Assembly (NCBI GenBank): GCA_903813345.2
Contig: CAIIXF020000005.1
Span: 3,604,356 to 3,668,355, forward strand
Length of the DNA stretch: 64,000 nt
From: Owenia fusiformis
Taxonomy: Eukaryota > Annelida > Polychaeta > Sabellida > Oweniidae
Direction of reading: 5' to 3'
Part shown: in pieces, positions 1-64,000 of the stretch
Layout: every line of letters begins with the position of its first letter
Numbering within the stretch: the stretch's first letter is position 1
The notes under the pieces: model-generated
Told to the model about the DNA's origin: nothing
The model's input: the letters and a program-made list of their open reading frames with translations, nothing else
Databases searched by the model: none
Translations under genes and position numbers: made by a program

Positions 1-2584
1 ATTTAATGAACCGACAAAAATAGTTTTTTAGAGATATTTTTCCCCAAGTAAGAGCCCAAGTTCTTAATATTCTAAAATCTATCTAATTTATGTTATTCAA
101 GTTTCTTTACTATGGTATTTTTAATTTAAAATGAATGAAACTACATTTGACAATATATAAATTCAATTGTCCAAAAATGGACAAAGACAAAAACACATAA
201 TTATGCTTACAACAAAACATGTGCATTAGTCTATAAAGTATTGTTGAAAGTGTTTGAAGTAAAACGGTTTGAGGTTTGAGTGTACATTTGTCAGAACAAG
301 AGAGACAGATTGAAATTAACAATAGACAATATTATTTTCATGCCCTATCACGTTCTGATCTGTTATATGACAGAATAATTGGTGCTACTTAAATATACGA
401 TCGCCATCTCTTTAGGGAGCCACTTACATGATATTTAACAAAATCTGACAAATATTCTGACCACCCCGTCATGACACACCACATATTTGTTGGTTGAAGA
501 GCAGGCCTGATCTGGTGCCCCTTCATGTACATTGTCAATGAAGTAATTGAATCAGTGGTGCTCGATCATATTTGAAATATGATATTTTAATTTTATCTTT
601 GCTAACAAGATCATACTGCTTATGGTAAGGATCACAAGAGGACAGTTGTACCATTGATCTTGGACCCGGATCTTGGAAAGGAATATGGGATATTCGGACA
701 TATCAAATTTGCGACAATTTGCAGATCCGCGCGCAGAGTAAATAGTGTAATGATTATTACACAATACAGATATATATCCATATAATAAGTGCACCGTAAT
801 TAAATCTCGGTTGTCAAAAGATTTGCCGATTTGTGAGAATTGTATAATCTCAAGAGATTTCTAGCTTACATTTAATGAATATTTAGGAGAGACCTTATTT
901 GTCCCTGTTTGGCCATAAAATATATCTTCAGTCAACTCAGTGTAAGTGCATAATTATGATGTTAGATATTCAGCATTACTAAAATGAAGCCACTGAACTT
1001 GTCTGATGTATGCAAATCTGACTCAATAAAAAGCAATACTCTTATCACCTGCTTTTAACTTTTTAGGTCGACATTACCACACTGCAATATCTGGCCATGC
1101 TATGGGTTTAAACTCTACATTTTATATTGGCTATTTTGAAGAGATGATGGTTAAAGCTGTTGTAACGTATTTTGAATGATTACATTCGTGTTGATGGCAT
1201 TATAAGGAGGTTATAAAGTCAAGAGCTTTCTAGATTCTAATGCACCATATTTTATTCAAACACATTTATGAAGTTTCCCGCTAATATATAACACTTTTCA
1301 GGCCAAAATAATGAGTTTGCAATGACATATCGTTATGTGGTTTGAATTTATCAATGAGATGTCGAAATATTGAGTGCAAGTGTCATCCATGAATGCCATG
1401 TGGTCAATGTCACTAATAAATGTCCCGTATTTAAGCAAATTAAAATTAGGCTGTGTTTTTGTATGCCCGCTGTGCTACTGAATTGGTCATATTTTAATGG
1501 GTTTTCTCCCCAGGTATCACTATAAAGAACAATTAGCCCTGCAGTGCTCATTACATGTTCATGTGTTCTCAACAAAAATAGCTCATCCAAGCGCATTTAA
1601 AGTCACATAATTCTTTTGAAAGACATCACGGTTTATTGCTATCTAACTCCTGTGGTGCACTAACAACAAGCCCGGCGTGGTTAACACGCGCAGTAAGCCG
1701 ACAAGATTGACATATCGTAACTAGCAATATAAGTGCGCTTGGATGAACTGTTTTTGTTCAAAACGTGTGACCATGTCATCTACACATCAGGAGCTTATTG
1801 TTCTTTTTCCTGATAGTAGGGGATAACTTATCAAATATTGTGCAATTCACTAGCAACGCGGGCAGTTCAAAAACGCAGCCTTGGTGAAGTCTAAAAGTGA
1901 CGTGAGTATACATGTGAGATTATAATTGTAACTCCATTACCAGCACACACTCATTCCATACTATATTGTATTACATTCCATATGTTAGCTATTGCTATAT
2001 ATTTACTCATATGGTTACTGTTGTATCCAAAGATATCATGTCAAAATAGAATACTCCAGTGCATCTTACCAAATTCTTGACAATATCCCTGAGCGTTACC
2101 AGAAGGCCTCGGCGAATTGCAGCATCAAACACCGCTTAAAAATACTTCCTCGCCCATTTAGGAAAAATTACCTAATAATATGAACAGTTACTTCAAAGTA
2201 CTATTTTGCTTCACGCCTATTAGAACACACCTTTCTAGTATGGATATGAGAAAGCATAGCCTATTATCAGTTCATTTTAGATTTCAATTTGGAAATTAGC
2301 TATAGGAAGATGTGATGAGAATCAGAATGACTAAAACACCCTCGAGTAATTCTAACTATACAAACAGTGAAATGACAACATGTACTTTTAACATACGCTA
2401 TACCCTGCCACACGCTTGTTTGATTTTTCATGTACAGGGTGGGGCAAAAGTGCACGTCTAAAAGGTGACACTCTTTTGTCTTATTCATCAGCATTTCAAA
2501 TGCATCTTTTTAATTATTTCTTCTGAACAATCATTCTATGTTATATCATTTTCAACAGTAAATAACTAAAAATAGTATTAAAAG
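1..2584. other. Unannotated A+T-rich DNA
   Basis: Only short open frames are present on either strand, none with recognisable domains. Near 2433 there is a TACAGGGTG motif that recurs elsewhere in the window (about 18640 and 63953). If the minus-strand exon at 2847-3021 is real, downstream exons of that gene could lie here, but I could not identify one with confidence. Confidence 0.5.
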
Positions 2585-2640
2585 ATGCGCATACGCGCAT
2601 GCGCGCAGCTTACAATATATTCAAACGCGCATGCGCATAC
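2585..2640. promoter_or_regulatory. Paired GCGCATGCGC palindromes (NRF-1-like sites)
   Basis: Two copies of the self-complementary core GCGCATGCGC (about 2595-2606 and 2626-2637) sit in an otherwise CpG-poor, A+T-rich region. Known biology: this core is the consensus of NRF-1-type factors and is usually found near animal promoters. The two copies can also pair as a short hairpin. No gene start is evident beside them, so a regulatory role is inference only. Confidence 0.3.
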
Positions 2641-2846
2641 ATATAATACAAATACAGTAGCAATGCAGCATATGCAAAAGTAATACATTATACAATGGAA
2701 AATGGATCATTTTCTTTAAAAATATGATGATGAATATCACGAATAAGGTAGAAATAGCTTTATTTAATATGGTCTTTAATTGTGTCCATTTTAAAAATTA
2801 TGTTACTGTATAATGACGAACGATAACATTACGTGAATTCAGTTAC

Positions 2847-3021
2847 CTGATAATTCACCATTTCGTGCAAGTTCCTCCAATACATATTCAAGCAGTTTGT
2901 CATCATTAGACAGGCTGTTATCCTGCTTTAGAGCTATATCATCGGCCCCACTCTCAGTAATGGTCATCCCCAATAGCACCATTATACACGGTATCAACCA
3001 TGTCGTAGACATTTCGGAGAT
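2847..3021 (-). CDS. Exon of a secreted peptide/protein precursor (start codon exon)
   Basis: On the minus strand a pyrimidine-rich tract ending TTCTATTTTCAG abuts position 3021, and a strong donor CAG/GTAACT follows position 2847, so this reads as a complete exon. The ATG is at 3012-3010 after nine untranslated bases, which implies an upstream 5' UTR exon. It encodes 55 residues plus one base (phase 1). Residues 1-20 (MSTTWLIPCIMVLLGMTITE) have a typical signal peptide, with likely cleavage near SGA/DD. Residues 23-56 are acidic and helix-prone (LLEYVLEELARNGELS), as in the N-terminal propeptide of neuropeptide or secreted precursors. No dibasic site or cysteine framework is present in this exon, and I do not recognise the family. 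The frame also runs upstream to another ATG at about 3069, but the acceptor argues for the shorter start. Later exons are not identified. Confidence 0.6.
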
Positions 3022-4738
3022 CTGAAAATAGAATAAAAAAGTCATCGGAGTATGAGTTGTACTCTTCATGAAACTTCATATAAATTTTTTTAAACATATC
3101 GTCAACACACTCAATTTCTTATTTTGAAAATAGATACCAAAAGGAAAATCACAATGTGTTTACAAAATGAATACCAGCTTGACCTTCTAACAATGTATTT
3201 TGCAAGATCAGTTTCGGAACTTTTCCCACCTGGCACCTTTTAAGACAGAAGCCTGTTAAGGGATAAAACACGATAGACAACAGGGGGGATATAAGGGAGG
3301 AAAAATTATACCCTCAAAGTCCAAAGCTATGATCCAGTGAACAGTACAACAATATGTGAGACCCTCTTCCTTACTGTTCAGGACATTTGGTTGATATTAA
3401 AGTCATTACAATACATGTTAAATAATGAGATTTAAAAAAATATTTTAGTCTCGAAGTCCATAAGGCAAAGGGTGAATGTACATTTGCAAAGCAGTATAGG
3501 GTAAATGCTATATAGAGGTGAAAGACACAAAGAGGTAAACTGTAGAAGAGATAAGTCATGGAAGAAGGTGTGTAATCAAAATGAATAATTAAAGGGACGG
3601 GTAAAAGTTTAGTAATTAGATTAGTAGGATATAAATTATACATCAAACAATCAATTACTAGAAGTTGATTAGAAGTACATAATTATGAAATAAGATATGT
3701 AGCAATCATTATAACCATAAAGAAAAATATTCTCCTTTCAAAGAACACAACTTTATATTATCGTGATTGGAGAGACAGGTTAACGTGTAATGTATGCCTC
3801 TATTTCATCATTTCTCTTATCCACTTAATAATGATATAGCTTGTGCATGAGAAATTGCTTTTTATTTCGGTCTTATTTTTCATTTATCTTATAAAATATA
3901 ATTACAGGATACTGGCATAATTATAAGCCACGCTAACGGTTTAGTGATGTATGATATCGATATATGGAGGTTAACAAAAGTCATATCAATCAATTATATC
4001 ACATTGGCAGGGGAATCTTAAAGCATTCCACAAAATAAGCGTCGGGGTATTCAACAGCTTCTGTGTTGTATGGTTTATATAATTGTTTATTGCAACGATG
4101 TCTCAGTATGAGAATGATTAAAACAACATTTGGTACTGCATATACTTAGTGGTCCTAAAAAGTTAAACATTTATTAATCGTAAGCAAACCATGTATTTCA
4201 CCTGTACTATTTTTTACAAAGCATACTTCAATTAATTTTTTATCTACTGTACAGCTAACAGGTGTGTAATCCTCAATTTTAATGCGAGCCAATGTATGAA
4301 AGTCTTTATTTTGAAGCTTTTAATTGAATGTTATACACATTTTGTAAAAACATCAACACCAAACAAAAGTCAAGTAATCAATTTCGAAGTTTCAAGTTTT
4401 ACCACATGAGATGCTGTAGGATGTAGGAATTTTCTAAGAAAGTGTCAATGAACTCTATTTTTCATTTGGCACCTGTTGAGATGGATCCCGGCTATGGCAT
4501 TAATGGTTGGGATAAATCGATCGAAATCAGCCGTTGTTTTTTCCTTATGACAATTGTAAATTATTGTGTTTTATGGATTACGAAAACGGATAATGACCCT
4601 TTGAATTGCCTATGGAATTCGAGACTAGATTCCGTCTATCCCACAGCATTTGCGACTGTATGCTGATTACTTGTATCAAAACCTATTTTTGATATCATGA
4701 GTGTTATTGGCTATCATTTTTTCTTCTTCATATATATC
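3022..4738. other. Unannotated DNA, no supported gene
   Basis: This would be intron or 5' flank of the minus-strand exon if the gene model holds. The open frames here (for example 3371-3646 minus and 4442-4666 plus) lack splice support and domains. Confidence 0.4.
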
Positions 4739-4841
4739 AGTGGCGTAGCCAGGATTTGGTGACCGGGGGTTCTATTTTTATGTTATTCACAAATCCCCCC
4801 CCCTTCATTAGGGTTTCTCAAATAATGCAATTTGTACAATT

Positions 4842-5530
4842 ACACTCTCTCCAAAAGTTTGGCAATCCTAACTAACCCATTGGATTATGTATTAAAGCAT
4901 CTTTAAGTTTGAATTCTTATTTGCATAATTTGTAAAGAAAAAAACTATTTTGGGAGGGGAAATATAATTCATTTCAATACCTTCATTAAAGGCAGAATCT
5001 GATCTATAGGGGGTGATAAAATTACAAGCAACATGAATAATTGACCTACCAATCTATCCTTACAATATCAAATACAATATCTCCCAAAAGATTCACAACA
5101 TGTTATAAATTGGTGAAGTTATGAATGATTCAAAGTGCAAAATGAGTGAAAAATGTTTAAATTCTCCCAAATAATAAGAATGGTAACCATTCTTATAGAA
5201 AAATAATACATTTTTGTAAAAAATCTTTAGTTTTCCTGGAATAAAGTATGCACTGTTGTGATTTTTAGAAAATAGACATGACAAGGGATGACATGAGAAA
5301 AGTCTGGACGTAAAAATGATTTTCAAAAATGACCTTGTAGCTTTGCAACTTTAATGTTCACAAAGTAAAATAAACAGGCAACGTGCAAAAAGTCAGACAA
5401 CTTATAATTAATTTTCTGCATCAAAATATACTTCGGTGAATCTTTTACTGAATACATATTCTGAAATCTGATTTGCCCCGAATCCACCATTATTTCGACT
5501 GATTTCTGGAAGACCCTGGAGCATGATTTG
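4842..5530 (+). repeat. Diverged copy of the 40487-41746 foldback family
   Basis: It begins CACTCTCTCCAAAAGTTTGGC, matching the 40487 terminus (CACTCCCCTCCATAAGTTTGG). The stretch from about 5320 to 5510 aligns with 40950-41115, sharing the segment GCTGAATC(or GGTGAATC)TTTTACTGA and then CTGATTTGCCCCGAA. The opposite arm is missing. Bases 4987-5110 also match 63079-63190. Confidence 0.5.
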
Positions 5531-6099
5531 TTTCCAAGGAATATCAACTATTTCGCACAATTTATTCTTTAACTTAAGCTACTTCATCTAGGACAAAATA
5601 AATCACCTCATGCAATGGCTTATCATTATTTTTCAGGAAATTTTTGGAAGCCAGTTCGGATCAAATGCAAGGTTATTGAAATTGACGCAAACACCCTATA
5701 CTCCGAAAGATCGTTCTTCTATGATAACTTTTCACAACGTTTACACGAAGGCTTTATAAACTATCCGGGATAGTCGTATTACTGATGAAAATATATATTA
5801 TTCAAATAAGTGGGTCGGTTATGCTTTGTTTTAAAAAGTTAAAAATATTTCTTTGGACGTCATCGGAGCTCAGTGGTAAGTTCCCCAGAGCAGATCAACC
5901 GCAATTGATAATAAAAACGTTTTAGTGGATAAAATTATACATAAATACAAGCGACTGTTATTTTGTTAAGTTCAGACGGCTTGATAACAAATTAGGCCTT
6001 CATTATTTGAAGATAAATACCATATAATTTTTCAATGTTTTTTTATTATATTATTTATTCGCTAAACATTTCATGACATTAACATGAAAATGGAGAGCA

Positions 6100-6262
6100 A
6101 GTAAACTGGAACGATAACAATTTGAATTCCATACAATGTCTTAGATGAGTGGAGTGTATCTGAAAAAAAAACAAAATAATTTTTTGCAATGATTGATTTT
6201 TCTTTGGAAAGTGATGGGTAAATAAATACTGAACAAATGAAAGAATGAATGAATTTGAACAA
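6100..6262 (+). repeat. Dispersed repeat, copy also at 47340-47470
   Basis: The shared core is GATGAGTGGAGTG(T/C)ATCTG. Flanking blocks also match (AACAATTT upstream; GATTTTTCTTTGGAAAGTGATGGG or its diverged form downstream). Confidence 0.45.
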
Positions 6263-6826
6263 ATGCTTGTGTTTATAAATGGTATACGCTTTTAAATAAT
6301 TCATTTCACAACGTTTTTAATTATTAATTGGTTTCGGGGACTTGCCAGCCCCAGGGCTGGCAAGAGAAACAGAGATGTACACATTTGAAAGAACATGTGT
6401 TTCATCAATAAGTTACGACTATTCCAGATATTTATTCGCCAATGTTGTAAAAATCATTCGGAGTATGGGACGTCTGCATTGTTTTCAATAACATTCAATA
6501 ACTTCGTATTGGACCATAACTGGCTTGAAACAAAATTCCTACAAAGGACTGATTTAGCCATTGCCCAAGATGGGTTATTTTGTCCGAGATGAAGCATGTC
6601 AAACGTTTTGAGGGAAGTGTCACTATGACATGTTTTTAGGAAAATAATGCTCTCGTGTTCACCATAACAAATATCAATTCATTTACTGCTCATATTATGT
6701 AGTTTTCAAATAGCACAGTAATTTAATGATTCTGGTTATATGCATTTTTCCGCAAAATGATATTTTGGGAAATCCTGACCGGGGGTTCGTTCGAACCCAC
6801 CGAACCCCCGCTGGCTACGGCTATGT

Positions 6827-8500
6827 ATATCGTTATGGCCTCACAATGAATGAAATGTCCCTTGGTGTTCTGGTTCTGGTTCTGGTCCTGGATTGTGATT
6901 GTGGTTCTCGATCTGAGTGGGAAGGGAATGTTAGTTTTTTCACGATAGACAATGGTTTTGGGATATATAAGGTCTATTTTTCTAAGGACAGGTCTACACT
7001 TAAGAGTTTACTTTTCTTGGTAGGTTCCCTTACAGCCATGTTGTATTTGAAGTACTATTTACATATATGTTGACAAAAATCAACTGCAGATGATATACTC
7101 TACAATCCTTCAATCATGAATAGGCAAAGATGACGTCTTACACCATCCCGTGTTTTGAATACAGTAATTATTTCATCAGTTGCAAATTGACTAAGTATGT
7201 TTAAGTATAACTTTTGATATAGAGTACCTAAAATAGTCCCTTAAATACCAGTTAATGGACTCATCCACAAATTATGGTTTAGGAAACACTACTAGACAAT
7301 ATTTGCTTTACCAAAAATTGTTACTGAACAGAGTAATAAAAGAAAAACGAAAAAAAGAAAAGAAAAACGTGTAGGAGTTAGTACGAAAACAAATCCCAAC
7401 TTTCCGAATTCACAATCCAACGTGAAAAAAGAGTGTCCAATATCCCCTCCCCTCCTCAACCATTCAAGCACCAATTTAACAATCTGAGACCAATATACCA
7501 AGAGACACTTTAGTTAATACATGTTGAAGAACAATTTAAAGCTGATATCCAATACTCATAACATCAAAAATTGTTGTAGAAACTGGTATTTATACAAGAT
7601 AGAGCATTCAGTATCAAATGATGTGGGACAGACAACATCCAATCCCTAGGTCCATAAAAGGGTCAACATCCATTCGCAAAGCCGACGCCATAATCCATAA
7701 AAACAATATTTTACAATGTCCATCAAGATAAAACTATGACTGATTTAGATCCCTATTTCTTAACCTTAATTTCATAGCCAAGATCCACCAAAAATGCCAA
7801 GTGGAAAAGTGTGCAAAGTGGTAAAGTGAGTTCGGTGCTAATCAAACATAACAAGAGACAAAACCTGAAACTTCAAAATTAATGACTTAGTTACAATAGT
7901 CACCTGTTCTGAAAGAGCTAATTTTGGCAGTTTACGTAGAATGGAATCAATCCACGATTGTGATTGTACATATTGCATACCATTTTAATGTGCAAATATT
8001 GATGTGGCGCTTGTTGGTATGATATCACTAAATGGTATCAATTTCATATTGCGTAAAAAGATACAGCTACCACCCAGTGCTTTATACTCTTTCATTCTAT
8101 TTACCATAATTGTCGGTCCCAGGATACCTATACTACTTTTATAGAAATTAAGACTGCATGAAATATTCAGAAAATCACAAAACTTTGTCTACATATTTTA
8201 AAGACTAGAAATTGAATAATGTTTCACTGGTCATCTATGTAAGATATTGATAAATATGTACGCATAAGTACGAACGGGAAAGGACCAAAACTTGATACAA
8301 AGCCCAGAATGAAATAGAAAAGTATCTACGTGTACATCAGTCTAAATGAAAACAAGCCCCAACTATCCCAAAACTATAATATTTTTACCACGAGTGTCTT
8401 ATGTGATACAGACGCTCATTTGGGTAAAAAAAGTAAAGCTTACTTCCTGCGAAAGCTGTTTGAATTTTGATATAATAGCTTTCCCACGGAGCATTTGGAA
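6827..8500. other. Unannotated DNA
   Basis: It contains a short TGGTTC-type simple repeat near 6868-6890. No supported coding sequence. The open frame spanning 6726-7073 crosses a repeat terminus and this simple repeat and is not credible as a gene. Confidence 0.4.
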
Positions 8501-8512
8501 AGCTGAATGATT

Positions 8513-8964
8513 GTGACCTTTGAAATCGAATTAAGTCGATCCGCGGCTTACTTTTGGTCTCTAACTGTGTCTTAAATCAGTATCATCAATCCGTGTAAGT
8601 ATTAGAGCGCTGAAATACTTCTTTTGCGATCAAGACTTGTAAATTGTTCATCGAGTGAATGTTTTTTAGACCTATTTCCAATTTGGCGGTTTGCTAGGAG
8701 CGAGATACGCAACGAACGAAATGAATTTTGAGAATTAGTTAGCTGGTTCGGAAACCTCCGGAGATTTACGAAAATGTCCGAGCAGAAAACGCCATATTGG
8801 AATTTGGCAGTAAAAACATTCACTCGACTAACAATTACAAGTCTTGATCGAAAAGGAAGTACTTCAGCGCTCCAATACTTACACGGATTGATGATACTGA
8901 TGTAAGACACAGTTAGAGACCAAAAGTAAGCCGCGGATCGACTTAATTCGATTTCAAAGGTCAC
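8513..8964. repeat. Foldback repeat, about 452 bp
   Basis: The left arm is 8513-8667 and the right arm 8812-8964, near-perfect reverse complements over about 150 bp with GTGACC...GGTCAC as outer bases. Weaker pairing continues both into the 140-bp loop (TTCCAATTTGGCG against CGCCATATTGGAA) and outward to AGCT on each side. I could not find a target duplication with certainty. The open frame at 8602-8964 on the minus strand is a by-product of the palindrome. Confidence 0.8.
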
Positions 8965-11900
8965 TATTAATCAGCTGTTCACTTCCCCGTTTGAGAGCCA
9001 TAAGTTTCAAAATCTAACATGGCTCTCGAAGTGAGTAAAGTAAAGCTAGATTCAATGCAAACAATCGAAGTCATAAATAATTTGCTCCATTCTAACACGT
9101 TGTTCTATGAAAGTTAAGACAGTGTATAATAATAAAAACTTTGATAAAATGACAAATATCTTGATGGATCAAGATGGATTTTCACCTTCCAAGTAATCAC
9201 CAAGAAACTCATCAATCCAATGTTTTCACTCTGTTGATCGTTCCCTTGTGACAATTTTCTAATATTTGTTTTGATCGCGGATTTAATTAAAGTTTATTCA
9301 AATATACAAGTTTACTGACGACAGTTTGTAAGATATGAATGAAACAAACTTTGGATGCATTTTGATAGTACCTTGGCGAAGTATCTGACATCATTATTCA
9401 ATAACATAGTACCGAGGACAGATAATGCCAATCCTAATTATATAGCTATAACAAAAGCTGTAACAACTAGTCTTGCATGTGATTTAATTTTGACATATCT
9501 CCATCTAATGTAACATATACATGTACATGCTATTGACCCCACCTTGTTATAAGTCAAAACTGCAAATATAAAGAACGCCGAATCAACGTGACTAATGTGA
9601 GGTCGATAGAATCATGGATGGCAGATGTACTTGACAATCAATCCATGATAAATCAGAACATACAAAACCCATTTAAATACGACTGTGCACAATGGACGTT
9701 AAATAGCCGTTTATGAACGACATGGCGTATTGGAATACAAATCCAGAAGTCAGCATTCAAACCATTGCTAACCCTTGAGAATCGATGTCATTGTATTAAA
9801 TGTGAAGTGATATTAGGCAACAATTGAAGTAATAGATCTATTGATACAGTAAATTAATAATTAAATTACTATTTATTTAACACTATTAGAGATAACACAA
9901 TTCATAAATACTTAAAGGCGTTTCAAAACACACACAGACCAAAGTTACGTCTTAGAACTCCGAGCTGCCAAATTACAGAATAAACTTATTGGATGAATGT
10001 GACGTAATTAAACAAACGCATCACATAATGGCGTTCTTGTATATATCACCTCTTATTACACGATTGTGTCAATACTGTTTGTTGATATTATTTGATGTAC
10101 CGAGACAAACATGATATAATTATATGAGTGATAAAGAAATATTCATGACATTCAGTTATCTGCTAGAAAATGTAATTATCATAGTATATTCACTGAAGGT
10201 TTCATCAGGTAATTCTATTTGAATCACAAAAATGTGACGTGCACAAAAAATTCTATTTTGTTTTGGTACCATCACTCATTTTTCCATGTTTCGCAAAATT
10301 GATCAGATTTGGATCGATCATTATGTAGGTCAGTTAGGGCATGTCATCTAAAATGTCAGATTTCTCAGGAAGTATTTACCAATTTAACTGCTAATTGAAA
10401 AATGATTTAATATCATGTGAAGTTTAATTTTTTCAAATCATTTGTGTACAGCTTTTTTGAGACGCCCTGTACTACATGTTTTCGTGAGTCGGGATGAAAA
10501 GAAATGCATTGATTCAATCCCATGCCATCCCTCCTTCCTCTGACATTTGCACATAACCATCAAATTCAATAGAACCTTTTCACTATTTAGGTAAGATGTT
10601 CATTATACCGTATTGTAGGTAGTAACATTGTATTGTATTGTTTTTATTACGAAAGAATACTCTACGGTTGTTTACTCTTTACTCTTCATGTTTGAACTTT
10701 TTATTCATCTACTCATAAAAGATGTTATATAATCTATAAAATGACACTGATATCAATAGCCGTGTTCACAATGCTTCAAAATAACATATAAGCTTCTCAC
10801 AATTCTTCATTGTTGATGCTGTTCAGATACTACATTTACAAATATTAACAGGGTTATTAGTCGTCCATTAAGGAACCTTACTAATGTTTGGTTATAAGTC
10901 GTAGAATAGCTCATCGAATCTTTCCAAGTAGTCCATCTCTCTTCAGATTATTCGATTTTCTCATATCAAATGTCATTAGCAATAAGGGATAACATCCGCA
11001 TACATGCAGTTGTAGGAGTACGATGCCACCCTCTATCGAAATGAAAATCAATTCCTAAATCCTCTCTGACCCAAAGTTACTCTAATTATCATTTCTAATC
11101 GATGAGATAATTGATGGCACTTTTATAGTATACAATGCAGATACGATACTTTCATAACTGCATTTTGGATCAACATTGCTGTTTATGTAATGTTCAACTT
11201 TTGGTGAAGTGGTGCTTGCTACATTGAACGAAATATCAAATGATGGGCAAGGATTATTGTGCTCTTATATCCAAGGACAATTGTTTCTTAGATGATATGA
11301 GCTATCAAGGCCCTTACGAATTATATGCTTGTTAACAGTGACCTGATCATCCCAGAACCTCACTCTACAGTCCAAACCATTCTCTTGCATTCTACGGTTC
11401 TAGCATTAGCCATTTTAAATAATGGGGTGAAGTAACGAAAATAACCGGTTATTGAGTCATTGTAAGAAAATTTCGTGTTGGTCCTAACTGGCAATTGGAT
11501 TTTCGGACTACCTACTGTTATTTTCACTCCAGCCATTTTAATGCATCTTTCAAATTATATTGATTGATGGACCGCAAATGAGTAAAAATGACAAATCAAA
11601 TAAATATGCATTAAGGCTATCAAAAAAACTGAATCATAGTCTAGGCCATTCCAAGGATAAGTTTCAATAAGGTTCGCAATTTACAAAAAGACAAATACAT
11701 TTACCACAGATTTACCAAACCAATAAGTATCGCTATCTTATAATTTGAGCATCAGGGGCTCAATTATTACATGACTTTAACAGATCAGTATTCGCTCTAA
11801 AGCTGGCAGGCAGTGGATATCATGCTCGTAACTGTCACTTACAATTGTTTTCTCCTGACATAAAAACACATATATAACGAATTATACTCATAGACATGCC

Positions 11901-13470
11901 ACGAGGAAAAAATATTAGAGTAATCATGTGTTCTGACATTAATAATAATAAAATTCCATTTGGAGGCAACTGTGAATATTGTAACCATTCGTGTAAATGA
12001 TAGGATATTACATTTTGAATTAATGAACACGAGGGGTATGCTACGCTTAGCTGGGTCTAATGTAAATGAAACATGATATCTTGGATCCAAGGGCTCATTC
12101 ATGTCCCAGTTTCCATGACGGTATTTCTGATCATTGTAAACATTGAAAAATCACTGTTCTGCTCGGCATATTATAGGAATCCATCTGAGTATATTATTCT
12201 CCACTAACACTTAATCATTCATGTCATCACTTAATCAATTTGAATATCTTGAAAGTGTCTTAAAGTCAATGCTTAACAAATCCACTAATCTACTAAGTTG
12301 TAGATTTTTATGGGCGAAGGAAATTAATAGCTTGGTACCCAAGCACTTATAAAAGGTTTCTATGAAAGTATTTTAGTGTCAAGGGAAAGATAGTGAGATA
12401 TGTTTATTCAAAAATGGCAACCTTTTGAATAGGAAATAAGTTAAAAGTGCGACATAATTATGATCATGTTTTATTCATTAAATAGCAGATAGCATTGTAT
12501 AGCAGGATTATAGTAAATAAAAAAGTATTGTCATTTTTCATATTTTTTAAATAATCCTTCGTAGTTAAACGCTGGGGCGACATAGACTTCAGGAATTCGT
12601 TTTTTTAATAAAATGCATTTCCATGAAGTATTTCCTCAGCTAAGTTATAATGAGGAAAATAACTTATTTTTATTCATTGAGCAGATCAGAAAGTAAAGTT
12701 ACATAGAATAATTTGTGGAGGCCCTGTTCTAAAAAACCTTGATCAGAAAAAGAAAATTACATGTATCTCAAGATTATATATTCGATAATTTTGAAATGTG
12801 ACGGTAAAATTTACCTTTTCAAATATCCATATCCAGAACTAGCTATCTAAAGTTAGAAAAACACGAAGTTAGGACTTTCTATAATGCAAAAAATATCTTA
12901 ACAGCGATGAAGCAAACTTTTAAGTACTTAAAATAGCTTGTATGATCTTGATTGATCTAAATGACCTAAATTTAAGCCTTAGAAAGTATCTCGGATGATT
13001 AAGTGTAATGACCCTGGTCTTGATAATTTTAATAATTTGGGTAATTTTAGTAATCAATTTGCCTATTCGAGCCAAATAACGTGTAGATACAGTATATAAG
13101 ATCGTCTATCAAATCGGATTTAAATTGTCGCATCCAAGATTCCGATTATGATACTCTCTTCGAGTATACAACTAGTGTGGGAGGGAAAGGATGAAAATTC
13201 AAACGAGTTTGATATTATTTAATTATGGTTATATATATTACTATCAAATTGCAGTATATTTGTCAATATACATTATTCCACTAATTGCATGTCATACAGT
13301 ATCGGGACCATCATATTTAAACAACATTTTCAAACCCGAAAGTCATTCAAAAACCTCTTTTTGACAAATATTTAAACATCAGGTCTTGGTTACAATGAAC
13401 ACTATACAGTGAAACCTGAGTTAATGAACACGTATGACAGGTTATGTGTCTAGCATTAATGCTTTGGAGA
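8965..13470. other. Gene-free stretch, nothing recognised
   Basis: About 4.5 kb of A+T-rich sequence. No domain-bearing frame, tandem array or long inverted repeat stands out by eye. A reverse-complement copy of the dispersed ACAGGGCG motif lies near 10465. Confidence 0.4.
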
Positions 13471-13473
13471 TAA

Positions 13474-13545
13474 GTTGCCAGCACGTTCAGGCTAGGCGCC
13501 GTAACCACGAGGTTGCGAGTTCGAGACGCGGTGTGCCCTGTGCGT
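13474..13545 (+). ncRNA. tRNA-like (SINE head) sequence
   Basis: The block CGTAACCACGAGGTTGCGAG followed by TTCGAGAC resembles the anticodon arm through T arm of a tRNA. GAGTTCGAGAC at 13517-13527 matches the RNA polymerase III B-box consensus, and an anticodon CGT (threonine) would fall in the expected place. The D arm is degenerate and the acceptor stems do not pair, so this is not a functional tRNA. A tRNA-derived SINE head or tRNA pseudogene is the best reading. Confidence 0.35.
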
Positions 13546-14090
13546 TTATTCAATTTAACTCTATCTGGTAAATCCCAACTTAATATTTTTGTTCATCCCA
13601 ATTAATCTAAAAACAGATTGGATTTGATTATAATGATCAATCTTAATTTACTCTATCATGTCCTTTAACTAATTGAACTGACTCAAATGTGTCAAGAATT
13701 CCACTATTTAAAGGATAACCTTGATGAGATTATAAAGATTTATGAAGAGATCAAAATTTTACAATAAAAGGATGGAATATTCAGATGGCAGTCAGTTTAA
13801 AATAATGTTTATATAACACTACAACAAAACCAAAATTCAAATTAAATTGATTATTCCCTCCTTTCTTTTAGCCTTGTTTAATAACTGGCCTCTTTATATA
13901 GTACGGGAAAATGCCGCGAAATGATATTCTTGCTGTAGTGAACACCTACCAACAATGAACATTTTTTCTCGACAAAAAATGTTCACTATACATGCACCTG
14001 TTTTACAGTAAAGGAAAGGTTGTTTAAACTTCCAGCGGGGCCTTACATTGACAATAATTGAATCGAAATAATTACTAATATATATTACTA

Positions 14091-15810
14091 CAGGGTTCGT
14101 ACACCTTTTTCAAAATGAAATTCCCTGACAATTCCCTGACATTTCCAGGCAAGAAAGGAAATTTCCAGATCTAGTTTTGCATGCACGGCCTCATAAAAAG
14201 TCTCAGACAACTGTAATATTTAAAAGACAAGACTTATTATGAAACAGTGGGTTTCTCCTTTAGTACCATTTCTCATGACTTAATTTACTTCTTAAGTTTA
14301 TTCACCAATTTATTCCTGATACACACTATTCTTAATATTTTTGCATTCCATAAGGCCAAAGGTAAACATACATCACGTACAAGGGCGTAGCCAGCAAATG
14401 TCAAGGGTGTGCTATTCTTTGGGTTTGCATCACTGCGAGAGATAGAAACCAAAAAGGGGGTACGGGGGCTCACCATCAGAAATTTTTTAAAATTTTCATT
14501 GTATTTGGTGCATTCTTAGCATTTCAAACTATAATTTGTTATGTTTTGTAATAAATCCAAATGACAACTGAAACTTAAAAATTTTGATCTAATATCATAC
14601 TAGAAAAATAGCAACTCTATTGAGGGGAAATTCTCATGCACCCAATGAAACATATTTTATCAAATACTGATCATTGTGAACATAATATGATAGCAATAAC
14701 CTGGAATTACTATTGTCTTCTTCCTTTTGGGAAAATCTATACCAAAACATGATACCATATAAGAAATTCCTTCTCAAGTACACAAAGGGCACAGGCCTAT
14801 GATACCAAATCAAATATCAAAATATTATTTGTGTTATCAGGAATCTTATTTCTTTAAATTATCAAAAAATGTCATAAAAATGGTGGCTGTTTGAATTCAT
14901 CTTAATATTTCTTCTTGAGCAGGTCCTTTGTCCCTGAGGCATCACCATATAAAATTTGAGCCAAAGAAAAACTCTAGGTTCATCTTTACATGAAGAAAGA
15001 TTCTTAATTCTTTTGATTCTTGGTTATTTCCTCCCCTTCCCTTGAAATTTGGACCAAATCTAAAAACTGTTCATAATATTTTCAAAAATCTTTTTTTTCA
15101 TGAAAAATGGCAAAAGTATGTTCTTGAGCAGAGGCCCTATATAACCAAAGCATCGGAATATAAAATTTGAACCAAATCTGTCAACTGATATTTGAGTTAT
15201 CGCCCTGACAAATGGACAGATGAATAGACTGATGTACCACAGGACTGTCTAACAGACAGCTTCTTAATATAAATACAGTTTTACATTGAAAAGAGTTCCT
15301 GGAATTGTTTTTGTTTTTCGCCTCCCACCCTCCTCAGATAAACCCCTCAACAAAACATGCAACATATACCTTTAATTAACTTTGAATGGCCCAAGAAAAC
15401 TAACTACACGGAAAAGCATAATTGCGTTAAACCATTTATACATTATATGTATATTCTTTATTGCTTGGTTTCAGTATAATGTTCACACTGTTCTTACAAA
15501 TAGACAATATACCAGATAGAATGTCATTCAATCAACCCTAATAAAAAGATTTCAAATTTGTGGAAACAACTAAATTTTAGATTTTGGATTTTATTGATAT
15601 CCTGTCATCAGCCCTAAAATACATTTTGCTGGAACATTATTTTTTCAACAATGATACAAAATTCCCTGACATTTCCCTGACATATCTACTGTTTCAAAAT
15701 TCACTGACATTTTTGGCCCTTTTTGACCCAATTTCAAAATTCCCTGACATTTCCAGCACCTGGAAAAATAAATCAATTTCCCTGACATTTCCAGGTGTGT
15801 ACGAACCCTG
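14091..15810. mobile_element. Non-autonomous TIR element with CAGGGTTCGTACAC ends
   Basis: The left end is CAGGGTTCGTACACC at 14091; the right end is its reverse complement (GTGTGTACGAACCCTG) finishing at 15810. The sequence TACTA is duplicated on both sides (14086-14090 and 15811-15815). The subterminal regions carry repeated TTCCCTGACATTTCC blocks: two on the left, four between 15658 and 15795 on the right. The interior has a GGCGTAGCCAGC repeat piece (14382) and two diverged units around TTCTTGAGCAG (14910 and 15120). No transposase frame is seen. CAGGG ends suggest a hAT-like origin, but hAT makes 8-bp duplications, so the class is left open. Confidence 0.65.
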
Positions 15811-15815
15811 TACTA

Positions 15816-18800
15816 AGACAGAGACTACCGGGCCTCCTAATATTAAGGAACCTCACTGAAATCTGATCCTTGATCAAGCGAGATTAAAGCTGTGTGCCAT
15901 ATAATCAGAGAAACAACCGTCATTCCTTCAACACATGGCTAACTAAAAGGCATAGGTAAAGGCAACTATGCAATTTTATTACTGCTTTATGTAATCAAGT
16001 GGAAATCTATTGCCATGTGCAAATAAAATTCAAAGTGTTCCAGATAAAACAATAAATGTACACGATAAGATTAATATCCGGAATAAAATATTAAATGTCA
16101 AAATAAAAGTCTGATGAGCCACCACTGTTCCCAATAATTGTCAATTAGTTGATTGTAAAAGCTAAAGGGATACGACAAAAAATGACACGTTGTCAAAGGT
16201 ACGCTTGTTTAATTACTTATGCCACGGCAGGGGCTATTTTGTACATTAAGGAGATTGCTCAATTAGCCAGAGGATATCATTTGATTTGTCAAAACTGAAA
16301 AACCCTCTGGTTCTCGTTGCTTCGAGACAACGGACGTGATTAAAATTATTTTATTTCAAATGCAAATATCACATATCCAATCAAAGTGGTTTAGCTTAAT
16401 GTGGGCAGAAAGTTTTTGACAATGTTGCGTTTGACGTCATCAGATAGAGCTAAAAGTCTCCAGTATAATTAACCAAATTGGATCTCACTCGACCCACTGA
16501 CGTAGACGATCCAACTCGTAAATACAGTCCTAAAAAATTGGGAATTTTGAATGTTCAGTTGCAACGTTCCATTACGTGGTTAATGACGTATGAACATTTT
16601 TGGTTTATGTAACATTTTACATCGGCTCACGTGATAACAGTTATTTTGTAAGTCATGGAAATGGTAAGTTTTTTAGTCATGTTTCGAATTAGAAAATAAG
16701 GAAAAATGTGACGTATATGTGCAATCAGACCAATGAAAATATCAACCCTTAAAAGAACTTTGTTTCAAAAACGTATTATTCTGACATTGTGAAGAATTTG
16801 CTTCTTGTGCTATCTTTCTAACTTCATTAAATTAAAAACACAGTAGAAATGGTATGTACAGGTGTAAAAGGGTAGGAGGTCCTATCAAATTATGGTCCTA
16901 CTTTCCATTGATTTATATGGTGACCTAAATACAACTCTTTCCCTTATTATCGTATCCACAATCAGGGCCAGTAAGGGCCTTTAAGAAAGGGGACCATAAT
17001 CCCCAGGGGACCATAATTTCTTTAACACCGGTATTGCTGTTGTTTTGTTGATCTCAATGTACTATGTTGTGGATATTAGCATGCACTATTGACTGTTATG
17101 AATAAGGTATGTAATACAATATTTCTTCCGAGTTCCATTTCACCAAAAGTGTGCATATTTGTATTTTACAATATCTTTATTTGGATGAAAAATTGAGATT
17201 ATCATTAGTTGTTTTACAGCTTAAAACAATGGTAGATTGATTCTCTTTAAAACCCTTGCAAATCTTAACCGTACCTACGATAGCGTTCACATCAATAATG
17301 ACTAGAAGTTTCAAAGAAAATTCGTTTTATTCCGAGTAGAGTATAAAAATCTGGCCATGACAAAAATAAGGTGTTCTTTGGTTTCTAGATTTATTTTTCT
17401 AAATATCTGATATCTCGTTTCTAGTCTTAAGATTATAATAGTATGGGCAGTTTCTTTTCCCTTTACTCATCATCCTGGACTCAATAATTATTTGCATCTC
17501 AAGCCACCTATAATAAATTACATATTTGAAGAGGTGCACTTGTGTCTATTGTACTAGTAAGCCACATGGTATTAAATCTCACGATCAAAGTTATTGCGTT
17601 GGTTTGAAGATTTATCGTTAACATGAGATATGTTACAAATATGATCTCAACACTTCCCCACCTAAAAAGAATGTGTGTTCATCCTCGAATACATTTAAAC
17701 TACATACAAGTTTGATATTTTGCTCAAGTATTTACTTAACAGATTTTCGAGAAAACTCGAATCAAATTATTTACAACTTTTTACTATTCAATTCTCTAAA
17801 TTCTAAATTTTCTCTCATAATACTGTATAATTATTTGTATATCATACCATCTATTGCTGCCGAGTCCCAAGCTACACTTGGCTGCCTTTCGCCTCACCTC
17901 CTATGAACAAGTGTGGTTATCCTAGCTTCTATGTCCTATGTCGTGGTAAACTTCTTCTAAATGGCAAAAAGTTTGAAAATTAATCTGGTCTAAGCTAGTG
18001 AACGCTACTAGTATTTGAATTAATAACCATCTTGCTCCCACTCTCTGGGTCCTTATTGCAAAGTTCCAACCAATCAGATCCTCTCAAATGATGTCATATC
18101 ACTTCTGTAATCATTGCTGAAAAACATCGTATACTTCTTCAATTAATATGATGCGATATTAACTTCTCTACGTGTGTTGTAATTTATGAATCGAGGGATA
18201 CATAGTTTCACCAACTATTGTAGAATTTTAATTCTGCTACGTAATAATAACTAAAGTTATTAGAATAGATGTACATCACAATTTGTTAGGGTGTTCTCAA
18301 AATCAACAAAATGTAGGAAGTGAGTAGTTGTTATTTATATGTCGCTTGAGCTATTATTGCAATTGTTTCTTTGGAGAAAAATTATGGCGAGTGCTTATAT
18401 TAATCCACAAGAAAAATTGTAGGATGTCATTGATTTTATCAAATGCTTTTGAGCGAAAGGTCTAAGACTTGCTGTGAAACAGAAATGGGAACTTTAAGTT
18501 TTAATTATTTAGAAACATCAATCAGAAGTACCTTCAAACAAAAAGGATGTAAAATGAAAAGATAACCTAACCTAACTAGTATACAACCAAATGTTCTCCA
18601 CATATACGGCCTCGACGACAATAATCACTGTGTCGTTATACAGGGTGGTCAAAACGGCAACCCTGCATTTTCTTTTTTATCTTTGTTGTCTTGCTTGCAA
18701 TCATTGTTGGTGTAATAAATAAATTCACTGTGGTCTCTAATATGTGCAGTCTACTATTGCCGTATATATAACAATATATTTAGTAGTAAATGGATTCTCG

Positions 18801-19249
18801 CCTAATGTTTTTTCTTTATAAATATCCAAATTTAAATCAACAGCAATTGTAAAATTATCGTATATGATATTTCATCATGTTGTGTGGTATAAAAGGGGTG
18901 AAAAATATTGTATATGGATTTCCAAGATCCCCCATACACCCCCTCCCCTCCAATAATATTTCATACGAAACGACGAGCTTTATTAATGCAGTTATAGAAC
19001 GTTCTATTCTTGCTCGATTGCCCCATATCGTTGAATTGAAATTATAACGGAGTAAAGTTCGGCAATACTTATGGGAGATGATAGGGCTATTTAGGCCTTA
19101 AAGGTTTACATGATGAATTATTGTAATACATCAAATAAACACTTTGATTAATAAGAACTGCTCATATGGTCAACTCTTGATGTTGTCATTATGAGTAAAC
19201 AATAATTGGTCAATTTTAAATTGACATGTTTGACAACCTATAATTGTAG
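15816..19249. other. Unannotated DNA
   Basis: No gene supported. A small imperfect inverted repeat built around GGACCATAAT lies at about 16860-17030. A TACAGGGTGG motif occurs at about 18640. Confidence 0.35.
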
Positions 19250-19335
19250 TTTTACATTGTGCGTCAAAATGTCCAAAAGAACATGAGTCATCTTTTACAT
19301 TGTGGGTCGAAGTGTCCAAACTCTTATGAGTCTTC
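19250..19335 (+). repeat. Two tandem 43-bp units
   Basis: Units 19250-19292 and 19293-19335 both run TTTTACATTGTG(C/G)GTC...TGTCCAAA...ATGAGTC. Confidence 0.65.
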
Positions 19336-20080
19336 GTGTACGTTTGACATCACATGGCATATCAGTCATATTATCTCGGAGAATCACCTTTTGCACAATT
19401 TGCTCGACATTAGCTTATCTCATGAGATGAGAAATTGGTTACATATCTGTTCTGAAGTGAACATTAAGTTAATATGGATAAGTCATATTTATTCTTTGAT
19501 AATCCAGTTACCTCGAACGATATGAGTGAGGTCAGTGACAGCCATCGTATTTGTATTTATGATTGAGAAATATTCAGCATTTAATCACGTTGGGCGTATG
19601 CGATTCAATTATATGTAACGAAACAAAAGGAAACCTATTTTACATTTTATAGCTTTCTTTATAATGAAACTTGTTGGATGCGTGTGAGATCTCGAATGAA
19701 TTATGTCATGAATCTCCAAAAAGTTAAGCCCATACAGAACAAATATGAGGGAGTTTTGACGAAATTTCAGAATTATAATTGCCAAAATCACCACCTTAAC
19801 TAGATACTAGGATAATGTCAACTCATATCGTTAAAGGATATCGGATAATTCTCATTTTGAAACCTATATTATAATATTTTACAATCCAGGCTTAAAAATG
19901 TGAACTGACCTGAATGACATCATCAAAAAGTGTGTAGAATCATTCCACACTGTATTTACATTGAGGGGCCAAAAGTTGCAATCAACCGAAGATTCCTCAA
20001 GAAAAGCCGGAGATTACCGAAGATTGCCGAAGCTTTTCTTTGCAAACGAAGTTGGCCGAGGGTACCACGAATGTGAAGAG

Positions 20081-20222
20081 GACGTCTCTAATTGGTCAAA
20101 AATAGAGGCTCGGCATTTCCGTCAGATTGAATCGGCAAGATTCGGTTGTATGGCTTACCTTCGGTTGTATGGCTTACCTTCGGCTGCATGGCCCAACCTC
20201 GATTGAATGAAAAAGATGCTGT
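20081..20222 (+). repeat. Dispersed repeat, inverted copy at 43477-43622
   Basis: It runs from GAGGACGTCTCTAATTGG through a short internal tandem (CGGTTGTATGGCTTACCTT, twice, then a third variant) to AAAGATGCTGT. The copy near 43.5 kb is the reverse complement and keeps the same internal tandem. Confidence 0.7.
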
Positions 20223-20314
20223 CCCAATATGGATCACATGACCTATCATGACTTATTCATGAGAACATGGGCTTTCAATCTGTTGAAATCCCATGATGAG
20301 AATCACAGTTACAT

Positions 20315-20853
20315 CACTGGTGATCCACTCGATTACGCTGGTTACCAAAACGGTTCGTTTTGGTAACAAAATGTCGGAACATCCGGAAGGTACGATTTTT
20401 CTCGTTTCCTTATTTTACACGTTGTAGGCAGAATTTCCACGACATTTTTTAACACAAAAATGAATGTCAGTATCATATGTTTAAGAAAGTGTACATATTT
20501 GCGAACAAATAGTTCAGAAGACAACAGAATCGTCGATTTACTTCCTCACTTAAGTTACATAAACGGTTTGGGTTAAAAGTGCAGATCTTAACTATTTTTC
20601 GAAAAACCGTTTATGTAACTTAAGTGAGGAAGTAAATCGACGATTCTGTTGTTCTCTGAGCTATTTTTTCGCAAACATGTACATTTTCTAAAGCATATGA
20701 TACTGATGTACGTTGTGAGAAAAAACGTCGTGGGGATTCTGCCTACAACGCGTGAAATAAGGAAAAAAGAAAAATCGTGCCTTCGACGTTCCGACATTTT
20801 GTTACCAAAACGGCTCGTTTTGGTAACCAGCGTAATCGAGTGGATCACCAGTG
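20315..20853. mobile_element. Foldback element, family A (CACTGGTGATCC ends)
   Basis: This is an almost complete palindrome: left arm 20315-20569, right arm 20604-20853, 34-bp loop. The outer ends are CACTGGTGATCCACTCG and CGAGTGGATCACCAGTG. A perfect 5-bp duplication TACAT flanks it (20310-20314 and 20854-20858). No coding capacity. It has the structure of a non-autonomous element moved by a transposase acting in trans. A single-arm relative lies at 47521-47702. Confidence 0.85.
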
Positions 20854-20984
20854 TACATGTAAATTTGAGAATTCAGACCGTTTTTTTGCATTTAAAATCG
20901 TAGTCCAGTGAAGGCCTTACATAATGCAGATCATTGTAATTGTACACCGTTTGCTTGGGGAGTTGATATCTCAGCCAAGTAAGT

Positions 20985-21482
20985 AATAGTTTGTATCTCA
21001 TACTTAAGTGGGTTTGGGGTAGATATCACTCGGGAATATATATCATATCTGAGGAGCGGGCAGGATATATTGTATATGTCCCACTCAAGGCCAAATGCGG
21101 GCAGATATAATATATCCATCCCGCTCCCGGGAATTTTTCAAAAGTTTAAAAAAGTTTAAATATCAAAAGTTTTAATTTTTTAATTTTAAAATTTAAATTT
21201 TTTAAGTTTAAATGTTACAATTTCATTGTATTGAACAAAAAGAATATTACGAAATTGTTAAATATAAATATCTTGTCATTTGAAAAAAGGTGGAAAAGGT
21301 TATATCTACCCTAAACCCACTCAAGTATGAGATACACCAGTTATGCACTGTCGGTTTGGATACATGGAATATCCCTTGGGATATACAATACATCTTCCCT
21401 CGGTCCCTTCGGTCCCTCGGGAAGATATATTGTATATCCCTCAGGATATTCCCTGTATCCAAAACCTCCCAGTGCATAACCC
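20985..21482. repeat. Cluster of nested palindromes
   Basis: The outer arms at 20990-21030 and 21297-21340 share CTCATACTTAAGTGGGTTT and its reverse complement. Inside are a GAGCGGG...CCCGCTC palindrome (about 21052-21128) and an A/T-only stretch (about 21138-21215). A second hairpin (21340-21482) is built on GGATATACAATACATCTTCC and its complement around the axis TCGGTCCCTTCGGTCCC. Open frames here are by-products of the symmetry. Confidence 0.65.
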
Positions 21483-22492
21483 CTATATATGTTCTATATG
21501 GCTTTAATAGAATTAAATTACCATGGGAGCAATTGTTTCTCAATAAATAGGATGCTGTGATTGAGTAGTTTTGAATTCATATAGATGCCTAAATCAGAAT
21601 ATATAATCGAGAATAATTGAATTAATGTTTCGTTAAGTAAACCATCACCTAATACAAATACATTCACTTCTAGGAAAAGTATTAGGACATAACATGAATT
21701 ATATGGTTGTCGTCCCTGTGAGTTTCTGCTACTCCATATGTATATTAGTAACGCATTCTGAAAATGTTAGAAGATTCATGCATGTTATATGTTAATCTTT
21801 AGAAAGGCTCTAAGATTTCACGACATTCCTTTTATTACATACAATAGGCTATTGTCTGACATCTTTATAATGTTTCTTTGATGCTTAATTGTTCGTTAGG
21901 GATTATGAATTATGTATCTAGCACGCCTCTTGTGTTTTGTAGGAATTACATATTGAGATGCGAAGTAATGATGCAAACAATAGTCAATGCAGTGTGTTAA
22001 TTTCTTTATTTGATAGACTTTTTCAGAGCATCAAAGACGATCAAATGAACTGGACTGGGCATTTCCTGGGAGTCCCATCAATTACTTTGTGAGGTGATTG
22101 AATCTCACAGTGCATATAGGATATGTTAAATAGAACTGAAAGCTGGGTAAATAGAAACAGATTTCGAACCTGTATGAACTCAATTTTGAGTTGTTTGGAA
22201 TCATTACTTCATTTTGTACATACAGATTTGAAATGTCTAATTAATGAGAATTGATGTATGAATTTAACTTAATGAGTCATTCCAAATCATCAGTCCCCGA
22301 TTTGATTTGTCAAAAAGTGATAATGCATGGCGATTGGCCATGTCTCAGCCCATGTACCGCTGTTATAATATTGTTCCGCAAAGAATGTAACGCGGGGCGA
22401 AGTACTCATATTATCTCAGATTGATTTACATCTACCGTTAGATCAGAAATCCAACATCTGAACTGCGTTGACACTTCACAGAGTAACGCATG

Positions 22493-22649
22493 CAAATCGT
22501 ACGCATAAACCCAGGGAAATAAAAAAACATGAGCGTTATTGCCATGGTAACTATTGTTTTGGTTTCAAATCGTACGCATAAACCCGGGGAAATAAAAAAA
22601 CATATATGTCTATGAGTGTTTATTGCCCTGGTAACTATTGTTCTGGTTT
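22493..22649 (+). repeat. Tandem duplication of a 73-bp unit
   Basis: Unit 1 is 22493-22565 and unit 2 is 22566-22649. Both begin CAAATCGTACGCATAAACCC and end in TTCTGGTTT or TTTTGGTTT. Unit 2 carries an 11-bp insertion. Confidence 0.75.
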
Positions 22650-22836
22650 CCATACGTTTACATGGTGACTCAGTTCGGCTTATGAATGACAAATGCATGT
22701 GAAGCGGGGCCATTTAGATGTCAATACGAGCAAGAACAAGTATAGTAGTATTATATCACACCAAAAACAACCAATAGACATCAACAAATTGTAAACGACT
22801 GTTCAGTGTAACTTCGATAATTAATATAGCAACTAT

Positions 22837-23374
22837 CACTGCTACCCACCTAGTTACACAGACGTATCGTCAGTGTATCATGGCTGAACTACTTCCGGGA
22901 TTTGAATTTGGTAAGATATTTTCATTTCTCGATTACATCTACTTATAAGTCACGATGTGGATTATAATTTGGCTCGAAGTTATGGGAAATAGTCTAGTTT
23001 GAGAATGTGTCGATGGTTTAGGTTTGGTATGTTAACGAAGACGCATTTCACATATTTAGTCCCTCGCTTTTGTTACACTGACGATCGGCATTAATATTGC
23101 CAATATTACACTGATATTGGTCGTACGTCAGTGTAACAAAAGCGAGGGACTAAATACGTGAATTGTGTCTTCGTTAACATATAAAACCTAAAACCATCGA
23201 CACATTCTCAAACTAGACTATCTTCCTTAACTTCGAGCCAAATTATTATCCACAACGTGACTTATAAGTAGGTGTAAATCGGGAAATAAAAAAATCTTAC
23301 CGAAACCTAGTTCCGGAAGTAGTTCCGCCATGATACAGTGACGATACGTCTGTGTAACCAGGTGGGTAGCAGTG
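22837..23374. mobile_element. Foldback element, family B copy 1 (CACTGCTACCCACC ends)
   Basis: Near-complete palindrome of 538 bp with arms of about 245 bp around a GATCGGCATTAATATTGCC centre. The outer bases are CACTGC...GCAGTG. A 5-bp duplication ACTAT is seen at 22832-22836 and 23375-23379. No coding sequence. The two arms differ at many positions, and those differences are shared, inverted, with the copy at 54580-55119. Confidence 0.85.
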
Positions 23375-23379
23375 ACTAT

Positions 23380-26300
23380 GTAATATTCGATGAAGTAGGA
23401 TTGGAATAGCCAAAAAGTCTAAATCACACTTTGGTTTATTCAGTAAATGGGAAATATTACAGCCTACATCAGTAACATTTCAGTCTTTAAGATTTATCCT
23501 TCATGAATTATTTCATAATTCATTATAAAATGCAAATAATGATTGCTTCGGGCATTCGTTTCCCGACGTTATGTCAAATAACATTTGATTTACACCTTCG
23601 TTAATATATTGCAAGACGTTCGAGGGAAATAAAGTTACCCCAAACCCAATAAATGTCTATCTGAATGAACTAAAAGTAGGTGACAATATGGAAACTGCAA
23701 TGCAAGCAAGATGAAATACAAACCTATCATAATAGCAGTATTTCTAAGTATCATTGGAATGTTATCTTCTACAACCGCCAACATCTGAACTACTTAAGTA
23801 CAGTGCAAATGTCACAGAAGCCTTCTACAAGAAGCAATATTCCTGTTGAAAAATACCCATAAACACAGGTCTGTATATTCGTAAAGCTCAAGTATCAAAC
23901 TTCAATGTAACGTCTCATCCGTCCTTCACTGTTACGAATCTTCGGTGGTTTATGTTCTACTTGTTTCGACACTGTCTAATTCAGTTCAGCTTATGTACTG
24001 TGGCAACTTCAAGATACAATTACTGGTGATGATGTTAGGAGAGCCATAGCGAAAACAATTGTGTGACCAAAGACCCATACACACTTCTGGTTCGAATAGT
24101 ACAGCAATCCCAGGAATAAACATGATTTTAAACGTTACGTAAGTTAAATACCTAGTCAATCATTGAGAACGGTAAAGTTTGACTTATGAAATTGAACATC
24201 ATAATTGAAATTAGTGTATCCTTTCCAATCTCTATTTCCATCTCTTGGTTCAAACACTTTTATAACGCGGGAGAAGTGTTACCTACGAAATGGTTGTAGC
24301 CTCGGATGAATTTCAATTTACGTTATGAATATACAAAAACTGACCGATTAATACAAGACAAACATTTTTATATTTAGTATATCACAAATTAAGGCTCTGA
24401 TTTTCTTGACATGGTTTCGAGAAGCATATTCATCTTTCCTTGCGATATGTACTTTCTCTTCTGGACTTCTGTGACGTTGAGCTCAATCCTACCTTTAAAA
24501 AGGGAGCTACACGTAACAGTAAGCAACATAAATTTTTCAATTTTTCTATAAGAGATGGTCTACAACCATCTCCTTACCTAATCATTATGGTGACCAAAGA
24601 CTAAAACTACTACCACAAAGAAGGAGCCCGGACTAACTGGATACATCTAGAAGCTAGAACACTGGCACAATAGAACTGCAAAATTTGGTTATGCACAGTA
24701 TATAAAAACAAAACAGAAAAAGTGTATTCGTATTCTTTAAAGAATTGCGTTTTTTGGCCCAACCTGTTGAGTGGGACTTGCACTGTATCACAATTGATTC
24801 ATCAGTCACAACCGTCCCTAAGTTTTTACTATTGTTTTGAAATTACCCAGTTGAAATGGATTAATGATATGGAATAAACATATTCCCATCTTCAGAAAAA
24901 ACACCAAAATAAACCACATCTTAGTTGGGAAAAATATTGCTTTGTCGACAATTGCAATGTAAAGGTTTTGTAGTGAGTACACGTTCTTCATAAACAACAA
25001 ATCACATTCTAATACTCATCATATCTTTGTTGTTAACTAGAACCATCCTACTGCATTTCGTTTTGACACATCATTTTTTGATTCAATGGGAGAGCGTTCA
25101 CACCTTTTTAATCGTGATGCCAATAGTGTATTTGTCATATCTGTTGTCCTTATGTTCATACGCATGTATTACACAATATGTACGCCATTCTACTGTGAGT
25201 CATGATCACTATAAATGCAGGCACAAATTAGCAAATTATCCTCTCTCCAATGATTCTTATCATATCTCACGACTTTCAAATATTTCATCAAAGTAACAAT
25301 TAAATACCACAGGGAAATATAAACTTGATAATCACAGAAAGAGTTATTGACTCTTAATGTAAAATAATGCAGAGACTGTTTGTTAAAATCCAATATGTTC
25401 ATTTGGAAAGCACAGAGGTTAGGCTAGATGATGACTCTATGCCACTGTGGAACAATATATCCAATAAGGATGTTTTCAAGAATTATCTAACTTTTTGTCT
25501 TGTTAATGAAATAAACATGATAATAGCATATCTGATAAAATTCCATCAATTCTTAAGTTTTATGTTAAGTTTAACGATTCTCTTTGGCAATGCGTTTCGA
25601 TCTATCCCAGACAATATACTCTTAACCAATACAATTAAGAATACGGATTTCCTTTTACGTCTTCATTATTGTGCAGCAACTTTTGGGATCATGTAAGTGG
25701 GCTATTCAAAAAATTACAATACTGCATTAGTATAAGGCATATATAATTCAACGTTAGATTGCATTTAGGTCAATATTATGCGGGATAGACACCGATCGGC
25801 GGGAGTTCTACAGAAACAAGTCTCTTTACCTCGGGCTGGGAACGTTTAATTTTTGGAATGAGTCAAAGTGTGACATTTAAGGAGGAGACAAGTGGGCGAT
25901 TCCGTAGGCTCATGCAAGTCAATAAAAACAATAATATTTAACCCTTTTCATCGCCATACATTGTACTCCAGAGGTATCTAAATTACAAAAGCGTTACCAC
26001 AACGAGAAACACTATATAATAAACATCAATACGACGAGATAATAGATTTATTATCCAAATTGAATAATAAATAATAAGATCAGTTACTGTTGAATAACAT
26101 TCTGCCCGGGATTTGTCATTAATCATATAGAAATGTCTTATCCGAACAGCTTACATGTACGTATTATCCGTTGCGGCCATTACAATTTTACATATCTAAT
26201 TAGCTAAGTAAATAAACATGCGTCGACACAGTCGCAGTTGACTATGAAAAGCTCAATCATCAATCTTATTTTTATTTTCTCGATTTAAAGATTTATTTTG

Positions 26301-27313
26301 TTTAAAAAAGAAAATGTTTGATTTTTAAGTTCAACCTTTAATTCTTATTATCAAGAACGCGCATGCAAATTCGCCAACCATGTACATTGTTTGCAGTCTG
26401 AGCAATTTAATGTAAAGCATTGTATATTTTTCGATATACTGTAATACTATTCATTATTTGTAAAATTGAACCGATTAAATATAATCTAAAATTAATCAGC
26501 TTTAAATACATTATATGTCATAAAAGTTGCCTTAATACAATACAATTCGTGCGTTTGTAAATGCTCTAAAGCCCCGCTAGTATATGAACGAATCCTAGAT
26601 AGAAATGAGTAAAATTCATTCCCATTAGTGTGTACACGTTCTACACCGAGACTTCTCCTTTAAATCAAATCAGTCCACTAGTATGAGTTAAGAATGGACA
26701 GAGGGACGGATGGCTTCATTCAATGGGATAATTAAGATATTTCAAAACCAGTGTCATTCTTCTATGCATATATCACTCCAATCATAACATGAAACAAGCT
26801 GTTTATTTTAAAACTATTCTTTACGAATCTATGATAAGTGTATAATGTTCAATCATACAAATCGCAGTCAGTGATTGTTCTCCACACTCACCCCTCCCCC
26901 TTCCTGACATGAACTATTTTGTAAAACCATTGACAGTGTGGAAAGGATTTTTACACTCGAGTGTCAAGGGGGGGGGGGGCGTTACAGAAATATACAAGGC
27001 GATGGTTCAAATTGGACAATTTTCAAAACTGCTCAACATGGTGAAAACTTCACGTTTTTAAAGAATGCTTGCCCGGCGAGTGGTTTGCTCTGGATTGCGA
27101 GCGAACAAAAACTTTGAGTTAGGATTTTTCCTAATACTATCTATACTACGTCGCGTGAGAATAACTTTGTACTAACTGCCATTTTCAAAAAAATTGAGAT
27201 AGACATGGAATTTTACTATTTGAAACATAGGCTTTCATCTCAGATACATGCCCCATCTCAATTCCCTCTCATTAAGCTAGAATTCAGTGTGAAATTGTAC
27301 CATCTCCAGACAA
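23380..27313. other. Gene-free stretch
   Basis: About 3.9 kb without a supported gene. The frame at 25367-25696 (109 residues) has no domain, signal peptide or splice context I can defend. A G-run lies at about 26969-26980. Confidence 0.35.
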
Positions 27314-29138
27314 ACAGCTTATTTCTAATTTCAAATTGTCATATCTGATATCAACTGTTTCAACCAATCAACTCTCTGAGAATTGGTCATGTGACTTGCA
27401 AAACTTGGAGTTATAACAATCTTATATTAAAACGAAGTATGCCAATATGCATGTTATTGTATCTAGAATGAAATAATGTTTTGTAACACAATACCATGCC
27501 AGTTTGCATGCCTGGCCTTTCATGTTTTAGTTTTAGAACTATTACAAGTAGATCAAAAAAAATAAAATGATACAGTATGTGTAATCCCATGCATATTCAA
27601 ATTATATGCCCTCAATTACTTTTTGTATTATGGATGCTCATTGGATTATTCATGGCCACATGATATGAAATAGAATTACTAATTTCCTCGAAAACCTAAA
27701 TCCTTGCTACAAGGGAAGATGAAAAGTACAAATGACCAGTTAATTAGATCATGTGAGCAGTCAAAAGTACCCTTTATCTTCCCTGCTACCAGTTCTTATA
27801 GGGGTTTGAATGGCCAAATGCAATAGAAATTCATATACGAAGCTGTCATCATTAAATGTTGAAAATGAAAGACTACTTATTTGTTTCTTCAAATAGAGTA
27901 CATAATAATAGGTCATATACTAGATATAGTAATCAAAACAAATAGTAACTGTCATATTTTGCACTACATTGCTCAAAGGTAATCACTGTCTGTATACTAT
28001 TGAAATCTCTTTCAAAATGATGTTTTATAGTTTGGTGAAAAAAGCTAAATCTATTTAAACTAGCTTTAACTTTTACTGACCATACATTATATCAATAAGG
28101 AGTAATCTTTATGTTAGTATAGTCCCTTAAAACACTTATTTTATTTTCTCTTCATCTATGATTTACTTTGCGCTTTTCACTGAACATCTGGGATCTTTTT
28201 AGTTATTTTATTACTAGTATGTTTTTCAGATTTGTCCTTTCTTTTGCATTTTGGGATCATTGTTTTTAGATCATCTACATTTTATTTTGGAAAAGTAACA
28301 AATTGGTTCAATTTCTTTACAAAGAGCCACTCTTAGTCTCCACTTCTACAATTGCTTCAATTCCCAATTGTACTCCACAGAGTAGCAAACAACAGAAAAC
28401 AACAGAAAATGAATGGATAATGATAGCTGCATCCCAATGAACAAATGTGATTACCTAAATCGAGGTTTCATCACTTTCATTAATCTAAAATGAATTAGAA
28501 ATTATTTTTCTATTTTCAAATTTCTTCCATGTGCATGTAATAAAAATTGGTTATGTCTTAGGCCCTAAGGATCTGAAACCTGCTGGTCAAAATGGAATTA
28601 CGGACCAGTTGCAATGTTATTCTCCTATACCCAGTGAAAAAATCAACTGGTCTGTATCAAAAATAACCTGATAATGACCAGCGGACCGGCCCTTAGGGGC
28701 TACATTGTAATGTGCTGGGAGGTTTTGGCTAAAGGGTTTATACCGAGGGAAATATGTGGGGGACCGTATTGGCATCATTGGTTTCAATGCATTGTACTTC
28801 TGCCTTAGTTTCAAAGGCAATTAATTATTTTTGAAAGGTGTCCTGAGATTCCAAAATTAAGAAAAAATTGTACTTATTTGAGAAATTGATTTTAAAGTTT
28901 TATAAATTGAATTTTCTTTATTTTATTAAATAATATTCTTTGGTTTTTGAAGATTTTTTTACAAAGCAAAACATTATTTTTCATTCTAGATACAATAACA
29001 TGCATATTGGCATACTTTGTTTTAATATAAGATTGTTATAACTCCAAGTTTTGCAAGTCACATGACCAATTTTTAGAGAGTTGATTGGTTGAAACAGTTG
29101 ATATCAGATATGGCAATTTGAAATTAGAAATAAGCTGT
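27314..29138. repeat. Inverted repeat, 170-bp arms with 1.5 kb interior
   Basis: Left arm 27314-27485 and right arm 28968-29138 are reverse complements sharing ATGCCAATATGCATGTTATT and ACTTGCAAAACTTGGAGTT. The interior has a smaller inverted pair around CCCTAAGG and GACCAGC (about 28560-28700) and no gene. No target duplication was found at the arm ends. It may be the remains of an older element abutting the next one. Confidence 0.65.
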
Positions 29139-29229
29139 TATTCCGGTGGGAAATTGTATCAACTCCATTTCCATAGTTTTAAAAAAGGATCTTGTAAATT
29201 GTTTCAAGGTATGATATTCCAAATAAGAT

Positions 29230-32170
29230 AGTGGGCTGTATAGCAAGGTTGGTCGGGGTCGGGAGCTGGGGATAATTTTATTGCTTAAATATAACCATAT
29301 CATCATCCTACATTAGAATCCACTCAGTCTAACATCAATTTCTGGTGCGAAAGTTGTCATTTTTGAGTTTTACCCCCCTTGACGACAAATTCTTGGGGGT
29401 ACTATGACAAATGCTTATAACTAAAGAAGTATTTATTTGATCATCTTCATTTTTGGCATGGGTAATGAACAGGTATGTAAAAGTAAAATTTGAAAAATTC
29501 ATACAAATCGGGTGATTAATCCATTCTAAAGATAATAATTCAGGTATTTTCAAGGGTCAATTTCAACATTTTCTGAATGTCACCATGAAGTAAAAATGAC
29601 ATTATGACCCAATGACATATTTATTGAATGTTTTTAGGCTTTAGAAAATAATTTGACTATATAAGCTAAAATAATAACATGAGAATTATACCATATTGAT
29701 AATTCTTCATCGCCATCCAGGCACAAATAAACTCCCCCTCCCCCATTTTCGAATATAAAGGTCTGTACCTGAAACTCCCACAAATAGCTATATTTCAGAA
29801 ACTATTACAGCATACATTCCAAAATTTCTCATGGTGATTATACACATCATACTCTGCATAATAGACATATAATTGAGATTTATTCATTCTATATCTAATA
29901 ATTAAGGTATTTTCAAGGTTCAATTTCATCGTTTTCGGAATGTCGCCATGAAGTAAAAATTACATGACCCAATGACATATTAATTAAATGTTTTTAGGCT
30001 TTAGAAAATAATTTGACTATATAAGCTAAGATAATAACATAAGAATTGTACAATATTGATAATTCTTCATCGCCATCCAGGGATAAATACCCCCCCCCCC
30101 CATTTGCGAAAAGAAAGGTTTTTACCTGAAACTTTCTCAAATAGCTATATTTCAGAAACTATTACAGCCTCCATTCCAAAGTCAACGATTTCATAGATAA
30201 AATCTTTTCAGGTGATGTTGATAACTAACAATGTTCAACTACTTGAAGCAAATGTTGAAGTGAATACTCAAGCAAATTGTATTGGTGAAGTTATTCAAAA
30301 ACATATTGGTTGAACATATTAATCATTATTGAATGTTGTCAAGCATATTGCCTGGATGGTGTCAATTGAATGTTTAGTCATCGGTATTGATTATGTATTT
30401 CCTAAAGCATACAGATTTAATGCTTATAGTTTTATGCTTAGAAACTAAATTACAAACAAGAAAGAAACGATTCCTTCATGAATATCAAACCTAAGTGAAT
30501 CTCAGGATTAAATGCAAATACTGAAATCATTTAAACTAGATGGATAATATATTTCAATTATGTCAAATGAAAATAGGTGATTATTGCATCACGCGGTACA
30601 AACTTCGACCGTTAATTTGAATTTTTGACCTACCGGATGTTTGAAAATCAAGGATTACAAGTCTCGTACTGCACCGTTTTTCTTCAAACTTGTTCCATTC
30701 AAAGCATAACAAAAATCGCTTTCTGTTGGTACATTATTCTCTTAAACAGAGTCCCTACTTCCAGCGGCATTTTGGTCCCCAGCTGTAAGAAGGCCTTCTA
30801 ACAGCTGGGGACCAAAACGCTGCTAGAAGGAGGGACTCTACAATCAAGTAATGCACCGACAGAAAGGCAATTTTGCTTTGCTTTTAATGGTATAAGTTTG
30901 AAGAAAAACGGTGTAGTATGAGACTCGCAATCCTTGATTTTCGAGCATCTGGTAGGTCAAAAATTCAAATTAACGGTCGAAGTTTGTACCGCGTGTGCAT
31001 AAGATAAATATGTTTTTGTAATATTCTCAAAAATGATGACAATCCAAATTATCTCTGTTGTAGTGTTGTGACAACCCTCTAAAACATATACTTGTATTTT
31101 GATTTCTAAGATGTCTAATAAATATACCATTATTCTTAGCTACACCCTCAAAAAGTGTTAAGACTTCAATAATATGTATAATATGCAGATTTTGATGTGT
31201 ATAATCAACATGAGAAATTTTGGAATGGAGGCTGAAATAGTTTCTGAAATATAGCTATTTGAGAAAGTTTCAGGTAAAAACCTTTCTTTTCGCAAATGGG
31301 GGGGGGGGGTATTTATCCCTGGATGGGGATGAAGAATTATCAATATTGTACAATTCTTATGTTATTATCTTAGCTTATATAGTCAAATTAATTTCTAAAG
31401 CCTAAAAACATTTAATAAATATGTCATTGGGTCATGTAATTTTTACTTCATGGCGAGATTCCGAAAATACTGAAATTGAACCTTGAAAATACCTTAATTA
31501 TTAGATATAGAATGGATAAATCACAATTATATGTCTATTATGCAGAGTATGATGTGTATAATCACCATGAGAAATTTTGGAATGTAGGCTGTAATAGTTT
31601 CTGAAATATAGCTATTTGAGGAAGTTTCAGGTACAGACCTTTATATTCGAAAATGGGGGAGGGGGGAGTTTATTTGTGCCTGGATGGCGATGAAGAATTA
31701 TCAATATGGTACAATTCTCATGTTATTATTTTAGCTTATATAGTCAAATTATTTTCTTAAGCCTAAAAACATTCAATAAATATGTCATTGGGTCATAATG
31801 TCATTTTTACTTCATGGCGACATTCAGAAAATGTTGAAATTGACCCTTGAAAATACCTGAATTATTATCTTTAGAATGGATTAATCACCTGATTTGTATG
31901 AATTTTTCAAATTTTACTTTTACATACCTGTTCATTACCCATGCCAAAAATGAAGATGATCAGATAAATACTTCTTTAGTTATAAGCATTTGTCATAGTA
32001 CCCCCAATAATTTGTCGTCAAGGGGGGTAAAACTCAAAAATGACAACTTTCGCACCAGAAATTGATGTTAGACTGTGTGGATTCTAATGTAGGATGATGA
32101 TATGGTTATATTTAAGCAATAAAATTATCCCCAGCTCCCGACCCCGACCAACCTTGCTATACAGCCCACT
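29230..32170. mobile_element. 2.9 kb element with about 950-bp inverted repeats
   Basis: Left arm about 29230-30182, right arm about 31217-32170, with ends AGTGGGCTGTATAGC and GCTATACAGCCCACT. A 5-bp duplication AAGAT flanks it (29225-29229 and 32171-32175). Each arm is itself an internal direct duplication with a step of about 362 bp (unit starts near 29531 and 29892). The loop holds the nested family-C foldback 30590-30995; without it the element would be about 2.5 kb. The mirrored open frames at 29335-29553 and 31847-32065 encode nearly the same peptide because of the symmetry and are not evidence of a gene. Confidence 0.75.
30590..30995. mobile_element. Foldback element, family C copy 1 (CACGCGGT ends), nested
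   Basis: A 406-bp palindrome with a central axis of GGTCCCCAGCTGT and its complement. Ends are CACGCGG...CCGCGTG. The 5-bp duplication TGCAT is at 30585-30589 and 30996-31000. It lies in the loop of the 29230-32170 element, so it inserted later. Full relative at 55240-55647, one-arm relative at 42675-42776. Confidence 0.85.
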
Positions 32171-32514
32171 AAGATATCTCTAGGGTGAGACCAGGTGACA
32201 TACAAAAAATCAAGTTTCACATAGCAATACTAAGTAAGATACAGACCTCTAAACTTTCAAACCTTGATTTCTCAGTTCCGTAAAAATGTGAGATAGTACA
32301 AAGTTATTCTCATGCGACGACTAAACAACTTTTTAAACCGTCTCTGACTACATATCATGCCAATTAATACCATTATTGTGTTGACAGGATTAAATATAAT
32401 ATCTATGGAATTATAATTTAATGAACTCAATAGTCTAAATGATAATAACTTCATAATTTAGTCTTGGCTGACGTAGTCTTGCACCATCAGAGTTGGATTG
32501 CAAATACCTCCCTA

Positions 32515-32810
32515 AATCAAATATTTAAAATTTACAAATTTACTAGTGTACGGGGTGGGGAAACAAGTCTCCATCCAACCACTAAAGTTTAAAAGGAAGA
32601 CTATAGTGTCCCGTGAATTCATTATAATTATCTTAGACAATAGTGAAGCGGTACAATCATTGGAGTGTTAATTAATCGGAATGCAAGTTTGATTTAAAAT
32701 AACTCCTTTAGATCAAATATTTAAATTCTACTAGAATGCGGGGAGGGGAAACAAGTCTCCATTCAAGCACTAAATATCAAAAGAAAGATTTCAGTACCCA
32801 TTAACTTCAC
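32515..32810 (+). repeat. Imperfect direct duplication, step about 195 bp
   Basis: Blocks 32515-32625 and 32711-32810 share ATCAAATATTTAAA and then GGGGAAACAAGTCTCCAT. Confidence 0.55.
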
Positions 32811-34940
32811 TCCCGGACTTTACTATTCACCACCACCTCCCCCCCTTCCCCAAGTATCCCTTATGACCCCAGAATGTTAGTTTCTGTGCCCCCCCCCCCT
32901 GTCCATGGCCAGTAAGTAATCTATGTGTATATATCTGTATAAAACCAGATGCAGGCATAGACATTGACAAGGTGAGGGGATTTAAATATAAAAATAGTCT
33001 TGTTTTTGGCTCCGACTTATATATTTTGGCACTGTTTAACGAAGCCGGTTTAAGGAATGAGAGGCAGAAATAATTCCTAGAAATAAGATGGCCTCATCGC
33101 GATAGCCGCGACCCCTTTCTCTTTATCCTGCCACAATCGGCAGATAAGAGTGGCTCTGGCATACCAGAATGAGATGGCCTGTCTTTACCGTAATCAAGAT
33201 ATGGTACCTAACCGCAGTTATTTTGGTTTTATAACGGGGATATTGCTCGAGCTTGAATAACAAATAAAAGGCATGTTCTTATTTCTGTATTCTGACCTTT
33301 GATTGTGTATTAAGTTGAGCTGCACGCCAAACGTTAAGATTGTTAAAACGCTGAAAATAAAACTTTATTCCTCTCAATTTACATAAAAATGAAACAGATT
33401 AGATTCGAATCTCAGTCACACCAGCACCACTGGTCAAAGGAAGTACAAATATCTATATTAATCAAATGTCTGAGAATTTGATGACTGTCTGGGATCCAAT
33501 GTTAATTTTATTGAAGCAAACTAAGAAAAGATGAATTTTAAACGTTTAGAGGGAAAAGTCAAATATGCATTGTAACCCTAAAAATAATTCATTAAAGTGT
33601 CGTACACATTTTATAACATTTCTATAAATAAAACAAATAAAGCACAACCCTAATGCCCTATAATGAATTCATATCGGCGCTAAACGGCCCTTGCAATAAA
33701 AACGCATCGAAGCAGGGAATGCTTGGAAAATTCTTCCGAAACTGACTTTTGTTATTTCAAAATTGAAATATGCCTAATTCCTATGAACACGCGATCTTTT
33801 TCACTGGGTTTTACTCTATTTTAGATTTACTAGAAAAATGTTTATATGATGATTGCGTTTGCTTCTCACGAGTTCATTGAAACGTTCAGTCGTAAAACTT
33901 TAGAGATCAAAAGACTAATTAGGCACCTGATTGCGAACGTTTGATTGCATTTCGATCGCCGGGATTTTACAAACGTATTGTTTAAGTAGCGATCGTGTTC
34001 TTGGGATCTTGATAACTTCCTATTTTAAGTTTTGGGTTGAAAGCAATGAGTATGTCGGACTTTCTCAAGTCCACATAATGAAACAATATCCCTTTATATT
34101 AGTCCAATCGGAATTTGCATAAACATACCAGTTTTATATTGCAAAAAGAACTGTAATTAATAGCCTACATAAAAGCATCATGATAAATAAAACATTAAAG
34201 CATATATAAAGCCTATTGTTATCGCACCCATCGCACCCCCCCCCCCCCCTCCTGGCTACGCCGATGGATATTTTGGCAACTTTCACGTTTACCCCGCCCC
34301 CTAATAATTCTTGCGCCCCCTCTAAATATCAGACCCGTCAGGCGTTGAGGCATGGATCAGGATACCCTGACTCCCAAGCTGTGCGACTTCTGGCAACTGC
34401 TACACCTATATTCCCGGGGAAACGCTTTTAGAAAAATTGTCAAATATGGTCGTGTGTGGGCAAACACGGAGGAGGAGGAGAGGGGTGCGTGCATTGTGTG
34501 CGACCCTTCATCAGTTGTGTACCTTATTTTTTGTATGAATTTCTTCCGAATAGTTATGCTAGAGGGGTTCTGATATTTATTTCTGTTTTCAAATGAAATA
34601 ATTTCACCCTTGCCCGACTGACTTGTAGATAATGCACGAATCAAATAGCATGGAGATCAGATAATCAGATTGATTCGTATTTTCGCAATCAGATGAATTA
34701 ACTTATTGTTTTCTCTGATTAAAAGGCGGTTTGAAGCTAGTTTTACAGGATTTGTAAATTCGCAATCAGACTGGCTTATTTTAATATTTAGTCAGTGCAA
34801 GAGGACTATAATGTAGAAAATTGTTTTGGTTTCGACACTAACTGAATAATTTATCACAATTGTTAAATAAGCAAACAGAAACAGGTTTAAAAATGAGAAT
34901 AGAGGCAAAAAAGTCTATACATAAAATGTAATTAAAACCC
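32811..34940. other. Unannotated DNA with one repeat end
   Basis: A C-run followed by CTGGCTACGCCGATGG (about 34235-34266) is a copy of the GGCGTAGCC repeat end seen at 4739, 37329 and elsewhere. Overlapping frames near 34216-34644 on both strands lack any domain. Confidence 0.4.
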
Positions 34941-34941
34941 G

Positions 34942-35125
34942 GGAATTAAAAGCAATTTTAGACTGTTAGATGATCTCTTCTGTAATCAAGGTGATGTTGG
35001 TACACTTCCGCCGTTAGAAAAACAAAGACTAAGACAAAGACTATATAGCAACCCAATTAATCCTTTTGTAATCATTAAATGTTAGATTCTTATTATTTTG
35101 TTGGACAATATTCAGACTTCTGACC
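34942..35125 (+). repeat. Direct repeat, copy 1 (partner 35448-35615)
   Basis: It shares AAAGCAATTTTAGACTGTTA, GGTGATGTTGGTACACTTCC and CATTAAATGTTAGATTCT with the partner 506 bp downstream, with small indels only. This looks like a recent local duplication. Confidence 0.75.
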
Positions 35126-35447
35126 AAGATTAAATCATTTATGTTTGTATTTAAAAATAGTATTTCAATCAGACAGACGTTCTAATGAGTTAGAAAAATA
35201 CATTTGTCCATTTCCTCTCAAGAAGTTTTCAAAGGTAATCAAGTCGATTTGTTTGAGTGTTTAGCATTGTTTTTCATAACTTGACGCTTCCATGAACAGA
35301 ATGACTTTGAAATGAGTTTTTATAATTTTAGCTTTTATACGGACATGCTTATTGTATATTTCTATATGAACGTTGTAGTTATGTGATGTAACATCGCCCC
35401 CCCCCCCAATTTCAGGTATACAAATTTTGGTCGGAATGCATTTACTT

Positions 35448-35615
35448 GCAATTAAAAGCAATTTTAGACTGTTAGATGATCTCTTATGTAATCTAGGTGA
35501 TGTTGGTACACTTCCGCATTTAAGAAAACAAAGAGAACTAAGCAATTAATCCTTTTGTTATCATTAAATGTTAGATTCTCATTTTTTATTGGACAATATT
35601 AAGACTTCTGCCTCC
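35448..35615 (+). repeat. Direct repeat, copy 2 (partner 34942-35125)
   Basis: It matches copy 1 along its length but lacks about 16 bp in the middle (around AGACAAAGACTATATAGC). The 320 bp between copies show no relation to either. Confidence 0.75.
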
Positions 35616-35888
35616 GATTGTTATGCAGGTATGTGTATAAAATCATGTGAACAACATTATCGTGGAAACTCCCATATTCATTCTCATAATGTCTTACAGC
35701 TATTTCGCAAATGACATAATCCTAAACAACATATGGAAATAATAGTGCAGAACTGAGCGAAAAGAAAGGTGAAACAAATCAGATTAAGATATTTTATTTT
35801 TGAAATGCACAAAGGGCAACAGTTGAAGAACAAAAGTTAAAGGCGTTGTGAAATAGATCGTGCCTTTATATGATCCCCTTCTATAGTA

Positions 35889-35975
35889 CCCTACCCTTTG
35901 CATTCGTTCGACTTCACTTCTCTAATGAGTGTTTCGTCTTCTCGTAGTTTATAATTAGACTCTGCACGCAGCGTA
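35889..35975 (+). repeat. Direct repeat, copy at 37012-37095
   Basis: The shared blocks are CTACCCTTTGCATTCGTT, GACTTCACTTCT and AGACTCTGCACGCAG, in the same order in both copies. Confidence 0.6.
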
Positions 35976-36023
35976 ATAGTTCCCCTATTATCCATGTTCA
36001 TGTTCTCATTTGATTTTTCATCA

Positions 36024-36163
36024 GTTATGACTTGGTAACATTTGTTCCGATTTTCATTACGGCGCCCGGCCGATTGAGTATTTTGTTCAGAATTGAATAC
36101 AATTTTGAACAAAATACTCATCGGCCGGGCGCCGGTGCTGAAAATCTGAGCAAATGTGACCAT
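36024..36163. repeat. Hairpin with GCGCCCGGCCGAT core
   Basis: GGCGCCCGGCCGAT and GAGTATTTTGTTC, followed by a short loop and then the reverse complements. Weaker pairing extends out to CAAATGT. The strong GC palindrome stands out from the A+T-rich surroundings. Mirrored frames on both strands (35891-36163 minus and 36032-36292 plus) start inside each other's arm and are symmetry artefacts. Confidence 0.7.
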
Positions 36164-37011
36164 GGCATTATAAAAGCATACGCTTTAATACACGAACAGA
36201 TTCAAAATGAGACTTTATCTATCAGAGAAATAAAAATGGAAAAGTATTCTGAAAATATTAACTTGGTTGCATTGGTTAGTATCAAATATTAAGTTTTACA
36301 GTCGGAAACCTCAAGGGCGGGAAATTTGATTAAACAAAACGCTGAATTAATATGTGGACAACTTGCAAATGAAATGTAAGTAACATGACAGAACGAGTAT
36401 GTACGCCCAATAAATACTTTTATAGTTTTAATGTGCATTCAAAGGACCCCGTTTGTAAAATTGATAGAAATGAATAGTTTTATTACCGGAAAAAAAACTG
36501 AGAAATATCTACCCGATTCGCCAGAATAGTCATCATCATATCAGTGCGAAAAATTAGCTATATTTATTTTCTATGCGATATACACCTGATACTGATAGCC
36601 TTCCACGATCATGGTCCGTTGACATCATCAACCTTGTGATTTGCCATAAGTGATTAACCAACATTTTAAAACAATTTAAAGTCGGGGTTGACGTTTCTTG
36701 ACTTTTCACACTGACATCCAAACAAAACATAATTTGAAAATAAAATGCATAAATGGCCATTAAAAGTACATTTTTGAACAAAAGTATCAACTTATATTAC
36801 ACTGCACGCAAATACAAAGTGAAAAGAACGTCTTCGCGGAGATTGAAATACGGATCGGTAAGTCAACAAATCTAACTGTTAAATAAACAAGCTTAGCCCA
36901 TGTCTGCAATTGTTTGTCTGAGTGGCCAGATGTTATCCGTTTCGGATAATAAATTTCTGAGAATACTACTGATATCTAGAATACATCTTCCGTGATATTT
37001 TTCATAAAACT

Positions 37012-37095
37012 ACCCTTTGCATTCGTTTGACTTCACTTCTTAAAAGAGAGCTTCGTCTTAGTGTAGTTTAACTAGACTCTGCACGCAGGGTATCG
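37012..37095 (+). repeat. Direct repeat, copy of 35889-35975
   Basis: See the partner; this copy is slightly more diverged and carries GAGAGCTTCGTCTTAGTG in place of GAGTGTTTCGTCTTCTCG. Confidence 0.6.
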
Positions 37096-37328
37096 TAAAA
37101 CAGGCATCTTAGCTGCAATTTTGAATAATAGCGTAATTCATAGCACAATATAAATTAACCCGCCTCTGTTTAATTCAAATATGCATTACCCTTAAGAATC
37201 ATATACTAAGACACCTTTTCATTCTTGATTCGAATTTTTATCTTGTCTTCATCTAAATTTGTGGATTAATAACAGTTTTTAGTATACAAATTGAACATAC
37301 AAAATGTAGCGTATTGATTACACGTTAC

Positions 37329-37575
37329 AGTGGCGTAGCCAGCTTTCAGTCGGGGGGAGGGGGGTGCGATCGTGGCATAAAAAATGTTTTTGAAGATTTG
37401 TTTTGAATTTTACAAAAATTGGTGCAACTTCGTTCAAAATCGAGCTAGAAGCTTCAAATAAAAAGCATTTTAAGACTTTTTTCTTCTATCTAATGGTTCT
37501 ATTTTCATTGGTTATGGAGGGGGGGGGGGGGGTTCGATCGCACACATCGCATCCCCCTGGCTACGCCTATGCGCT
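37329..37575. repeat. Short repeat with CAGTGGCGTAGCCAG ends and G-runs
   Basis: The left end is CAGTGGCGTAGCCAG and the right end CTGGCTACGCCTATG, with G-rich runs next to each end (the right-hand run has about 14 G) and a shared GCGATCG motif. Pieces of the same family are at 38150-38290, 34235-34266, 14382-14400, 6773-6826 and 59240-59330. No coding sequence. Confidence 0.55.
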
Positions 37576-38149
37576 ATATTAATATAACAAGGTTATCATA
37601 TCATGCCAATAGTTATATGGTTAACTAATATTAACACAAAATAATAATACACGATAATTAAAAAAATAAACCTCGGTATTCGGGCCTAAAATCCAAGGAT
37701 ACGTGTACCATTACTTAAGTGTAAGCTGCAATACCATATCGAATACCTGTACCATTACTCAATAATAACCACTAGTAAGACCATAATAACAAGCTTAATA
37801 ACTAGCTTATCGCAAGTTATTCCATACGATTTTGTCTTGTGTACGTCTTTGACAATGTTGGAGCGCATCAAACCTACCAATAGTGCTGATTATTTTATAC
37901 ACGCCTTTATAGGTTGATATTTTTAAATTCGATTTATTCTCATCACAACTTGACTTTTACTTTCGAGGTGGAGCAACTGAAACTTTGAAACGTAAATATG
38001 GTATATATTACTTTAATTAGTAATTTAGAGGTGTATAATTCCATATTATTAAAGCTCCCATGTAGAGTTTGAAAATATATAATCATTAAGATATTATTTT
38101 TCATGATTTAAAAAGTCATCGCAAAATGCGATCGCCAAACAAATTCTGT

Positions 38150-38290
38150 TTTCAGTCAGGGTACCATTATGCAACCGTGGCATAAGCGAGCCAAAAAAGA
38201 TTTTTTTTGAATTTTACAAAAAATGATGCAACATCCTTCAAAATTGAAAATGGTTGTATTTTTATTTTCTTATGGGGGGGGGGGGGTTAG
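38150..38290 (+). repeat. Second internal copy of the 37329 repeat
   Basis: CGTGGCATAA, TTTTGAATTTTACAAAAA and a terminal G-run follow the same order as at 37370-37530. The outer GGCGTAGCC ends are missing. Confidence 0.5.
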
Positions 38291-38424
38291 GGTTAGGATT
38301 AACCCCTCGCTGAATACGTTAAATATTGTGAATCAGTAGATCAACATATGAGTGCTTCATCATGAGTGTGTCATATAAAAAGAGATCAAGAATATATATG
38401 GATGATTAAAAAATGAAAAAATTG

Positions 38425-38460
38425 ATTCTGCCGGGTTTCGAACCCACTCTGTAGGTCAAA
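38425..38460 (-). ncRNA. Possible tRNA-like T-arm/B-box fragment
   Basis: The reverse complement contains GTGGGTTCGAAACCCGGC, which fits the pol III B-box and can fold as a T arm. No convincing A-box or acceptor stem accompanies it, so it may be only a SINE fragment or chance. Confidence 0.2.
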
Positions 38461-39589
38461 CTTTGCAAAACACTTGCAAAAAAACGTTTCCTTGCAAAAG
38501 GTCATATTCTTCTAAGTGGTACTCTACATATTTTTTATAATGTATACATTATACAAAAATGAAAATAATTAAATGGATGATTTAATAAATTCATGTCTCG
38601 TATCTTAGCCTCTGACTTTGGGCTACGTCCCCCAATTAACGTCTTGACACAATTCATTTGTGGTTTAAATCATCCACGATTCATTGAGCTCTGGGCTTTA
38701 ATCCTTTAAAGATTAACAACAATCAGGCGGAACATATGTCTGTTTTTAGATCACTTTCCATAAACCATCAACGGGTATGCCGGAATGAACCTAAAAGTGC
38801 TAAACGTGAAACGCCATGAGAAATATTGTTTCGATTGAAGATGAGAAGAGTAAAACAAGTCATTATTGAGAAGTTATCATGATGGTGAGACAGTGTAATT
38901 AATGCTAGTTATACACCTATAATCACAGTCTCTAAATGGGATATAATGATCAGTCTCTAATGTAACCACACTTATGGGAGCCTACATTTACAGAACAGCA
39001 TGGCGTCAAGTTCGTTGCAATACTTGTCTACATTTACTAGATAGTTCAAGTTTACTACTCAGTACATTGACATGAATTCGTTGAAACCTGAAATTATTAC
39101 GCGGTGGAGATACATATAAATAATATTATTTGAAGGATGTAAAATATGCTCATCAAGTTGATCCTCGAACTAAAATAGGGCCTACGCTTGAGATTGATAC
39201 AATCTAAGGTTTTCGTTCCACCTTCACTTTAGTGATATTTATAGGTTAAATGATCTAAAGGATCGTCTCATTTCTGCACATATGAACATGCAAAACAACA
39301 TTAAGTCAGACCTACATTCCATGTGTATGGCAAGCCTAATTATTTCAATTGGTGTGTATATTATGTTTAATACTATTTCTTAAAACCTCATGCTCCCCTG
39401 ATGTATAATTAATATGTTCTTAACGCTTCCTTTAAATGAAAAATTAAAGTGGTGCCTAGGAGATGTTGTTTTTAATATTTGGGGCAAAGACCAAGGATTC
39501 TTGTTTGACAAGTGTGTCAAACAATTTTTAGTGACTATTAATAACGATATTTTAAACTCATAACATATGTACATTTTAACATATTTATT

Positions 39590-39720
39590 TTATCTATCTA
39601 TCTATCTGTATTGTATTGTATTTTATGAATATCTATTTGTTTTATGTACTGCCGCACTGGAATTTTCCATTGTGCCACTGATTAAAAAGTGTTTGGCAAA
39701 TAAATAAATAAAAAAACTAA
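39590..39720 (+). repeat. Likely 3' tail of a non-LTR retroelement
   Basis: A (TATC)n stretch is followed by GTACTGCCGCACTGG and TTTGGCAAATAAATAAATAAA and then A-rich sequence. A short 3' UTR ending in AATAAATAAA simple repeat is typical of LINE/SINE 3' ends. No upstream coding region is attached. Confidence 0.4.
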
Positions 39721-40486
39721 AAAAAACTATACGTATACAATTAAGGTTTAAAATGATTATTTTTTTAGGATTGAAACATTTTTCACAATTGAAGTTTAGA
39801 TAAAACGCTATCCAATGTCAACCAAATGGTTCACAACATTTAAAGTTATGTAATTGAAATTTATGTTCACAACATAAAACAGCCCAAAATACAGAACATA
39901 CCGAAGTAGTGAGCATAACATAATGTAGTTTACATTCTTGCGCTTCTTTACACAACCTTGACATTAACCAAGTTAACATAAGGTACAAATGGATTTATCA
40001 ATCGTGATCGACTTGCAATATGGTAGGATTTTATGCAGTTATTGCCAGTATTACTTCAGCCGGCTAGTTATACCAGACTTAGCTTTTATAGTAATTAATA
40101 AGTTCAGATTCTGCGATATGTCGTTTGTATTAACCGGGGTATTAACCTAGCGTGACCAGAATATTTGAAATATGTGGAAATGCAACCTAAAGATGGCGTA
40201 CTAATCAAGATTGAACAAAATAAATCAGTCCTGGAGAAACGATCGTCTTATTTGTATTCAAGAAGATAAGCCAAGTACGATATAGAGCCAACCGAAATTT
40301 TTAACAGGCCTGAGTAATGCCTTCCTGTTTAGGAAACCTCCGTTTTAAATATTGGGAATGGATTCTACCAATACTTTCCCACATGAATCTACTTGATAAA
40401 GTTGAGATCTTCCAAAATAATGAGGATTTTGCATCTAACCCGGCCCCCTGGTGACATACATGATGATATCCCGATGCTAAGTTATA

Positions 40487-41746
40487 CACTCCCCTCCATA
40501 AGTTTGGCAACCGTTTTCCCCCATTGAACTACGTGTTAAAGCCTCTTTTCCTTGGAATTTTTATTTACTTAACCTGCGATAGAAATACTTATACTATTGA
40601 TGGAAACGTAATTTGACTTTATTTCCAATACCTCCAAATTTTCTCAATTTTTTCCGCAATTACAATAGGTCGAAAATTGATGATAAATTTGATGAATTTT
40701 TGAAAATCGACATTCCCATGTTAACCAATGGGAAATGGTAGGTTTGCCGCAAGTCATATGACTGAATATCCATCCATCCGAGTCCTTGCAAAAAATACGA
40801 GTTAGGCAGGCAATTGAATTTGCTAACTTTATTTAACAAAAAATTGATATGTTTCTTCAGGTTCAACAAAGTTATGGGGCTTTAAAGTCAAAATAGTTTT
40901 TCAAAACAACTCTCCCATTGAAATAACACAGGAGGCGAAAAATTATTTTCAAAAATGACTTTGAGGCGCTGTAACTTTAATATACATCAAATAAACTAAA
41001 CACTTAGTGTTCAAAAAAAGTTAGACAATTCAATTTTCTATATAAAAGTATTTTTTGCTGAATCTTTTACTGAAAAGATATCCTGATTTCTGATTTGCCC
41101 CGAACCCTCCATTTCCCATTGGATAACATGGGAATGACGATTTTCAAAAATTCATCAAATTGATCATCAATTTTCGACCTATTGTAATTGAGGAAAAAAT
41201 TGAGAAAAGGACGCTTCTCGGTTTGGAGAACAGTCTCCTGGGCTAATATTTTTTTCATGAAAAATATAGAAATATTACCCAAATTAAACTATGAATATTC
41301 AAAAGAGGACATTTAAATCTACAAGATGTAAAAATAACAAATTGGTCTGAAGCAGGGATAACGTTCAATTAGACCGATTTAATAAAAAACAAGACTCGAT
41401 TTGGGGAAAGAAGTTCATCAGTGTACTGCGCTAATATTTTTTTGCGAAAAATCTAGAAATATTACCCAAATTAAATCATGACTATTCAAAAGAAGACATT
41501 CAAATCTATATTATGTAAAAAAATTAAATTTCTCCGAAGCAGGGATAATGCTCATTTAGATTGATGAACTTCGTTCTCCAAACCGAGAATCGTCCTTTGG
41601 AGGTATTGGAAATAAAGTCAAGTTACGTTTCCATCAATATTATAAGTTATTTTATCGCCGGTTAAGTAAATAAAAATTCAAACGTAAAGAGGCTTTAACA
41701 CGAAGTTCAATGGGGGAAAAAGTTGCCAAACTTATGGAGGGGAGTG
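40487..41746. mobile_element. Foldback element with CACTCCCCTCC ends
   Basis: The outer arms (about 40487-40610 and 41630-41746) are reverse complements that include CATAAGTTTGGCAAC and TTAAAGCCTCTTT. A second inverted pair lies inside (40630-40735 against 41095-41205, sharing TTACAATAGGTCGAAAATTG). A 190-bp tandem duplication occupies 41221-41590 (GCTAATATTTTTTT at about 41240 and 41429). The ends are CAC...GTG as in families A-E, but the flanks do not give a clean 5-bp duplication: TAAGT follows the right end and occurs four bases outside the left end. Confidence 0.65.
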
Positions 41747-42594
41747 TAAGTCAATGGTGTATATCCCTATGTTCAGTCAATGCACCCTTGCTGAAATCCT
41801 CATTTTCTGGAACGTGTTGAATTTAATGGTAGTCAATGGTAGATTGAGAGAACTACTTTATGAAAGTTATATGCGCAAATTAGTACCAGTCCTTTCCTTA
41901 TTAAGATCTCTAGATATTTTCAAGATTATGGCTTAGTACTATTTTTCTGGATCTGAAATAGTTTTGTAAATGTTTTTTATTTGTCTTTTTTTTAGATAAA
42001 ACAATTTAAGACTTTTACACAGCGTATCGCATGCGTCTCTTTTTGTTTCTCAATATTTGTGGAGGTGCCTATTTAAAACCAAATCACCTGAAATAGTAGA
42101 TTGTAGCACTAAACGAAACATCATGTTCACATAATCTGCATATTTGCATATTGGTGTTGTATATATTTGATATGTACATTATATATCCGTAGTTACAATC
42201 AGATGGAATGGTGAAGATCTTTTTCAGATTAAGTAGCAAATGTTTAGTTTATGCTTTTGTTTGTTTCTTTATTTCCTCCGTGTTGGGAGAGCATAAAAAT
42301 GTACATCAAATTAAATTACATAATTTACAAAGATTTAAAGTATAAAAAAGAGATTCAACATACTTACAGAAGCATGTTCTTCAGATGTTCTATTTACATT
42401 GTTTAGGATGAAGGTATACTCAAGTATACGCCCCAAGACTCGTGGAATCTTACGCTACACATTATTATGAATTGCTCAAACATCAAATCATCCATGAACA
42501 ACTCTGACCTACTGCATGCCTAGATGTGTGTGTGAGTTAGTTAGTTCTAAAAAGATAGTCCTAGAATTATTTTCGTATGACTATTATCATTACT

Positions 42595-42655
42595 AAGTTT
42601 TATAGTTATTAATAAATTAAAAAATAAAAAATAATAAAAAAAGTTTTATAGTTAT
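42595..42655 (+). mobile_element. A-rich insertion flanked by 15-bp direct repeat
   Basis: AAGTTTTATAGTTAT occurs at 42595-42609 and again at 42641-42655. Between them are 31 bases of almost pure A with T. This is what an extremely 5'-truncated LINE/SINE insertion (only the tail) with its target duplication would look like; slippage duplication is the alternative. Confidence 0.45.
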
Positions 42656-42674
42656 GAATGCAAAATGACTGGAT

Positions 42675-42776
42675 CACGGGGTCCCAACTATGACCATTAA
42701 TTTGAATTTTAGACCCACCAGGTGTTTGGAAATCAAGGACTTTGAATCTCATACTGCACCGTTTTTCTTCAAAAAT
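42675..42776 (+). repeat. Single-arm remnant of foldback family C
   Basis: CACGGGGTCCCAACTATGACC and GCACCGTTTTTCTTCAAA match one arm of the elements at 30590 and 55240. Homology stops at the TTCTTCAAA position and no second arm follows. Confidence 0.7.
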
Positions 42777-42887
42777 TACGAACATGTCGAATTTCCGTGA
42801 AAGTCCTTAGACCTAAGAATTACTTATTCATTCATTTAAATGAGAGAATATTTCACTGGACTTAAGGAACGCAGTACTGTAAATCAT

Positions 42888-43175
42888 TCGAATTTTACTT
42901 ATTATTCTCTAACCGGCCACCCCTGGAGAAATGAAATAATAATTCATATCTTTAAAACGTATATGGCTATATATCATATGTATTGCTTGACTATATTACC
43001 ATATATTGAGTCTAAAAGCCTTTAATTTTAATAAGCCGAATAAGCTGAAAACAACTTGGTTGAGGTGACCGTAAATGATAGGGAATATATCTAACATATA
43101 GGGCATGTCTTTCTTGGACACTTTTTATGAAAATAATTATGAGACCTATTATTCTTTTAATTATTTATCTACGAT
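42888..43175 (+). repeat. Diverged direct repeat, partner 46530-46800
   Basis: Collinear blocks include TATTACCATATATTGAGTCT, AAAGCCTTTAAT, TTCTTGGACA and ACTTATCTACG or ATTTATCTACG. The pair brackets the region that holds the 44165-46018 element. Confidence 0.65.
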
Positions 43176-43476
43176 ATTTCAGATATCCTCACTAAGATTT
43201 TGAACAGCTACCGTTTGTTATGAATATCTACTGAAAACACGCTCTAAGAAAATAATTCTAAGGGAAACTAGTGTCAATGCCCCGATTTACAACTGTTTGA
43301 ACTTTGCAAATTGACAGCTACATGGTCCAAATCATTATCACTTCCGTTAAAACTTTAGTTAGAACGTGACTTCATTATTTTTGACCCATTCATGGTAAGT
43401 TATCATTTCGTTGTTTCGTTCGGCTTTAACTTATCGATGCAAGAGTTTTCGAGAGATTCACTACAACAAGACGGAA

Positions 43477-43622
43477 CAGCATCTTTTCCAATCAATCGAA
43501 GTTGGGGCATGCAGCCGAAGGTAAGCCATACAACCGAAGGTAAGCCATACAACCGAATTTTGCCGATTCAATCTGACGGAGAATGCCGAGCCCCTATTTT
43601 TTTGCCAATTAGAGACGTCCTC
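43477..43622 (-). repeat. Inverted copy of the 20081-20222 repeat
   Basis: The reverse complement matches along about 145 bp, including the doubled GGTAAGCCATACAACCGAA unit. Confidence 0.7.
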
Positions 43623-44164
43623 TCCACACAACAAGACACCCATCCTTTATGATTCTAAATACATTCATGTGTACCTATATATATGCACGGCTTGTCTTGA
43701 GATTGTTTAGCATGTATTGTTGTATTAAAATACAAAACAAGATGTCATAACGATTTATTACAATCAACATGTATCGCATGTGCTTGGCAATCAATAATAC
43801 CGCTATTGTAATATTCGCTTGTAAATGATTTGAAAAACATTTCTTATACAAGAACATTAATCACATTATATAATTCTCTTTGTGAATGTAAATATCAGGA
43901 TAGAATCACAACTTATTACAGGTTACAACTTGTATCAGCTTTCCATATTGAGTGATTAATGAAACCCCCTTGCGAGCTAGATATTAATTGGTTAAGTTAC
44001 TGAATTAATTTGCAAATAATCAATTTTCCATTAAATAGGTGATAATAAGAGTACTTTTACTTTTGAAAAGTCTACACGTAATGCAAGAGCTGAGACTAGT
44101 GCCTTAGTATATTGCAACTTCACTGTTAGCCTGTATCTCTTTAAAGAAATACAGGCTACAGTAT

Positions 44165-46018
44165 CACCCTATGCTTAGTGAGCGGACATAATTTCAAGGG
44201 TGATGGTAAAGACGAGGCATGGCGCCCAAAAACCAAAGAATATTAGTACCATAATCTTTTAAGTCGTATTATTGCAGCATTAGGTGATGATATTGTGATA
44301 TTTTCTGCTGTTTTAGAAGTGAAAGATGTTAAACTATGCATACCGTTTGTTTTACATCCAATAAAACGAATAGTTAAGATGAAACAGTCGTTTAAAGATA
44401 CAATTTGAATTTACCGCAAGAAATTACAACCTAATATTGTCAATATGTCAATAATTCCTGATCGATGTCACATATAAAGATATATGTACCTAGATATGTT
44501 TTATTTTTTCATATATGCGAAATAAGGCGGTCTCTAGTTATGTACATCCAATACAAAATGAATGTTTACTATTCGGCGATCAGAATTTCGATGACGAGCA
44601 ATGGCGATGTAATTTGCGAAGAGGAGTGGCTATGGGCAAGCACTCAGCTGCTACGTGTACTGCTAAATTCAGCTAAAATGTACACTGTCAATTAATAAAT
44701 TAATGAATTTGGGCAAGGTTGTCATAGGCTTCAATCAATGGTAAAAGCTTGCAAAACATCTAGTCACTTGATTTTATGATTTATCAAAAAGTGTTGGTTG
44801 TTGAACGAATAAATAGAATAACTTAAAAGAATTTTAAAATTGTATAAATGGTAACTGGCCCACACTTTTTAACAAATGTTGACAAAGTCATAAAAAATCA
44901 GACGTATGACAGATGTAGTCAGAGATTGTTGATGTCAAAGGTTGTTATCATGGCAGGTGTATTCAGAAATTGTTAACATAATAAATGAAGTCAGACTTTA
45001 TTTACATGACAAGTGTAGTCAGAGGCTGTTAACATGGCAGATAGAGTCAGAGATTGTTAACATGACAGATGTAGTCAGAGGTTGTTAATATGACAGATGT
45101 AGTCAGAGGTTTTTAACATGGCAGATGTAGTCAGAGGTTGTTAACATAACAGATGTAGTGAGAGGCTGTTACCATGACAGATGTAGTGAGAGGTTGTTAA
45201 CATGGCAGATGTAGTCAGAGGTTTTTAACATGGCAGATGTAGTTAGAGGTTGTTAACATAACAGATGTAGTCAGAGGTTGTTACCATGACAGATGTAGTG
45301 AGAGGTTGTTAACATGGCAGATGTAGTCAGAGGTTGTTTACATGGCAGATGTAGTCACAAGTTTCTGCACTGTGGGATAAACTTTTGTCAGATTAATTTT
45401 TTCTGAGACAACATAATCACTGTTAACACATTGTGTAAATTGTTTATTGATCAGGTGGTGTATTATTTCATCAAAGTCTTTTGATTTTCCGTGACAGTAG
45501 TAACACTGGAATCCCACATATCTTAAAATAAACAGTATAAATGAAATCCCTATTCCACGGCTCGTCCAAACATGCTTTTATTACCATAACCATTGCTCTT
45601 CCTTTCGAGGAATCAAAATCTCCTGATTTGACTGCTATTACGGCTCAAATTGGGAAATGGATGGGTTTACGATATAAATACGTTCATCAACAATAATTAC
45701 ATGCAATATCAAGGAATTCTATGCAGGGGAAGTATCATTATTTTGAAAATAATCGAAAAAAATATGCAGAAAATTATTTTTTCTTTTCACATCACTTCGT
45801 ATCCGTTTCACATATAAGTATGAATCTTTCTTACATTACAAATCTAATTATGGGCATCTGAAGCATCAGTGCACCTAGTTACAGGCCAGCACAAGGCCAA
45901 TAAAGAGTAGAACTTAGAGAAATAAACTTACTGCTGGTCCGCCATAGTTAGGTTTGGGCGCCCCGCCTCGTCTTTACCATCACCCTTGAAATTAGGTCCG
46001 CTCACTAAGCATAGGGTG
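44165..46018. mobile_element. Family D element (CACCCTATGC ends) carrying a minisatellite
   Basis: The TIRs are about 68 bp: 44165-44232 and 45951-46018, with ends CACCCTATGCTTAGTGAGCG and its complement and only a few mismatches. The 5-bp duplication AGTAT flanks it (44160-44164 and 46019-46023). The 1.7 kb interior is unlike other elements here and includes a 28-bp minisatellite (44907-45358). No transposase is recognisable; a 76-codon frame at 44465-44695 has no domain. A short hairpin (TAGCCTGTAT, complement) lies just outside the left end at about 44126-44158. Confidence 0.8.
44907..45358 (+). repeat. 28-bp minisatellite, about 16 units
   Basis: The consensus starts GACAGATGTAGTCAGAGG and ends TTGTTAACAT. 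The first four or five units are degenerate and the last ten are well conserved. Units 8-11 and 12-15 repeat in the same order of variants (TTTTT form, standard form, AACAG form ending in CCAT, GTGAG form), giving a 112-bp higher-order unit. This indicates expansion by multi-unit steps. Confidence 0.9.
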
Positions 46019-46529
46019 AGTATGAGGGGTAGGTTAATGAGTTCTTAATTCCGAATTCATCATTGAAAATGGATTGGGCCTTCCATGAATAAATCATCAT
46101 TGAAAATGAATTGGGCCTTCCGCACCTTAGCAGATGGAGTTATTATGGTCGGTATTTTTAAATATCTTGTGATTTGATTTTTAATTTTGCGATGATTTTT
46201 TGTCGGTGTTAAAGAGGTTCATTTGACATTGTTACTTTGGATACTAAATCCGAGATCTTTTATTTTGAATGTTAATGCTCTTAGCATTTGATAACATCGT
46301 CAACAGCATTATTTGAAAATTCCCCATTTTAAATTGTACTCAAATATAGATTATATTCCCTGGTTTTGGTATTAATATTTTGAATAAGAAAATGTAAATA
46401 AACGAGCAAGATACGTTCTTAAACCAGTCTTTTTAAACTTGCGCCTTTGAAGTAGACAAATTAAAACATGGCGACCTTCTGCTGCGACGATGAGTTCTTT
46501 AAATTCATAGAGACATGGTCCTATAATTC

Positions 46530-46800
46530 AAATTAATTTAACTCTTCACTCTAGTATTATCTCGAAATGAAATAATATTTCATATCAAATTTAAAAAGTA
46601 AATGGGTATAAATAGTATGAACTGTTTGACTCTATTACCATATATTGAGTCTGAAAGCCTTTAATGTAATTGGTAAGCCGACAGCGACGTGGCCGAGGTG
46701 AAAGTAAATGACAGGGAATAGAGGTTATCATTTCTTGGACAACGTTTATGAAAAGAATTACGAGACTTTTAATACTTCTAATTACTTATCTACGCTTTCA
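46530..46800 (+). repeat. Diverged direct repeat, partner 42888-43175
   Basis: See the partner entry. The two copies have the same orientation and are 3.6 kb apart. Confidence 0.65.
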
Positions 46801-47339
46801 TCTTGTTAATTGAGCACGGAACCCCCTATTACCATTTTTATATCAACCTATGCTAGGTATAAAATTACTGTACAAATGTGATACATGACAATTTGATAAT
46901 GCTATATTAAGACAAAGTTCTATTACTTAGTCTACTGTTGAAGTTTGATACTCGCGGTAAAAACATTTATCTTTTTGTAATAACGAAATCATCGAAGTAA
47001 ACAAGCGTCTGTGAATGCAGAAAAATCTCAACATCCTCGAATATGTGTAAATATTAATGTCGAACATTATTATCATTACCACTTCATTACTATAGCAGTC
47101 CATTTATCACCTTTTCATTTGACGACTTGACCAAAGTTTATTGGACGATTAGTTTGGTCACGTTGTTTAATACATTTAAGTCAAAAACAAATTGTAAATC
47201 TTTTTTTTCAAATCTCCAAAATCATAGAACGTACAGTATATTCATTTAATTCACTGCTAATCATCAATCAAATGCTGTTAATTATAAATAGGGTTCACGA
47301 ATGCCAATCATTTCTCAAATTTTGTAATGCTGACACATA

Positions 47340-47470
47340 TACTGAAACAATAACAATTTAAACTTGACTCAACTCTAAGATGAGTGGAGTGCATCTGCAT
47401 CTGTTTTTTTCGCAATGGACTGATTTTCCTTGAAAATGTGATGATGGGTTAGAAATACTCATTCGAACAA
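47340..47470 (+). repeat. Dispersed repeat, partner 6100-6262
   Basis: It shares AATAACAATTT, AAGATGAGTGGAGTGCATCTG and GATGGGTTAGAAATACT-type blocks. It ends about 50 bp before the family A single arm. Confidence 0.45.
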
Positions 47471-47520
47471 ACACATGTGTTCTCCACGACACACGATAGT
47501 ATTTTTAAAAGTTGTAATAT

Positions 47521-47702
47521 CACTGGTGATCCACTCGATTACGCTGGAACCGTTTCGGTAACAAAATGTCGGATCATCGAAGGTACGATTTTTATCACAA
47601 ACGCGTATCAGTATCATATGTTTAAGAAAATATACATATTTGCGAACAAATAGTTCAAAAGACAACAGAATCGTCGTTTTAATTGCTCACTTAAGTTCCA
47701 GA
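47521..47702 (+). repeat. Single-arm remnant of foldback family A
   Basis: It starts exactly at the element terminus CACTGGTGATCCACTCGATT and follows the left arm of 20315-20853 (GAACAAATAGTTC, GACAACAGAATCGTCG, CTCACTTAAGTT), with about 50 bp deleted. The other arm is absent, so this is half an element. Confidence 0.75.
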
Positions 47703-48533
47703 AATGTGTGATTTTAAAAAGTCATATTCAATAAGGTATTATAGATCAGTAGATCTTTCTATCAATGTAACTAACAAAACGTAAGGTACAGACGCCAAAT
47801 AATCAAACAGGCTGAAAGCAGACTCCATGGTACGTGCTAGTCTTCAACATATTCTATTCCGAGACACTGGATGGGAGTTTGGGCTGGAAGCTAACACCAA
47901 ATGGGCACAAATTAACCACCACAACAACAGCGACTTTCATAAAATGAAAAAGCAAAAAGGATACGTGCACATGTTCGTTAAAGATCAGTTGTTACTTATA
48001 AAAACCTTAATGAATTTTGAAATGAAATCATATATTATTATAAATATTGCGTATATCTCATGAATTTCAATAACAGGGACAACGTACATTCGAGTTGACA
48101 ACGCACATTTCTGATTTTTTTAAATTACAATAAATACTTGAATATTTATTTATCTCCACCCGTCCTAAATTGTGTAGTATAGAGAAACATATTCTCATAA
48201 GAATAATTGACACTGTTAGGCAACAGGGGAAAAATTATCAAAGGAAATGTAAAATTTCAACATTAATCTTCGTGGGTAGATTGACTACGAAAAAAAATCG
48301 AGCACTGTTCGATAATCTTTTAACGTTATTAGAAAGTTAAATGTCTTCCTAAACAAATACACACGAAATTAAACATGAAATCTTTCAAGTTTTCGAAAGA
48401 TTGATTTTTTTAAACCTACATCCCACCTGCATCATTGTCTTTGCTTCAAATCGGTTAAATAGTGACATCGTACATCTAAAGTGTACTGCGGTATATTTTT
48501 TCACCGTACCTTGATGGTTAGGCGTACTGTATA

Positions 48534-48644
48534 TGTACTGTGATTACTTGATATATATTTTTATTAGGCCTAAGATTAGAGATACAATCCCGGATACAAT
48601 AATACATTCAACAATGAATTTGTTGTCAAATTTTGTGATTGTAC
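48534..48644 (+). repeat. Direct repeat flanking the family E element, copy 1
   Basis: TGATTACTTG, AGAGATACAATCC and ACATTCAACAATGAATTTGTTG recur at 50963-51066 on the far side of the 48804-50677 element. This suggests a local duplication before or during that insertion. Confidence 0.65.
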
Positions 48645-48803
48645 GTATTACTTCGATTAAGCTCCCTTTTGATTGTCTATACCAAATTTTGGCAATTCGT
48701 TATAATTGCTATAACAGGATTAGTATGACTTTTGCTCGATCCCTCGGATTTGACTCCAAGCCTGTGAACAATACTGACCTGTATACATACGGTACTTACA
48801 TAT

Positions 48804-50677
48804 CACACCCGGTGATCGTGAAAATGGGACGGAGGGGGGGGGGGCAAGCAATTTCTGGTAGAAAAATGAAAAAATCTGCAAAAATTATTTTTTCAAGAAA
48901 AGGTTTATGATTTAATTGCTAAACGAATAGGCACACGGTATGGTAAAATATGTCGCGTATTCTACGAATTTTTTTTAGCCGATTCTCTTCTTAGGTATAA
49001 GATCTATTAAAAAGGCGCAACGCCACCAACGTGCAAAAGTCAATGTTTTTGCTTTAAATCAAGCACCAACGGTCTACACAACCTGCAATAAATATTTGTA
49101 AGTGATATTATCATCATAAAATTAATGACCTTAATGACTTTACAAAATACGTTTCCATACGTTGTATAAAAATAATCGAAAATAATTAAAATGGGACGGA
49201 GGGGGGGGGGGACGGAGGGGGAGCAAAATGTCTATACGACATGATGAGAGATGTTACTTCACTTTATATCCAAATTTTCCCATTTTCTCCTCAATAACAA
49301 TGGGTTAGGAATTGATAACAAGTTGTATTCGTAGTTAGATTTATTTAGGATTATCAAAATCTTGGAGGAGAGCGTTTATCTTTTTATGTGTATAATAGTT
49401 TTTATTTTCTTGAAGACTTATCATAAAAATGTAGACATCGCATCATATTTCTATTTGGACATGCAAGTTTTCGAGTAAGCAGTTACTAAAGTTGTTTCAT
49501 TATTAACCTCGCTACCAGATATCTAGTATATGTTAATATTTTTGATTATGTTGGTCTTCAGCAGATGTAGAATTTAGACTAAATAATCTGCCAGGAAGTT
49601 TCTCAATTAGTGTACCCAATCATACCATGGGCACATCGCCTATTACGCCAAATACTGTACTGTACTTTGCATATATTTTCTCACATTAAGTGTAATATAA
49701 TGAAATATGCATCTCACATTTAGTGCAATATATGTATTTATTGTAACATTTGTCCTCGACCATATGCATTTTGCAATTCACATTTAGTGCAGTATATGTA
49801 TTTATTGTAACACTTGTCTTCGACCATATGCATTTTGCAATTCACATTTAGTGCAATATATGTATTTATTGTAATATTTGACCAAATGGGTGACACTCAG
49901 ATATAAATGTATACTGTGTCTCATAAGTCGACACCGGCTGGTGATGTTACCAAATGTTATTTTTATTATGTATTTTACATGTCTATTGTAATATCAATGA
50001 CACAAAAATAAACTATTTTAAAACTAAATCAAACTTGCCTACAAATCAGCTAGTAAAAACGTTCAGACAGGTAAACATTTATAGATAAACAGTCTCCTGG
50101 AATATTTTGCCAACCTTAATTTGACCCCTCTAACTAAACCTAACAAGTACAACATGTTATCAATTCCTGACCCTTTGTAATTGAGGAGATAATGGGAAAA
50201 TCTGGATATAAAGTATCAAGTAACATCTCATATCATATCTTATAGACATATTGCTTCCCCCCCCTCCGTCCCCTCCCCCCTCCGTCCCATTTTAATTATT
50301 TTCGATTATTTTTTATACAACGTATGGAAACATATTTTGTAAAGTCATTAAGGTCATTAATTTTATGATGATAATGTCACTTACAAATATTTATTGCAGG
50401 TTGTGTAGACCGTTGATGCTTGATTTAAAGCAAAAACATTGACTTTTGCACGTTGGTGGCGTTGCGCCTTTTTTAATAGATCTTATACCTAAGAAGAGAA
50501 TCGGCTAAAAAAAATTCGTAGAATACGCGACATATTTTATCATACCGTGCGCCTATTCGTTTAGCAATTAAATCATAAACCTTTTCTTGAAAAAATAATT
50601 TTTGCAGATTTTTTCATTTTTCTACCAGAAATTGCTTGCTCCCCCCCTCCGTCCCATCTTCACGATCACCGGGTGTG
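48804..50677. mobile_element. Family E element (CACACCCGGTGATCGTGA ends)
   Basis: Long inverted repeats of about 525 bp: left 48804-49328, right about 50150-50677. Ends are CACACCCGG...CCGGGTGTG. The 5-bp duplication CATAT is at 48799-48803 and 50678-50682. Two GGGACGGAGGGGGG-type G-runs lie in each arm (about 48826-48842 and 49193-49220 on the left). The 0.8 kb loop holds a 64-bp tandem array. No transposase is seen. Confidence 0.85.
49715..49885 (+). repeat. 64-bp tandem array, about 2.7 units
   Basis: Units start at 49715, 49779 and 49843 with CACATTTAGTGCA(A/G)TATATG. A degenerate partial unit precedes them (about 49682-49714). The array is in the loop of the family E element. Confidence 0.85.
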
Positions 50678-50962
50678 CATATATGACATACTTATTTAAC
50701 TAAGTAAGTCAATCAGTTCTATACATGTATGTTTTACAATAAGCCAACGAGTGCAAAGTCCTGGTTAGTTTTACTGTCAGCTATGATCCATACATTCATA
50801 TTATTAATCGTAATAAAGTTCTGTGAATTGATTGAAATTTTTGTTTTGTTTTCTGCACTAAAGTTAAGCACATCATTCCAAAATAAAATGCAGGGGACTA
50901 TTTTAATATATTCTTGAATATCTCAATTTGTAGTAGAGTCGTAATTTTTGAAGTAAATGTAT

Positions 50963-51066
50963 GTATGTTCTGTGATTACTTGAAATCTCTCTAATAAGAC
51001 TAGAGATACAATCCAGGATATAATAACACATTCAACAATGAATTTGTTGTCAAATTTTGTGATAGT
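50963..51066 (+). repeat. Direct repeat flanking the family E element, copy 2
   Basis: Partner of 48534-48644, same orientation. Confidence 0.65.
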
Positions 51067-51516
51067 ACTAATATAAGCTGTTTGAGCTGTTGGTATCAGA
51101 TGGTTTAGATAAGGTTCTTATCAATACATTGGACATACTAGTATGAAATTCAAATGTAAGTTTTTATTTTGCCCAAAAAGTTGAAAATTCACAAAGTTGG
51201 CATTTAATGGTGGAAAATCAAATGCCCCAAAACTTATCAGTTCTAGATTCTCATACCAGAAATCTCTCATATATTAAAACATTTGTTTTATCTAAAGTGT
51301 CATCATCATGTCTCATCAAATTCTCTCTTTGCTAGATAACATTTTTTATGTTCACGCGGGCTTTCTCGAAATAAATTCAATTAAAGGAATTGCAAGCCCA
51401 TTTCTCTGTCACGAGTACATTGTACATTAGACAATCAAAGGCTCCAATAATCGAGAGAGAACCCCCTCGCTGCTTATTAGCAAGCATACATGTAGATCTA
51501 GTTATACAGTGTGTAA

Positions 51517-51619
51517 ACTATATTTATTTGGGTGTAACATTTCATCGAAATGGTAATTTAAATCTGCATATAATGTTTTGTACTCAAAAGCATTAAAGGC
51601 TCAATATGCAGTTAAAATG
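51517..51619 (+). pseudogene. Fragment of non-LTR retrotransposon reverse transcriptase
   Basis: The frame reads VNYIYLGVTFHRNGNLNLHI. This resembles the YLG(V/I)xF...NG block that follows the catalytic palm in LINE ORF2 proteins. After a frameshift near 51588 it continues SKALKAQYAVK, which resembles the next conserved block (xxKALKAxYAL). The remainder is missing: the 51629-57590 element begins at once, and no clear continuation was recognised beyond it. It is inactive as written. Confidence 0.6.
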
Positions 51620-52697
51620 TAATATTTATCCCGTGTCAGGACTATAGTCCTGCATTGAGCGCAATATTTTGCCTGTACGATTGCAACTTGGGAGAATTAT
51701 CTACGCCCCTTACACCTAAGATACCTACTTCAATAGATTCCTGGGTATTTTAGCATTCTTTTCGTGTAGTTGAATCCACAATTGTCTGGGTATATGGGCA
51801 GAACGGGAACATTTTACTTTTTCATCGAGAGATATCCCATCACTTTCCAAGATGGCGGTTGGATTTAAAAGGGGATTCCCCGTTTGACTGACCCGGAAGT
51901 GGCCCGGAAGCACCAATAGTCCATGGTATGGCTCATAGATATTACAAATCCGTGGCACCATATATGCATAACGACATTTGAACTGATATTTAGGGAGGGG
52001 CATATGTCCTTATGCTTTTAAAATGCCATTTGGTAAAAAATATTAAGGCTTTCGGGTCGCATTATGTCTGTCATCACAAGAGGTCAAAAAACGTGAAACT
52101 TTTCATGCGCATTTTAGTGCATTTTATGAGGCTCAAATTGTAAATCGAAACTTATATATAATTTAAAGGATTATGATTACATAGAAATATAATACTATTT
52201 TAACGTAAATGTCATTTTTCAATTAGTGCATTGCACTAGGGTACTTTTCAACGTTTTATTATTTAGAAAAAAATAAGACAGAGGAGATCTGACCAAATTA
52301 TGCGAAATATTCAGAAAATCTATAATTAGTAACATATTAGTTTTCTACTTATAGAAACAATATATTCACGGAAATATTTCTAGCGTTTTCAAGGGTCAAA
52401 CAACGGATTATTGTTAATGATATTCAAAACGTAATCAAATAAAAATATAAAGGATGTATCATTTAAATAATTAATCTAATTTTGGTATTGGAATGTTTAC
52501 ATTTTTAAACTAGATGATTTGCATCAAGGAATAAAGAAGGCGCAGTCAAATGCGTCGCAAATATCATAGTGTCACAATACTGTGCTCCCACAATAAAATA
52601 ACCATGCAATGTTGTAAGAAAGTAAACATTGAATGCATTATAATATATTTCAGTTTTAATTATCGATTGTTTTATAAATGAGAACGCTAGAATGATT

Positions 52698-53000
52698 GAT
52701 TAAGAAACCAGAAATCAACTTTCGTGGTTGACGAGTGACTATATTCAGGACGATTTGATGCAGTAGAGCAAGATTTGTGAAATTCAAGATAGTAATTTAG
52801 TTTTTTGAACTGTCCCTTGCGAAGACAAGATTTAGTTTTTGTTTCGATCATAACTTGACAAACGTTCGTTCTATTCTAAATGTAAATTTATAGGTGAGAG
52901 CCATACTGTCATTAATAAGAACCAGAAACCAACCTTCGTGATGGATGAGTGACACCGTTAGAGACGATTTCATTCAGCAGGGCGAGATTGTGAATTATAC
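52698..53000 (+). repeat. Imperfect direct duplication, step about 214 bp
   Basis: AACCAGAAA(T/C)CAAC(T/C)TTCGTG and GACGATTT(G/C)AT(G/T)CAG occur in order at 52704-52775 and 52920-52982. Confidence 0.5.
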
Positions 53001-53639
53001 GAAATTAAAGGTACTCATTTATATTTTATTTCATTGACTATCTTTATTTTATCATCTGTGTTCACGATATGTATCGTTGTTCCAAGGTGTGACCCTATCA
53101 ATCATATCAACTCACCCATCGCGTGCAAAGTCCCGATTGGAATTGGGAGAAATTTATAGTGTTGCACACATCCAATCTTTCAGACGAGCCTCCGATATTT
53201 AAAGACGACATCGAATCATTTTTTGTAAGACCGGTTCTCTCAAAGAATCTTACAAAGAATCTAGGCAGTTTGCATTTTCACCTCCTGTGAAATAACAAGT
53301 GGAATTTAGTAGTTGTTTTGTGTTTTATTATCATTCTGCATCGTAATTCTATGTGATGTGGTGTTGAAATGTCAGCAGAAATACTTATTCATACGATAAT
53401 CGAGTGAATCAGATAACAGATTTTTCGAAAACCCGTCTCGTGCTAAGAGTGTAAAAACTTGTATTAACATGCTCAAAAGTGCCAATGTGCACATCAATGT
53501 CAAGCTAAATCAATGTTGTGTCTAAATCAGGTACCTGTTCTACTCAAAACAGCTTGTCATTCACGTAAACACGCTTAGCAAACACAGCGAAATGACCTGA
53601 ATCTTGGAATTTCGTTCGAGAGCTAGTAATGTTTGCTCC

Positions 53640-53765
53640 GGTCTTCGTCATAAGTGTTCATCAGACTTCACGCATGCGCAGGAGAAAAACCATCAACCAA
53701 TAACGTTTATAAACCAATTTTGCGCATGCGCCTTACAACGGTAAAGAAATTCGTATTTATAAACG
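53640..53765. promoter_or_regulatory. Promoter-like patch: two NRF-1-like and two CCAAT motifs
   Basis: CGCATGCGCA at 53671-53680 and TGCGCATGCGCC at 53721-53732 are NRF-1-type cores. CCAAT motifs lie at about 53697 and 53713. TTTATAAAC occurs at about 53706 and 53756. The combination is common in TATA-less or bidirectional animal promoters (established knowledge). Short frames lie downstream on the plus strand (54021 onward), but no transcript can be proven from sequence alone. Confidence 0.35.
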
Positions 53766-53880
53766 AACCAGTTTGAGATAACCCGATATCAGTCGGAGAA
53801 ATCTGACGATCTACGAAACTCACTTCAAAAAATCAAATGCGGACTGACGGCGTATTCTACTATGTTTGGATCTAAGATTT

Positions 53881-54323
53881 TCAGTATAGATAAAGTCTTT
53901 TATGATCTTTCGAAAGAGGTAAGTCTCTAGTTCGAAAGACAATCGTATCAAGTTGAACAAAAGTTGAGTTTTGACGAAAAATTTTAACATGCGCAGAAGT
54001 CCCATTTTCGTTGTACCATATTGACTGCATTTGTGCACAAACTCTATGTCGCCAAAGCCATGCGAATTGCACTTTTACGAATTGTTGTGAGTGTTGTAAG
54101 ATACATTTTCCTTTCACGTTGTATATTGATTTGGGATAGTTGGATTTTCTTTCCATTTGGCAATGAGATCTTAGACATTTCATTTTCCTGCTATGTTTTG
54201 TCATTTTTGGTCTTTCGCATTTGGCACTCGTGCGTACATATTCATGACATTTTGGATAGAATTTGGGACAAAATGGCTACTCCCAGGCTATATCTCTTTT
54301 GTCTTTATATCGGGTATTGCTAG
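53881..54323. other. Overlapping frames on both strands, unresolved
   Basis: A 107-codon minus frame (53881-54204) and a 100-codon plus frame (54021-54323) overlap. Neither has a recognisable domain. The plus frame is hydrophobic and the minus frame basic, as expected for one being the antisense of the other. I cannot say whether either is coding. Confidence 0.2.
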
Positions 54324-54392
54324 AAAAACTAGTTTCTGGGTGAAATTATATGTCACATATGAAGGAGGTAATTTAATTTATACTTGAATACC

Positions 54393-54506
54393 ATGTATTA
54401 CTCATTTCTGAGTAAATTCTATGCTGAAGAAGTAGTGAAGAAGTTCAATATCATTGTTAATGTTTTATGTGGAGTGGTAGTCATTGTCCCTGGGTCGTTG
54501 CTAATT
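54393..54506 (+). CDS. Possible first coding exon of a membrane protein
   Basis: The ATG at 54393 opens a 38-codon stretch: a short polar start (KFYAEEVVKK) followed by a hydrophobic segment (IIVNVLCGVVVIVPGSLLI) long enough for one membrane span. It then meets a good donor sequence, GTGAGT, at 54507. Family unknown and no downstream exon identified. It lies inside the 51629-57590 element, 74 bp before a foldback insertion, so it could be a captured host exon, a decayed transposon gene, or chance. Confidence 0.25.
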
Positions 54507-54579
54507 GTGAGTACTATCCATACACTTTATTTTAGGGGAGTACAAGTTTCTTTTAACTTCATTCTATATTCTGTATAAT

Positions 54580-55119
54580 CACTACTACCCACCTAGTTAC
54601 ACAGACGTATCGTCAGTATATCATGGCGGAACTACTTCCGGGACTAGGTTTCGGTAAGATTTTTTTATTTCCCGATTTACACCTACTTATAAGTCACGTT
54701 GTGGATAATAATTTGCCTCGAAGTTAAGGAAGATGGTCTTGTTTGAGAATGTGTCGATGGTTTTAGGTTTTATATGTTAACAAAGACACAATTCAGGTAT
54801 TTAGTCCCTCGCTTTTGTTACACTGACGAACGACCAATATCAGTGTAATATTGGCAATATTAATGCTGGTCGTCAGTGTAACAAAAGCGAGGGACTAAAT
54901 ATGTGAAATGCGTCTTCGTTAACATACCAAACCTAAAACCATCGACACATTCTCAAACTAGATTATCTCCCATAACTTCGAGCCAAATTATAATCCATAT
55001 CGTGACTTATAAGTAGATGTAAATCGAGAAATAAAAATATCTTACCAAATTCAAATCCCGGAAGTAGTTCAGGCATGATACACTGACGATACGTCTGTGT
55101 AACTAGGTGGGTAGTAGTG
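54580..55119. mobile_element. Foldback element, family B copy 2, inverted
   Basis: 540 bp, with ends CACTACTACCCACC...GGTGGGTAGTAGTG. The 5-bp duplication ATAAT is at 54575-54579 and 55120-55124. Arm-specific variants (GACTAGGTTTCGG on the left, TTCAAATCCCGG on the right) are the reverse of those at 22837-23374, so the two copies lie in opposite orientation, about 31 kb apart. It is nested in the 6 kb element and therefore younger. Confidence 0.85.
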
Positions 55120-55239
55120 ATAATATTTGAAATTTTATAAAAGGTATTCCTTTCAAATAGTGCACTCTGTGATGCTATATTGTTTTTTTTTTATGTGAGG
55201 CGCATCCTATAACGTTTGATTAATCCAAGTTTTTATGTG

Positions 55240-55647
55240 CACGCGGTCCTAACTTCGACCGTTAATTTGAAATTTTGACCTACCGGATGTTTGAAAATCA
55301 AGGATTATGAGTCTCATTCTGCACCGTTTTTCTTCAAACTTGTTCTATTCAAAGCATAACAAAAATCCCTTTCTGATGGTACATTATTCTCTTAATAAGA
55401 GACCCTACTTCCAGCGGCATTTTGGTCCCCAGCTGTAAGAAGGCCTTCCGACAGCTGGGGACCAAAACGCTGCGTGAACGAGGGACTCTTTACAATCAAG
55501 TAATGCATCGACAGAAAGGCAATTTTGTTTTGCTTTTAATGGTATAAGTTTGAAGAAAAACGGTGCAGTATGAGACTCGCAATCCTTGATTTTCAAGCAC
55601 CTGGTAGGTCAAAAATTCAAATTAACGGTCGAAGTTAGTACCGCGTG
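55240..55647. mobile_element. Foldback element, family C copy 2
   Basis: 408 bp, ends CACGCGGT...ACCGCGTG, with the 5-bp duplication ATGTG at 55235-55239 and 55648-55652. Same orientation as copy 1 at 30590, judged by arm-specific differences. It lies 120 bp from the family B copy, inside the 6 kb element. The minus frame 55405-55596 is a palindrome artefact. Confidence 0.85.
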
Positions 55648-56248
55648 ATGTGGAGTATGAGGTTTTTTGAGTGCATTTTATACAGTACCACATAATAAGC
55701 GAGGAATATACTATACTGAAGAAGTTGTTATATCAGTTACGATTTATATGTGAGGTATTCGTGTTTGTAAGTATATTCATGAGGCTATTATGTTTTTGAT
55801 TTTTCATGTGAGATGTTACTTTTTTGCGAATGCATTATGTTAGGCAATATTACCTGTGATTTATAAACGAATTATTAGTTCTATATAAGAGCTTTCATGA
55901 GAGGATTGGTTTATGCGAGTGAATCCAAATGCTATAGTCACTGATTTTTATTTGAGGTATTTTGTTTTGTTTAATGAACAGTGTTCCTTTTTGTAAAATA
56001 ATTTCTGGATTTTGCGACCGTTTAAGTTTATGTACTCGAGATGCTGAAGGATGTGGGGATTATTTTAGGCATTGTCAATTAAATTGCTACAACTGAAGGC
56101 TTTAGGTTTGCAGTGGGATGCTGACCCTTTTAAACGTTAAACGAATTATAATATCTATCTCAAAGCATTAAGACCAAATTCTAAATATTGTATATCTAAT
56201 ATACTATTAGTATTGTTATGAGTATTGGCTCACAATTTGTATTTTTAT

Positions 56249-56584
56249 TCAATTTGTGTTGTAATGACTCGAGTATAATGAGGTGCTACTTGGTGTAATG
56301 GTCTGGGAATGATGTTTATACTTAGCTCGTGAGTCGGGAGGGGTCGATAGACGTTTGACTTTGGGATTGCTAGTGTTTCTTATGTCACCACCAAGAGTTG
56401 TATGACATATTGTTATAGTTTCCAACATAAAGTCCATTGACAGTACATATTCGGCGTTCGGTGTATGTAACGAATATGCGTTGGCATTTTGCATGTTAAT
56501 GCTTTGATATTCCCTTATATTAGTATACTCTTGAACACATTCCATTTGTTGCTGTGCCTTTTCCATTTCCATTTGTGCGTTCAT
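56249..56584 (-). CDS. Hypothetical Gln/Ser/Thr-rich protein or exon, 111 residues
   Basis: The minus-strand frame opens MNAQMEMEKAQQQMECVQEY and continues with a polar, Asn/Ser/Thr-rich sequence to SLYSSHYNTN and a stop. There is no membrane segment, signal peptide or domain I recognise. The low-complexity polar composition would suit a cytoplasmic tail or disordered region. A stop codon lies three codons before the ATG, so the start is either real or preceded by an intron. It is inside the 6 kb element, so it may be transposon-borne or captured. Coding status is uncertain. Confidence 0.3.
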   Translation of the reverse strand: MNAQMEMEKAQQQMECVQEYTNIREYQSINMQNANAYSLHTPNAEYVLSMDFMLETITICHTTLGGDIRNTSNPKVKRLSTPPDSRAKYKHHSQTITPSSTSLYSSHYNTN

Positions 56585-57599
56585 GTTTTGTTACTTCAGA
56601 ATTATGATTTTTTATTAATGTGTAACAAACAGTATAATATAACAACAATTTTATTTGTCACTGCGATGCATTACATCGATTCATTTTTACATTATTGCCG
56701 ACATTTCTCAAAGATCCATGTAGTCAAATGTTGAAGATATGGTCCTTATATAAGCAACCAATTCATGTTCAACCATATGCAACAATTTTCAATCGCAGAC
56801 GGTATTAGACAAGGAAGAACAACGAGTCTCCCTTTATTGGCAATTGACCCCTGAATACGGCTGTCCATATCTCAAAATGTATTACAACTAATTTAGTAAA
56901 AAACTGACATATTATAACCATGTGTTATTCACAGATAATAAAGGTGCCAATATATTGATTGCTTCACCAATATCCCCAAAACGACATAAAATGTTGAAAC
57001 CTTGATTTTTTATATATAAGGTATTTCAAGGAACACATACCGCAAAATTATAGCCAAGAAACTTGATGTATATATTAAAAATATTTTCATGTGACTTTCT
57101 TTTAATGTTTGTACTTTAAATTATGAAAAAATACGAAAAACATTTTACACGTTTTTTGACCCCTGATAATGACATGCATTATTCGGCCTAAAAGCCCGCC
57201 GTATTTATCACGGCTATACAAAAATAAAACGCGGGACACATGTAGGTATCTAAATATAAGCTCAAATATCATTATGCAGATATGGTGCCACCAACTCCTT
57301 AATTAGACGTCCTAGAAATTTCATACCGTGGACTACAATAAATGGAGCAATTTGAAGGTTGAAATAAGTTAAATATTACACGCAAATATTGTTATTAAAA
57401 ATGAAAATTTCTTTGTTCTGCCGATAGACCCAGACAATTGTGGATTCAACTACACTAAAAGAATGCTAAAATACCAAGGAATCCATTGAAATAGGTATCT
57501 TAAGTGTAAGAAGCGTAGAAAATTCTCCCATGTTGTAATCGTACAGGCAAAAGAATAAGACGTTCGCAGGACTATAGTCCTGGCACGGGATAATATTTT

Positions 57600-58440
57600 A
57601 TAATAGTAATGTGAAGTCACTTTAGTCAATCCGTGATTATTTTACAAGAGATAATATTACCAAAGAGTTGTTAAACAAAAATGACGTGGAATCATTTCAT
57701 ACTACTTAGTACTTAGTGATTGTTAAAATTAGATTGTAATTATTGTTTTGCCATTCACATGTACATGAATGTTTTATTTGTTATTTGCTTTATTCGACTT
57801 TTTTTATCTCGATGTACATTAGATGTTCAAGAAACCAATAAACTTATTAATAATTAACATACGGGTAAAGCATTTGGATACAAATCGACCTCCTTCTTGG
57901 TGAAAATGACGAGTATAGAAATTACCTCCTTTGAAGTTCACCATTTTGTTATAAAGACGTGACACTGATAGTTTCTGCGGATTTGGGCCTTCCCGGGCTG
58001 ATTTATGTCATTATTTTCTCATATTCTGTTTCACTTTCAGTCAATACCTGTGGTGCATACTGCATGTTCTTTACAGCGCAGACATGTTGGTCATTACATG
58101 TACATGTTTTTGTTTCTCTTATTAAAGTAGAATTTTTTATGCTTATCGATTGAGGCAGGTTGTTATTAATCCAAGATTTATTTGGAAACACTCCTCTCAT
58201 TTTTCAGAACACGTTACAGTCTTATTAAATCAACGGTTATGTTAAATTTCTTTTTGGGGTTATAAATGTTTGATACCCGAGCCTACTGCGTACAACATCG
58301 TAGTATGTGTAGTTACTGTTTATGCCCATAAACACACAATGTACTGTTTATTTTTTTGATAGTACTATCTAGTATCACACTGAAGAGAGAAAACATAATA
58401 GGCATAGATGTGTATGTTGAATTAAAAAACTTTCTCTATC
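57600..58440. other. Unannotated DNA between the 6 kb element and the UGT piece
   Basis: An AATAAA at about 57837, preceded by T-rich sequence, could be a polyadenylation signal for an old plus-strand transcript, possibly the interrupted LINE. Frames on both strands at 57959-58200 overlap and lack domains. Confidence 0.35.
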
Positions 58441-58642
58441 ATGGGATACAGTTATTCTGTTCACGCTATTATTACCAAGTATAACTGGACTGGGAAAGGT
58501 TTTAGTATATCCGTACACGTCCAACAGATGTACCAGGCCGTATGCAATGGAACAAATAGCTGAAATACTAGCTAATGCTGGTCACGACGTCACCTTCCTC
58601 ACACATGAGAAGTACGAAGCAAGAAGTAATCTGAACAATTAA
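58441..58642 (+). pseudogene. N-terminal fragment of a UDP-glucuronosyltransferase (UGT)
   Basis: The reading frame at 58442 encodes a hydrophobic leader (TVILFTLLLPSITGLG) and then KVLVYPYTSNRC, AMEQIAEILANAGHDVTFLT and a stop at 58640-58642. This is the classic start of the UGT acceptor domain: leader, beta strand, then the helix ending in GHDVT. UGTs conjugate UDP-sugars to lipophilic substrates in the ER lumen. The frame has no ATG of its own: ATG at 58441 is offset by one base, so a single-base deletion after the start codon would explain it. The remaining 450 or so residues, including the UDP-sugar signature, are not found in the following 5 kb. A weak donor (GAA/GTAATC, about 58625) could instead end an exon before a long intron. 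Truncated pseudogene is favoured. Confidence 0.65.
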
Positions 58643-59141
58643 TTTGACAGCGCTCTCCCGAAAGGTTGTCACATGAAACGTATAAAACAATAAGATAGCT
58701 CCAAACAAGTGTACTGGATCAGTCTATATTTAAGAAATTAGGTGAATTTGGTAAATTTCAGTTCATTGAAATCGTCTTCCGGCAGATAAAACAATCCGTT
58801 TAAATGTTTACAATCTGTGAATATCGAGAGGTTCATCCAAAGGATGAATGAGTCAAAACAAATCCTTGTATTAATCCAAAATATTTCTTTTTATTTATCA
58901 AAAGAGTTGTGCTTTGTACGAATACTCGACCGATGTAAGTGAAATACAAAACAAAAATACTTTGAGTATGCATTTAAAGTTATTTTTCCCACTAACCACA
59001 AATAGAAGATTCTGAAACTTCACCAATATTAAAAGGTGAAATTTGATTTTATAAAATAAAAATTTACTTTTATAAATGCGTGGCGATCTACATGTATACA
59101 ACACTATTGCAACATACATGTAAACAGGCAGACGTCTTTAA

Positions 59142-59218
59142 ACTCAACCCCAAGTCAAGTCAACCCCAGTAAAACTCAACCCTAAGTCAACTCAACCCTG
59201 TAAAACTCAACCCTATTC
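59142..59218 (-). repeat. CAACCCC-type minisatellite, inverted partner at 59507-59650
   Basis: Irregular units of AACTCAACCC(C/T) with AAGTCAA or AGTAAA spacers. It is the reverse complement of the array 290 bp downstream. Confidence 0.75.
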
Positions 59219-59239
59219 ATTTGTGCAATGTCTAATTTA

Positions 59240-59330
59240 ATTTGAATATGCCACGATCGGCACCCCTGACTGAAAACCTGATTTTTTTGGGCGATCGCAT
59301 CCCTCCTGACTAAAAGCTGGCTATGCCCCT
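59240..59330 (-). repeat. GGCGTAGCC-family fragment
   Basis: GGCGATCGCATCCCTCCTGAC and AGCTGGCTATGCCCCTGG match the right end of the family described at 37329-37575. It lies between the two inverted minisatellites. Confidence 0.4.
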
Positions 59331-59506
59331 GGAAAGTGACCCATATTTTAATCCTATTAGTACCATGTTGAGATTTTGGAGATACACTCATTATTAACTT
59401 TAATCTAAAAAGGAAGTGGTCTAAGAATGAAAATCACAAACTGAATAATCAAAATTATTTTTATGAAATAAACTTTCTTATAAGTTTATCAATTATAGAA
59501 ATATAG

Positions 59507-59650
59507 GGGTTGAGTTTTACTGGGGTTCAGTTGCACAGGGTTGAGTTGACTTAGGGTTGAGTTTTACTGGGGTTGACTTGACTTGGGGTTGAGTTGACTT
59601 GGGGTTGAGTTGGACTGGGTTGAGATGACTTGGGGTTGAGATGACCTGTC
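59507..59650 (+). repeat. GGGGTTGAGTT-type minisatellite
   Basis: About ten irregular units alternating GGGGTTGAGTTGACTT, GGGTTGAGTTTTACTG and GGGTTGAGATGACTT. The variants TTTTACTG and TTGACTT appear in both this array and its inverted partner at 59142-59218. Confidence 0.8.
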
Positions 59651-60256
59651 ACCAACCCGTGTACCCTTGAATGTTTTTCCGGGATCGTGCCTTTAATACT
59701 AAATGGTGAACATCACCAACAACGAGAGTGTTCAATTTTCTAAACGTTATGCGTTATCAAGAAATATAGGCTAACACGTCTAATTGCTTCGTATTTAAGA
59801 GTATGTAAAGGTTTACAAGAAAAAGCTATAGAATGAACTAGATGACTATATATCCATGACAAAGCTCCACGAGGGATAGGCGTAACTGGGTCAGTTAAAT
59901 GGCCGCATCTGCGATTTGGAAAAAAAATAAAACTTCGATCCAAATTTGTTGAGTTTTCTTGCATAAATCGCCTACTCCCTCCCCCCTCCGTCCATTTTGT
60001 ACGATCACCGTGCGTGTACATGGAATGAAATGGTAAACATAACACTTGACATACTTGGCACTGAATGAGGACAAGTTCGAAAATCAAGGTTCAACAATCG
60101 GTGCAGTGCACCTCGTAGCCTTGTTAAAATCTGAACAAGTGTAAAATTCTTTTAGATAATACTTTTACAACCGTCCTTTTATCATATCGTATGATAACTG
60201 CAAAGACACGTTTAAAAACCATCTTAACGAAATATTTCTGAGGACAACGAGCTAAA

Positions 60257-61924
60257 ATGAAATTTGATGATATCTTGTCGAAAATCGGAGGATTTGGAAC
60301 GTACCAGAAACTCCTTATATTGGCTTTCATCATATATTTCCCGGGACTCAGCTGGACGCTGATAAGTGTCAATTTTCTTGCTGGTGACATGGACCATTAG
60401 TGTAGATTGGACGTGAATGGTGTGAATAAAAGTTATCTTAAGGAGCTGGTTATTCCCAAAACGATTGATGCATTTCAAAAGAAAACCTATAGTAAATGTG
60501 AAATGTACGACATAAACATAACAGAATTAAATGCGCCAAAGGGTGATCTGAATATGACCGAATATATGTTAATGAAAAATTGGGCAAGAGTACCCTGTAA
60601 ATATGGTTGGAATTATGATCAGACTGAGTTCTATTCAACCATTGTAAGTCGTTACACTTTGGTGTGTGATCGAGCATGGCTACAGGCAGTACCGACAACC
60701 TTCTTTGTCCTAGGCACATGTTTTGGCGCTATTCTCTCAGGATACATGTCGGACAGATGGGGTAGAAAATGGACTTTGTTAAGCTTATTAATAAGCAAAA
60801 TGGTGTGCAACATCGTCGGGGCATTTTCACCATATTTCTGGTTATTTGTGGGATTTCGTTTCTTATTAGGAATTTTGGCTATGGGAACGTATTCCGTCTT
60901 TTATGTTATCTTGATAGAAAGCATGCCTCCAGTCCGCAGGAATCACTGTACATATTACGTTACGCTAGGGCGAATCCTAGAATTCATTCTCCCTGTAATC
61001 GCATACTTTGTTCGAAGCCATACACACTTACTATTGGTAGGGTCGGGTGTCGCAATACCTGGACTTGTTTGTGCTATAATCCTGCCGGAAAGTCCAAGAT
61101 GGCTTCTCTCACGCAAACGCTACAAGGAGTACGAAAAAGTGGTGCACAAGATCGCTAGGATAAACAATGCTGCTTTTCCTGATGAAATCCTTAGGAGTGA
61201 GAGACAAATAGAAGACAATGATAATAATGCAACGGATACCGCTTCTTTCCTGGACTTAATTAGAACTCCACGTCTCAGAAAGCGCACTCTGATATTATGG
61301 TTTTTGTGGTTCAGCATGACGTTTGTCATGTATGCGTTTGTAACAAATATTGGACAGCTAATTCCCGGGAGTATATATCTCAATATGATCCTTATTATTG
61401 CCGGTTCTGAAATACCTACATTTATAACAATGTGGATTGCTTTATTCAAATCTGGGAGAAGGCTGAACATGATCGTTTACATGTTGATATGTGGATTATG
61501 TTGTTTACTGATGATACTACTTATAATGGTGAACATGCAGTTATTGGTGACGATAGCCGCCATGATTGCAATGTCTGCGGTGAATACTTTGACGCGAATC
61601 GTATCTCTTTACACAGGAGAAATTTACCCAACACCAGCTCGGACCATTGGCTTTGGGAGTGCTTCAAGCGTCGGTGGAGCTGCAGCCGTCATAGCAACTC
61701 AAATTCTACTACTGAGACATATATGGTTTGGTTTGCCGTATGTTTTACTTTGCGTATTTCCTATTGTCTCGGGTGTACTCGCATATTTCCTTCCTGAAAC
61801 TATGGACATCCATTTGCCAGAAACATTTGAAGAAGCAGAAAAATTCGGGACTCCTGAATATAAGGAGAATTCGAAAATTGGTTCAATACAATTGAAAGAG
61901 CCATTTATTAGAGAATCAACATAG
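60257..61924 (+). pseudogene. SLC22-family organic ion transporter (MFS), one in-frame TAG
   Basis: From ATG 60257 the frame runs 556 codons to TAG 61922-61924, the usual SLC22 length, without introns. The only defect is TAG at codon 48 (60398-60400), in DMDH-stop-CRL, where the family normally has Trp or His (DHWCR). A TGG to TAG change is the simplest cause. Family features: N-terminus FDDILSKIGGFGTYQ and TM1; a large extracellular loop with C49, C81, C114, C137 and N-glycosylation motifs NIT (87) and NMT (99); GYMSDRWGRK (162-171) between TM2 and TM3; PESPRWLL (277-284) after TM6; YTGEIYPTPARTIGFG (452-467); LPETMDIHLPET (512-523); about 12 membrane spans. Predicted role: plasma-membrane transport of organic cations, anions or zwitterions such as carnitine; the substrate cannot be read. 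All motifs after the stop are intact, so the mutation is recent, a read error, an allele, or a readthrough codon. Without readthrough the largest open part starts at about residue 51 with no ATG until the NMT motif. A retrocopy is possible, though no poly(A) tail or duplication is seen. Confidence 0.9.
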
Positions 61925-64000
61925 GAAAACTGAGTAACCTCTCTAAGCAGGTATAGGCAAATGAAATAGCTGGATGCCCTTTGCGTTCACGTACGTTACT
62001 TGTAGTAAATAACCAGAAACTTGCAAAATGACCTGTCATTATCCCACCGAACGAAGTTCGAGAGGGATATAGGAAAGCCGTCCGTCCGTCCGTCGGTCCC
62101 TACATCCGCCTCCGACCCCGGTCAAAATGTGACCTGAGATGAATTTTAATATAATTTCAAAATTTGTAGCTTATATTTGTTATAAATTCATAACATGTTA
62201 TAATTATCAATAAGGGTTCTATTCAATACAGAGTTCATTAAATTAGTAGCTAATTAAAAAAAATTGAGGTCACATTAACTTTGGCAGTGGGGTAGGCGCG
62301 ACTTGACACAAAACAACTTTCTAGCAGTCAGTTTTCAATGTAATCTATACCTCAAAACATGATTTTTGGGTTATTTTAAAATAGCAATGAAGTTCTCAAA
62401 ATTTGCCATGAAGATTTTAGGGTAAAACAGATTTTTCAAAAATATTAGTCAATAGTACATAGAATACTACAGTATAATTTTGAACAAGTGACAAAAAAAG
62501 AAAACATTTTTTAAGTCAATGTTCTCTTGATCAAATCTCTCAAAAGTTGGTGAAAAGCTTTATTTTGGCTTTTTAAATATACACTGTGAAACATGTTGAA
62601 ATCTTTTTACTCAGATATGAATAAATTGATATTTTGTCCTTTTTCTCTAGGTCACATCTACCCCATGCGTCCACCATCATAAAAAATATTTGTTCATCAA
62701 TAATATTTTCTTGTAATAGGTAGATGTGATAAATTCCTACATAAGAAAAGGATAAACACATTTATGTCAAGTATCTAGAGTACTTAATTTCAATATTTAT
62801 TTTCAATACTTGTTTAAATATTATGTTTTGCCCCAAGTCGCACATACCCCACCTCATGTAAAAATATGAAAATTTTCAATAAATCCTCTTCCCTTCAAAA
62901 GTTGATGGTAATTTTAATACTTATTTCATTGTTACCTTCTATGAAATGTTAACAAATAAAAATAGCCAATTTAGATCACCCATGGTATCATTTTAAATCA
63001 TATTTTCATACATTAAGATACTAGATAATATACATTTAAACATTGATTACCAACATATCATATGAGTATAGTTTCCTTCAAGGCAGAATCTGATCTAAAG
63101 GATTGACAAAATTGCAAGCAACATGTACAAATAACATATTAATGTGGTACTGGTGATCTCAAATACAAAATCCCATAAGATCTATGATATCCAATCAATT
63201 GGTAAAGACTAAAGATATTAGCCCAAAATGTAATAAGATTGAAATAATTGTTTCTTGTGCTTGTCTTTGTCTGTTCATTATCTGTTTTCACACCATCGGT
63301 AGTATATGGTCGTTGTGATGACTATGTTTTCATTACGGTGATTGTCCCACTTTTTTGTCATCCCAATTTCGGGATTCAGCTGATTATCTTTTAGGTGGCT
63401 GAATTGTTTTCTGGCGGCCAATTTGAAGGTTTTTTGTTAAATCTTGTCATTGTCATTTCAGGAAAACCCCTTGTTCAGTTTTCTCCAAATCCACACACCT
63501 GTTTGTAACAGAACTGCAAAAGATCTCTACAATTATCTCCACTCTGTTATATTGCCTTAGATTTTAGTTCAATATGTGAGCTATTGATTAATATGACCAC
63601 AGTCAACATTTTTTCTTCAAAGTTTTTAAAAATAATAGGAGAAAAGTTTTCCTGGTTCATACATTGTCTGGCTATTTGGTGGTGTGATCTCGTTCACGTA
63701 ATGTATCTTGTTAAATATAGCTACTGTGCCTAAAAATTGATACCACAGCATTGAATTAATGGGAGTTGACTTTTAATTAAACAGACTGTTATTTTATATC
63801 TAGTTTAAGATATTGTTTGATATAAATTCATTCCAAAAGTTACATAGATGGTACCAACTTGAAGCTAGGAATTTGTAGTATGTAGAAATAGGATATATAT
63901 GTGGTGGATCTGGTGTGTGTAACATAAGGATATTAATTATGCATTTTATTATACAGGGTGTTCAGTAAATATCATGAATAGGTCTGGCATTTTGTTTTAT
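61925..64000. other. Downstream non-coding DNA with repeat pieces
   Basis: The first AATAAA after the transporter is at 62620-62625, a possible polyadenylation signal but 700 bp away. CACCGAACGAAGTTCGAGAG followed by (CCGT)n at about 62044-62096 looks like a repeat terminus. GTGGGGTAGGCGCGACTTG (about 62287) has an inverted relative near 62831-62853. Bases 63079-63190 match 4987-5110. TACAGGGTG recurs at about 63953. No gene. Confidence 0.4.

Follow-up and report, generated by a model that had tools for sequence, protein, structure and literature searches.

CAC-ended elements with 5-bp target duplications in Owenia fusiformis and a candidate transposase fused to a YqaJ nuclease

A 64,000-nucleotide stretch of the Owenia fusiformis genome (the window; contig CAIIXF020000005.1) contains seven foldback-like elements of five families, A to E, which are genuine cut-and-paste mobile DNA. 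They are best explained, with a probability of about 0.78 for the reading as a whole, by a single group of elements that have CAC ends and target duplications (TSDs) of 5 bp, in which a gene for a protein with a fused YqaJ nuclease codes for the putative transposase, families D, A, and B (and probably C) are derivatives, and family E belongs by its ends.

Elements of the window and their genomic copies

All seven elements named in the initial annotation start with CAC, end with GTG, and lie between identical 5-mers, as it had described, and the coordinate check agrees with a blind scan of the window. The scan collected CAC...GTG pairs spaced 100 to 8,000 bp apart with equal 5-mer flanks and returned 86 pairs, 8 of which pass an inverted-end filter (at least 18 of 30 positions matching); these are the seven elements and a chance match between AAAAA runs. 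The element at 40487, which had been suggested as a further member, is excluded by its TA/TA flanks, with no 5-bp duplication. The seven elements are as follows.

20315 to 20853, unstranded: family A foldback; TSD TACAT; start-codon motif in both arms (20371, plus; 20797, minus)
22837 to 23374, unstranded: family B foldback; TSD ACTAT; ATGGCNGAA..GTAAGA in both arms (22880, plus; 23331, minus)
30590 to 30995, unstranded: family C foldback; TSD TGCAT; nested in 29229 to 32171
44165 to 46018, minus strand: family D element; TSD AGTAT; 66-bp TIR
48804 to 50677, unstranded: family E foldback; TSD CATAT
54580 to 55119, unstranded: second family B element; TSD ATAAT; within the larger repeat 51637 to 57582
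55240 to 55647, unstranded: second family C element; TSD ATGTG; within the larger repeat 51637 to 57582

The ends of all five families have matches across the genome: 1,321 plus and 1,338 minus for family A, 219 and 213 for B, 579 and 559 for C, 413 and 400 for E, and 86 and 86 for D, for which a reversed control pattern also matched (216 plus, 208 minus). Duplication lengths at other genomic copies, which the initial annotation had proposed as a check, bear out the window: an exact 5-bp duplication flanks 39 of the 47 independent copies fetched (9/12 for A, 7/8 for B, 5/7 for C, 11/12 for D, and 7/8 for E), in a sample taken, for each family, from the first 100 listed matches to its ends and thus favoring well-kept ends. 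Among the eight failures, L029, from family A, has a duplication of 6 bp, and the other seven lack an exact 5-bp duplication. Eight extra B and C rows, all positive, are left out because their shared flanks identify them as the window insertions inside a larger repeat, which is why the B and C rows cannot all be treated as independent. The duplications of the five families are AT-rich when pooled.

Gene-bearing relatives and their protein

Relatives of the 44165 to 46018 family hold fragments of a gene that encodes a protein of ∼1,450 to 1,600 amino acids (aa), and we infer that the family D element in the window is a nonautonomous derivative of a gene-bearing element. It retains two exon remnants.

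45932 to 45945, minus strand: first-exon remnant with its start codon at position 74 from the end; reads ATGGCGGACCAGCA and is followed by a GT splice donor
45434 to 45523, minus strand: second-exon remnant, encoding a portion of the N-terminal zinc finger; a 30-aa stretch matches the gene-bearing D query at 93% identity

A complete 9,241-bp element (L050; TSD TTTAA) carries nearly the whole gene, from the zinc finger to the C terminus. Among 15 loci sampled from 131 gene matches by match start position in the protein, both ends are in view at 8, and 7 of these 8 have CAC...GTG termini with 5/5 TSDs. Both ends were located at 16 of all gene-bearing loci examined, a tally that leaves out D copies L001 to L007 as holders of a short exon remnant only; 13 have an exact 5-bp duplication, L044 matches at 4 of 5 positions, and L025 and L073 have none, the ends of L073 being 9 bp out of register (one of them TAC) with no in-register duplication. 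At 16 gene-bearing loci (L022, L023, L026, L041, L042, L046, L047, L051, L087, L072, L074, L075, L076, L078, L082, and L085) no end pair was found, and because most loci with long or near-complete genes are among these, some could be domesticated host genes. Of the loci examined that cover the central region of the gene, L050 is the only one whose ends were found; two further matches to this region lie at C5:40.98 Mb and C4:27.6 Mb.

The long D copies were rejected as autonomous elements: L001 is filled by tandem repeats, with all six frames below the Pfam cutoff, and L003 has reverse-transcriptase-like frames, as judged by eye. Gene pieces were sought in 12 family A and 8 family E copies, and none were found; E copies L013 to L020 are accordingly ruled out as gene carriers. 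Reverse-transcriptase-like frames were also seen by eye in E copy L013. No element combining the gene with the TIR of A, C, or E was found, and the zinc finger gives a weak link to family B (E values between 4e-4 and 6e-4 in a small search). Family E is linked to the group through its ends and TSDs only.

The gene is multi-exon, and its protein contains a zinc finger, a helical block, a YqaJ-type PD-(D/E)xK nuclease domain (PF09588; Pfam E values of 1.3e-8, 9e-6, and 1e-5), and, outside the YqaJ domain, conserved D, DGQ, DxxH, and E residues. The D, DGQ, and E are conserved at 6/6 loci and the DxxH at 5/5 covered loci. The protein is likely a transposase, and its conserved acidic residues may form a DDE-type core distinct from that of Transib/RAG1, an assignment made from residue conservation in four to six sequences. 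The C-terminal E may be structural, because the region containing it has weak EF-hand-like PDB matches (E = 0.07). The top PDB match of the protein, BRE1 (E = 0.002), looks spurious, and comparison with solved transposases gives no credible match. Searches of viral contigs and prokaryote genomes yielded no relatives. The large nuclease-fused protein is apparently undescribed so far; no transposon with both YqaJ and 5-bp duplications was found in the accessible part of the literature searched.

A start-codon motif inside the ends

The initial annotation saw no sequence common to the families beyond CAC, which needs a slight correction: a start-codon motif, ATG(G/T)CNGA(A/C), recurs just inside the element ends of A, B, and D, and a weaker version is present in C (30637, plus, and 30948, minus, in both arms of 30590 to 30995). 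ATGTCGGAA is present in 2/2 window arms of family A and ATGGCNGAA in 3/4 of family B, compared with 0.02 per 100 bp in the background. The ATG is at position 74 in four of the five gene-bearing end families (D, G48, G44/84/86, and G81/83), and in these a GT donor follows 14 nt after it, giving a tiny first coding exon; exon-1 length and phase deviate in G50, A, and B. This exon-1 pattern was picked after the sequences had been inspected. Since the motif persists in the arms of A and B, and weakly in those of C, these foldbacks look, from sequence, like two joined 5' ends. A TIR submotif common to the families is only suggestive, with shuffles giving 35/2000 (k = 4), 229/2000 (k = 5), and 218/2000 (k = 6).

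That submotif result would suit five unrelated families whose different transposases converged on CAC ends and 5-bp duplications, as would family E, in which the exon-1 motif was looked for and is absent and whose eight fetched copies are free of gene pieces. Such convergence is nevertheless decidedly unlikely, given the start-codon motif that A, B, and D (and more weakly C) have in common and the occurrence of 5-bp duplications, AT-rich when pooled, in all five families. One transposon lineage, with gene-bearing members elsewhere in the genome, is supported as the explanation of D, and the same lineage probably explains A, B, and C.

Comparison with known systems and proposed mechanism

CAC ends and 5-bp TSDs are Transib traits, and RAG/Transib targets are GC-rich. 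The termini and duplication length of the new elements are like those of Transib/RAG1, but their targets are AT-rich, and their protein has a fused YqaJ nuclease and no detected sequence relation to HzTransib or RAG1. The initial annotation proposed that a Transib/RAG-type transposase elsewhere in the genome moves the elements, which is unsupported and, with the evidence now available, highly improbable. The RAG1 family Pfam model, a 56-aa Transib motif, and a 360-aa Transib composite have no match in the genome, although the composite matches the solved HzTransib at 1.8e-126 and the same protein search mode recovers relatives of the YqaJ gene family down to 27 to 28% identity; the RAG1 model is also silent in all 14 control genomes, and empty searches of this kind do not prove absence. 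The gene from the CAC/5-bp elements has no Transib/RAG1 match in PDB and Pfam, and hhalign of shallow profiles against a Transib plus RAG1 profile gives probabilities of at most 0.7%. Because the gene-bearing D-type copies carry this non-Transib gene, the autonomous partner of D belongs to another group, the outcome that the initial annotation had named as counting against its proposal. Its broader idea of one source mobilizing a diverse set survives for D and probably for A, B, and C, with the source no longer a Transib/RAG lineage.

In the new protein, the DxxH that follows the second D and the E within its 'xExFF' context resemble those of P-element/Kolobok transposases, but the duplications made by the latter are 8 bp or TTAA, not 5 bp. 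Elements of the EnSpm/CACTA type and the wider CMCT clade (EnSpm, Chapaev, and Transib) resemble the new ones in terminus type and duplication length, having mostly CA...TG termini and 2- to 5-bp duplications; between the second D and the last E, the clade has in common a C(2)C and an H(3-4)H motif (PMC12730594). Given our D and E assignment, these motifs are not seen by inspection of the protein alignments.

ISL2EU (PHIS superfamily) is like the new elements in its YqaJ exonuclease domain, DNA-binding region, and AT-rich target, but it has AT dinucleotide duplications and two open reading frames (ORFs), with YqaJ separate from a THAP/DDE transposase (PMC4482050), where the new elements have 5-bp duplications and one fused protein. 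By analogy, the YqaJ protein could be an accessory, with a separate DDE transposase cutting in trans, and the protein indeed matches no transposase Pfam model. This arrangement seems unlikely, since the protein itself, beyond its YqaJ domain, has the conserved D, DGQ, DxxH, and E, and the five ORF translations of L050 scanned against Pfam include a C2H2 zinc-finger frame and the YqaJ part of the main gene but no separate THAP/HTH DDE transposase or other transposase model, a scan that a spliced or divergent gene could escape.

With the fused protein as the transposase, its zinc finger would bind the element ends, and the enzyme would cut at CAC and insert with a 5-bp stagger, the YqaJ nuclease serving in processing or repair of the donor ends. 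Family D would arise by internal deletion and repeat filling, A and B (and probably C) would be inverted fusions of two 5' ends and so would fold back, and E would be placed in the group by its ends and duplications. We cautiously favor the further reading that these elements form an animal DNA transposon superfamily not described before, which arrived independently at the RAG/Transib hallmark of CAC ends and a 5-bp stagger and uses a single giant transposase with a YqaJ/lambda-exonuclease-type nuclease inside a D-D-DxxH-E polypeptide. On this reading, the present genome would contain several divergent lineages of it and, if end matches are counted, well over a thousand foldback derivatives, of which many would be two joined 5' ends.

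CAC ends with 5-bp duplications are easily read as Transib/RAG. If a second, unrelated enzyme leaves the same signature, the ends alone are an unsafe basis for classification, and the end chemistry of RAG may have arisen repeatedly. By having a recombination-type exonuclease fused to its transposase, an element would supply its own enzyme for end processing or repair in a new way. The position-74 start codon offers an easy means of detecting further families in other genomes.

Ends and target duplications of the foldback families

The seven foldback elements of the window belong to five families, A to E, and re-reading of the sequence bears out the initial annotation in that all seven begin with CAC, end with GTG, and lie between identical 5-mers. 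A blind scan of the window returned 86 CAC...GTG pairs with equal flanking 5-mers, only 8 of which have matching inverted ends, these being the seven listed elements and one accidental pair between AAAAA runs. The element at 40487-41750, suggested as a possible further member, is flanked by TA on both sides, without a 5-bp duplication, and does not belong here; because of its TA flanks it is probably Tc1/mariner-like.

Features of the window
8513-8964: short inverted-repeat stretch, without clear duplication
20315-20853: family A
22837-23374: family B
29229-32171: ~2.9-kb element of a different transposon type, near-identical inverted ends GTGGGCTGTATAGCAAGG, 7-bp duplication TAAGATA, enclosing the next
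30590-30995: family C
40487-41750: putative Tc1/mariner-like element
44165-46018 (minus strand): family D
45434-45523: zinc-finger exon remnant of D, 93%
45932-45945: first exon of D, kept
48804-50677: family E
51637-57582: ~5.95-kb repeat, inverted ends CAGGACTATAGTCCTGC, possible start ATCCCGTG with 7-bp duplication AATATTT, containing the next two, 120 bp apart
54580-55119: family B
55240-55647: family C
59141-59595: short inverted-repeat stretch of AACTCAACCCC-like units, without clear duplication
60401-61924: open frame resembling, by eye, an organic cation transporter-like membrane protein

Matches to the ends of all five families occur in the 498-Mb genome. The bare count for D is not clean, because a reversed control pattern also matched (216+/208-), whereas paired D copies are clean.

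Genome-wide end matches (strand) and exact 5-bp duplications in independent paired copies
A: 1321+/1338-; 9/12
B: 219+/213-; 7/8
C: 579+/559-; 5/7
D: 86+/86-; 11/12
E: 413+/400-; 7/8

Among paired copies drawn from the first 100 places listed per family, 47 of 55 rows have an exact 5-bp duplication before repeats of one insertion are removed. Rows that repeat the window B (54580) and C (55240) insertions, borne by the larger repeat, number eight (L054, L063, and the two elements of each of L055-L057) and were dropped. Of the 47 independent copies that remain, 39 have an exact 5-bp duplication, and a single copy of A has one of 6 bp. The duplications are 82% A+T versus 66% in the window, with a weak A-T-W-A-T symmetry, in a 59-row set that includes duplicate rows, window copies, and five gene-bearing elements. 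The B-C pair of the ~5.95-kb repeat recurs in L055-L057 with ~98% identity, and B and C therefore inserted before their host repeat multiplied.

A YqaJ-type gene within CAC-ended elements

Copies of D share a 66-bp terminal repeat and differ in their interiors, which contain arrays of ~28-bp tandem units that partly account for a size range of 545 to 9,415 bp among copies with both ends in one set of fetched copies. Divergent copies were recovered at the DNA level with the 5' end of D as query; a reading frame is present in two loci, L021 and L025, and a protein search with a composite of their product gave at least 131 genome matches. The frame is uninterrupted in L041 (1,438 aa) and L042 (1,467 aa), in whose proteins the YqaJ-like recombinase nuclease domain is the only Pfam domain above cut-off (E = 1.3e-8 and 9e-6). 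When the middle of the L041 protein served as query, only 13 matches were obtained, at nine loci, and most copies thus lack that part.

An N-terminal CxxC...H...H finger is present in L021, L041, L042, L045, L048, and L050. In a six-locus alignment, the D of 'xxxDGKK...GDIDL', the YqaJ motif S-DG...E-K, DGQ(W/F), and the E of 'xExFF' are kept throughout (6/6), as is DxxH in the five loci covered, which we take to resemble that of P/Kolobok. These conserved acidic residues may form a DDE core; a PDB profile search returned no credible match, the hits being to BRE1 (0.002) and to light chains of the EF-hand type (0.07 or weaker).

Gene-bearing elements and their duplications
L021/L043: D, TATCC, 6,255 bp
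L049: D, GTTAT
L024: D, TATAC
L045: further family, TATTC
L048: further family, AACAT
L044: further family, AGATG/AGGTG (4/5 match)
L050: complete 9,241-bp element, TTTAA, gene spanning finger to C-terminus

A less biased set comprised 15 of the at least 131 gene matches, picked by a start near the gene N-terminus. Both ends lie inside the 4-kb cut at eight (the other seven have no resolved end pair), and seven of these eight have CAC...GTG ends and a perfect 5-bp duplication; the eighth, L073, has one TAC end and no in-register duplication. All 16 both-ended gene-bearing loci, a tally that leaves out D copies holding just a short exon remnant (L001-L007), give 13 exact 5-bp duplications, one 4/5 match, and two with none (L025 and L073). 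No end pair was found at another 16 gene-bearing loci, which include L041, L042, L046, L047, L051, and L087, where the gene is long or almost complete. L041 and L042, YqaJ-family frames without detectable ends nearby, are possible domesticated host genes. C2H2 zinc-finger frames also lie inside the D element of L021 (2887-3876, six fingers) and the complete L050 element (8393-8824, minus strand, about four fingers), which are either a second gene of the transposon or exons captured from the host.

First-exon motifs in the foldback arms

In D and the gene-bearing end families G48, G44/84/86, and G81/83, the start codon occupies position 74, counted from the end, and a GT splice donor follows 14 nt later, its consensus spoiled by a small deletion in L077; in a fifth family, G45/G50, a comparable exon lies at position 96/97. 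With this pattern chosen post hoc, from sequences already seen, family A has ATGTCGGAA at position 57 in both arms, three of the four B arms in the window have ATGGCNGAA plus GTAAGA at position 44, and three of the four C arms have, at position 48, ATG then GAAAATCAAGG, resembling ATGACAGAAAATCGAGG of G50 (GTG in the fourth); the pattern was not found in E. Because the motif lies in their arms, A and B look like two 5' end copies in inverted orientation, as C probably does too; the 5' and 3' ends of D remain distinct. Two long B copies contain a zinc-finger-like frame (L052, E = 6e-4; L053, E = 4e-4, in a small search).

Relationship to known transposons

A Transib/RAG-type transposase, the partner first suggested for all five families, is not supported. 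A RAG1 family model has no match in the genome, and is likewise silent in all 14 control genomes. Two further queries, a Transib motif (E = 4.6e-20 against the solved Helicoverpa Transib, on which both were validated) and a 360-aa Transib composite (E = 1.8e-126), also went unmatched, an empty result not amounting to proven absence; as a guide to sensitivity, for a different protein the same protein search mode recovered relatives that are 27-28% identical. The elements resemble Transib in their CAC ends and 5-bp duplications but differ in the protein encoded.

The ends, duplication length, and gene linkage are observed. In the mechanism proposed, the zinc finger would bind the element ends, a DDE activity would cut at CAC, insertion would proceed with a 5-bp stagger, the YqaJ nuclease may process the ends, and foldback derivatives would be mobilized in trans. 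Confidence in the individual families falls from D, where it is highest, through B and A (good) and C (moderate) to E, where it is lowest.

ISL2EU elements have a DDE transposase, a separate YqaJ protein, and AT duplications (PMC4482050), and the C(2)C and H(3-4)H motifs given for the CMCT clade (PMC12730594) are not seen in the protein described here. Because comparisons with Transib, ISL2EU, and CMCT leave mismatches of protein, duplication, or motif, these elements, judged against the open-licence literature only (Repbase lying outside the search), are classed as DNA transposons of an apparently undescribed group.
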